Positions 1 through 64,000 of a DNA stretch of 64,000 nt are shown here, piece after piece. Below the pieces are notes generated by a model, which was not told the DNA's origin, did not search any database, and worked only from the letters and a program-made list of their open reading frames with translations. The first letter of the stretch is position 1. Each line of letters begins with the position of its first letter. The DNA comes from Sinohyriopsis cumingii. Lineage: Eukaryota; Mollusca; Bivalvia; Unionida; Unionidae. The position numbers were made by a program, and so were the translations under genes. The stretch spans positions 1-64,000 of the forward strand of contig JAPYKE020000525.1 of assembly GCA_028554795.2 (NCBI GenBank). Direction: 5' to 3'.

Positions 1-952
1 TCATCCAAGTTTATTGTTGTCATTGTTAATGCATCCAAGTTTATTGTTGTCATTGCTAATACATCCAAGTTTATTGTTGTCTTTGCTAATACATCCATGT
101 TTCTTGTTGTCATTGATAATGCATCCAAGTTTATTGTTGTCATTGTTAATGCATCCAAGCTTATTGTTGTCATTGTTAATACATCTATGTTTATTGTTGT
201 CATTGATAATGCAACTAAGTTTATTGTTGTCATTGATAATGCATCCAAGTTTATTGTTGTCATTGTTAATACATCTATGTTTATTGTTGTCATTGCTAAC
301 ACATCCATGTTTATTGTTGTCATTGATAATGCATCCAAGTTTATTGTTGTCATTGTAAATGCTTCCATGTTTATTGTTGTCATTGATAATGCATCCAAGT
401 TTACTGTTGTCATTGGTAATACATCCAAGTTTATTGTTGTCACTGCTAATCCATCCATGTTTATTGTTGTCATTATTAATGCATCCAAGTTTATTGTTGT
501 CATTATTAATACATCCATCATTGTTGTTGTTATTGTTAATGCATCCAAGCTTATTGTTGTCATTGCTAATGCATCCAAGTTAATTGTTGTCATTCCTAAT
601 GCATGTAAATTTATTCTTGTCATTGCTAATACATCCAAGTTTATTGTTGACATTGCTAATATCTCCATGTTTATTGTTGTCATTGCTAATACCTCCAAGT
701 TTATTGTTGTGATTGCTAATGGATCCATGTTTATTGTTGTTATTGCTAATACATCGATGTTTATTGTTTTCATTGCTAATGCATCCACGTTTATTGTTGC
801 ATTGCTAACACATCCATGTTTCTTGTTGTCATTGCTAATACATCCATGTTTATTGTTGTCATTCTTAATACATCGATGTTTAGTGTTGTCATTGTTAATA
901 CATCCAACTTCATTCTTTTGATTGTTAATGCATCCAAGTTTAATGTTGTCAT
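1..952 (+). repeat. Block A tail (partial, ends at Z then L1)
   Basis: This is the downstream part of a P-to-Z block cut by the window edge. It has the TCTTTGCTAATAC unit near 79, GCAACTAAG near 221, the GTAAATGCTTCC unit near 355, and the one-base-short Z unit near 798. It ends with the CTTTTGATTG unit that precedes most L segments. It matches 14953-15904 almost exactly. Confidence 0.85.
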
Positions 953-1067
953 GTATTAGAAATGACAACAATAAACTTGGATGATTATTAATGACAACAA
1001 TAAACATGGATGTATTAGCAATGGCTACACTAAGCTTGGATGTATTAGCAATGACAACAATAAACTT
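953..1067 (-). repeat. Inverted segment L1
   Basis: Four units in reverse orientation, 115 bases. Carries TATTAGAAATG at the left and AATGGCTACAC in the third unit, the diagnostic form of block B heads (also L12, L17 and L22). Confidence 0.92.
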
Positions 1068-1449
1068 GCTAGTACATCCAAGTTTAGTGTTGTCATTGCT
1101 AATACATCCATGTATATTGTTGTCATTGATAATGCATCCAAATTTATTGTTGTTATTGCTAATACATCCATGTTTATTGTTGTCATTGCTAACACATCCA
1201 TTTTTATTGTTGTGATTGTTAATACATCCATGTTTATTGTTGTCATTGCTAACACATCCATGTTTATTGTTGTGATTGTTAATACATCCATGTTTATTGT
1301 TGTCATTGCTAATACATCCAAGTTTATTGTTGTCGTTGTTAATACATCCAAGTTTATTGTTGCGATTGTTAATGCATCCAGGTTCGTTGTTGTCATTGAT
1401 AATGCATCCAAGTTTATTGTTGTCAATGATAATGGATCCAAGTTTATTG

Positions 1450-1760
1450 TGGTCATTACTAATAAATCCATGTTTTTTGTTGTCGTTGATAAAGCATCCA
1501 AGTTTATTGTTGTCATTGTTAAAGCATCCAAGTTTATTGTTGTGATTGTTAATGCATCCAAGTTTATTGTTGTCATTACTAATAAATCCATGTTTTTTGT
1601 TGTCGTTGATAAAGCATCCAAGTTTATTGTTGTCATTGTTGAAGCATCCAAGTTTATTGTTGTCATTGTTAATGCATCCAAGTTTATTGTTGTCATTACT
1701 AATAAATCCATGTTTTTTGTTGTCGTTGATAAAGCATCCAAGTTTATTGTTGTCATTGTT
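1450..1760 (+). repeat. K cluster, three copies of a 120-bp subrepeat
   Basis: K units recur at a 120-base period (about 1470, 1590 and 1710), each with GTTAAAGC or GTTGAAGC units between. Equivalent clusters have three copies near 16.42-16.69 kb, two near 25.16-25.35 kb, and one near 8.93, 12.78 and 21.44 kb. Confidence 0.85.
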
Positions 1761-3770
1761 AATGCATCCAAGTTTATTGTTGTCATTGCTAATACATCCA
1801 TTTTTATTGTTGTGATTGTTAATACATCCATGTTTATTGTTGTCATTGCTAACACATCCATGTTTATTGTTGTGATTGTTAATACATCCGTGTGTATTGT
1901 TGTCATTGCTAATACATAAAAGTTTATTGTTGTCGTTGCTAATATATCCATGTTTATTGTTGTCATTGTTAATACATCCAAGTTGATTGTTGTGATTGTT
2001 AATGCATCCAAGTTTATTGTTGTCATTGATAATGCATCCAGGTTTATTGTTGTCATTGATAATGCATCCAGGTTTATTGTTCTCATTGCTAATACATCCA
2101 AGTTTATTGCTGTCATTGCTAATGCTTCCATGTTTATTGTTGTCATTTCTAATACAACCGATTTCATTGTTTTAATTGATAATGCATCCAAGAATATTGT
2201 TGTCATTCCTAATACATTGAAGTTTATTGTTGTCATTGCTAATACATCCAAGTTTATTTTGTCATTGCTAATACATCCATGTTTATTGTTGTCATTGCTG
2301 ACACATCCATCTTTATTGTTGTGATTGTTAATACATCCATGTTTATTGTTGTCATTGCTAACACATCCATGTTTATTGTTGTGATTGTTAAAACATCCAT
2401 GTTTATTGTTGTCATTGCTAATACATCCAAGTTTATTGTTGTGATTGTTAATGCATCCAAGTATATTGTTGCCATTGATAATGCATCCAAGTTTATTGTT
2501 GTCATTGATAATGGATCCAAGTTTATTGTTGTCATTGCTAATACATCCATGTTTTTTGATGTCGTTGATAAAGCATCCAAGTTTATTGTTGTCATTGTTA
2601 ATGCGTCCAGGTTTATTGTTGTCATTGATAATACATCCAAGTTTAGTGTTCTCATTGTTAATACATCCATGTTTATTGTTATCATTGATAATGCATCCAA
2701 GTTTATTGTTGTCATTGTTAATGCATCCAAATTTATTGTTGTCATTGCTAATACATCCAAGTTTATTGTTGTCATTGCTGATACATCCATATTTATTGTT
2801 GTTATTGATGATGCATCCAAGTTTATTGTTGTCATTGTTAATACATCTATGTTTATTTTTGTCATTGATAATGCATCCAAGTTTAGTGTTGTCATTGCTA
2901 ATACATCCAAGTTTATTGTTGTCATTGCTAATACATCCATGTTTGTTGTTGTCATTGATAATACATCCAAGTTTATTGTTCTCATTGTAAATGCTTCCTT
3001 GCTTATAGTTGTCATTGATAATGCATCCAAGTTTATTGTTCTCATTGGTAATGCATCCAAGTTTATTACTGTCATTGCTAATCCATCCATGTTTATTGTT
3101 GTCATTATTAATGCATCCAAGTTTATTGTTGTCATTATTAATACATCCATCATTGTTGTTGTTATTGTTAATGCATCCAAGCTTATTGTTGGCATTGCTA
3201 ATGCATCCAAATTAATTGTTGTCATTCCTAATGCATCTGAATTTATTATTGTCATTGCTAATACATCGAAGTTTATTGTTGTCATTGCTAATATCTCCAT
3301 GTTTATTGTTGCCATTGCTAATGCCTCCAAGTTTATTGTTGTGATTGCTAATGCATCCATGTTTATTGTTGTCATTGCTAATACATCCATGTTTATTGTT
3401 TTCATTGCTAATGCATCCATGTTTATTGTTGTCATTGCTTAACACATCGATGTTTATTGTTGTGATTGTTAATACATCCATGTTTATTGTTGTCATTGCT
3501 AATACATCCATGTTTATTGTTGTAATTGCTAATACATCCATGTTTATTGTTGTCATTGCTAACACAACCATTTTTATTGTTGCGATTGTTCATACATCCA
3601 TGCTTATTGTTGTCATTGCTAACACATCCATGTTTATTGTTGTGATTGTTAATACATCCATGTTTATTGATGTCATTGCTAATACATCCATGTTTATTGT
3701 TGTCATTGTTAATACATCCATGTTTATTGTTGTCATTGTTAATACATCCAAGTTTATTGTTGTCATTGCT

Positions 3771-4250
3771 AATACATCCATCCTTTTGCTGTCATTCATA
3801 AGGCATCCAAGTTTATTGTTGTCGTTGCTAATACATCCATGTATATTTTTGTCATTGCTAATACATCCAGGTTTATTGTTGTGATTGCTAATGCATCCAT
3901 GTTTATTGTTGTCATTGCTAATACATACATGTTTATTGTTTTCATTGCTAATGCATCCACCTTTATTGTTGTCATTGCTAACACATCCATGTTTATTGTT
4001 GTCATTGCTAATACATCCATCCTTTTGCTGTCATTGATAAGGCATCCAAGTTTATTGTTGTCGTTGCTAATACATCCATGTATATTTTTGTCATTGCTAA
4101 TACATCCAGGTTTATTGTTGTGATTGCTAATGCATCCATGTTTATTGTTGTCATTGCTAATACATCCATGTTTATTGTTTTCATTGCTAATGCATCCACG
4201 TTTATTGTTGTCATTGCTAACACATCCATGTTTATTGTTGTGATTGTTAA
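3771..4250 (+). repeat. 239-bp tandem duplication carrying p'
   Basis: The p' unit at 3781 and its seven following units recur at 4020. The period is 239 because p' is 29 bases. It sits at the deletion that removed the G segment, so one event may have produced both. Confidence 0.82.
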
Positions 4251-4424
4251 TACATCCATGTTTATTGTTCTCATTGCTAATACATCCATGTTCATTGTTG
4301 TCATTGCTAATACATCCATGTTTATTGTTGTCATTGTTAATACATCGATGTTTATTGTTGTTATTGTTAATACATCCAAGTTTATTCTTTTGATTGTTAA
4401 TGCATCCAAGTTCATTGTTGTCAT

Positions 4425-4539
4425 GTATTAGCAATGACAACAATAAACTTGGATGATTATCAATGACAACAATAAACATGGATGTATAAGCAATGACTAC
4501 ACTAAGCTTGGATGTATTAGCAATGAAAACAATAAACTT
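4425..4539 (-). repeat. Inverted segment L2
   Basis: 115 bases. Private changes are GTATAAGCAATG, AATGAAAACAAT in the last unit, and a right flank CTAGTACATGAAAG. Confidence 0.92.
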
Positions 4540-4808
4540 GCTAGTACATGAAAGTTTAGTGTTGTCATTGCTAATACATCCATGTATATTGTTGTCATTG
4601 ATAATGCATCCAAATTTATTGTTGTCATTGCTAATACATCCATGTTTATTGTTGTCATTGCTAATATCTCCTTGTTTATTGTTGTCATTGCTAATACATC
4701 CATGTTTATTGTTGTCATTGCTAATACATCCATGTTTATTGTTGTCATTGTTAATACATCCAAGTATATTCTTTTGACTGTCAATGCATCCAAGTTTATT
4801 GTTGTCAT

Positions 4809-4923
4809 GTATTAGCAATGAGAAAAATAAACTTGGATGATTATCAATGACAACAATAAACATGCATGTATTAGCAATGACTACACTAAGCTTGGATGTA
4901 TTAGCAATGACAACAATAAACTT
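4809..4923 (-). repeat. Inverted segment L3
   Basis: 115 bases. The first unit reads ATGAGAAAAATAAAC and the second ends AACATGCATG. It lies 384 bases after L2. Confidence 0.92.
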
Positions 4924-5372
4924 GCTAGTACATCCAAGTTTAGTGTTGTCATTGCTAATACATCCATGTATATTGTTGTCATTGATAATGCATCCAAATT
5001 TATTGTTTTCATTGCTAATACATCCATGTTTATTGTTGGCATTCCTAATATCTCTATGTTTATTGTTATCATTGCTCATACCTCGAAGTTTATTGTTGTT
5101 ATTGCTAATGCAACGATGTTTTTGGTTGTCATTGCTAATACATCCATGTTTTTTGTTTTCATTGCTAATGAATCCATGTTTATTGTTGTCATTGCTAGCA
5201 CATCCATGTTTATTGTTGTGATTGTTATTACATCCATATTTATTGTTGTCATTGCTAATACATCCATGTTTATTGTTCTCATTACTAATACATCCATGTT
5301 TATTTTTGTCATTGTTAATACATCCAAGTTTATTGTTGTGATTGTTAATGAATCGAACTTTATTGTTTTCAT

Positions 5373-5457
5373 GTATTAGCAATGACAACAATAAACTTGG
5401 ATGATTATCAATGACAACAATAAACATGGATGTATTAGCAATGACAACAATAAACTT
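5373..5457 (-). repeat. Inverted segment C4
   Basis: 85 bases, three units, right edge AAACTTCCTAATAC. Left flank TTTATTGTTTTCAT, typical of C segments. Confidence 0.92.
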
Positions 5458-6894
5458 CCTAATACATCCAAGTTTACTGTTGTCATTGCTAATACATCCA
5501 TGTTTATTGTTGTCATTGATAATGCATCCACGTTTCCTGTTGTCATTGTCAATGCATCCAAGTTTATTGTTGTCATTGCTAATACATCCATGTTTGTTGT
5601 TGTCATTGCTAACACATCCATTTTTATTGTTGTGATTGTTAATACATCCATGTCTATTGTTGTCATTGCTGACACATCCACCTTTATTGTTGTGATTGTT
5701 AATACATCCATGTTTATTGTTGTCATTGCTAATACATCCATCCTTTTGTTGTTATTGATAAAGCATCTAAGTGCATTGTTGTCGTTGCTAATACATCCAT
5801 GTTTATTTTTGTCATTGCTAAAACATCCAAGTTTAGTGATGTCATTGCTAATACATCCATGTTTATTGTTGTCATTGATAATGCATCCAAGTTTATTGTT
5901 GTCATTGTTAATGCATCCAAGATTATTGTTGTCATTGCTAATACATCCAAGTTTCTTGTTGTCATTGCTAATACTTCCATGTCTATTGTTGTTATTGATA
6001 ATGCATCCAAGTTTATTGTTGTCATTGTTAATAAATCTATGTTTATTGTTGTCATTGATAATGCATCCAAGTTTATTGTTGTCATTGTTAATGCATCCAA
6101 GCTTATTGTTGTCATTGTTAATACATCTATGTTTATTGTTGTCATTGATAATGCAACTAAGTTTATTGTTGTCATTGATAATGCATCCAAGTTTATTGTT
6201 GTCATTGTTAATACATCTATGTTTATTGTTGTCATTGCTAATACATCCATGTTTATTGTTGTCATTCATAATGCATCCAAGTTTATTGTTGTCATTCTAA
6301 ATGCTTCCATGTTTATTGTTGTCATTGATAATGCATCCAAGTTTACTGTTGTCATTGGTAATACATCCAAGTTTATTGTTGTCATTGCTAATCCATCCAT
6401 GTTTATTGTTGTCATTATTAATGCATCCAAGTTTATTGTTGTCATTATTAATACATCAATCATTGTTGTTGTTATTGTTAATGCATCCAAGCATATTGTT
6501 CTCATTCCTAATGCATCCAAGTTAATTGTTGTCATTGCTAATGCATCTAACTTTATTCTTGTCATTGCTAATACATCCAAGTTTATTGTTGACATTGCTA
6601 ATATCTCCATGTTTATTGTTGTCATTGCTAATACCTCCAAGTTTATTGTTGTCATTGCTAATGCATCCATGTTTATTGTTGTCATTGCTAATACATCGAT
6701 GTTTATTGTTTTCATTGCTAATGCATCTACGTTTATTGTTGCATTGCTAACACATCCATGTTTATTGTTGTCATTGCTAATACATCCATGTTTATTGTTG
6801 TCATTGTTAATACATCGATGTTTAGTGTTGTCATTGTTAATACATCCAAGTTTATTCTTTTGATTGTTAATGCATCCAAGTTTATTCTTGTCAT

Positions 6895-7009
6895 GTATTA
6901 GCAATGACAACAATAAATTTGGATGATTATCAATGACAACAATAAACATGGATGTATTAGCAATGACTACACTAAGCTTGGATGTATTAGCAATGACAAC
7001 AATAAACTT
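6895..7009 (-). repeat. Inverted segment L5
   Basis: 115 bases. Has AATAAATTTGG in the first unit. Its right edge shows the fold-back well: 6980-7010 pairs with 7021-7051 (31 bases, one mismatch) around a 10-base loop. Confidence 0.92.
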
Positions 7010-8417
7010 GCTAGTACATCCAAGTTTAGTGTTGTCATTGCTAATACATCCATGTATATTGTTGTCATTGATAATGCATCCAAATTTATTGTTGTCATTG
7101 ATATTACATCCATGTATATTGTTGTCATTGCTAACACATCCATTTTTATTGTTGTGATTGTTAATACATCCAGGTTTATTGTTGTCATTGCTGACACATC
7201 CACCTTTATTGTTGTGATTGTTAATACATCCATCTTTATTGTTGTCATTGCTAATACATCCATCCTTTTGTTGTTATTGATAAAGCATCCAAGTGCATTG
7301 TTGTCGTTCCTAATACATCCATGTTTATTTTTGTCATTGCTAAAACATCCAAGTTTAGTGATGTCATTGCTAATACATCCATGTTTATTGTTGTCATTGA
7401 TAATGCATCCAAGTTTATTGTTGTCATTGTTAATGCATCCAAGATTATTGTTGTCATTGCTAATACATCCAAGTTTCTTGTTGTCATTGCTAATACATCC
7501 ATGTCTATTGTTGTTATTGATAATGCATCCAAGTTTATTGTTGTCATTGTTAATACATCTATGTTTATTGTTGTCATTGATAATGCATCCAAGTTTATTG
7601 TTGTCATTGTTAATGCATCCAAGCTTATTGTTGTCATTGTTAATACATCTATGTTTATTGTTGTCATTGATAATGCAACTAAGTTTATTGTTGTCATTGA
7701 TAATGCATCCAAGTTTATTGTTGTCATTGTTAATACATCTATGTTTATTGTTGTCATTGCTAATACATCCATGTTTATTGTTGTCATTGATAATGCATCC
7801 AAGTTTATTGTTGTCATTCTAAATGCTTCCATCATTTATTGTTGTCATTGATAATGCATCCAAGTTTACTGTTGTCATTGGTAATACATCCAAGTTTATT
7901 GTTGTCATTGCTAATCCATCCATGTTTATTGTTGTCATTATTAATGCATCCAAGTTTATTGTTGTCATTATTAATACATCAATCATTGTTGTTGTTATTG
8001 TTAATGCATCCAAGCATATTGTTCTCATTGCTAATGCATCCAAGTTAATTGTTGTCATTGCTAATGCATCTAACTTTATTCTTGTCATTGCTAATACATC
8101 CAAGTTTATTGTTGACATTGCTAATATCTCCATGTTTATTGTTGTCATTGCTAATACCTCCAAGTTTATTGTTGTCATTGCTAATGCATCCATGTTTATT
8201 GTTGTCATTGCTAATACATCGATGTTTATTGTTTTCATTGCTAATGCATCTACGTTTATTGTTGCATTGCTAACACATCCATGTTTATTGTTGTCATTGC
8301 TAATACATCCATGTTTATTGTTGTCATTGTTAATACATCGATGTTTAGTGTTGTCATTGTTAATATATCCAAGTTTATTCTTTTGATTGTTAATGCATCC
8401 ATGTTTATTCTTGTCAT
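6895..8417 (+). repeat. P-Z block following L5
   Basis: L5 is followed by P at 7263 and Z near 8262. From P onward it is a close copy of 5741-6894 with an offset of 1522, so the two are adjacent tandem copies. A small insertion near 7830 (TTCCATCATTTATTG) breaks the 30-base phase and is unique to this copy. Confidence 0.82.
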
Positions 8418-8532
8418 GTATTAGCAATGACAACAATAAATTTGGATGATAATCAATGACAACAATAAACATGGATGTATTAGCAATGACTACACTAAGC
8501 TTGGATGTATTAGCAATGACAACAATAAACTT
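8418..8532 (-). repeat. Inverted segment L6
   Basis: 115 bases. Shares AATAAATTTGG with L5 and adds GATAATCAATG, supporting tandem descent from the same block. Confidence 0.92.
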
Positions 8533-9431
8533 GCTAGTACATCCAAGTTTAGTGTTGTCATTGCTAATACATCCATGTATATTGTTGTCATTGATAATGC
8601 ATCCAAATTTATTGTTGTCATTGCTAATACATCCATGTATATTGTTGTCATTGCTAACACATCCATTTTTATTGTTGTGATTGTTAATACATCCAGGTTT
8701 ATTGTTGTCATTGCTAACACATCCATGTTTATTGTTGTGATTGTTAATACATCCATGTTTATTGTTGTCATTGCTAATACATCCAAGTTTATTGTTGTCA
8801 TTGTTAATACATCCAAGTTTATTGTTGCGATTGTTAATTCATCCAAGTTCATTGTTGTCATTGATAATGCATCCAAGTTTGTTGTCGTCAATGATAATGG
8901 ATCCAAGTTTATTGTTGTCATTACTAATAAATCCATGTTTTTTGTTGTCGTTGATAAAGCATCCAAGTTTATTGTTGTCATTGTTAATGCATCCAAGTTT
9001 ATTGTTGTCATTGCTAATACATCCATTTTTATTGTTGTGATTGTTAATACATCCATGTTTATTGTTGTCATTGGTAACACATCCTTGTTTATTGTTGTGA
9101 TTGTTAATACATCCGTGTGTATTGTTGTCATTGCTAATACATAAAAGTTTATTGTTGTCGTTGCTAATATATCCATGTTTATTGTTGTCATTGTTAATAC
9201 ATCCAAGTTGATTGTTGTGATTGTTAATGCATCCAAGTTTATTGTTGTCATTGCTAATACATACATGTTTCTTGTTGTCATTGATAATGCATCCAAGTTT
9301 ATTATTGTCATTGCTAATACATCCATGTTTATTGTTGTCATTGTTAATACATCCATGTTTATTGTTGTCATTGTTAATACATCCAAGTTTATTGTTGTGA
9401 TTGTTAATGCATCCAAGTTTATTGATGTCAT

Positions 9432-9516
9432 GTATTAGCAATGACAACAATAAACTTGGATGATTATTAATGACAACAATAAACATGGATGTATTAGCAA
9501 TGACAACAACAAACTT
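9432..9516 (-). repeat. Inverted segment T7 (short)
   Basis: 85 bases. Has GATTATTAATG and ACAACAACAAACTTG with an unmutated right edge CTAATACATCC. It is one unit shorter than the other T segments. Confidence 0.9.
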
Positions 9517-10624
9517 GCTAATACATCCAAGTTTAGTGTTTTCATTGCTAATGCATCCATGTTTATTGTTGTCATTGATAATGCATCCAAGTTTATTGTT
9601 GTCATTGTTAATGCATCGAACTTTATTGTTGTCATTGCTAATACATCCATGTTTATTGTTGTCATCGCTAACACAACCATTTTTAATGTTGCGATTGTTC
9701 ATACATCCATGTTTATTGTTGTCATTGCTAAGACATCCATGTTTATTGTTGTGATTGTTAATACATATATTTTATTGTTGTCATTGTTAATACATCCAAG
9801 TTTATTGTTTTCATTCCTAATACATCCATGTTTATTGTTGTCATTGTTAATACATCCAAGTTTATTGGTGTGATTGTTAATGCATCCAAGTTTATTGTTG
9901 TCATTGATAATGAATCCAAGTTTAATGTTGTAATTGATAATGCATCAAAGTTTATTGTTGTCATTGCTAATACATCCATGTTTATTGTTATCATTGATAA
10001 AGCATCCAACTTTATTGTTGTCTTTGTTAATGCCTCCAAGTTTATTGTTGTCATTGCTAATACATCCAAGTTTAGTGTTGTCATTGCTAATACATCCATG
10101 TTTATTGTTGTCATTGATAATGCATCCATGTTTATTGTTGTCATTGGTAATGCATCCAAGTTTATTGTTGTCATTGCTAATCCATCCATGTTTATTGTTG
10201 TCATTATTAATGCATCCAAGTTTATTCTTGTCATTATTAATACATCCATTTTTGTTGTTGTTACTGTTAATGCATCCAAGCTTATTGTTGGCATTCCTAA
10301 TATCTCTATGTTTATTGTTATCATTGCTCATACCTCCAAGTTTATTGTTCTTATTGCTAATGCATCCATGTTTTTGGTTGTCATTGCTAATACATCCATG
10401 TTTATTGTTTTCATTGCTAATGAATCCATGTTTATTGTTGTCATTGCTAGCACATCCATGTTTGTTGTTGTGATTGTTATTACATCCATATTTATTGGTG
10501 GCATTGCTAATACATCCATGTTTATTGTTGTCATTATTAATACATCCATGTTTATTTTTGTCATTGTTAATACATCCAAGTTTATTGTTGTGATTGTTAA
10601 TGAATCCAAGTTTATTGTTTTCAT

Positions 10625-10709
10625 TTATTAGCAATGACAACAATGAACTTGGATGATTATCAATGACAACAATAAACATGGATGTATTAGCAATGAGAAC
10701 AATAAACTT
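10625..10709 (-). repeat. Inverted segment C8
   Basis: 85 bases. The left edge is CATTTATTAG (G to T), shared with C11, C16 and C21. Also ACAATGAACTTGG and AATGAGAACAAT. Confidence 0.92.
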
Positions 10710-12265
10710 CCTAATACATCCAAGTTCACTGTTGTCATTGCTAATACATCCATGTTTATTGTTGCCATTGATAATGCATCCATGTTTACTGTTGTCATTG
10801 TTAATGCATCCAAGTTTATTGTTGTCATTGCTAATACATCCATGTTTATTGTTGTCACTGCTAACACATCCATTTTTATTGTTGTGATTGTTAATACATC
10901 CATGTCTGTTGTTGTCATTTCTGACACATCCACCTTTATTGTTGTGATTGTTAATACATCCATGTTTATTGTTGTCATTGCTAATACATCCATCCTTTTG
11001 TTGTTATTGATAAAGCATCCAAGTGTATTGTTGTCGTTGCTAATACATCCATGTTTATTTTTGTCATTGCTAATACATCCAAGTTTAGTGATGTCATTGT
11101 TAATACATCCATGTTTATTGTTGTCATTGATAATGCATCCAAGTTTATTGTTGTCATTGTTTATGCATCCAAGATTATTGTTGTCATTGCTAATACATCC
11201 AAGTTTCTTGTTTTCATTGCTAATACATCCATGTCTATTGTTGTTATTGATAATGCATCCAAGTTTATTGTTGTCATTGTTAATACATCTATTTATATTG
11301 TTGTCATTGATAATGCATGCAAGTTTATTGTTGTCATTGTTAATGCATCCAAGCTTATTGTTGTCATTGCTAATACATCCAAGTTTATTGTTGTCTTTGC
11401 TAATACATCCATGTTTCTTGTTGTCATTGATAATGCATCCAAGTTTATTGTTGTCATTGTTAATGCATCCAAGCTTATTGTTGTCATTGTTAATACATCT
11501 ATGTTTATTGTTGTCATTGATAATGCAACTAAGTTTATTGTTGTCATTGATAATGCATCCAAGTTTATTGTTGTCATTGTTAATACATCTATGTTTATTG
11601 TTGTCATTGCTAATACATCCATGTTTATTGTTGTCATTGATAATGCATCCAAGTTTATTGTTGTCATTGTAAATGCTTCATGTTTATTATTGTCATTGAT
11701 AATGCATCCAAGTTTACTGTTGTCATTGGTAATACATCCAATTTTTTTGTTGTCATTGCTAATCCATCCATGTTTATTCTTGTCATTACTAATGCATCCC
11801 AGTTTATTGTTGTCATTATTAATACATCTATCATTGTTGTTGTTATTGTTAATGCATCCAAGCTTATTGTTGGCATTGCTAATGCATCCAAGTTAATTGT
11901 TGTCATTCCTAATGCATCTAAATTTATTCTTGTCATTGCTAATACATCCAAGTTTATTGTTGACATTGCTAATATCTCCATGTTTATTGTTGTCATTGCT
12001 AATACCTCCAAGTTTATTGTTGTGATTGCTAATGCATCCATGTTTTTTGTTGTCATTGCTAATACATCGATGTTTATTGTTTTCATTGCTAATGCATCCA
12101 CGTTTATTGTTGCATTGCTAACACATCCATGTTTCTTGTTGTCATTGCTAATACATCCATGTTTATTGTTGTCATTCTTAATACATCGATGTTTAGTGTT
12201 GTCATTGTTAATACATCCAAGTTTATTCTTTTGATTGTTAATGCATCCAAGTTTATTCTTGTCAT

Positions 12266-12380
12266 GTATTAGCAATGACAACAATAAACTTGGATGATTA
12301 TCAATGACAACAATAAACATGGATGTATTAGCAATGACTACACTAAGCTTGGATGTATTAGCAATGACAACAATAAACTT
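12266..12380 (-). repeat. Inverted segment L9
   Basis: 115 bases, consensus L with no private change noticed. Confidence 0.92.
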
Positions 12381-13369
12381 GCTAGTACATCCAAGTTTAG
12401 TGTTGTCATTGCTAATACATCCATGTATATTGTTGTCATTGATAATGCATCCAAATTTATTGTTGTCAATGCTAATACATCCATGTATATTGTTGTCATT
12501 GCTAACACATCCATTTTTATTGTTGTGATTGTTAATACATCCATGTTTATTGTTGTCATTGTTAACACATCCATCTTTATTGTTTTGATTGTTAATACAT
12601 CCATGTTTATTGTTGTCATTGCTAATACATCCAAGTTTATTGTTGTCATTGTTAATACATCCAAGTTTATTGTTGCGATTGTTAATGCATCCATGTTCAT
12701 TGTTGTCATTGATAATGCATCCAAGTTTGTTGTTGTCAATGATAATGGATCCAAGTTTATTGTTGTCATTACTAATAAATCCATGTTTTTTGTTGTCGTT
12801 GATAAAGCATCCAAGTTTATTGTTGTCATTGTTAATGCATCCAAGTTTATTGTTGTCATTGCTAATACATCCATTTTTATTGTTGTGATTGTTAATACAT
12901 CCATGTTTATTGTTGTCATTGGTAACACATCCTTGTTTATTGTTGTGATTGTTAATACATCCGTGTGTATTGTTGTCATTGCTAATACATAAAAGTTTAT
13001 TGTTCTCGTTGCAAATATATCCATGTTTATTGTTGTCATTGTTAATACATCCAAGTTGATTGTTGTGATTGTCAATGCATCCAAGTTTATTGTTGTCATT
13101 GCTAATACATACATGTTTCTTGTTGTCGTTGATAAAGCATCCAAGTTTATTGTTGTCATTGTTAATGCATCCAAGTTTATTGTTGTCATTGCTAACACAT
13201 CCATGTTTATTGTTGTGATTGTTAATACATCCATGTTTATTGTTGTCATTGCTAATACATCCATGTTTATTGTTGTCATTGTTAATACATCCATGTTTAT
13301 TGTTGTCATTGTTAATACATCCAAGTTTATTGTTGTGATTGTTAATGCATCCAAGTTTATTGATGTCAT

Positions 13370-13484
13370 GTATTAGCAATGACAACAATAAACTTGGATG
13401 ATTATTAATGACAACAATAAACATGGATGTCTTAGCAATGACAACACTAAACTTGGATGTATTAGCAATGACAACAACAAACTT
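13370..13484 (-). repeat. Inverted segment T10
   Basis: 115 bases. The third unit is ACAACACTAAACTTGG and the last ACAACAACAAAC. Private GATGTCTTAGC and right edge CTTACTAATAC. Confidence 0.92.
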
Positions 13485-14262
13485 ACTAATACATCCAAGT
13501 TTAGTGTTTTCATTGCTAATGCATCCATGTTTATTGTTGTCATTGATAATGCATCCAAGTTTATTGTTGTCATTGTTAATGCATCCAACTTTATTGTTGT
13601 CATTGCTAATACATCCATGTTTATTGTTGTCATCGCTAACACAACCATTTTTAATGTTGCGATTGTTCATACATCCATGTTTATTGTTGTCATTGCTAAG
13701 ACATCCATGTTTATTGTTGTGATTGTTAATACATCCATTTTATTGTTGTCATTGTTAATACATCCAAGTTTATTGTTGTCATTCCTAATACATCCATGTT
13801 CATTGTTGTCATTGTTAATACATCCAAGTTTATTGGTGTGATTGTTAATGCATCCAAGTTTATTGTTGTCATTGATAATGAATCCAAGTTTAATGTTGTC
13901 ATTGATAATGCATCAAAGTTTATTGTTGTCATTGCTAATACATCCATGTTTATTGTTGTCATTGATAAAGCATCCAACTTTATTGTTGTCTTTGTTAATG
14001 CATCCAAGTTTATTGTTGTCATTGCTAATACATCCAAGTTTAGTGTTGTCATTCCTAATACATCCATGTTTATTGTTGTCATTGATAATGCATCCATGTT
14101 TATTGTTGTCATTGGCAATGCATCCAAGTTTATTGTTGTCATTGCTAATCCATCCATGTTTATTGTTGTCATTATTAATACATCCATGTTTATTTTTGTC
14201 ATTGTTAATACATCCAAGTTTATTGTTGTGATTGTTAATGAATCCAACTTTATTGTTTTCAT

Positions 14263-14347
14263 TTATTAGCAATGACAACAATAAACTTGGATGATTATCA
14301 ATGACAACAATAAACATGGATGTATTAGCAATGACAACAATAAACTT
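14263..14347 (-). repeat. Inverted segment C11
   Basis: 85 bases, left edge CATTTATTAG, right flank AAGTTCACTG. Confidence 0.92.
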
Positions 14348-14952
14348 CCTAATACATCCAAGTTCACTGTTGTCATTGCTAATACATCCATGTTTATTGT
14401 TGTCATTGATAATGCATCCATGTTTACTGTTGTCATTGTTAATGCATCCAAGTTTATTGTTGTCATTGCTAATACATCCATGTTTATTGTTGTCACTGCT
14501 AACACATCCATTTTTATTGTTGTGATTGTTAATACATCCATGTCTATTGTTGTCATTGCTGACACATCCACTTTTATTGTTCTGATTGTTAATACATCCA
14601 TGTTTATTGTTGTCATTGCTAATACATCCATCCTTTTGTTGTTATTGATAAAGCATCCAAGTGTATTGTTGTCGTTGCTAATACATCCATGTTTATTTTT
14701 GTCATTGCTAATACATCCAAGTTTAGTGATGTCATTGCTAATACATCCATGTTTATTGTTGTCATTGATAATGCATCCAAGTTTATTGTTGTCATTGTTA
14801 ATGCATCCAAGATTATTGTTGTCATTGCTAATACATCCAAGTTTCTTGTTTTCATTGCTAATACATCCATGTCTATTGTTGTTATTGATAATGCATCCAA
14901 GTTTATTGTTCTCATTGTTAATACATCTTTGTTTATTGTTGTCATTGATAAT

Positions 14953-17900
14953 GCATCCAAGTTTATTGTTGTCATTGTTAATGCATCCAAGTTTATTGTT
15001 GTCATTGCTAATACATCCAAGTTTATTGTTGTCTTTGCTAATACATCCATGTTTCTTGTTGTCATTGATAATGCATCCAAGTTTATTGTTGTCATTGTTA
15101 ATGCATCCAAGCTTATTGTTGTCATTGTTAATACATCTATGTTTATTGTTGTCATTGATAATGCAACTAAGTTTATTGTTGTCATTGATAATGCATCCAA
15201 GTTTATTGTTGTCATTGTTAATACATCTATGTTTATTGTTGTCATTGCTAACACATCCATGTTTATTGTTGTCATTGATAATGCATCCAAGTTTATTGTT
15301 GTCATTGTAAATGCTTCCATGTTTATTGTTGTCATTGATAATGCATCCAAGTTTACTGTTGTCATTGGTAATACATCCAAGTTTATTGTTGTCACTGCTA
15401 ATCCATCCATGTTTATTGTTGTCATTATTAATGCATCCAAGTTTATTGTTGTCATTATTAATACATCCATCATTGTTGTTGTTATTGTTAATGCATCCAA
15501 GCTTATTGTTGTCATTGCTAATGCATCCAAGTTAATTGTTGTCATTCCTAATGCATGTAAATTTATTCTTGTCATTGCTAATACATCCAAGTTTATTGTT
15601 GACATTGCTAATATCTCCATGTTTATTGTTGTCATTGCTAATACCTCCAAGTTTATTGTTGTGATTGCTAATGGATCCATGTTTATTGTTGTTATTGCTA
15701 ATATATCGATGTTTATTGTTTTCATTGCTAATGCATCCACGTTTATTGTTGCATTGCTAACACATCCATGTTTCTTGTTGTCATTGCTAATACATCCATG
15801 TTTATTGTTGTCATTCTTAATACATCGATGTTTAGTGTTGTCATTGTTAATACATCCAACTTCATTCTTTTGATTGTTAATGCATCCAAGTTTAATGTTG
15901 TCATGTATTAGAAATGACAACAATAAACTTGGATGATTATTAATGACAACAATAAACATGGATGTATTAGCAATGGCTACACTAAGCTTGGATGTATTAG
16001 CAATGACAACAATAAACTTGCTAGTACATCCAAGTTTAGTGTTGTCATTGCTAATACATCCATGTATATTGTTGTCATTGATAATGCATCCAAATTTATT
16101 GTTGTTATTGCTAATACATCCATGTTTATTGTTGTCATTGCTAACACATCCATTTTTATTGTTGTGATTGTTAATACATCCATGTTTATTGTTGTCATTG
16201 CTAACACATCCATGTTTATTGTTGTGATTGTTAATACATCCATGTTTATTGTTGTCATTGCTAATACATCCAAGTTTATTGTTGTCGTTGTTAATACATC
16301 CAAGTTTATTGTTGCGATTGTTAATGCATCCAGGTTCGTTGTTGTCATTGATAATGCATCCAAGTTTATTGTTGTCAATGATAATGGATCCAAGTTTATT
16401 GTGGTCATTACTAATAAATCCATGTTTTTTGTTGTCGTTGATAAAGCATCCAAGTTTATTGTTGTCATTGTTAAAGCATCCAAGTTTATTGTTGTGATTG
16501 TTAATGCATCCAAGTTTATTGTTGTCATTACTAATAAATCCATGTTTTTTGTTGTCGTTGATAAAGCATCCAAGTTTATTGTTGTCATTGTTGAAGCATC
16601 CAAGTTTATTGTTGTCATTGTTAATGCATCCAAGTTTATTGTTGTCATTACTAATAAATCCATGTTTTTTGTTGTCGTTGATAAAGCATCCAAGTTTATT
16701 GTTGTCATTGTTAATGCATCCAAGTTTATTGTTGTCATTGCTAATACATCCATTTTTATTGTTGTGATTGTTAATACATCCATGTTTATTGTTGTCATTG
16801 CTAACACATCCATGTTTATTGTTGTGATTGTTAATACATCCGTGTGTATTGTTGTCATTGCTAATACATAAAAGTTTATTGTTGTCGTTGCTAATATATC
16901 CATGTTTATTGTTGTCATTGTTAATACATCCAAGTTGATTGTTGTGATTGTTAATGCATCCAAGTTTATTGTTGTCATTGATAATGCATCCAGGTTTATT
17001 GTTGTCATTGATAATGCATCCAGGTTTATTGTTCTCATTGCTAATACATCCAAGTTTATTGCTGTCATTGCTAATGCTTCCATGTTTATTGTTGTCATTT
17101 CTAATACAACCGATTTCATTGTTTTAATTGATAATGCATCCAAGAATATTGTTGTCATTCCTAATACATTGAAGTTTATTGTTGTCATTGCTAATACATC
17201 CAAGTTTATTTTGTCATTGCTAATACATCCATGTTTATTGTTGTCATTGCTGACACATCCATCTTTATTGTTGTGATTGTTAATACATCCATGTTTATTG
17301 TTGTCATTGCTAACACATCCATGTTTATTGTTGTGATTGTTAAAACATCCATGTTTATTGTTGTCATTGCTAATACATCCAAGTTTATTGTTGTGATTGT
17401 TAATGCATCCAAGTATATTGTTGCCATTGATAATGCATCCAAGTTTATTGTTGTCATTGATAATGGATCCAAGTTTATTGTTGTCATTGCTAATACATCC
17501 ATGTTTTTTGATGTCGTTGATAAAGCATCCAAGTTTATTATTGTCATTGTTAATGCGTCCAGGTTTATTGTTGTCATTGATAATACATCCAAGTTTAGTG
17601 TTCTCATTGTTAATACATCCATGTTTATTGTTATCATTGATAATGCATCCAAGTTTATTGTTGTCATTGTTAATGCATCCAAGTTTATTGTTGTCATTGC
17701 TAATACATCCAAGTTTATTGTTGTCATTGCTGATACATCCATATTTATTGTTGTTATTGATGATGCATCCAAGTTTATTGTTGTCATTGTTAATACATCT
17801 ATGTTTATTTTTGTCATTGATAATGCATCCAAGTTTAGTGTTGTCATTGCTAATACATCCAAGTTTATTGTTGTCATTGCTAATACATCCATGTTTGTTG

Positions 17901-18717
17901 TTGTCATTGATAATACATCCAAGTTTATTGTTCTCATTGTAAATGCTTCCTTGCTTATAGTTGTCATTGATAATGCATCCAAGTTTATTGTTCTCATTGG
18001 TAATGCATCCAAGTTTATTACTGTCATTGCTAATCCATCCATGTTTATTGTTGTCATTATTAATGCATCCAAGTTTATTGTTGTCATTATTAATACATCC
18101 ATCATTGTTGTTGTTATTGTTAATGCATCCAAGCTTATTGTTGGCATTGCTAATGCATCCAAATTAATTGTTGTCATTCCTAATGCATCTGAATTTATAA
18201 TTGTCATTGCTAATACATCGAAGTTTATTGTTGTCATTGCTAATATCTCCATGTTTATTGTTGCCATTGCTAATTCCTCCAAGTTTATTGTTGTGATTGC
18301 TAATGCATCCATGTTTATTGTTGTCATTGCTAATACATCCATGTTTATTGTTTTCATTGCTAATGCATCCATGTTTATTGTTGTCATTCCTTAACACATC
18401 CATGTTTATTGTTGTGATTGTTAATACATCCATGTTTATTGTTGTCATTGCTAATACATCCATGTTTATTATTGTAATTGCTAATACATCCATGTTTATT
18501 GTTGTCATTGCTAACACAACCATTTTTAATGTTGCGATTGTTCATACATCCATGTTTATTGTTGTCATTGCTAACACATCCATGTTTATTGTTGTGATTG
18601 TTAATACATCCATGTTTATTGATGTCATTGCTAATACATCCATGTTTATTGTTGTCATTGTTAATACATCCATGTTTATTGTTGTCATTGTTAATACATC
18701 CAAGTTTATTGTTGTGA
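14953..18717 (+). repeat. Long-range duplication I, copy 2
   Basis: Partner of 1-3765. This copy continues past the match through the G13 segment, so it keeps the fuller arrangement. Confidence 0.85.
15905..16019 (-). repeat. Inverted segment L12
   Basis: 115 bases, matching L1 including TATTAGAAATG, GATTATTAATG and AATGGCTACAC. It is the partner of L1 in the 14,952-base duplication. Confidence 0.93.
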
Positions 18718-18748
18718 TTGTTAATGCATCCAAGTTTATTGTTGTCAT

Positions 18749-18833
18749 GCATTAGCAATGACAACAATAAACTTGGATGATTATCAATGACAACAATAAA
18801 CATGGATGTATTAGCAATGACAACAGTAAACTT
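18749..18833 (-). repeat. Inverted segment G13
   Basis: 85 bases, left edge CATGCATTAG. Its left junction is a perfect 22-base fold-back (18727-18748 with 18758-18779) around nine bases. ACAGTAAAC in the last unit. Confidence 0.92.
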
Positions 18834-19581
18834 GCTAATACATCCAAGTTTAGTGTTGTCATTGCTCATACATCCATGTTCATTGTTGTCATTAATACTG
18901 CATCCAAGTTTACTGTTGTCATTGTTAATGCATCCAAGTTTATTGTTGTCATTGCTAATACATCCATGTTTATTGTTGTCATTGCTAACACATCCATTTT
19001 TATTGTTGTGATTGTTAATACATCCATGTTTATTGTTGTCATTGCTAACACATCCATCTTTATTGTTGTGATTGTTAATACATCCATGTTTATTGTTGTC
19101 ATTGCTAATACATCCATCCTTTTGTTGTCATTGATAAGGCATCCAAGTTTATTGTTGTCGTTGCTAATACATCCATGTATATTTTTGTCATTGCTAATAC
19201 ATCCAGGTTTATTGTTGTGATTGCTAATGCATCCATGTCTATTGTTGTCATTGCTAATACATCCATGTTTATTGTTTTCATTGCTAATGCATCCACGTTT
19301 ATTGTTGTCATTGCTAACACATCCATGTTTATTGTTGTGATTGTTAATACATCCATGTTTATTGTTGTCATTGCTAATACATCCATGTTCATTGTTGTCA
19401 TTGCTAATACATCCATGTTTATTGTTGTCATTCCTAAAATATCCATGTTTCTTGTTGTCATTGCCAATACATCCATGTTTATTGTTGTCATTGTTAATAC
19501 ATCGATCTTTATTGTTGTTATTGTTAATACATCCAAGTTTATTCTTTTGATTGTTAATGCATCCAAGTTCATTGTTGTCAT

Positions 19582-19696
19582 GTATTAGCAATGACAACAA
19601 TGAACTTGGATGATTAACAATGACAACAATAAACATGGATGTATTAGCAATGACTACACTAAGCTTGGATGTATTAGCAATGACAACAATAATCTT
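19582..19696 (-). repeat. Inverted segment L14
   Basis: 115 bases. Has ACAATGAACTTGG, GATTAACAATG and AATAATCTTG, the last also found in G23. Confidence 0.92.
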
Positions 19697-21943
19697 GCTA
19701 GTACATCCAAGTTTAGTGTTGTCATTGCTAATACATCCATGTATATTGTTGTCATTGATAATGCATCCAAATTTATTGTTGTCATTGATGATACATCCAT
19801 GTTTATTGTTGTCATTGCTAATATCTCCTTGTTTATTTTTGTCATTGCTAATACATCCATGTTTCTTGTTGTCATTGATAATGCATCCATGTTTACTGTT
19901 GTCATTGTTAATGCATCCAAGTTTATTGTTGTCATTGCTAATATATCCATGTTTATTGTTGTCATTGCTAACACATCCATTTTTATTGTTGTCATTGTTA
20001 ATACATCCATGTCTATTGTTGTCATTGCTGACACATCCACCTTTATTGTTGTGATTGTGAATACATCCATGTTTATTGTTGTCATTGCTAATACATCCAT
20101 CCTTTTGTTGTTATTGATAAAGCATCCAAGTGTATTGTTGTCGTTGCTAATACATCCATGTTTATTTTTGTCATTGCTAATACATCCAAGTTTAGTGATG
20201 TCATTGCTAATACATCCATGTTTATTGTTGTCATTGATAATGCATCCAAGTTTATTGTTGTCATTGTTAATGCATCCAAGATTATTGTTGTCATTGCTAA
20301 TACATCCAAGTTTCTTGTTGTCATTGCTAATACATCCATGTCTCTTGTTGTTATTGATAATGCATCCAAGTTTATTGTTGTCATTGTTAATGCATCCAAG
20401 TTTATTGTTGTCATTGCTAATACATCCACGTTTATTGTTGTCTTTGCTAATACATCCATGTTTCTTGTTGTCATTGATAATGCATCCAAGTTTATTGTTG
20501 TCATTCTTAATGCATCCAAGCTTATTGTTGTCATTGTTAATACATCTATGTTTATTGTTGTCATTGATAATGCAACTAAGTTTATTGTTGTCATTGATAA
20601 TGCATCCAAGTTTATTGTTGTCATTGTTAATACATCTATGTTTATTGTTGTCATTGCTAATACATCCATGTTTATTGTTGTCATTGATAATGCATCCAAG
20701 TTTACTGTTGTCATTGGTAATACATCCAAGTTTATTGTTGTCATTGCTAATCCATCCATGTTTATTGTTGTCATTATTAATGCATCCATGTTTATTGTTG
20801 TCATTATTAATACATCCATCACTGTTGTTGTTATTGTTAATGCATCCAAGCTTATTGCTGGCATTGCTAATGCATCCAAGTTAATTGTTGTCATTCCTAA
20901 TGCATCTAAATTAATTCTTGTCATTGCTAATACATCAAAGTTTATTGTTGACATTGCTAATATCTCCATGTTTATTGTTGTCATTGCTAATACCTCCAAG
21001 TTTATTGTTGTGATTGCTAATGCATCCATGTTTATTGTTGTCATTGCTAATACATCGATGTTTATTGTTTTCATTGCTAATGCATCCACGTTTATTGTTG
21101 CATTGCTAATACATCCATGTTTCTTGTTGTCATTGCTAATACATCCATGTTTCTTGTTGTCATTGCTAACACATCCATTTTTATTGTTGTGATTGTTAAT
21201 ACATCCATGTTTATTGTTGTCATTGCTAACACATCCATGTTTATTGTTGTGATTGTTAATACATCCATGTTTATTGTTGTCATTGCTAATACATCCAAGT
21301 TTATTGTTGTCATTGTTAATACATCCAAGTTTATTGTTGCGATTGTTAATGCATCCAAGTTCATTGTTGTCATTGATAATGCATCCAAGTTTGTTGTTGT
21401 CAATGATAATGGATCCAAGTTTATTGTTGTCATTACTAATAAATCCATGTTTTTTGTTGTCGTTGATAAAGCATCCAAGTTTATTGTTGTCATTGTTAAT
21501 GCATCAAAGTTTATTGTTGTCATTGCTAATACATCCATTTTTATTGTTGTGATTGTTAATACATCCATGTTTATTGTTGTCATTGGTAACACATCCTTGT
21601 TTATTGTTGTGATTGTTAATACATCCGTGTGTATTGGTGTCATTGCTAATACATAAAAGTTTATTGTTGTCGTTGCTAATATATCCATGTTTATTGTTGT
21701 CATTGTTAATACATCCAAGTTGATTGTTGTGATTATTAATGCATCCAAGTTTATTGTTGCCATTGCTAATACATACATGTTTCTTGTTGTCATTGATAAT
21801 GCATCCAAGTTTATTGTTGTCATTGCTAATACATCCATGTTTATTGTTGTCATTGTTAATACATCCATGTTTATTGTTGTCATTGTTAATACATCCAAGT
21901 TTATTGTTGTGATTGTTAATGCATCCAAGTTTATTGATGTCAT

Positions 21944-22058
21944 GTATTAGCAATGACAACAATAAACTTGGATGATTATTAATGACAACAATAAACATGG
22001 ATGTATTAGCAATGACAACACTAAACTTGGATGTATTAGCAATGACAACAACAAACTT
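21944..22058 (-). repeat. Inverted segment T15
   Basis: 115 bases, T form with ACAACACTAAACTTGG and ACAACAACAAACTTG, right edge CTAATACATCC. Confidence 0.92.
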
Positions 22059-23136
22059 GCTAATACATCCAAGTTTAGTGTTTTCATTGATAATGCATCC
22101 ATGTTTATTGTTGTCATTGATAATGCATCCAAGTTTATTGTTGTCATTGTTAATGCATCCAACTTTATTGTTGTCATTGCTAATACATCCATGTTTATTG
22201 TTGTCATCGCTAACACAACCATTTTTAATGTTGCCATTGTTCATACATCCATGTTTATTGTTGTCATTGCTAAGACATCCATGTTTATTGTTGTGATTGT
22301 TAATGCATCTATTTTATTGTTGTCATTGTTAATACATCCAAGTTTATTGTTGTCATTCCTAATACATCCATGTTTATTGTTGTCATTGTTAATATATCCA
22401 AGTTTATTGGTGTGATTGTTAATGCATCCAAGTTTATTGTTGTCATTGATAATGAATCCAAGTTTAATGTTGTCATTGCTAATACATCCATATTTATTTT
22501 TGTCATTGATAAAGCATCCAACTTTATTGTTGTCTTTGTTAATGCATCCAAGTTTATTGTTGTCATTGCTAATACATCCAAGTTTAGTGTTGTCATTGCT
22601 AATACATCCATGTTTATTGTTGTCATTGATAATGCATCCATGTTTATTGTTGTCATTGGTAATGCATCCAAGTTTATTGTTGTCATTGCTAATCCATCCA
22701 TGTTTATTGTTGTCATTATCAATGCATCCAAGTTTATTGTTGTCATTATTAATACATCCATTTTTGTTGTTGTTACTGTTAATGCATCCAAGCTTATTGT
22801 TGGCATTCCTAATATCTCTATGTTTATTGTTATCATTGCTCATAGCTCCAAGTTTATTGTTGTTATTGCTAATGCATCCATGTTTTTGGTTGTCATTGCT
22901 AATACATCCATGTTTATTGTTTTCATTGCTAATGAATCCATGTTTATTGTTGTCATTGCTAGCACATCCATGTTTGTTGTTGTGATTGTTATTACATCCA
23001 TATTTATTGGTGTCATTGCTAATACATCCATGTTTATTGTTGTCATTATTAATACATCCATGTTTATTTTTGTCATTGTTAATACATCCAAGTTTATTGT
23101 TGTGATTGTTAATGAATCCAAGTTTATTGTTTTCAT

Positions 23137-23221
23137 TTATTAGCAATGACAACAATAAACTTGGATGATTATCAATGACAACAATAAACATGGATGTATT
23201 GGCAATGACAACAATAAACTT
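23137..23221 (-). repeat. Inverted segment C16
   Basis: 85 bases, left edge CATTTATTAG, private GTATTGGCAATG. Confidence 0.92.
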
Positions 23222-24748
23222 CCTAATACATCCAAGTTCACTGTTGTCATTGCTAATACATCCATGTTTATTGTTGTCATTGATAATGCATCCATGTTTA
23301 CTGTTGTCATTGTTAATGCATCCAAGTTTATTGTTGTCATTGCTAATACATCCATGTTTATTGTTGTCACTGCTAACACATCCATTTTTATTGTTGTTAT
23401 TGTTAATACATCCATGTCTATTGTTGTCATTGCTGACACATCCACCTTTATTGTTGTGATTGTTAATACATCCATGTTTATTGTTGTCATTGCTAATACA
23501 TCCATCCTTTTGTTGTTATTGATAAAGCATCCAAGTGTATTGTTGTCGTTGCTAATACATCCATGTTTATTTTTGTCATTGCTAATACATCCAAGTTTAG
23601 TGATGTCATTGCTACTACATCCATATTTATTGTTGTCATTGATAATGCATCCAAGTTTATTGTTCTCATTGCTAATACATCCAAGTTTCTTGTTTTCATT
23701 GCTAATACATCCATGTCTATTGTTGTTATTGATAATGCATCCAAGTTTATTGTTCTCATTGTTACTACATCTATGTATATTGTTGTCATTGATAATGCAT
23801 CCACGTTTATTGTTGTCATTGTTAATGCATCCAAGTTTATTGTTGTCATTGCTAATACATCCAAGTTTATTGTTGTCTTTGCTAATACATCCATGTTTCT
23901 TGTTGTCATTGATAATGCATCCAAGTTTATTGTTGTCATTGTTAATGCATCCAAGCTTATTGTTGTCATTGTTAATACATCTATGTTTATTGTTGCCATT
24001 GATAATGCAACTAAGTTTATTGTTGTCATTGATAATGCATCCAAGTTTATTGTTGTCATTGTTAATACATCTATGTTTATTGTTGTCATTGCTAATACAT
24101 CCATGTTTATTGCTGTCATTGATAATGCATCCAAGTTTATTGTTGTCATTGTAAATGCTTCCATGTTTATTGTTGTCATTGATAATGCATCCAAGTTTAC
24201 TTTTGTCATTGGTAATACATCCAAGTTTATTGTTCTCATTGCTAATCCATCCATGTTTATTGTTGTCATTATTAATGCATCCAAGTTTATTGTTGTCATT
24301 ATTAATACATCCATCATTGTTGTTGTCATTGTTAATGCATCCAAGCTTATTGTTGGCATTGCTAATGCATCCAAGTTAGTTGTTGTCATTCCTAATGCAT
24401 GTAAATTTATTCTTGTCATTGCTAATACATCCAAGTTTATTGTTGACATTGCTAATATCTCCATGTTTATTGTTGTCATTGCTAATACCTCCAAGTTTAT
24501 TGTTGTGATTGCTAATGCATCCATGTTTATTGTTGTCATTGTTAATACATCGATGTTTATTGTTTTCATTGCTAATGCATCCACGTTTATTGTTGCATTG
24601 CTAACACATCCATGTTTCTTGTTGTCATTGCTAATACATCCATGTTTATTGTTGTCATTGTTAATACATCGATGTTTAGTGTTGTCATTGTTAATACATC
24701 CAAGTTTATTCTTTTGATTGTTAATGCATCCAAGTTTAATGTTGTCAT

Positions 24749-24863
24749 GTATTAGAAATGACAACAATAAACTTGGATGATTATCAATGACAACAATAAA
24801 CATGGATGTATTAGCAATGGCTACACTAAGCTTGGATGTATTAGCAATGACAACAATAAACTT
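24749..24863 (-). repeat. Inverted segment L17
   Basis: 115 bases, block B head form (TATTAGAAATG, AATGGCTACAC), but GATTATCAATG where L1 and L12 have GATTATTAATG. Confidence 0.92.
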
Positions 24864-27381
24864 GCTAGTACATCCAAGTTTAGTGTTGTCATTGCTAATA
24901 CATCCATGTATATTGTTGTCATTGATAATGCATCCAAATTTATTGTTGTCATTGCTAATACATCCATGTTTATTGTTGTCATTGCTAACACATCCATTTT
25001 TATTGTTGTGATTGTTAATACATCCATGTTTATTGTTGTCATTGCTAACACATCCATGTTTATTGTTGTGATTGTTAATGCATCCAGGTTCATTGTTGTC
25101 ATTGATAATGCATCCAAGTTTATTGTTGTCAATGATAATGGATCCAAGATTATTGTTGTCATTACTAATAAATCCATGTTTTTTGTTGTCGTTGATAAAG
25201 CATCCAAGTTTATTGTTGTCATTGTTAAAGCATCCAAGTTTATTGTTGTGATTGTTAATGCATCCAAGTTTATTGTTGTCATTGTTGAAGCATCCAAGTT
25301 TATTGTTGTCATTGTTAATGCATCCAAGTTTATTGTTGTCATTACTAATAAATCCATGTTTTTTGTTGTCGTTGATAAAGCATCCAAGTTTATTGTTGTC
25401 ATTGTTAATGCATCCAAGTTTATTGTTGTCATTGCTAATACATCCATTTTTATTGTTGTGATTGTTAATACATCCATGTTTATTGTTGTCATTGCTAACA
25501 CATCCATGTTTATTGTTGTGATTGTTAATACATCCGTGTGTATTGTTGTCATTGCTAATACATAAAAGTTTATTGTTGTCGTTGCTAATATATCCATGTT
25601 TATTGTTGTCATTGTTAATACATCCAAGTTGATTGTTGTGATTGTTAATGCATCCAAGTTTATTGTTGTCATTGATAATGCATCCAGGTTTATTGTTGTC
25701 ATTGATAATGCATCCAGGCTTATTGTTCTAATTGCTAATACATCCAAGTTTATTGCTGTCATTGCTAATGCTTCCATGTTTATTGTTGTCATTTCTAATA
25801 CAACCGAGTTCATTGTTTTAATTGATAATGCATTCAAGAATATTGTTGTCATTCCTAATACATTGAAGTTTATTGTTGTCATTGCTAATACATCAAAGTT
25901 TATTTTGTCATTGCTAATACATCCATGTTTATTGTTGTCATTGCTGACACATCCATTTTTATTGTTGTGATTGTTAATACATCCATGTTTATTGTTGTCA
26001 TTGCTAACACATCCATGTTTATTGTTGTCATTGTTAAAACATCCATGTTTATTGTTGTCATTGCTAATACATCCAAGTTTATTGTTGTGATTGTTAATGC
26101 ATCCAAGTATATTGTTGCCATTGATAATGCATCCAAGTTTATTGTTGTCATTGATAATGGATCCAAGTTTATTGTTGTCATTGCTAATACATCCATGTTT
26201 TTTGATGTCGTTGATAAAGCATCCAAGTTTGTTGTTGTCATTGTCAATGCGTCCAGGTTTATTGTTGTCATTGCTAATACATCCAAGTTTAGTGTTGTCA
26301 TTGTTAATACATCCATGTTTATTGTTATCATTGATAATGCATCCAAGTTTATTGTTGTCATTGTTAATGCATCCAAGTTTATTGTTGTCATTGCTAATAC
26401 ATCCAAGTTTATTGTTGTCATTGCTGACACATCCATATTTATTGTTGTTATTGATGATGCATCCAAGTTTATTGTTGTCATTGTTAATACATCTATGTTT
26501 ATTGTTGTCATTGATAATGCATCCAAGTTTAGTGTTGTCATTGCTAATACATCCAAGTTTATTGTTGTCATTGCTAATACATCCATGTTTGTTGTTGTCA
26601 TTGATAATACATCCAAGTTTATTGTTCTCATTGTAAATGCTTCCCTGCTTACAGTTGTCATTGATAATGCATCCAAGTTTATTGTTGTCATTGGTAATGC
26701 ATCCAAGTTTATTGCTGTCATTATTAATACATCCATCATTGTTGTTGTTTTGTTAATGCATCCAAGCTTATTGTTGGCATTGCTAATGCATCCAAATTAA
26801 TTGTTGTCATTCCTAATGCATCTGAATTTATTATTGTCATTGCAAATACATCGAAGTTTATTGTTGTCATTGCTAATATCTCCATGTTTATTGTTGCCAT
26901 TGCTAATGCCTCCAAGTTTATTGTTGTGATTGCTAATGCATCCATTTTTATTGATGTCATTGCTAATACTTCCATGTTTATTGTTTTCATTGCTAATGCA
27001 TCCATGTTTATTGTTGTCATTGCTTAACACATCCATGTTTATTGTTGTGATTGTTAATACATCCATGTTTATTGTTGTCATTGCTAATACATCCATGTTT
27101 ATTGTTGTAATTGCTAATACATCCATGTTTATTGTTGTCATTGCTAACACAACCATTTTTAATGTTGCGATTGTTCATACATCCATGTTTATTGTTGTCA
27201 TTGCTAACACATCCATGTTTATTGTTGTGATTGTTAATACATCCATGTTTATTGATGTCATTGCTAATACATCCATGTTTATTGTTGTCATTGTTAATAC
27301 ATCCATGTTTATTGTTGTCATTGTTAATACATCCAAGTTTATTGTTGTGATTGTTAATGCATCCAAGTTTATTGTTGTCAT

Positions 27382-27466
27382 GCATTAGCAATGACAACAA
27401 TAAACTTGGATGATTATCAATGACAACAATAAACATGGATGTATTAGCAATGACAACAATAAACTT
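27382..27466 (-). repeat. Inverted segment G18
   Basis: 85 bases, left edge CATGCATTAG, last unit ACAACAATAAACTTG. Confidence 0.92.
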
Positions 27467-28154
27467 GCTAATACATCCAAGTTTAGTGTTGTCATTGCTA
27501 ATACATCCATGTTTATTGTTGTCATTAATACTGCATCCAAGTTTACTCTTGTCATTGTTAATGCATCCAAGTTTATTGTTGTCATTGCTAATACATCCAT
27601 GTTTATTGTTGTCATTGCTAACACATCCATTTTTATTGTTGTGATTGTTAATACATCCATGTTTATTGTTGTCATTGCTAACACATCCATCTCTATTGTT
27701 GTGATTGTTAATACATCCATGTTTATTATTGTCATTGCTAATACATCCATCCTTTTGTTGTCATTGATAAGGCATCCAAGTTTATTGTTGTCGTTGCTAA
27801 TACATCCATGTATATTTTTGTCATTGCTAATACATCCAGGTTTATTGTTGTGATTGCTAATGCATCCATGTTTATTGTTGTCATTGCTAATACATCCATG
27901 TTTATTGTTTTCATTGCTAATGCATCCACGTTTATTGTTGTCATTGCTAACACATCCATGTTTATTGTTGTGATTGTTAATACATCCATGTTTATTGTTG
28001 TCATTGCTAATACATCCATGTTCATTGTTGTCATTGCTAATACATCCATGTTTATTGTTGTCATTGTTAATACATCGATGTTTATTGTTGTTATTGTTAA
28101 CACATCCAAGTTTATTCTTTTGATTGTTAATGCATCCAAGTTCATTGTTGTCAT

Positions 28155-28269
28155 GTATTAGCAATGACAACAATAGACTTGGATGATTATCAATGACAAC
28201 AATAAACATGGATGTATAGGCAATGACTACACTAAGCTTGGATGTATGAGCAATGGCAACAATAAACTT
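28155..28269 (-). repeat. Inverted segment L19
   Basis: 115 bases with several private changes: AATAGACTTGG, GTATAGGCAATG and GTATGAGCAATGGCAAC. Confidence 0.92.
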
Positions 28270-29256
28270 GCTAGTACATCCAAGTTTAGTGTTGTCATTG
28301 CTAATACATCCATGTATATTGTTGTCATTGATAATGCATCCAAATTTATTGTTGTCATTGATAATACATCCATGTTTATTGTTGTCATTGCTAATATCTC
28401 CTTGTTTATTGTTGTCATTGCTAATACATCCATGTCTATTGTTGTCATTGCTGACACATCCACCTTTATTGTTGTGATTGTGAATACATCCATGTTTATT
28501 GTTGTCATTGCTAATACATCCATCCTTTTGTTGTTATTGATAAAGCATCCAAGTGTATTGTTGTCGTTGCTAATACATCCATGTTTATTTTTGTCATTGC
28601 TAATACATCCAAGTTTAGTGATGTCATTGCTAATACATCCATGTTTATTGTTGTCATTGATAATGCATCCAAGTTTATTGTTGTCATTGTTAATGCATCC
28701 AAGATTATTGTTGTCATTGCTAATACATCCAAGTTTATTTTGTCATTGCTAATACATCCATGTTTATTGTTGTCATTGCTAACACATCCATTTTTATTGT
28801 TGTGATTGTTAATACATCCATGTTTATTGTTGTCATTGCTAACACATCCCTGTTTATTGTTGTGATTGTTAAAACATCCATGTTTATTGTTGTCATTGCT
28901 AATACATCCAAGTTTATTGTTGTGATTGTTAATGCATCCAAGTATATTGTTGCCATTGATAATGCATCCAAGTTTATTGTTGTCATTGATAATGGATCCA
29001 AGTTTATTGTTGTCATTGCTAATACATCCATGTTTTTTGATGTCGTTGATAAAGCATCCAAGTTTATTGTTGTCATTGCTAATACATACATGTTTCTTGT
29101 TGTCATTGATAATGCATCCAAGTTTATTGTTGTCATTGCTAATACATCCATGTTTATTGTTGTCATTATTAATACATCCAAGTTTATTGTTGTCATTGTT
29201 AATACATCCAAGTTTATTGTTGTGATTGTTAATGCATCCAAGTTTATTGATGTCAT

Positions 29257-29371
29257 GTATTAGCAATGACAACAATAAACTTGGATGATTATTAATGACA
29301 ACTATAAACATGGATGTATTAGCAATGACAACACTAAACTTGGATGTATTAGCAATGACAACAACAAACTT
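29257..29371 (-). repeat. Inverted segment T20
   Basis: 115 bases, T form, private ACAACTATAAACATGG in the second unit. Last T segment in the window. Confidence 0.92.
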
Positions 29372-30509
29372 GCTAATACATCCAAGTTTAGTGTTTTCAT
29401 TGCTAATGCATCCAAATTTATTGTTGTCATTGCTAATACATACATGTTTCTTGTTGTCATTGATAATGCATCCAAGTTTATTGCTGTCATTTTTAATGCA
29501 TCCAACTTTATTGTTGTCATTGCTAATACATCCATGTTTATTGTTGTCATCGCTAACACAACCATTTTTAATGTTGCGATTGTTCATACATCCATGTTTA
29601 TTGTTGTCATTGCTAAGAAATCCATGTTTATTGTTGTGATTGTTAATACATCCATTTTATTGTTGTCATTGTTAATACATCCAAGTTTATTGTTGTCATT
29701 CCTAATACATCCATGTTTATTGTTGTCATTGTTAATACATCCAAGTTTATTGGTGTGATTGTTAATGCATCCAAGTTTATTGTTGTCATTGATAATGAAT
29801 CCAAGTTTAATGTTGTCATTGATAATGCATCAAAGTTTATTGTTGTCATTGCTAATACATGCATGTTTATTGTTGTCATTGATAAAGCATCCAACTTTAT
29901 TCTTGTCTTTGTTAATGCATCCAAGTTTATTGTTGTCATTGCTAATACATCCAAGTTTAGTGTTGTCATTGCTAATACATCCATGTTTATTGTTGTCATT
30001 GATAATGCATCCAAGTTTATTTTTGTCATTGGTAATGCATCCAAGTTTATTGTTGTCATTGCTAATCCATCCATGTTTATTGTTGTCATTATTAATGCAT
30101 CCAAGTTTATTGTTGTCATTATTAATACATCCATTTTTGTTGTTGTTACTGTTAATGCATCCAAGCTTATTGTTGGCATTCCTAATATCTCTATGTTTAT
30201 TGTTATCATTGCTCATACCTCCAAGTTTATTGTTGTTATTGCTAATGCATCCATGTTTTTGGTTGTCATTGCTAATACATCCATGTTTATTGTTTTCATT
30301 GCTAATGAATCCATGTTTATTGTTGTCATTGCTAGCACATCCTTTTTTGTTGTTGTGATTGTTATTACATCCATATTTATTGTTGTCATTGCTAATACAT
30401 CCATGTTTATTGTTGTCATTATTAATACATCCATGTTTATTTTTGTCATTGTTAATACATCCAAGTTTATTGTTGTGATTGTTAATGAATCCAAGTTTAT
30501 TGTTTTCAT

Positions 30510-30594
30510 TTATTAGCAATGACAACAATAAACTTGGATGATTATCAATGACAACAATAAACATGGATGTATTAGCAATGACAACAATAAACTT
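30510..30594 (-). repeat. Inverted segment C21
   Basis: 85 bases, left edge CATTTATTAG. It is the last C with this edge; later C segments have CATGTATTAG, as in C4. Confidence 0.92.
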
Positions 30595-32063
30595 CCTAAT
30601 ACATCCAAGTTCACTGTTGTCATTGCTAATACATCCATGTTTATTGTTGTCATTGATAATGCATCCATGTTTACTGTTGTCATTGTTAATGCATCCAAGT
30701 TTATTGTTGTCATTGCTAATACATCCATGTTTATTGTTGTCATTGCTAACACATCCATTTTTATTGTTGTCATTGTTAATACATCCATGTCTATTGTTGT
30801 CATTGCTGACACATCCACCTTTATTGTTGTGATTGTTAATACATCCATGTTTATTGTTGTCATTGCTAATACATCCATCCTTTTATTGTTATTCATAAAG
30901 CATCCAAGTGTATTGTTGTCGTTGCAAATACATCCATGTTTATTTTTGTCATTGCTAATACATCCAATTTTAGTGATGTCATTGCTAATACATCCATGTT
31001 TATTGTTGTCATTGATAATGCATCCAGGTTTATTGTTGTCATTGTTAATGCATCCAAGATTATTGTTGTCATTGCTAATACATCCAAGTTTCTTGTTGTC
31101 ATTGCTAATACATCCATGTCTATTGTTGTTATTGATAATGCATCCAAGTTTATTGTTGTCATTGTTAATACATCTATGTTTATTTGTTGTCATTGATAAT
31201 GCATCCAAGTTTATTGTTGTCATTGTTAATGCATCCAAGTTTATTGTTGTCATTGCTAATACATCCAAGTTTATTGCTGTCTTTGCTAATACATCCATTT
31301 TTCTTGTTATCATTGATAATGCATCCAAGTTTATTGTTGTCATTGCTAATGCATCCAAGCTTATTGTTGTCATTGTTAATACATCTATGTTTATTGTTGT
31401 CATTGATAATGCAACTAAGTTTATTGTTGTCATTGATAATGCATCCAAGTTTATTGTTGTCATTGTTAATACATCTATGTTTATTGTTGTCATTGCTAAT
31501 ACATCCATGTTTATTGTTGTCATTGATAATGCATCCAAGTTTATTGTTGTCATTGTAAATGCTTCCATGTTTATTGTTGTCATTGATAATGCATCCAAGT
31601 TTACTGTTGTCATTGGTAATACATCCAGGTTCATTGTTGTCATTGCTAATCCATCCATGTTTATTGTTGTCATTATTAATGCATCCAAGTTTATTGTTGT
31701 CATTATTAATACATCCATCATTGTTGTTGTTATTGTTAATGCATCCAAGCTTATTGTTTGCATTGCTAATGCATCCAAGTTAATTGTTGTCATTCCTAAT
31801 GCATCTAAATTTATTCTTGTCATTGCTAATACATCCAAGTTTCTTGTTGACATTGCTAATATCTCCATGTTTATTGTTGTCATTGCTAATACCTCCAAGT
31901 TTATTGTTGTGATTGCTAATGCATCCATGTTTATTGTTGTCATTGCTAATACATCCATGTTTATTGTTGTCATTGTTAATACATCGATGTTTAGTGTTGT
32001 CATTGTTAATACATCCAAGTTTATTCTTTTGATTGTTAATGCATCCAAGTTTAATGTTGTCAT

Positions 32064-32178
32064 GTATTAGAAATGAAAACAATAAACTTGGATGATTATC
32101 AATGACAACAATAAACATGGATGTATTAGCAATGGCTACACTAAGCTTGGATGTATTAGCAATGACAACAATAAACTT
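32064..32178 (-). repeat. Inverted segment L22
   Basis: 115 bases, block B head form with TATTAGAAATGAAAAC and AATGGCTACAC. Confidence 0.92.
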
Positions 32179-32469
32179 GCTAGTACATCCAAGTTTAGTG
32201 TTGTCATTGCTAATACATCCATGTATATTGTTGTCATTGATAATGCATCCAAATTTATTGTTGTCATTGCTAACACATCCATTTTTATTGTTGTGATTGT
32301 TCATACATCCATGTTTATTGTTGTCATTGCTAACACATCCATGTTTATTGTTGTGATTGTTAATACATCCATGTTTATTGTTGTCATTGCTAATACATCC
32401 AAGTTTATTGTTGTCGTTGTTAATACATCCAAGTTTATTGTTGCGATTGTTAATGCATCCAAGTTCATT

Positions 32470-33560
32470 GTTGTCATTGATAATGCATCCAAGTTTATTG
32501 TTGTCAATGATAATGGATCCAAGTTTATTGTTGTCATTACTAATAAATAGATGTTTTTTGTTGTCGTTGATAAAGCATCCAAGTTTATTGTTGTCATTGT
32601 TAAAGCATCCAAGTTTATTGTTGTCATTGTTAATGCATCCAAGTTTATTGTTGTCATTACTAATAAATCCATGTTTTTTGTTCTCGTTGATAAAGCATCC
32701 AAGTTCATTGTTGTCATTGTTAAAGCATCCAAGTTTATTGTTGTCATTGTTAATGCATCCAGCTTTATTGTTGTCATTACTAATAAATCCATGTTTTTTG
32801 TTGTCGTTGATAAAGCATCCAAGTTTATTGTTGTCATTGTTAATGCATCCAAGTTTATTGTTGTCATTGCTAATACATCCATTTTTATTGTTGTGATTGT
32901 TAATACATCCATGTTTATTGTTGTAATTGCTAACACATCCATGTTTATTGTTGTGATTGTTAATACATCCGTGTGTATTGTTGTCATTGCTAATACATAA
33001 AAGTTTATTGTTGTCGTTGCTAATATATCCATGTTTATTGTTGTCATTGATAATGCATCCAAGTCTATTGTTGTCAATGATAATGGATCCAAGTTTATTG
33101 TTGTCATTACTAATAAATAGATGTTTTTTGTTGTCGTTGATAAAGCATCCAAGTTTATTGTTGTCATTGTTAAAGCATCCAAGTTTATTGTTGTCATTGT
33201 TAATGCATCCAAGTTTATTGTTGTCATTACTAATAAATCCATGTTTTTTGTTGTCGTTGATAAAGCATCCAAGTTCATTGTTGTCATTGTTAAAGCATCC
33301 AAGTTTATTGTTGTCATTGTTAATGCATCCAACTTTATTGTTGTCATTACTAATAAATCCATGTTTTTTGTTGTCGTTGATAAAGCATCCAAGTTTATTG
33401 TTGTCATTGTTAATGCATCCAAGTTTATTGTTGTCATTGCTAATACATCCATTTTTATTGCTGTGATTGTAAATACATCCATGTTTATTGTTGTCATTGC
33501 TAACACATCCATGTTTATTGTTGTGATTGTTAATACATCCATGATTATTGTTGTCGTTGC
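32470..33560 (+). repeat. 570-bp tandem duplication of the K cluster
   Basis: AATAAATAGATG at 32548 and 33118 gives a period of 570 bases (19 units). This AAATAG change occurs only in these two places among all K units, confirming a local duplication. Confidence 0.85.
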
Positions 33561-35236
33561 TAATATATCCATGTTTATTGTTGTCATTGTTAATACATCC
33601 AAGTTGATTGTTGTGATTGTTAATGCATCCAAGTTTATTGATGTCATTCATAATGCATCCAGGTTTATTGTTGTCATTGATAATGCATCCAGGTTTATTG
33701 TTCTCATTGCTAATACATCCAAGTTTATTGCTGTCATTGCTAATGCTTCCATGTTTATTGTTGTCATTTCTAATACAACCGAGTTCATTGTTTTAATTGA
33801 TAATGCATCCAAGAATATTGTTGTCATTCCTAATACATTGAAGTTTATTGTTGTCATTGCTAATACATCCAAGTTTATTTTGTCATTGCTAATACATCCA
33901 TGTTTATTGTTGTCATTGCTAACACATCCATTTTTATTGTTGTGATTGTTAATATATCCATGTTTATTGTTGTCATTGCTAACACATCCATGTTTATTGT
34001 TGTGATTGTTAAAACATCCATGTTTATTGTTGTCATTGCTAATACATCCAAGTTTATTGTTGTGATTGTAAATGCATCCAAGTATATTGTTGCCATTCAT
34101 AATGCATCCAAGTTTATTGTTGTCATTGATAATGGATCCAAGTTTATTGTTGTCATTGCTAATACATCCATGTTTTTTGATGTCGTTGATAAAGCATCCA
34201 AGTTTATTGTTGTCATTGTTAATGCATCCAGGTTTATTGTTGTCATTGCTAATACATCCAAGTTTAGTGTTGTCGTTGTTAATACATCCATGTTTATTGT
34301 TATCATTGATAATGCATCCAAGTTTATTGTTGTCATTGTTAATGCATCCAAGTTTATTGTTGTCATTGCTAATACATCCAAGTTTATTGTTGTCATTGCT
34401 GATACATCCATATTTATTGTTGTTATTGATGATGCATCCAAGTTTATTGCTGTCATTGTTAATACATCTATGTTTATTGTTGTCATTGATAATGCATCCA
34501 AGTTTAGTGTTGTCATTGCTAATACATCCAAGTTTATTGTTGTCATTGCTAATACATCCATGTTTGTTGTTGTCATTGATAATACATCCAAGTTTATTGT
34601 TCTCATTGTAAATGCTTCCTTGCTTATAGTTGTCATTGATAATGCATCCAAGTTTATTGTTCTCATTGGTAATGCATCCAAGTTTATTGCTGTCATTGCT
34701 AATCCATCCATGTTTATTGTTGTCATTATTAATGCATCCAAGTTTATTGTTGTCATTATTAATACATCCATCATTGTTGTTGTTATTGTTAATGCATCCA
34801 AGCTTATTGTTGGCATTGCTAATGCATCCAAATTAATTGTTGTCATTCCTAATGCATCTGAATTTATTATTGTCATTGCTAAAACATCGAAGTTTATTGT
34901 TGTCATTGCTAATATCTCCATGTTTATTGTTGCCATTGCTAATACATTCATGTTTATTGTTGTAATTGCCAATACATACATGTTTATTGTTGTCATTGCT
35001 AACACAACCATTTTTAATGTTGCGATTGTTCATACATCCTTGTTTATTGTTGTCATTGCTAACACATCCATGTTTATTGTTGTGATTGTTAATACATCCA
35101 TGTTTATTGATGTCATTGCTAATACATCCATGTTTATTGTTGCCATTGTTAAAACATCCATGTTTATTGTTGTCATTGTTAATACATCCAAGTTTATTGT
35201 TGTGATTGTTAATGCATCCAAGTTTATTGTTGTCAT

Positions 35237-35321
35237 GCATTAGCAATGACAACAATAAACTTGGATGATTATCAATGACAACAATAAACATGGATGTATT
35301 AGCAATGACAACAATAATCTT
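35237..35321 (-). repeat. Inverted segment G23
   Basis: 85 bases, left edge CATGCATTAG, last unit AATAATCTTG. Last G segment in the window. Confidence 0.92.
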
Positions 35322-36069
35322 GCTAATACATCCAAGTTTAGTGTTTTCATTGCTAATACATCCATGTTTATTGTTGTCATTAATACTGCATCCAAGTTTA
35401 CTGTTGTCATTGTTAATGCGTCCAAGTTTATTGTTGTCATTGCTAATACATCCATGTTTATTGTTGTCATTGCTAACACATCCATTTTTATTGTTGTGAT
35501 TGTTGATACATCCATGTTTATTGTTGTCATTCCTAACACATCCATCTTTATTGTTTTGACTGTTAATACATCCATGTTTATTGTTGACATTGCTAATACA
35601 TCCATCCTTTTGTTGTCATTGATAAGGCATCCAAGTTTATTGTTGTCGTTGCTAATACATCCATGTATATTTTTGTCATTGCTAATACATCCAGGTTTAT
35701 TGTTGTGATTGCTAATGCATCCATGTTTATTGTTGTCATTGCTAATACATCCATGTTTATTGTTTTCATTGCTAATGCATCCACGTTTATTGTTGTCATT
35801 GCTAACACATCCATGTTTATTGTTGTGATTGTTAATACATCCATGTTTATTGTTGTCATTGCTAATACATCCATGTTCATTGTTGTCATTGCTAATACAT
35901 CCATGTTTATTGTTGTCATTCTTAAAATATCCATGTTTCTTGTTGTCATTGCTAATACATCCATGTTTATTGTTGTCATTGTTAATACATCGATGTTTAT
36001 TGTTGTTATTGTTAATACATCCAAGTTTATTCTTTTGATTGTTAATGCATCCATGTTCCTTGTTGTCAT

Positions 36070-36184
36070 GTATTAGCAATGACAACACTAAACTTGGATG
36101 ATTATCAATGACAACAATAAACATGGATGTATTAGCAATGACTACACTAAGCTTGGATGTATTAGCAATGACAACAATAAACTT
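36070..36184 (-). repeat. Inverted segment L24
   Basis: 115 bases. The first unit is ACAACACTAAACTTGG and the right flank CTAGTACTTCCAAG. Confidence 0.92.
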
Positions 36185-37951
36185 GCTAGTACTTCCAAGT
36201 TTAGTGTTGTCATTGCTAATACATCCATGTATATTGTTGTCATTGATAATGCATCCAAATTTATTGTTGTCATTGCTAATACATCCATGTTTATTGTTGT
36301 CATTGCTAATATCTCCTTGTTTATTGTTGTCATTGCTAATACATCCATGTTTATTGTTGTCATTGATAATGCATCCATGTTTACTGTTGTCATTGTTAAT
36401 GCATCCAAGTTTATTTTTGTCATTGCTAATACATCCATGTTTATTGTTGTCATTGCTAACACATCCATTTTTATTGTTGTGATTGTTAATACATCCATGT
36501 CTATTGTTGTCATTGCTGACACATCCACCTTTATTGTTGTGATTGTTAATACATCCATGTTTATTGTTGTCACTGCTAATACATCCATCCTTTTGTTGTT
36601 ATTGATAAAGCATCCAAGTGTATTGTTGTCGTTGCTAATACATCCATGTTTATTTTTGTCATTGCTAATACATCCAAGTTTAGTGATGTCATTGCTAATA
36701 CATCCATGTTTATTGTTGTCATTGATAATGCATCCAAGTTTATTGTTGTCATTGTTAATGCATCCAAGATTATTGTTGTCATTCCTAATACATCCAAGTT
36801 TCTTGTTGTCATTGCTAATACATCCATGTCTATTGTTGTTATTGATAATGCATCCAAGTTTATTGTTGTCATTGTTAATACATCTATGTTTATTGTTGTC
36901 ATTGATAATGCATCCAAGTTTATTGTTGTCATTGTTAATGCATCCAAGTTTATTGTTGTCATTGCTAATACATCCAAGTTTATTGTTGTCTTTGCTAATA
37001 CATCCATGTTTCTTGTTGTCATTGATAATGCATCCAAGTTTATTGTTGTCATTCTTAATGAATCCAAGCTTATTGTTGTCATTGTTAATACATCCATGTT
37101 TATTGTTGTCATTGCTAATACATCCAAGTCCATTGTTGTCATTGATAATGCATCCAAGTTTATTGTTGTCAATGATAATGGATCCAAGTTTATTGTTGTC
37201 ATTACTAAAAAATCCATGTTTTTTTTGTCGTTGATAAAGCATCCAAGTTTATTGTTGTCATTGTTAATGCATCCAAGTTTATTGTTGTCATTGCTAATAC
37301 ATCCATTTTTATTGTTGTGATTGTTAATGCATCCAAGTTTATTGTTGTCATTGCTAATAAATCCATGTTTTTTGTTGTCGTTGATAAAGCATCCAAGTTT
37401 ATTGTTGTCATTGTTAAAGCATCCAAGTTTATTGTTGTCATTGATAATGCATCCAAGTTTATTGTTGTCCTTACTATTAAATCCATGTTTTTTGTTGTCG
37501 TTGATAAAGCATCCAAGTTTATTGTTGTCATTGTTAATGCATCCAAGTTTATTGTTGTCATTGCTAATACATCCATTTTTATTGTTGTGATTGTTAATAC
37601 ATCCATGTTTATTGTTGTCATTGCTAACATATCCATGTTTATTGTTTTCATTGCTAATGCATCCACGTTTATTGTTGTCATTGCAAACACATCCATGTTT
37701 ATTGTTGTGATTGTTAATACATCCATGTTTATTGTTGTCATTGCTAATACATCCATGTTCATTGTTGTCATTGCTAATACATCCATGTTTATTGTTGTCA
37801 TTCCTAAAATATCCATGTTTCTTGTTGTCATTGCTAATACATCCATGGTTATTGTTGTCATTGTTAATACATCGATGTTTATTGTTGTTATTGTTAATAC
37901 ATCCAAGTTTATTCTTTTGATTGTTAATGCATCCAAGTTCATTATTGTCGT
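36070..37951 (+). repeat. Transition block L24-P-K3 with T-tract K variant
   Basis: P is at 36588. The K cluster (about 37205-37490) begins with a changed copy, CTAAAAAATCC then eight T before GTCG. That form is absent upstream and frequent downstream. A tail with CCTAAAATATCC near 37801 leads into the truncated L25. The block marks the change from the left A/B domain to the right domain. Confidence 0.75.
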
Positions 37952-38037
37952 GTATTATCAATGACAACAATAAACATGGATGTATTAGCAATGACTACAC
38001 TAAGCTTGGATGTATTAGCAATGACAACAATAAACTT
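37952..38037 (-). repeat. Inverted segment L'25 (truncated)
   Basis: 86 bases. The first 29-base unit of L is missing, and the left edge reads GTCGTGTATTATCAATG, joining edge and second unit. Same structure as L'34. Confidence 0.92.
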
Positions 38038-38306
38038 GCTAGTACATCCAAGTTTAGTGTTGTCATTGCTAATACATCCATGTATATTGTTGTCATTGAT
38101 AATGCATCCAAATTTATTGTTGTCATCGCTAATACATCCATGTTTATTGTTGTCATTGCTAATATCTCCTTGTTTATTGTTGTCATTGCTAATACATCCA
38201 TGTTTATTGATGTCATTGCTAATACATCAATATTTATTGTTGTCATTGTTAATACATCCAAGTTTATTTTTTTGATTGTTAATGCATCCAAGTTTATTGT
38301 TGTCAT

Positions 38307-38421
38307 GTATTAGCAATGAGAACAATAAACTTGGATGATTATCAATGACAACAATAAACATGGATGTATTAGCAATGACTACACTAACATTGGATGTATT
38401 AGCAATGACAACAATAAACTT
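38307..38421 (-). repeat. Inverted segment L26
   Basis: 115 bases with AATGAGAACAAT and CACTAACATTGG, both shared with L35, its partner 9,242 bases downstream. Confidence 0.92.
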
Positions 38422-38870
38422 GCTAGTACATCCAAGTTTAGTGTTGTCATTGCTAATACATCCATGTATATTGTTCTCATTGATAATGCATCCAAATTTA
38501 TTGTTTTCATTGCTAATACATCCATGTTTATTGTTAGCATTCCTAATATCTCTATGTTTATTGTTATCATTGCTCATACCTCCAAGTTTATTGTTGTTAT
38601 TGCTAATGCATCCATGCTTTTGGTTGTCATTGCTAATACATCCATGTTTATTGTTTTCATTGCTAATGAATCCATGTTTATTGTTGTCATTGCTAGCACA
38701 TCCATGTTTATTGTTGTGATTGTTATTACATCCATATTTATTGTTGTCATTGCTAATACATCCATGTTTATTGTTCTCATTATTAATACATCCATGTTTA
38801 TTTTTGTCATTGTTAATACATCCAAGTTTATTGTTGTGATTGTTAATGAATCCAACTTTATTGTTTTCAT

Positions 38871-38955
38871 GTATTAGCAATGACAACAATAAACTTGGAT
38901 GATTATCAATGACAACAATAAACATGGATGTATTAGCAATGACAACAATAAACTT
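38871..38955 (-). repeat. Inverted segment C27
   Basis: 85 bases, left edge CATGTATTAG, consensus C. Confidence 0.92.
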
Positions 38956-40272
38956 CCTAATACATCCAAGTTCACTGTTGTCATTGCTAATACATCCATG
39001 TTTATTGTTGTCATTGATAATGCATCCAAGTTTACTGTTGTCATTGTTAATGCATCAAAGTGTATTGTTGTCATTGCTAATACATCCATGTTTATTGTTG
39101 TCATTGCTAACACATCCAATTTTATTGTTGTGATTGTTAATACATCCATGTCTATTGTTGTCATTGCTGACACATCCACCTTTATTGTTGTGATTGTTAA
39201 TACATCCATGTTTATTGTTGTCATTGCTAATACATCCATCCTTTTGTTGTTATTGATAAAGCATCCAAGTGTATTGTTGTCATTGTTAATGCATCCAAGA
39301 TTCTTGTTGTCATTGCTAATACATCCACGTTTCTTGTTGTCATTGCTAATACATCCATGTCTATTGTTGTTATTGATAATACATCCAAGTTTATTGTTGT
39401 CATTGTTAATACATCTATGTTTATTGTTGTCATTGATAATGCATCCAAGTTTATTGTTGTCATTGTTAATGCATCCAAGCTTATTGTTGTCATTGTTAAT
39501 ACATCTATGTTTATTGTTGTCATTGATAATGCAACTAAGTTTATTGTTGTCATTGATAATGCATCCAAGTTTATTGTTGTCATTGTTAATACATCTATGT
39601 TTATTGTTGTCATTGCTAATACATCCATGTTTATTGTTGTCATTGATAATGCATCCAAGTTTATTGTTGTCATTCTAAATGCTTCCATGTTTATTGTTGT
39701 CATTGATAATGCATCCAAGTTTACTGTTGTCATTGGTAATACATCCAAGTTTATTGTTGTCATTGCTACTCCATCCATGTTTATTGTTGTCATTATTAAT
39801 GCATCCAAGTTTATTGTTGTCATTATTAAAACATCAAACATTGTCGTTGTTATTGTTAATGCATCCAGGCTTATTGTTGGCATTGCTAATGCATCCAAGT
39901 TAATTGTTGTCATTCCTAATGCATTTAAATTTATTCTTGTCATTGCTAATACATCCAAGTTTATTGTTGACATTGCTAATATCTCCATGTTTATTGTTGT
40001 CATTGCTAATACCTCCAAGTTTATTGTTGTGATTGCTAATGCATCCATGTTTATTGTTGTCATTGCTAATACATCGATGTTTATTGTTTTCATTCCTAAT
40101 GCATCCACGTTTATTGTTGCATTGCTAACACATCCATGTTTCTTGTTGTCATTGCTAATACATCCATGTTTATTGTTGTCATTGTTAATACATCGATGTT
40201 TAGTGTTGTCATTGTTAATACATCCAAGTTTATTCTTTTGATTGTTAATGCATCCAAGTTTATTCTTGTCAT

Positions 40273-40387
40273 GTATTAGCAATGACAACAATAAACTTGG
40301 ATGATTATCAATGACAACAATAAACATGGATGTGTTAGCAATGACTACACTAAGATTGGATGTATTAGCAATGACAACAATAAACTT
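40273..40387 (-). repeat. Inverted segment L28
   Basis: 115 bases with GTGTTAGCAATG and CTAAGATTGG, a sub-lineage shared with L29, L37 and L41. Confidence 0.92.
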
Positions 40388-42245
40388 GCTAGTACATCCA
40401 AGTTTAGTGTTGTCATTGCTAATACATCCATGTATATTGTTGTCATTGATAATGCATCCAAATTTATTGTTGTCATTGCTAATACATCCATGTTTATTGT
40501 TGTCATTGCTAACACATCCATTTTTATTGTTGTGATTGTTAATACATGCATGTTTATTGTTGTCATTGCTAACACATTAATGTTTATTGTTGTGATTGTT
40601 AATACATCCATGTTTATTGTTGTCATTGCTAATACATCCAAGTTTATTGTTGTCATTGTTAATACATCCAAGTTTATTGTTGCGATTGTTAATGCATCCA
40701 AGTTCATTGTTGTCATTGATAATGCATCCAAGTTTATTGTTGTCAATGATAATGGATCCAAGTTTATTGTTGTCATTACTAAAAAATCCATGGTTTTTTT
40801 TGTCGTTGATAAAGCATCCAAGTTTATTGTTGTCATTGTTAATGCACCCAAGTTTATTGTTGTCATTGCTAATACATCCATTTTTATTGTTGTGATTGTT
40901 AATGCATCCAAGTTTATTGTTGTCATTACTAATAAATCCATGTTTTTTGTTGTCGTTGATAAAGCATCCAAGTTTATTGTTGTCATTGTTAAAGCATCCA
41001 AGTTTATTGTTGTCATTGATAATGCATGCAAGTTTATTGTTGTCATTACTAATAAATCCATGTTTTTTGTTGTCGTTGATAAAGCATCCAAGTTTATTGT
41101 TGTCATTGTTAATGCATCCAAGTTTATTGTTGTCATTGCTAATACATCCATTTTTATTGTTGTGATTGTTAATACATCCATGTTTATTGTTGTCATTACT
41201 AATACATCCAGGTTTATTGTTGTGATTGCTAATGCATCCATGTTTATTGTTGTCATTGCTAACATATCCATGTTTATTGTTTTCATTGCTAATGCATCCA
41301 CGTTTATTGTTGTCATTGCAAACACATCCATGTTTATTGTTGTGATTGTTAATACATCCATTTTTATTGTTGTCATTGCTAATACATCCATGCTCATTGT
41401 TGTCATTGCTAATACATCCATGTTTATTGTTGTCATTCCTAAAATATCCATGTTTCTTGTTGTCATTGTTAATACATCTATGTTTATTGTTGTCATTGAT
41501 AATGCAACTAAGTTTATTGTTGTCATTGATAATGCATCCAAGTTTATTGTTGTCATTGTTAATACATCTATGTTTATTGTTGTCATTGCTAATACATCCA
41601 TGTTTATTGTTGTCATTGATAATGCATCCAAGTTTATTGTTGTCATTCTAAATGCTTCCATGTTTATTGTTGTCATTGATAATGCATCCAAGTTTACTGT
41701 TGTCATTGGTAATACATCCAAGTTTATTGTTGTCATTGCTAATCCATCCATGTTTATTGTTGTCATTATTAATGCATCCAAGTTTATTGTTGTCATTATT
41801 AAAACATCAATCATTGTCGTTGTTATTGTTAATGCATCCAGGCTTATTGTTGGCATTGCTAATGCATCCAAGTTAATTGTTGTCATTCCTAATGCATCTA
41901 AATTTATTCTTGTCATTGCTAATACATCCAAGTTTATTGTTGACATTGCTAATATCTCCATGTTTATTGTTGTCATTGCTAATACCTCCAAGTTTATTGT
42001 TGTGCTTGCTAATGCATCCATGTTTATTGTTGTCATTGCTAATACATCGATGTTTATTGTTTTCATTCCTAATGCATCCACGTTTATTGTTGCATTGCTA
42101 ACACATCCATGTTTCTTGTTGTCATTGCTAATACATCCATGTTTATTGTTGTCATTGTTAATACATCGATGTTTAGTGTTGTCATTGTTAATACATCCAA
42201 GTTTATTCTTTTGATTGTTAATGCATCCAAGTTTATTCTTGTCAT
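40273..42245 (+). repeat. 1,973-bp block, copy 1 (L28-K3-CCTAAAATATCC-Z)
   Basis: L28 carries GTGTTAGC and CTAAGATTGG. K units are near 40785, 40935 and 41055, CCTAAAATATCC near 41431, then the P-block tail from about 41460 to Z near 42089. The next block starts with the same L variant 1,973 bases later, and 39.49-40.27 kb matches the tail of this block at the same offset. Confidence 0.82.
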
Positions 42246-42360
42246 GTATTAGCAATGACAACAATAAACTTGGATGATTATCAATGACAACAATAAACAT
42301 GGATGTGTTAGCAATGACTACACTAAGATTGGATGTATTAGCAATGACAACAATAAACTT
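42246..42360 (-). repeat. Inverted segment L29
   Basis: 115 bases, same private changes as L28; heads the second 1,973-base block. Confidence 0.92.
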
Positions 42361-43529
42361 GCTAGTACATCCAAGTTTAGTGTTGTCATTGCTAATACAT
42401 CCATGTATATTGTTGTCATTGATAATGCATCCAAATTTATTGTTGTCATTGCTAATACATCCATGTTTATTGTTGTCATTGCTAACACATCCATTTTTAT
42501 TGTTGTGATTGTTAATACATGCATGTTTATTGTTGTCATTGCTAACACATTAATGTTTATTGTTGTGATTGTCAATACATCCATGTTTATTGTTGTCATT
42601 GCTAATACATCCAAGTTTGTTGTTGTCATTGTTAATACATCCAAGTTTATTGTTGCGATTGTTAATGCATCCAAGTTCATTGTTGTCATTGATAATGCAT
42701 CCAAGTTTATTGTTGTCAATGATAATGGATCCAAGTTTATTGTTGTCATTTCTAAAAAATCCATGTTTTTTTTTGTCGTTGATAAAGCATCCAAGTTTAT
42801 TGTTGTCATTGTTAATGCATCCAAGTTTATTGTTGTCATTGCTAATACATCCATTTTTATTGTTGTGATTGTTAATGCATCCAAGTTTATTGTTGTCATT
42901 ACTAATAAATCCATGTTTTTTGTTGTCGTTGATAAAGCATCCAAGTTTATTGTTGTCATTGTTAAAGCATCCAAGTTTATTGTTGTCATTGATAATGCAT
43001 CCAAGTTTATTGTTGTCATTACTAATAAATCCATGTTTTTTGTTGTCGTTGATAAAGCATCCAAGTTTATTGTTGTCATTGTTAATGCATCCAAGTTTAT
43101 TGTTGTCATTGCTAATACATCCATGTTTCTTGTTGTCATTACTAATACATCCAGGTTTATTGTTGTGATTGCTAATGCATCCATGTTTATTGTTGTCATT
43201 GCTAACATATCCATGTTTATTGTTTTCATTGCTAATGCATCCACGTTTATTGTTGTCATTGCAAACACATCCATGTTTATTGTTGTGATTGTTAATACAT
43301 CCATATTTATTGTTGTCATTGCTAATACATCCATGTTCATTGTTGTCATTGCTAATACATCCATGTTTATTGTTGTCATTCCTAAAATATCCATGTTTCT
43401 TGTTGTCATTGCTAATACATCCATGGTTATTGTTGTCATTGTTATTACATCGATGTTTATTGTTGTTATTGTTAATACATCCAAGTTTATTCTTTTGATT
43501 GTTAATGCATCCAAGTTCATTGTTGTCGT
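42246..43529 (+). repeat. 1,973-bp block, copy 2 (truncated: L29-K3-CCTAAAATATCC)
   Basis: It repeats 40273-41460 but lacks about two units near 43120, where GTTTCTTGTTGTCATTACT replaces the longer version. After CCTAAAATATCC (about 43381) it runs to L30 and does not enter the P-block tail. Confidence 0.8.
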
Positions 43530-43644
43530 GTATTAGCAATGACAACAATAAACTTGGACGATTATCAATGACAACAATAAACATGGATGTATTAGCAATG
43601 ACTACACTAAGCTTCGATGTATTAGCAATGACAACAATAAACTT
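43530..43644 (-). repeat. Inverted segment L30
   Basis: 115 bases. Left flank GTCGTGTATTAG as in L'25 and L'34 but full length, so it may be the state before their 29-base loss. Also CTTGGACGATT and AAGCTTCGATG. Confidence 0.91.
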
Positions 43645-43913
43645 GCTAGTACATCCAAGTTTAGTGTTGTCATTGCTAATACATCCATGTATATTGTTGT
43701 CATTGATAATGCATCCAAATTTATTGTTGTCATTGCTAATACATCCATGTTTATTGTTGTCATTGCTAATATCTCCTTGTTTATTGTTGTCATTGCTAAT
43801 ACATCCATGTTTATTGTTGTCATTGCTAATACATCCATGTTTATTGTTGTCATTGTTAATACATCCAAGTTTATTCTTTTGATTGTTAATGCATCCAAGT
43901 TTATTGTTGTCAT

Positions 43914-44028
43914 GTATTAGCAATGAGAGCAATAAACTTGGATGATTATCAATGACAACAATAAACATGGATGTATTAGCAATGACTACACTAATATTGG
44001 ATGTATTAGCAATGACAACAATAAACTT
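43914..44028 (-). repeat. Inverted segment L31
   Basis: 115 bases with AATGAGAGCAAT and CACTAATATTGG. The right flank lacks the usual T-to-G change, so 43999-44029 pairs perfectly with 44040-44070 (31 bases). Confidence 0.92.
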
Positions 44029-44507
44029 GCTAGTACATCCAAGTTTATTGTTGTCATTGCTAATACATCCATGTTTATTGTTGTCATTGCTAATACATCC
44101 ATGTATATTGTTGTCATTGATAATGCATCCAAATTTATTGTTTTCATTGCTAATACATCCATGTTTATTGCTAGCATTCCTAATATCTCTATGTTTATTG
44201 TTATCATTGCTCATACCTCCAAGTTTATTGTTGTTATTGCTAATGCATCCATGCTTTTGGTTGTCATTGCTAATACATCCATGTTTATTGTTTTCATTGC
44301 TAATGAATCCATGTTTATTGTTGTCATTGCTAGCACATCCATGTTTATTGTTGTGATTGTTATTACATCCATATTTATTGTTGTCATTGCTAATACATCC
44401 ATGTTTATTGTTCTCATTATTAATACATCCATGTTTATTTTTGTCATTGTTAATACATCCAAGTTTATTGTTGTGATTGTTAATGAATCCAACTTTATTG
44501 TTTTCAT

Positions 44508-44592
44508 GTATTAGCAATGACAGCAATAAACTTGGATGATTATCAATGACAACAATAAACATGGATGTATTAGCAATGACAACAATCAACTT
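44508..44592 (-). repeat. Inverted segment C32
   Basis: 85 bases with ACAGCAATAAAC and ACAATCAACTTCC, both shared with C36. Confidence 0.92.
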
Positions 44593-44866
44593 CCTAATAC
44601 ATCCAAGTTTACTGTTGTCATTGCTAATACATCCATGTTTATTGTTGTCATTGATAATGCATCCAAGTTTACTGTTGTCATTGTTAATGCATCAAAGTTT
44701 ATTGTTGTCATTGCTAATACATCCATGCTTATTGTTGTCATTGCTAACACATCCAATTTTATTGTTGTGATTGTTAATACATCCATGTCTATTGTTGTCA
44801 TTGCTGACACATCCACCTTTATTGTTGTGATTGTTAATACATCCATGTTTATTGTTGTCATTGCTA

Positions 44867-45166
44867 ATGCATCCAAGTTTATTGTTGTCATTGTTAATGC
44901 ATCCAAGCTTATTGTTGTCATTGCTAATACATCCATGTTTATTGTTGTCATTGATAATGCATCCAAGTTTATTGTTGTCATTCTAAATGCTTCCATGTTT
45001 ATTGTTGTCATTGATAATGCATCCAAGTTTATTGTTGTCATTGTTAATGCATCCAAGCTTATTGTTGTCATTGCTAATACATCCATGTTTATTGTTGTCA
45101 TTGATAATGCATCCAAGTTTATTGTTGTCATTCTAAATGCTTCCATGTTTATTGTTGTCATTGATA
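44867..45166 (+). repeat. 150-bp tandem duplication replacing P
   Basis: TTCTAAATGCTTCC occurs at 44981 and again at 45131, period 150 bases (five units). P, expected in this interval, is missing. Confidence 0.82.
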
Positions 45167-45909
45167 ATGCATCCAAGTTTACTGTTGTCATTGGTAATAC
45201 ATCCAGGTTTATTGTTGTCATTGCTAATCCATCCATGTTTATTGTTGTCATTATTAATGCATCCAAGTTTATTGTTGTCATTATTAATACATCCATCATT
45301 GTTGTTGTTATTGTTAATGCATCCAAGCTTATTGTTTGCATTGCTAATGCATCCAAGTTAATTGTTGTCATTCCTAATGCATCTAAATTTATTCTTGTCA
45401 TTGCTAATACATCCAAGTTTCTTGTTGACATTGCTAATATCTCCATGTTTATTGTTGTCATTGCTAATACCTCCAAGTTTATTGTTGTGATTGCTAATGC
45501 ATCCATGTTTATTGTTGTCATTGCTAATACATCCATGTTTATTGTTGTCATTGTTAATACATCGATGTTTAGTGTTGTCGTTGTTAATACATCCAAGTTT
45601 ATTCTTTTGATTGTTAATGCATCCAAGTTTAATGTTGTCATTGCTAATACATCCATTTTTATTGTTGTGATTGTTAATACATCCATGTTTATTGTTGTCA
45701 TTGAAAATACATCGATGTTTATTGTTTTCATTGCTAATGCATCCACGTTTATTGTTGCATTGTAACACATCCATGTTTCTTGTTGTCATTGCTAATACAT
45801 CCATGTTTATTGTTGTCATTGTTAATACATCGATGTTTAGTGTTGTCATTGTTAATACGTCCAAGTTTATTCTTTTGATTGTTAACGCATCCAAGTTTAT
45901 TGTTGTCAT

Positions 45910-46024
45910 GTATTAGCAATGACAACAATAAACTTGGATGATTATCAATGACAACAATAAACATGGATGTATTAGCAATGACTACACTAAGCTTGGATGT
46001 ATTAGCAATGACAACAATAAACTT
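45910..46024 (-). repeat. Inverted segment L33
   Basis: 115 bases, consensus L; right flank CATCCAACTTTAG. Confidence 0.92.
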
Positions 46025-47223
46025 GCTAGTACATCCAACTTTAGTGTTGTCATTGCTAATACATCCATGTATATTGTTGTCATTGATAATGCATCCAAAT
46101 TTATTGTTGTCATTGCTAATACATCCATGTTTATTGTTGTCATTGCTAACACATCCATTTTTATTGTTGTGATTGTTAATACATGCATGTTTATTGTTGT
46201 CATTGCTAACACATCCATGTTTATTGTTGTGATTGTTAATACATCCATGTTTATTGTTGTCATTGCTAATACATCCAAGTTTGTTGTTGTCATTGTTAAT
46301 ACATCCAAGTTTATTGTTGCGATTGTTAATGCATCCAAGTTCATTGTTCTCATTGATAATGCATCCAAGTTTATTGTTGTCAATGATAATGGATCCAAGT
46401 TTATTGTTGTCATTACTAAAAAATCCATGTTTTTTTTTGTCGTTGATAAAGCATCCAAGTTTATTCTTGTCATTGTTAATGCATCCAAGTTTATTGTTGT
46501 CATTGCTAATACATCCATTTTTATTGTTGTGATTGTTAATGCATCGAAGTTTATTGTTGTCATTACTAATAAATCCATGTTTTTTGTTGTCGTTGATAAA
46601 GCATCCAAGTTTATTGTTGTCATTGTTAAAGCATCCAAGTTTATTGTTGTCATTGATAATGCATCCAAGTTTATTGTTGTCATTACTAATAAATCCATGT
46701 TTTTTGTTGTCGTTGATAAAGCATCCAAGTTTATTGTTGTCATTGTTAATGCATCCAAGTTTATTGTTGTCATTGCTAATACATCCATTTTTATTGTTGT
46801 GATTGTTAATACATCCATGTTTATTGTTGTCATTACTAATACATCCAGGTTTATTGTTGTGATTGCTAATGCATCCATGTTTATTGTTGTCATTGCTAAC
46901 ATATCCATGTTTATTGTTTTCATTGCTAATGCATCCACGTTTATTGTTGTCATTGCAAACACATCCATGTTTATTGTTGTGATTGTTAATACATCCATGT
47001 TTATTGTTGTCATTGCTAATACATCCATGTTCATTGTTGTCATTGCTAATACATCCATGTTTATTGTTGTCATTCCTAAAATATCCATGTTTCTTGTTGT
47101 CATTGCTAATACATCCATGGTTATTGTTGTCATTGTTAATACATCGATGTTTATTGTTGTTATTGTTAATACATCCAAGTTTATTCTTTTGATTGTTAAT
47201 GCATCCAAGTTCATTGTTGTCGT
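45910..47223 (+). repeat. K block (L33-K3-CCTAAAATATCC)
   Basis: K units are near 46420 (nine-T form), 46570 and 46690, with CCTAAAATATCC near 47080. It is the same arrangement as 42246-43529 with an offset of about 3,664, but keeps the two units lost there near 43120. Confidence 0.8.
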
Positions 47224-47309
47224 GTATTATCAATGACAACAATAAACATGGATGTATTAGCAATGACTACACTAAGCTTGGATGTATTAGCAATGACAAC
47301 AATAAACTT
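47224..47309 (-). repeat. Inverted segment L'34 (truncated)
   Basis: 86 bases, same truncation and same GTCGTGTATTATC edge as L'25, so the two share one deletion event. Confidence 0.92.
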
Positions 47310-47548
47310 GCTAGTACATCCAAGTTTAGTGTTGTCATTGCTAATACATCCATGTATATTGTTGTCATTGATAATGCATCCAAATTTATTGTTGTCATTG
47401 CTAATACATCCATGTTTATTGTTGTCATTGCTAATATCTCCTTGTTTATTGTTGTCATTGCTAATACATCCATGTTTATTGTTGTCATTGTTAATACATC
47501 CAAGTTTATTCTTTTGATTGTTAATGCATCCAAGTTTATTGTTGTCAT

Positions 47549-47663
47549 GTATTAGCAATGAGAACAATAAACTTGGATGATTATCAATGACAACAATAAA
47601 CATGGATGTATTAGCAATGACTACACTAACATTGGATGTATTAGCAATGACAACAATAAACTT
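47549..47663 (-). repeat. Inverted segment L35
   Basis: 115 bases, AATGAGAACAAT and CACTAACATTGG as in L26. Confidence 0.92.
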
Positions 47664-48112
47664 GCTAGTACATCCAAGTTTAGTGTTGTCATTGCTAATA
47701 CATCCATGTATATTGTTGTCATTGATAATGCATCCAAATTTATTGTTTTCATTGCTAATACATCCATGTTTATTGTTAGCATTCCTAATATCTCTATGTT
47801 TATTGTTATCATTGCTCATACCTCCAAGTTTATTGTTGTTATTGCTAATGCATCCATGCTTTTGGTTGTCATTGCTAATACATCCATGTTTATTGTTTTC
47901 ATTGCTAATGAATCCATGTTTATTGTTGTCATTGCTAGCACATCCATGTTTATTGTTGTGATTGTTATTACATCCATATTTATTGTTGTCATTGCTAATA
48001 CATCCATGTTTATTGTTCTCATTATTAATACATCCATGTTTATTTTTGTCATTGTTAATACATCCAAGTTTATTGTTGTGATTGTTAATGAATCCAACTT
48101 TATTGTTTTCAT

Positions 48113-48197
48113 GTATTAGCAATGACAGCAATAAACTTGGATGATTATCAATGACAACAATAAACATGGATGTATTAGCAATGACAACAATCAACTT
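48113..48197 (-). repeat. Inverted segment C36
   Basis: 85 bases, ACAGCAATAAAC and ACAATCAACTTCC as in C32, 3,605 bases upstream. Confidence 0.92.
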
Positions 48198-49634
48198 CCT
48201 AATACATCCAAGTTTACTGTTGTCATTGCTAATACATCCATGTTTATTGTTGTCATTGATAATGCATCCAAGTTTACTGTTGTCATTGTTAATGCATCAA
48301 AGTTTATTGTTGTCATTGCTAATACATCCATGTTTATTGTTGTCATTGCTAACACATCCAATTTTATTGTTGTGATTGTTAATACATCCATGTCTATTGT
48401 TGTCATTGCTGACACATCCACCTTTATTGTTGTGATTGTTAATACATCCATGTTTATTGTTGTCATTGCTAATACATCCATCCTTTTGTTGTTATTGATA
48501 AAGCATCCAAGTGTATTGTTGTCGTTGCTAATACATCCATGTTTATTTTTGTCATTGCTAAAACATCCAAGTTTAGTGATGTCATTGCTAATACATCCAT
48601 GTTTATTGTTGTCATTGATAATGCATCCAAGTTTATTGTTGTCATTGTTAATGCATCCAAGATTCTTGTTGTCATTGCTAATACATCCACGTTTCTTGTT
48701 GTCATTGCTAATACATCCATGTCTATTGTTGTTATTGATAATACATCCAAGTTTATTGTTGTCATTGTTAATACATCTATGTTTATTGTTGTCATTGATA
48801 ATGCATCCAAGTTTATTGTTGTCATTGTTAATGCATCCAAGCTTATTGTTGTCATTGTTAATACATCTATGTTTATTGTTGTCATTGATAATGCAACTAA
48901 GTTTATTGTTGTCATTGATAATGCATCCAAGTTTATTGTTGTCATTGTTAATACATCTATGTTTATTGTTGTCATTGCTAATACATCCATGTTTATTGTT
49001 GTCATTGATAATGCATCCAAGTTTATTGTTGTCATTCTAAATGCTTCCATGTTTATTGTTGTCATTGATAATGCATCCAAGTTTACTGTTGTCATTGGTA
49101 ATACATCCAAGTTTATTGTTGTCATTGCTAATCCATCCATGTTTATTGTTGTCATTATTAATGCATCCAAGTTTATTGTTGTCATTATTAAAACATCAAT
49201 CATGGTCGTTGTTATTGTTAATGCATCCAGGCTTATTGTTGGCATTGCTAATGCATCCAAGTTAATTGTTGTCATTCCTAATGCATCTAAATTTATTCTT
49301 GTCATTGCTAATACATCCAAGTTTATTGTTGACATTGCTAATATCTCCATGTTTATTGTTGTCATTGCTAATACCTCCAAGTTTATTGTTGTGATTGCTA
49401 ATGCATCCATGTTTATTGTTGTCATTGCTAATACATCCATGTTTATTGTTTTCATTCCTAATGCATCCACGTTTATTGTTGCATTGCTAACACATCCATG
49501 TTTCTTGTTGTCATTGCTAATACATCCATGTTTATTGTTGTCATTGTTAATACATCGATGTTTAGTGTTGTCATTGTTAATACATCCAAGTTTATTCTTT
49601 TGATTGTTAATGCATCCAAGTTTATTCTTGTCAT

Positions 49635-49749
49635 GTATTAGCAATGACAACAATAAACTTGGATGATTATCAATGACAACAATAAACATGGATGTGTTAG
49701 CAATGTCTACACTAAGATTGGATGTATTAGCAATGACAACAATAAACTT
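49635..49749 (-). repeat. Inverted segment L37
   Basis: 115 bases, GTGTTAGC and CTAAGATTGG sub-lineage, plus private AATGTCTACAC. Confidence 0.92.
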
Positions 49750-50150
49750 GCTAGTACATCCAAGTTTAGTGTTGTCATTGCTAATACATCCATGTATATT
49801 GTTGTCATTCATAATGCATCCAAATTTATTGTTGTCATTGCCAATACATCCATGTTTATTGTTGTCATTGCTAACACATCCATTTTTATTGTTGTGATTG
49901 TTAATACATGCATGTTTATTGTTGTCATTGCTAACACATTAATGTTTATTTTTGTGATTGTTAATACATCCATGTTTATTGTTGTCATTGCTAATACATC
50001 CAAGTTTATTGTTGTCATTGTTAATACATCCAAGTTTATTGTTGCGATTGTTAATGCATCCAAGTTCATTGTTGTCATTGATAATGCATCCAAGTTTATT
50101 GTTGTCAATGATAATGGATCCAAGTTTATTGTTGTCATTACTAATAAATC

Positions 50151-50166
50151 CATGTTTTTTTTTTGT
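50151..50166 (+). repeat. Ten-T tract in a K unit (slippage site)
   Basis: The usual K has six T, then G, then TT before GTCG. Here the G has become T and the tract is ten T. Other lengths: eight at 37219, 40793 and 53351; nine at 42766, 46430 and 55712; ten at 55562, 57775 and 62044. All are right of 37 kb. Confidence 0.85.
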
Positions 50167-51368
50167 CGTTGATAAAGCATCCAAGTTTATTGTTGTCATT
50201 GTTAATGCATCCAAGTTTATTGTTGTCATTACTAATAAATCCATGTTTTTTGTTGTCGTTGATAAAGCATCCAAGTTTATTGTTGTCATTGTTAATGCAT
50301 CCAAGTTTATTGTTGTCACTGCTAATACATCCATTTTTATTGTTGTGATTGTTAATACATCCATGTTTATTGTTGTCATTGCTAACACATCCATGTTTAT
50401 TGTTTTGATTGTTAATACATCCGTGTGTATTGTTGTCATTGCTAATACATAAAAGTTTATTGTTGTCGTTGCTAATATATCCATGTTTATTGTTGTCATT
50501 GTTAATACATCCAGGTTGATTGTTGTGATTGTTAATGCATCCAAGTTTATTGTTGTCATTGATAATGCATCCCGGGTTATTGTTGTCATTGATAATGCAT
50601 CCAGGTTTATTGTTCTCATTGCTAATACATCCAAGTTTATTGCTGTCATTGCTAATGCTTCCATGTTTATTGTTGTCATTTCTAATACAACCGAGTTCAT
50701 TGTTTTAATTGATAATGCATCAAAGAATATTGTTGTCATTCCTAATACATTGAAGTTTATTGTTGTCATTGCTAATACATCCAAGTTTATTTTGTCATTG
50801 CTAATACATCCATGTTTATTGTTGTCATTGCTAACACATCCATTTTTATTGTTGTGATTGTTAATACATCCATGTTTATTGTTGTCATTGCTAACACATC
50901 CATGTTTATTGTTGTGATTGTTAAAACATCCATGTTTATTGTTGTCATTGCTAATACATCCAAGTTTATTGTTGTGATTGTTAATGCATCCAAGTATATT
51001 GTTGCCATTGATAATGCATCCAAGTTTATTGTTGTCATTGATAATGGATCCAAGTTTATTGTTGTCATTGCTAATACATCCATGTTTTTTGATGTCGTTG
51101 ATAAAGCATCCAAGTTTATTGTTGTCATTGTTAATGCATCCAGGTTTATTGTTGTCATTGCTAATACATCCAAGTTTAGTGTTGTCATTGTTAATACATC
51201 CATGTTTATTGTTGTCATTGATAATGCATCCAGGTTTATTGTTGTCATTGCTAATACATCCAAGTTTAGTGTTGTCATTATTAATACATCCATGTTTATT
51301 TTTGTCATTGTTAATACATCCAAGTTTATTGTTGTGATTGTTAATGAATCCAACTTTATTGTTTTCAT

Positions 51369-51453
51369 GTATTAGCAATGACAACAATAAACTTGGATGA
51401 TTATCAATGACAACAATAAACATGGATGTATTAGCAATGACAACAATAAACTT
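51369..51453 (-). repeat. Inverted segment C38
   Basis: 85 bases, consensus C. Confidence 0.92.
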
Positions 51454-52830
51454 CCTAATACATCCAAGTTTACTGTTGTCATTGCTAATACAGCCATATT
51501 TATTGTTGTCATTGATAATGCATCCAAGTTTACTGTTGTCATTGTTAATGCATCCAAGTTTATTGTTGTCATTGCTAATACATTTATGTTTATTGTTGTC
51601 ATTGCTAACACATCCATTTTTATTGTTGTGATTGTTAATACATCCATGTTTATTGTTGTCATTGCTAATACATCCATCCTTTTGTTGTTATTGATAAAGC
51701 ATCCAAGTGTATTGTTGTCGTTGCTCATACATCCATGTTTATTTTTGTCATTGCTAAAACATCCAAGTTTAGTGATGTCATTGCTAATACATCCATGTTT
51801 ATTGTTGTCATTGATAATGCATCCAAGTTTATTGTTGTCATTGTTAATGCATCCAGGATTATTGTTGTCATTGCTAATACATCCAAGTTTCTTGTTGTCA
51901 TTGCTAATACATCCATGTCTATTGTTGTTATTGATAATACATCCAAGTTTATTGTTGTCATTGTTAATACATCTATGTTTATTGTTGTCATTGATAATGC
52001 GTCCAAGTTTATTGTTGTCATTGTTAATGCATCCAACCTTATTGTTGTCATTGTTAATACATCTATGTTTATTGTTGTCATTGATAATGCAACTAAGTTT
52101 ATTGTTGTCATTGATAATGCATCCAAGTTCATTGTTGTCATTGTTAATACATCTATGTTTATTGTTGTCATTGCTAATACATCCATGTTTATTGTTGTCA
52201 TTGATAATGCATCCAAGTTTATTGTTGTCATTGTAAATGCTTCCATGTTTATTGTTGTCATTGATAATGCATCCAAGTTTACTGTTGTCATTGGTAATAC
52301 ATCCAAGTTTATTGTTGTCATTGCTAATCCATCCATGTTTATTGTTGTCATTATTAATGCATCCAAGTTTATTGTTGTCATTATTAATACAGCAATCATT
52401 GTCGTTGTTATTGTTAATGCATCCAAGCTTATTGTTGGCATTGCTAATGCATCCAAGTTAATTGTTGTCATTCCTAATGCATCTAAATTTATTCTTGTCA
52501 TTGCTAATACATCCAAGTTTATTGTTGACATTGCTAATATCTCCATGTTTATTGTTGTCATTGCTAATACCTCCAAGTTTATTGTTGTGATTGCTAATGC
52601 ATCCATGTTTATTGTTGTCATTGCTAATACATCGATGTTTATTGTTTTCATTCCTAATGCATCCACGTTTATTGTTGCATTGCTAACACATCCATGTTTC
52701 TTGTTGTCATTGCTAATACATCCATGTTTATTGTTGCCATTGTTAATACATCGATGTTTAGTGTTGTCATTGTTAATACATCCAAGTTTATTCTTTTGAT
52801 TGTTAATGCATCCAAGTTTATTCTTGTCAT
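51369..52830 (+). repeat. C38-P-Z block
   Basis: P is at 51677 and Z near 52676. Private variants ACATTTATG (about 51591), CATCCAGGATTATTG (about 51850) and CATCCAACCTTATTG (about 52029) are shared with 60003-61524 and tie the two blocks together. Compared with that copy it lacks two units (1,462 against 1,522 bases). Confidence 0.82.
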
Positions 52831-52945
52831 GTATTAGCAATGACAACAATAAACTTGGATGATTATCAATGACAACAATAAACATGGATGTATTAGCAAT
52901 GACTACACTAAGCTTGGATGTATTAGCAATGACAATAATAAACTT
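52831..52945 (-). repeat. Inverted segment L39
   Basis: 115 bases, private ACAATAATAAACTTG in the last unit. Confidence 0.92.
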
Positions 52946-55041
52946 GCTAGTACATCCAAGTTTAGTGTTGTCATTGCTAATACATCCATGTATATTGTTG
53001 TCATTGATAATGCATCCAAATTTATTGTTGTCATTGCTAATACATCCATGTTTATTGTTGTCATTGCTAACACATCCATTTTTATTCTTGTGATTGTTAA
53101 TACATCCATGTTTATTGTTGTCATTGCTAACACATCCATGTTTATTGTTGTGATTGTTAATACATCCATGTTTATTGTTGTCATTGCTAATACATCCAAG
53201 TTTATTGTTGTCATTGTTAATACATCCAAGTTTATTGTTGCGATTGTTAATGCATCCAAGTTCATTGTTGTCATTGATAATGCATCGAAGTTTATTGTTG
53301 TCAATGATAATGGATCCAAGTTTATTGTTGTCATTACTAATAAATCCATGTTTTTTTTGTCGTTGATAAAGCATGCAAGTTTATTGTTGTCATTGTTAAT
53401 GCATCCAAGTTTATTGTTGTCATTGCTAATACATTAATTTTTATTGTTGTGATTGTTAATGCATCCAAGTTTATTATTGTCATTACTAATAAATCCATGT
53501 TTTTTGTTGTCGTTGATAAAGCATCCAAGTTTATTGTTGTAATTGTTAAAGAATCCAAGTTTATTGTTGTCATTGTTAATGCATCCAAGTTTATTGTTGT
53601 CATTACTAATAAATCCATGTTTTTTGTTGTCGTTGATAAAGCATCCAAGTTTATTGTTGTCATTGTTAATGCATCCAAGTTTATTGTTGTCATTGCTAAT
53701 ACATCCATTTTTAATGTTGTGATTGTTAATACATCCATGTTTATTGTTGTCATTGCTAACACATCCAATTTTATTGTTGTGATTGTTAATACATCCATGT
53801 CTATTGTTGTCATTGCTGACACATCCACCTTTATTGTTGTGATTGTTAATACATCCATGTTTATTGTTGTCATTGCTAATACATCCATCCTTTTGTTGTT
53901 ATTGATAAAGCATCCAAGTGTATTGTTGTCGTTGCTAATACATCCATGTTTATTTTTGTCATTGCTAAAACATCCAAGTTTAGTGATGTCATTGCTAATA
54001 CATCCATGTTTATTGTTGTCTTTGATAATGCATCCAAGTTTATTGTTGTCATTGTTAATGCATCCAAGATTATTGTTGTCATTGCTAATACATCCACGTT
54101 TCTTGTTGTCATTGCTAATACATCCATGTCTATTGTTGTTATTGATAATACATCCAAGTTTATTGTTGTCATTATTAATACATCTATGTTTATTGTTGTC
54201 ATTGATAATGCATCCAAGTTTATTGTTGTCATTGTTAATGCATCCAAGCTTATTGTTGTCATTGTTAATACATCTATGTTTATTGTTGTCATTGATAATG
54301 CAGCTAAGTTTATTGTTGTCATTGATAATGCATCCAAGTTTATTGTTGTCATTGTTAATACATCTATGTTTATTGTTGTCATTGCTAATACATCCATGTT
54401 TATTGTTGTCATTGATAATGCATCCAAGTTTATTGTTGTCATTGTAAATGCTTCCATGTTTATTTTTGTCATTGATAATGCATCCAAGTTTACTGTTGTC
54501 ATTGGTAATACATCCAAGTTTATTGTTGTCATTGCTAATCCATCCATGTTTATTGTTGTCATTATTAATGCATCCAAGTTTATTGTTGTCATTATTAATA
54601 CATCAATCATTGTCGTTGTTATTGTTAATGCATCCAAGCTTATTGTTGGCATTGCTAATGCATCCAAGTTAATTGTTGTCATTCCTAATGCATCTAAATT
54701 TATTCTTGTCATTGCTAATACATCCAAGTTTATTGTTGACATTGCTAATTTCTCCATGTTTATTGTTGTCATTGCTAATACCTCCAAGTTTATTGTTGTG
54801 ATTGCTAATGCATCCATGTTTATTGTTGTCATTGCTAATACATCGATGTTTATTGTTTTCATTCCTAATGCATCCACGTTTATTGTTGCATTGCTAACAC
54901 ATCCATGTTTCTTGTTGTCATTGCTAATACATCCATGTTTATTGTTGTCATTGTTAATACATCGATGTTTAGTGTTGTCATTGTTAATACATCCAAGTTT
55001 ATTCTTTTGATTGTTAATGCATCCAAGTTTATTCTTGTCAT
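52831..55041 (+). repeat. 2,212-bp block, copy 1 (L39-K3-P-Z)
   Basis: K units are near 53350 (eight-T form), 53498 and 53618, followed by P at 53888 and Z near 54886. ACATTAATTTTTATTG near 53433 is a unit found only in this family and the matching copies at 55648, 62128 and 63207. The next L lies 2,211 bases on. Confidence 0.84.
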
Positions 55042-55156
55042 GTATTAGCAATGACAACAATAAACTTGGATGATTATCAATGACAACATTAAACATGGAT
55101 GTATTAGCAATGACTACACTAAGCTTGGATGTATTAGCAATGACAGCAATAAACTT
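55042..55156 (-). repeat. Inverted segment L40
   Basis: 115 bases, private ACAACATTAAACATGG and ACAGCAATAAACTTG. Confidence 0.92.
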
Positions 55157-57254
55157 GCTAGTACATCCAAGTTTAGTGTTGTCATTGCTAATACATCCAT
55201 GTATATTGTTGTCATTGATAATGCATCCAAATTTATTGTTGTCATTGCTAATACATCCATGTTTATTGTTGTCATTGCTATCACATCCATTTTTATTGTT
55301 GTGATTGTTAATACATCCATGTTTATTGTTGTCATTGCTAACACATCCATGTTTATTGTTGTGATTGTTAATACATCCATGTTTATTGTTGTCATTGCTA
55401 ATACATCCAAGTTTATTGTTGTCATTGTTAATACATCCAAGTTTATTGTTGCGATTGTTAGTGCATCCAAGTTCATTGTTGTCATTGATAATGCATCCAA
55501 GTTTATTGTTGTCAATGATAATGGATCCAAGTTTATTGTTGTCATTACTAATAAATCCATGTTTTTTTTTTGTCGTTGATAAAGCATGCAAGTTTATTGT
55601 TGTCATTGTTAATGCATCCAAGTTTATTGTTGTCATTGCTAATACATTAATTTTTATTGTTGTGATTGTTAATGCATCCAAGTTTATTGTTGTCATTACT
55701 AATAAATCCATGTTTTTTTTTGTCGTTGATAAAGCATCCAAGTTTATTGTTGTCATTTTTAAAGCATCCAAGTTTATTGTTGTCATTGTTAATGCATCCA
55801 AGTTTATTGTTGTCATTACTAATAAATCCATGTTTTTTGTTGTCGTTGATAAAGCATCCAAGTTTATTGTTGTCATTGTTAATGCATCCAAGTTTATTGT
55901 TGTCATTGCTAATACATCCATTTTTATTGTTGTGATTGTTAATACATCCATGTTTATTGTTGTCATCGCTAACACATCCAATTTTATTGTTGTGATTGTT
56001 AATACATCCATGTCTATTGTTGTCATTGCTGACACATCCACCTTTATTGTTGTGATTGTTAATACATCCATGTTTATTGTTGTCATTGCTAATACATCCA
56101 TCCTTTTGTTGTTATTGATAAAGCATCCAAGTGTATTGTTGTCGTTGCTAATACATCCATGTTTATTTTTGTCATTGCTAAAACATCCAAGTTTAGTGAT
56201 GTCATTGCTAATACATCCATGTTTATTGTTGTCATTGATAATGCATCCAAGTTTATTGTTGTCATTGTTAATGCATCCAAGATTCTTGTTGTCATTGCTA
56301 ATACATCCACGTTTCTTGTTGTCATTGCTAATACATCCATGTCTATTGTTGTTATTGATAATACATCCAAGTTTATTGTTGTCATTCTTAATACATCTAT
56401 GTTTATTGTTGTCATTGATAATGCATCCAAGTTTATTGTTGTCATTGTTAATGCATCCAAGCTTATTGTTGTCATTGTTAATACATCTATGTTTATTGTT
56501 GTCATTGATAATGCAACTAAGTTTATTCTTGTCATTGATAATGCATCCAAGTTTATTGTTGTCATTGTTAATACATCTATGTTTATTGTTGTCATTGCTA
56601 ATACATCCATGTTTATTGTTGTCATTGATAATGCATCCAAGTTTATTGTTGTCATTGTAAATGCTTCCATGTTTATTGTTGTCATTGATAATGCATCCAA
56701 GTTTACTGTTGTCATTGGTAATACATCCAAGTTTATTGTTGTCATTGCTAATCCATCAATGTTTATTGTTGTCATTATTAATGCACCCATGTTTATTGTT
56801 GTCATTATTAAAACATCAATCATTGTCGTTGTTATTGTTAATGCATCCAAGCTTATTGTTGGCATTGCTAATGCATCCAAGTTAATTGTTGTCATTCCTA
56901 ATGCATCTAAATTTATTCTTGTCATTGCTAATACATCCAAGTTTATTGTTGACATTGCTAATATCTCCATGTTTATTGTTGTCATTGCTAATACCTCCAA
57001 GTTTATTGTTGTGATTGCTAATGCATCCATGTTTATTGTTGTCATTGCTAATACATCGATGTTTATTGTCTTCATTCCTAATGCATCCACGTTTATTGTT
57101 GCATTTCTAACACATCCATGTTTCTTGTTGTCATTGCTAATACATCCATGTTTATTGTTGTCATTGTTAATACATCGATGTTTAGTGTTGTCATTGTTAA
57201 TACATCCAAGTTTATTCTTTTGATTGTTAATGCATCCAAGTTTATTCTTGTCAT
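55042..57254 (+). repeat. 2,212-bp block, copy 2 (L40-K3-P-Z)
   Basis: Same order as the previous block: K near 55561 (ten-T form), 55710 (nine-T form) and 55830, P at 56101 and a changed Z near 57100 (GCATTTCTAACAC). The period is 2,213 bases. The two copies form a clear tandem pair of about 74 units each. Confidence 0.84.
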
Positions 57255-57369
57255 GTATTAGCAATGACAACAATAAACTTGGATGATTATCAATGACAAC
57301 AATAAACATGGATGTGTTAGCAATGACTACACTAAGATTGGATGTATTAGCAATGACAACAATAAACTT
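57255..57369 (-). repeat. Inverted segment L41
   Basis: 115 bases, GTGTTAGC and CTAAGATTGG sub-lineage. Confidence 0.92.
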
Positions 57370-58479
57370 GCTAGTACATCCAAGTTTAGTGTTGTCATTG
57401 CTAATACATCCATGTATATTGTTGTCATTGATAATGCATCCAAATTTATTGTTGTCATTGCTAATACATCCATGTTTATTGTTGTCATTGCTAACACATC
57501 CATTTTTGTTGTTGTGATTGTTAATACATGCATGTTTATTGTTGTCATTGCTAACACATTAATGTTTATTGTTGTGATTGTTAATACATCCATGTTTATT
57601 GTTGTCATTGCTAATACATCCAAGTTTATTGTTGTCATTGTTAATACATCCAAGTTTATTGTTGCGATTGTTAATGCATCCAAGTTCATTGTTGTCATTG
57701 ATAATGCATCCAAGTTTATTGTTGTCAATGATAATGGATCCAAGTTTATTGTTGTCATTACTAATAAATCCATGTTTTTTTTTTGTCGTTGATAAAGCAT
57801 GCAAGTTTATTGATGTCATTGTTAATGCATCCAAGTTTATTGTTGTCATTGCTAATACATCCATTTTTATTGTTGTGATTGTTTATTCATCCAAGTTTAT
57901 TGTTGTCATTACCAATAAATCCATCTTTTTTGTTGTCGTTGATAAAGCATCCAAGTTTATTGTTGTCATTGTTAAAGCATCCAAGTTTATTGTTGTCATT
58001 GTTATTGCATCCAAGTTTATTGTTGTCATTACTAATAAATCCATGTTTTTTGTTGTCGTTGATAAAGCATCCAAGTTTATTGTTGTCATTGTTAATGCAT
58101 CCAAGTATATTGTTGCCATTGATAATGCATCCAAGTTTATTGTTGTCATTGATAATGGATCCAAGTTTATTGTTGTCATTGCTAATACATCCATGTTTTT
58201 TGATGTCGTTGATAAAGCATCCAAGTTTATTGTTGTCATTGTTAATGCATCCAGGTTTATTGTTGTCATTGCTAATACATCCAAGTTTAGTGTTGTCATT
58301 GTTAATACATCCATGTTTATTGTTGTCATTGATAATGCATCCAGGTTTATTGTTGTCATTGCTAATACATCCAAGTTTAGTGTTGTCATTATTAATACAT
58401 CCATGTTTATTTTTGTCATTGTTAATACATCCAAGTTTATTGTTGTGATTGTTAATGAATCCAACTTTATTGTTTTCAT
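57255..58479 (+). repeat. L41-K3-K' block
   Basis: K units are near 57774 (ten-T form), 57930 and 58050. The array then jumps into the K' region (about 58194) without R, Q or S and reaches C42. It appears to be a fusion of a K-P block with the end of a B-like block. Confidence 0.78.
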
Positions 58480-58564
58480 GTATTAGCAATGACAACAATA
58501 AACTTGGATGATTATCAATGACAACAATAAACATGGATGTATTAGCAATGACAACAATAAACTT
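58480..58564 (-). repeat. Inverted segment C42
   Basis: 85 bases, consensus C; right flank CATCTAAGTTTACTG. Confidence 0.92.
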
Positions 58565-60002
58565 CCTAATACATCTAAGTTTACTGTTGTCATTGCTAAT
58601 ACATCCATGTTTATTGTTGTCATTGATAATGCATCCAAGTTTACTGTTGTCATTGTTAATGCATCCAAGTTTATTGTTGTCATTGCTAATACATCCATTT
58701 TTATTGTTGTGATTGTTTATTCATCCAAGTTTATTGTTGTCATTACTAGTAAATCCATGTTTTTTGTTGTCGTTGATAAAGCATCCAAGTTTATTGTTGT
58801 CATTGTTAAAGCATCCAAGTTTATTGTTGTCATTGTTAATGCATCCAAGTTTATTGTTGTCATTACTAATAAATCCATGTTTTTTGTTGTCGTTGATAAA
58901 GCATCCAAGTTTATTGTTGTCATTGTTAATGCATCCAAGTTTATTGTTGTCACTGCTAATACATCCATTTTTATTGTTGTGATTGTTAATACATCCATGT
59001 TTATTGTTGTCATTGCCAACACATCCATGTTTATTGTTTTGATTGTTAATACATCCGTGTGTATTGTTGTCATTGCTAATACATAAAAGTTTATTGTTGT
59101 CGTTGCTAATATATCCATGTTTATTGTTGTCATTGTTAATACATCCAGGTTGATTGTTGTGATTGTTAATGCATCCAAGTTTATTGTTGTCATTGATAAT
59201 GCATCCCGGTTTATTGTTGTCATTGATAATGCATCCAGGTTTATTGTTCTCATTGCTAATACATCCATGTTTATTGCTGTCATTGCTAATGCTTCCATGT
59301 TTATTGTTGTCATTTCTAATACAACCGAGTTCATTGTTTTAATTGATAATGCATCAAAGAATATTGTTGTCATTCCTAATACATTGAAGTTTATTGTTGT
59401 CATTGCTAATACATCCAAGTTTATTTTGTCATTGCTAATACATCCATGTTTATTGTTGTCATTGCTAACACATCCATTTTTATTGTTGTGATTGTTAAAA
59501 CATCCATGTTTATTGTTGTCATTGCTAACACATCTATGTTTATTGTTGTGATTGTTAAAACATCCATGTTTATTGTTGTCATTGCTAATACATCCAAGTT
59601 TATTGTTGTGATTGTTAATGCATCCAAGTATATTGTTGCCATTGATAATGCATCCAAGTCTATTGTTGTCATTGATAATGGATCCAAGTTTATTGTTGTC
59701 ATTGCTAATACATCCATGTTTTTTGATGTCCTTGATAAAGCATCCAAGTTTATTGTTGTCATTGTTAATGCATCCAGGTTTATTGTTGTCATTTCTAATA
59801 CATCCAAGTTTAGTGTTGTCATTGTTAATACATCCATGTTTATTGTTGACATTGATAATGCATCCAGGTTTATTGTTGTCATTGCTAATACATCCAAGTT
59901 TAGTGTTGTCATTATTAATACATCCATGTTTATTTTTGTCATTGTTAATACATCCAAGTTTATTGTTGTGATTGTTAATGAATCCAACTTTATTGTTTTC
60001 AT
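58480..60002 (+). repeat. C42-K2-R-Q-S-K' block
   Basis: This is the only place where a C segment leads into K-R-Q-S-K' and then another C, not into P and an L. K is near 58760 and 58878, R near 59084, Q near 59335, S near 59423 and K' near 59714. From about 58.86 kb it matches 50.23-51.37 kb with an offset of about 8,635. Confidence 0.8.
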
Positions 60003-60087
60003 GTATTAGCAATGACAACAATAAACTTGGATGATTATCAATGACAACAATAAACATGGATGTATTAGCAATGACAACAATAAACCT
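60003..60087 (-). repeat. Inverted segment C43
   Basis: 85 bases; right edge AAACCTCCTAATAC (T to C), flank AAGTTTGCTG. Confidence 0.92.
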
Positions 60088-61524
60088 CCTAATACATCCA
60101 AGTTTGCTGTTGTCATTGCTAATACATCCATGTTTCTTGTTGTCATTGATAATGCATCCAAGTTTACTGTTGTCATTGTTAATGCATCCAAGTTTATTGT
60201 TGTCATTGCTAATACATTTATGTTTATTGTTGTCATTGCTAACACATCCATTTTTATTGTTGTGATTGTTAATACATCAATGTCTATTGTTGTCATTGCT
60301 GACACATCCACCTTTATTGTTGTGATTGTTAATACATCCATGTTTATTGTTGTCATTGCTAATACATCCATCCTTTTGTTGTTATTGATAAAGCATCCAA
60401 GTGTATTGTTGTCGTTGCTCATACATCCATGTTTATTTTTGTCATTGCTAAAACATCCAAGTTTAGTGATGTCATTGCTAATACATCCATGTTTATTGTT
60501 GTCATTGATAATGCATCCAAGTTTATTGTTGTCATTGTTAATGCATCCAGGATTATTGTTGTCATTGCTAATACATCCAAGTTTCTTGTTGTCATTGCTA
60601 ATACATCCATGTCTATTGTTGTTATTGATAATACATCCAAGTTTATTGTTGTCATTGTTAATACATCTATGTTTATTGTTGTCATTGATAATGCTTCCAA
60701 GTTTATTGTTGTCATTGTTAATGCATCCAACCTTATTGTTGTCATTGTTAATACATCTATGTTTATTGTTGTCATTGATCATGCAACTAAGTTTATTGTT
60801 GTCATTGATAATGCATCCAAGTTTATTGTTGTCATTGTTAATACATCTATGTTTATTGTTGTCATTGCTAATACATCCATGTTTATTGTTGTCATTGATA
60901 ATGCATCCAAGTTTATTGTTGTCATTGTAAATGCTTCCATGTTTATTGTTTTCATTGATAATGCATCCAAGTTTACTGTTGTAATTGGTAATACATCCAA
61001 GTTTATTGTTGTCATTTCTAATCCATCCATGTTTATTGTTGTCATTATTAATGCATCCAAGTTTATTGTTGTCATTATTAATACATCAATCATTGTCGTT
61101 GTTATTGTTAATGCATCCAAGCTTATTGTTGGCATTCCTAATGCATCCAAGTTAATTGTTGTCATTCCTAATGCATCTAAATTTATTCTTGTCATTGCTA
61201 ATACATCCAAGTTTATTGTTGACATTGCTAATATCTCCATGTTTATTGTTGTCATTGCTAATACCTCCAAGTTTATTGTTGTGATTGCTAATGCATCCAT
61301 GTTTATTGTTGTCATTGCTAATACATCGATGTTTATTGTTTTCATTCCTAATGCATCCACGTTTATTGTTGCATTGCTAACACATCCATGTTTCTTGTTG
61401 TCATTGCTAATACATCCATGTTTATTGTTGTCATTGTTAATACATCGATGTTTAGTGTTGTCATTGTTAATACATCCAAGTTTATTCTTTTGATTGTTAA
61501 TGCATCCAAGTTTATTCTTGTCAT
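60003..61524 (+). repeat. C43-P-Z block
   Basis: P is at 60371 and Z near 61369. It shares ACATTTATG (60211), the CCAGGATT unit (60547) and the CCAACCTT unit (60727) with 51369-52830. The length of 1,522 bases equals the C-to-L distances at 5373 and 48113. Confidence 0.83.
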
Positions 61525-61638
61525 GTATTAGCAATGACAACAATAAACTTGGATGATTATCATGACAACAATAAACATGGATGTATTAGCAATGACTACA
61601 CTAAGCTTGGATGTATTAGCAATGACAACAATAAACTT
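61525..61638 (-). repeat. Inverted segment L44
   Basis: 114 bases; one A is missing (GATTATCATGACAAC). It is the only L segment with an internal one-base deletion. Confidence 0.92.
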
Positions 61639-62127
61639 GCTAGTACATCCAAGTTTAGTGTTGTCATTGCTAATACATCCATGTATATTGTTGTCATTGA
61701 TGATGCATCCAAATTTATTGTTGTCATTGCTAATACATCCATGTTTATTGTTGTCATTGCTAACACATCCATTTTAATTCTTGTGATTGTTAATACATCC
61801 ATGTTTATTGTTGTCATTGCTAACACATCCATGTTTATTGTTGTGATTGTTAATACATCCATGTTTATTGTTGTCATTGCTAATACATCCAAGTTTATTG
61901 TTGTCATTGTTAATACATCCAACTTTATTGTTGCGATTGTTAATGCATCCAAGTTCATTGTTGTCATTGATAATGCATCCAAGTTTATTGTTGTCAATGA
62001 TAATGCATCCAAGTTTATTGTTGTCATTACTAATAAATCCATGTTTTTTTTTTGTCGTTGATAAAGCATGCAAGTTTATTGTTGTCATTGTTAATGCATC
62101 CAAGTTTATTGTTGTCATTGCTAATAC

Positions 62128-64000
62128 ATTAATTTTTATTGTTGTGATTGTTAATGCATCCAAGTTTATTGTTGTCATTACTAATAAATCCATGTTTTTT
62201 GTTGTCGTTGATAAAGCATCCAAGTTTATTGTTGTCATTGTTAAAGAATCCAAGTTTATTGTTGTCATTGTTAATGCATCCAAGTTTATTGTTGTCATTA
62301 CTAATAAATCCATGTTTTTTGTTGTCGTTGATAAAGCATCCAAGTTTATTGTTGTCATTGTTAATACATCCAAGTTTATTGTTGTCATTGCTAATACATC
62401 CATTTTTATAGTTGTGATTGTTAATACATCCATGTTTATTGTTGTCATTGCTAACACATCCAATTTTATTGTTGTGATTGTTAATACATCCATGTCTATT
62501 GTTGTCATTGCTGACACATCCACCTTTATTGTTGTGATTGTTAATACATCCATGTTTATTGTTGTCATTGCTAATACATCCATCCTTTTGTTGTTATTGA
62601 TAAAGCATCCAAGTGTATTGTTGTCGTTGCTAATACATCCATGTTTATTTTTGTCATTGCTAAAACATCCAAGTTTAGTGATGTCATTGCTAATACATCC
62701 ATGTTTATTGTTGTCTTTGATAATGCATCCAAGCTTATTGTTGTCATTCTTAATGCATCCAAGATTATTGTTGTCATTGCTAATACATCCACGTTTCTTG
62801 TTGTCATTGCTAATACATCCATGTCTATTGTTGTTATTGATAATACATCCAAGTTTATTGTTGTCATTGTTAATACATCTATGTTTATTGTTGTCATTGA
62901 TAATGCATCCAAGTTTATTGTTGTCATTGTTAATGCATCCAAGCTTATTGTTGTCATTGTTAATACATCTATGTTTATTGTTGTCATTGATAATGCAACT
63001 AAGTTTATTGTTGTCATTGATAATGCATCCAAGTTTATTGTTGTCATTGTTAATACATCTATGTTTATTGTTGTCATTGCTAATACATCCATGTTTATTG
63101 TTGTCATTGATAATGCATCCAAGTTTATTTTTGTCATTGTAAATGCTTCCATGTTTATTGTTGTCATTGATAATGCATCCAAGTTTATTGTTGTCATTGC
63201 TAATACATTAATTTTTATTGTTGTGATTGTTAATGCATCCAAGTTTATTGTTGTCATTACTAATAAATCCATGTTTTTTGTTGTCGTTGATAAAGCATCC
63301 AAGTTTATTGTTGTCATTGTTAAAGAATCCAAGTTTATTGTTGTCATTGTTAATGCATCCAAGTTTATTGTTGTCATTACTAATAAATCCATGTTTTTTG
63401 TTGTCGTTGATAAAGCATCCAAGTTTATTGTTGTCATTGTTAATGCATCCAAGTTTATTGTTGTCATTGCTAATACATCCATTTTTATTGTTGTGATTGT
63501 TAATACATCCATGTTTATTGTTGTCATTGCTAACACATCCAATTTTATTGTTGTGATTGTTAATACATCCATGTCTATTGTTGTCATTGCTGACACATCC
63601 ACCTTTATTGTTGTGATTGTTAATACATCCATGTTTATTGTTGTCATTGCTAATACATCCATCCTTTTGTTGTTATTGATAAAGCATCCAAGTGTATTGT
63701 TGTCGTTGCTAATACATCCATGTTTATTTTTGTCATTGCTAAAACATCCAAGTTTAGTGATGTCATTGCTAATACATCCATGTTTATTGTTGTCTTTGAT
63801 AATGCATCCAAGTTTATTGTTGTCATTCTTAATGCATCCAAGATTATTGTTGTCATTGCTAATACATCCACGTTTCTTGTTGTCATTGCTAATACATCCA
63901 TGTCTATTGTTGTTATTGATAATACATCCAAGTTTATTGTTGTCATTGTTAATACATCTATGTTTATTGTTGTCATTGATAATGCATCCAAGTTTATTGT
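62128..64000 (+). repeat. 1,079-bp tandem duplication, second copy open
   Basis: ACATTAATTTTT at about 62128 and 63207 and P at 62583 and 63662 give the same offset of 1,079. The junction lies at about 63.13-63.2 kb, between the GTAAATGCTTCC unit and the ACATTAATTTTT unit. Confidence 0.84.

Follow-up and report, generated by a model that had tools for sequence, protein, structure and literature searches.

In sugar beet, the 21-bp minisatellite BvMSat05 contains head-to-head junctions for which the authors suggest break repair or breakage-fusion-bridge cycles (PMC2820488). A report on Tribolium madens describes inversion sites INV_1a, INV_1b and INV_2, whose copies are 98–99% alike and for which the authors argue a function (PMC13081366); inverted segments inside satellite monomers, about 470 bp long in Tribolium brevicornis and 80 bp in Trichogramma brassicae, are cited in the same text. 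Two further papers set out short-range template switch mutations with a four-point model (PMC7954356, PMC8794818). The other papers that a search on 30-bp satellites brought up concern, by title and start of abstract, different repeats. Our literature search on short inverted satellite segments missed PMC2820488 and is thus no guide to how rare such cases are.

The locus studied here is a window of 64,000 nucleotides from Sinohyriopsis cumingii (the whole stretch of DNA analysed), for which Tandem Repeats Finder gave a single row, 2143.5 copies with 80% matches, and nothing but satellite:

2..64000, plus strand: 30-bp satellite array, consensus CATCCAAGTTTATTGTTGTCATTGCTAATA, filling the whole window and running off both ends

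Random pairs of 30-bp units had a mean identity of 0.849 (n = 20,000), and units varied most at positions 7, 25 and 30. The 30-mer, searched both exactly and in a degenerate version, had no match in viral_contigs or genome_contigs, a 1-kb piece of the array had none among plasmids (low-complexity filter on), the array matched no Rfam family, and six sub-strings of the unit were absent from the literature text searched. A CENP-B-box pattern gave 0 matches in the window at up to 1 mismatch, a result of little weight given a chance expectation of 0.16. A coding reading was considered and rejected: stop-to-stop frames of 250 codons or more number 106 (the longest 959), but they lie on both strands in shifting frames; inspection shows several frames of the consensus to be open, and the variable positions follow no three-base rhythm. 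Autocorrelation by base lag was swamped by the 30-bp period.

Aligning both strands to the unit with a wrap-around Viterbi procedure recovered the 44 reverse segments that a sequence-only reading had picked out, with a measured length of 82–115 bp, between positions 951 and 61636; three weaker strand-switch penalties yielded no additional reverse segments. Twenty-six segments are 115 bp long, one 114, two 86, eleven 85 and four 82 bp. Since the rest of the array runs in one direction, the pattern is not due to chance. According to the exit sequence (TTGCTAGTAC in 26 copies, TTCCTAATAC in 10, TTGCTAATAC in 6, TTACTAATAC and CTCCTAATAC in 1 each) we defined types I (n = 26), II (n = 11) and III (n = 7). 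The two-strand alignment placed the segments as follows:

951..1065, minus strand: reverse segment 1, type I, 115 bp
4423..4537, minus strand: reverse segment 2, type I, 115 bp
4807..4921, minus strand: reverse segment 3, type I, 115 bp
5371..5455, minus strand: reverse segment 4, type II, 85 bp
6893..7007, minus strand: reverse segment 5, type I, 115 bp
8416..8530, minus strand: reverse segment 6, type I, 115 bp
9430..9514, minus strand: reverse segment 7, type III, 85 bp
10626..10707, minus strand: reverse segment 8, type II, 82 bp
12264..12378, minus strand: reverse segment 9, type I, 115 bp, the example folded
13368..13482, minus strand: reverse segment 10, type III, 115 bp
14264..14345, minus strand: reverse segment 11, type II, 82 bp
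15903..16017, minus strand: reverse segment 12, type I, 115 bp, within a 99.66% duplicate of segment 1's block
18747..18831, minus strand: reverse segment 13, type III, 85 bp
19580..19694, minus strand: reverse segment 14, type I, 115 bp
21942..22056, minus strand: reverse segment 15, type III, 115 bp
23138..23219, minus strand: reverse segment 16, type II, 82 bp
24747..24861, minus strand: reverse segment 17, type I, 115 bp
27380..27464, minus strand: reverse segment 18, type III, 85 bp
28153..28267, minus strand: reverse segment 19, type I, 115 bp
29255..29369, minus strand: reverse segment 20, type III, 115 bp
30511..30592, minus strand: reverse segment 21, type II, 82 bp
32062..32176, minus strand: reverse segment 22, type I, 115 bp
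35235..35319, minus strand: reverse segment 23, type III, 85 bp
36068..36182, minus strand: reverse segment 24, type I, 115 bp
37950..38035, minus strand: reverse segment 25, type I, 86 bp, with 29 bases lost from its interior
38305..38419, minus strand: reverse segment 26, type I, 115 bp
38869..38953, minus strand: reverse segment 27, type II, 85 bp
40271..40385, minus strand: reverse segment 28, type I, 115 bp
42244..42358, minus strand: reverse segment 29, type I, 115 bp
43528..43642, minus strand: reverse segment 30, type I, 115 bp
43912..44026, minus strand: reverse segment 31, type I, 115 bp
44506..44590, minus strand: reverse segment 32, type II, 85 bp
45908..46022, minus strand: reverse segment 33, type I, 115 bp
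47222..47307, minus strand: reverse segment 34, type I, 86 bp, with 29 bases lost from its interior
47547..47661, minus strand: reverse segment 35, type I, 115 bp
48111..48195, minus strand: reverse segment 36, type II, 85 bp
49633..49747, minus strand: reverse segment 37, type I, 115 bp
51367..51451, minus strand: reverse segment 38, type II, 85 bp
52829..52943, minus strand: reverse segment 39, type I, 115 bp
55040..55154, minus strand: reverse segment 40, type I, 115 bp
57253..57367, minus strand: reverse segment 41, type I, 115 bp
58478..58562, minus strand: reverse segment 42, type II, 85 bp
60001..60085, minus strand: reverse segment 43, type II, 85 bp
61523..61636, minus strand: reverse segment 44, type I, 114 bp

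Like BvMSat05, this array has a short AT-rich unit and an orientation switch that recurs at a similar junction; in BvMSat05, however, two head-to-tail arrays meet head to head with a 50-bp palindromic motif on one side, whereas here a backward piece of 3–4 units interrupts a forward array and no foreign motif accompanies it, and the monomers of BvMSat05 and of the 30-bp BvMSat07 differ from our unit, as judged by eye (PMC2820488). With T. madens the locus shares, by description, an orientation change at conserved sites distinct from ordinary units, as well as strong predicted hairpins; the inverted subarrays described there extend over several kb and tend to be symmetric, whereas the segments here, likewise with conserved and distinct junction units, measure 82–115 bp and form no kilobase-scale, roughly symmetric subarrays (PMC13081366). 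The cited T. brevicornis and T. brassicae cases likewise have an inverted repeat fixed in a satellite, one of them of similar size, but there the inversion is part of the monomer, whereas here it stands at 44 irregularly spaced places among about 2,000 units.

The breakpoints, mapped in both orientations over the window and counted by unit phase, proved to be phase-locked and not spread, as had been claimed. The single exit point held without exception (same phase in 44/44), and the single entry point in 40/44, the other four being the 82-bp copies, in which TTATTAG replaces GTATTAG and shifts the called entry by 3 bases. The entry 7-mer was indeed GTATTAG (35 copies) or a one-base variant of it (TTATTAG 4, GCATTAG 3, GTATTAT 2). 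The fixed sequence said to precede it did not stand: GTTGTCAT occupies these 8 bases in only 16/44 copies, the others having CTTGTCAT (10), GTTTTCAT (7), GATGTCAT (4), GTTGTCGT (2) or ATTGTCGT (1), and TTTTCAT precedes the entry in the four 82-bp copies. Start-to-start spacing was 325–3,472 bp, in agreement with the estimate of about 325 to 3,470; "regularly spaced" was not borne out, the spacing being irregular though recurring module by module.

Such a lock could suggest many independent events at a preferred site, through a site-specific recombinase or a hairpin-prone hotspot at CTAATAC/GTATTAG, a motif that is part of the unit consensus; a single exit phase and, in 40/44, a single entry phase are what this explanation expects. 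It also predicts random contexts, and the segments instead have internal variants and in-register flank variants in common, which refutes it for these 44 copies. The contexts are alike by descent, and since Tandem Repeats Finder finds satellite alone, there is no recombinase gene in the window. We consider this explanation extremely improbable.

The variants that the copies have in common point to one origin. One inner unit of the segment carries T7 in 44/44 copies, A25 in 43/44 and a one-base deletion at position 30 in 42/44, the two exceptions having lost that very stretch; this deletion was found in 0/1,509 forward background units (more than 6 units away from any segment, fewer than 4 gaps). 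The second unit to the left of the segment has G20/T25/G30 in 44/44 copies (background 3.1%) and the third to the right T7/A25/G30 in 42/44 (background 13.4%). In-register identity was 0.90–0.955 for units 2–5 on either side, against 0.849 for random pairs, and about 0.82–0.90, near background, from the sixth unit on; these values pool the types and disallow unit indels, so that a long common context is visible only within types or with indels. By eye, the consensuses of types I–III match closely on the right to about R10, and those of types I and II do so on the left to about L10 once a one-unit indel is allowed. Gapped flank profiles slipped by whole units and were uninformative, so in-register units were used instead.

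The neighbourhoods also appear to have been copied along. Similarities of the left and right 300-bp flanks were correlated (Mantel r 0.50, reached by 0/2,000 permutations), and 17 pairs of three-segment strings were alike in type and spacing, at a tolerance of 130 bp chosen by us, against a mean of 2.2 and a maximum of 9 in 500 shuffles. Block duplicates reached 99.66% identity over 3.8 kb and 97.0% over 4.8 kb which, set against 84.9% for random units and together with the recurring strings, is the pattern of higher-order repeats; most other blocks are about 94–96% identical, a range in which alignments can also traverse unrelated units. We rejected a reading of alignment ends as recombination breakpoints at the palindromes: ends of BLAST self-hits do lie near segment edges (61/61 left, 52/53 right, no more than 40 bp away in one or both copies), but random units are about 85% identical, and alignments extend until an inverted segment stops them. 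The same caution holds for the outer parts of the block duplicates.

We thus propose, with a probability of roughly 80%, that the 44 segments descend from one ancestral mutation and were multiplied as larger satellite blocks duplicated and recombined, each carrying its segment along with its neighbours; the phase lock would then reflect common descent. The sequence-only reading correctly held that breakpoints of random, independent inversions would be scattered. A single origin followed by amplification nevertheless accounts for the lock, as the common internal and flank variants show. An assembly artefact deserves a thought, as long satellites are difficult to assemble and the segments are read here from an assembly. 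Against it, the 44 copies fall into three subtypes, vary in length, carry distinct private substitutions and are nested in blocks of differing divergence, and a chimera would not remake the same junction with different mutations; we hold an artefact to be most improbable. If descent from one mutation is right, seemingly site-specific repeated inversions in a satellite can arise from one mutation plus block amplification. A common internal deletion and common flank motifs would then offer a simple test, applicable to conserved inversion or head-to-head junctions of other satellites before function or a repeated mechanism is claimed, and the segments would be ready markers for reconstructing array growth.

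We also considered that the palindromes are functional and maintained by selection or biased conversion: as cruciforms they would organise chromatin or nucleate a centromere, or breakage at them would drive amplification. Segments with 60 bp per side had a mean predicted single-strand energy of −72.9 kcal/mol (range −59.8 to −86.9, 44/44), compared with −10.4 kcal/mol for 88 forward windows. Segments were also more alike between types (0.942–0.967) than their 300-bp flanks (0.888–0.918), with the same direction within types, and diversity was low at and beside the segment and rose with distance in types I (400-bp flanks, 18/26 copies), II (11/11) and III (7/7). However, the definition of types by exit sequence itself favours similarity near the segments, and among type I copies, the 10/26 whose flanks are free over a long distance had a left flank (0.008–0.053) as uniform as the segment (0.028) up to 900 bp, though a less uniform right flank. 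Compared strictly in register, segment and flank units did not differ significantly in their change (Fisher p 0.053, 0.50, 1.0). Nor was there an excess of copies at the segments (17.2 near-identical windows on average, 11.2–22.9 elsewhere), and the spacing is irregular. The structural role proposed earlier is therefore possible as far as the strong predicted hairpins go, but with no excess of copies and no significant slow-down of change it lacks convincing support, although flank similarity and diversity give a few hints in its favour; we consider function improbable. The predicted hairpins may render the DNA fragile or recombination-prone. Slightly less credible still is a self-spreading structural element, in which a hairpin left by a template switch would stall forks or break as a cruciform and so drive the duplication of its own block. 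Selection has left no convincing sign; the segments are most likely passive passengers, and one origin plus hitch-hiking would suffice here, in contrast to the function argued for T. madens.

As for the founding event, omitting the segment lets the flanks join in phase in 40/44 copies, the four 82-bp copies showing an extra T in the join, and for this reason the segments look more like inserted inverted copies than like in-place inversions. A short-range template switch is the probable cause. At unit position ~22 (...GTTGTCAT) the growing strand would have switched to the opposite strand, copied it in reverse over about 3.8 units of the adjoining right flank, namely R4, R3, R2 and the recipient unit, and returned to its point of departure (...TTG|CTAATAC), a loss-free insertion of an inverted copy that forms a palindrome. 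Later losses would account for the shorter forms: one inner unit in the lineages with 85- and 82-bp copies, and 29 bases in the lineage with 86-bp copies, in an order that is itself a reconstruction. The proposed source is exemplified by:

1066..1165, plus strand: right-flank units R1–R4 beside segment 1, putative source of the inverted copy

Units related to segment 1's R1–R4 adjoin the other segments.

An alternative is that one ancestral in-place inversion, or fold-back repair of a break, with small losses at both ends, was amplified in the same manner. It predicts identical common variants and flanks, and elsewhere in the array there are windows that equal the right flank in their match to the segment. 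But a clean inversion is at odds with the unit positions: read forward, the segment begins at position 5–8 and ends at 1–3, whereas the flanks stop and resume near 22, so that bases would have to be lost in precisely the amount that keeps the flanks in phase. We regard this alternative as unlikely, though the least so of those considered. Like described short-range template switches, our event would be a single-event reverse-complement copy of nearby sequence that leaves a hairpin-forming inverted repeat; those were identified against related or reconstructed ancestral sequences, whereas here array copies alone were compared and the copy was multiplied 44-fold within a satellite (PMC7954356, PMC8794818). 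A search of the window for an empty site, an ancestral allele without the insert, found none (best joined-flank match 0.927, 150 bp per side, ungapped), and any reverse unit in such an array is loosely the reverse complement of nearby sequence. We thus liken the founding event to a template switch in its action and do not class it as a member.

Sequence comparison moderately supports the right-hand units as the donor. Against the inferred ancestral segment, three-unit windows reached at least 85/89 in 29/44 right-adjacent positions and in 28/1,805 other windows; left-adjacent windows did so in 0/44 (maximum 82). All nine diagnostic sites matched in 22/44 right-adjacent windows versus 1/1,810 others. 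With the raw type I consensus, at least 85 of 91 positions agreed in the right-adjacent windows of 25/26 type I, 2/11 type II and 2/7 type III copies, and in 28/1,805 other windows. As right-adjacent windows are copies of one another, the 29 count for closer to one observation. The reconstructed flank matches the segment at 89/89, a figure that depends on the ancestral states chosen (87 under the type II/III flank order). By raw identity, the own right flank was the best match in 0/27 copies long enough for the test, and another segment's R2 in 2/27. The adjacent flank thus ranks among the best sources, not uniquely: 4 to 151 among 1,854 windows in 26/27 copies (1,111 in the other), and first among nearby windows in 17/27. 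The top 20 windows of each copy include 10 to 20 R2 windows of some segment.

The window consists solely of a 30-bp satellite (consensus CATCCAAGTTTATTGTTGTCATTGCTAATA, 2143.5 copies, 80% matches) that reaches both of its ends. No Rfam family was found for the window, nor any credible gene as judged on reading frames only; a 959-codon stop-free frame on the minus strand (53876-56755), spanning satellite and one reverse segment, is probably a by-product of the open unit consensus. Unit variation was concentrated at positions 7 (A/T), 25 (C/T/A), 30 (A/G) and 20 (C/G), the commonest base accounting for 85-100% of forward units at the remaining positions, as if the array were a mix of a few unit classes. 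An array of this type suggests a eukaryotic host. We found no earlier description of this 30-bp satellite in the open-licence literature.

Each base was aligned to the unit, forward and reversed, and the phase was left free. This confirmed the count, coordinates and phase lock of the backward-facing segments proposed in the sequence-only reading: 44 reverse segments lie between 951 and 61636 (115 bp in 26 cases, 114 in 1, 86 in 2, 85 in 11 and 82 in 4), and three weaker switch penalties yielded no extra ones. The aligned entry phase was identical in 40 of the 44; the other four, all 82-bp type II copies, enter with TTATTAG instead of GTATTAG, which shifts the called entry by 3 bases. The exit phase was the same in all 44. 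Two further points of that reading did not hold, since GTTGTCAT precedes the entry in only 16/44 segments, and since the segment starts are spaced irregularly, at 325-3,472 bp. Three subtypes were defined by exit sequence:

Type I: exit TTGCTAGTAC, 26 segments
Type II: exit TTCCTAATAC in 10 segments, or CTCCTAATAC in 1
Type III: exit TTGCTAATAC in 6 segments, or TTACTAATAC in 1

The units inside the segments, in forward coordinates, follow the order a-b-c-d in the 114-115 bp forms and a-c-d in the 82-85 bp forms, and in the two 86-bp copies units c and d are fused by a 29-base loss. Unit c carries T at position 7 in 44/44 segments and A at position 25 in 43/44; in 42/44 it lacks base 30, a deletion absent from all 1,509 background forward units (more than 6 units from any segment). 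Outside, the second unit to the left (L2) has G20, T25 and G30 beside all 44 segments (3.1% of background), and the third to the right (R3) has T7, A25 and G30 beside 42 (13.4% of background). Mean in-register identity was 0.93-0.95 for L2-L5 and 0.90-0.955 for R2-R5, compared with 0.849 when 20,000 pairs of units were drawn at random. Beyond the fifth unit, identity was close to background when types were pooled without unit indels. If a one-unit indel is admitted, by eye R5-R9 of type I correspond to R6-R10 of types II and III with 0 to 2 differences per unit, and L9-L10 of type I match L10-L11 of type II. Likeness among copies was correlated between left and right flanks (Mantel r 0.50, 0/2,000 permutations). 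Taken together, the common unit-c variants, the in-register flank motifs and this correlation point to a single origin of the segments, and independent events do not explain them.

We then considered the founding event. With the segment removed, the flanks join in phase as GTTGTCAT|TGCTAGTAC and variants in 40/44 cases, the four 82-bp copies leaving one extra T. If a piece of the array had been inverted in place, the segment ends would have to fit the flanks; they do not, since the segment runs from unit position 5-8 to 1-3 and the flanks meet near 22, which argues against such an inversion. By direct reading, the two sides of the entry have two bases (AT) in common and those of the exit three, TTG or, in most copies of type II, TTC; such overlaps match a short template switch producing an inverted copy, its source being perhaps the immediate right flank of the segment. 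Nine diagnostic sites over units b, c and d were fully matched in 22/44 right-adjacent windows versus 1/1,810 others, and scores of at least 85/89 against the inferred ancestral segment were reached by 29/44 right-adjacent, 28/1,805 other and 0/44 left-adjacent windows, figures in which the right-adjacent windows are copies of one lineage and the ancestral states were chosen by the analyst. In a per-copy search restricted to the 27 segments that are 114 bp or longer, the own right flank was the best raw-sequence match in none; it ranked 4-151 of 1,854 windows in 26 copies and 1,111 in one, and came first among nearby windows in 17/27. No empty site (joined flanks without a segment) was found in the window, and a template switch, perhaps from the right flank, is kept as the putative founding event with a probability of about 0.6.

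Several published accounts describe related structures. Head-to-head junctions recur in multiple arrays of BvMSat05, a 21-bp minisatellite of sugar beet, and are tentatively put down there to break repair or breakage-fusion-bridge cycles (PMC2820488). PMC13081366 reports inversion sites, 98-99% alike, between kilobase subarrays of Tribolium madens satellites, and cites other insect satellites with 80-bp and ~470-bp inverted segments. Hairpin-creating template switches are treated in PMC7954356 and PMC8794818. Among the open-licence papers searched, no title or abstract opening mentioned a short hairpin made by template switching and then amplified within a satellite.

Duplication of larger blocks spread the segments along the array. 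The four-segment string I-I-II-I was found at 4423, 37950, 43528 and 47222 with spacings of 325-384, 564-594 and 1402-1522, and 17 pairs of three-segment strings agreed in the types of their segments and, to within 130 bp, in their spacing; 500 shuffles gave 2.2 such pairs on average and never more than 9. Positions 51456-56265 and 53667-58479 are 97.0% identical, and 2-3780 and 14954-18732 are 99.66% identical. These recurring strings and block duplicates indicate that segment spacing is a fingerprint of higher-order repeats. The last-named 3.8-kb pair, 14,952 bases apart, has the highest identity among the blocks listed and may have been duplicated recently or during assembly.

The predicted hairpin potential of the segments is strong, trivially so because backward units adjoin forward units. 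Folded as single-strand DNA, one example segment with flanks gave -103.8 kcal/mol (z -17), and plain array of the same length -20.2 kcal/mol (z 0.35); with 60-bp flanks, all 44 segments fell between -59.8 and -86.9, versus -4.0 to -20.0 in 88 plain windows. Evidence of constraint is mixed. In its favor, segments were more alike than their 300-bp flanks, within and between types, and diversity climbed with distance from the segment in type II (11/11 copies), in type III (7/7) and in the 18/26 type I copies having 400-bp flanks, the sorting of copies by exit sequence biasing toward likeness near segments. Against it, in the 10/26 copies of type I whose free flanks are long, the left flank matched the segment in uniformity out to 900 bp, whereas the right flank did not, and segment windows were repeated no more than other windows. 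In-register consensus differences were not significantly fewer in segments (0/82 vs 8/150, p 0.053; 2/82 vs 7/150, p 0.50; 2/82 vs 5/150, p 1.0). Passive riding of the segments is the default reading. Among the distance classes examined, right flanks at about +120 to +200 bp had the highest mean of near-identical relatives (22.9), and single windows elsewhere, such as that at 21166, reach 72.
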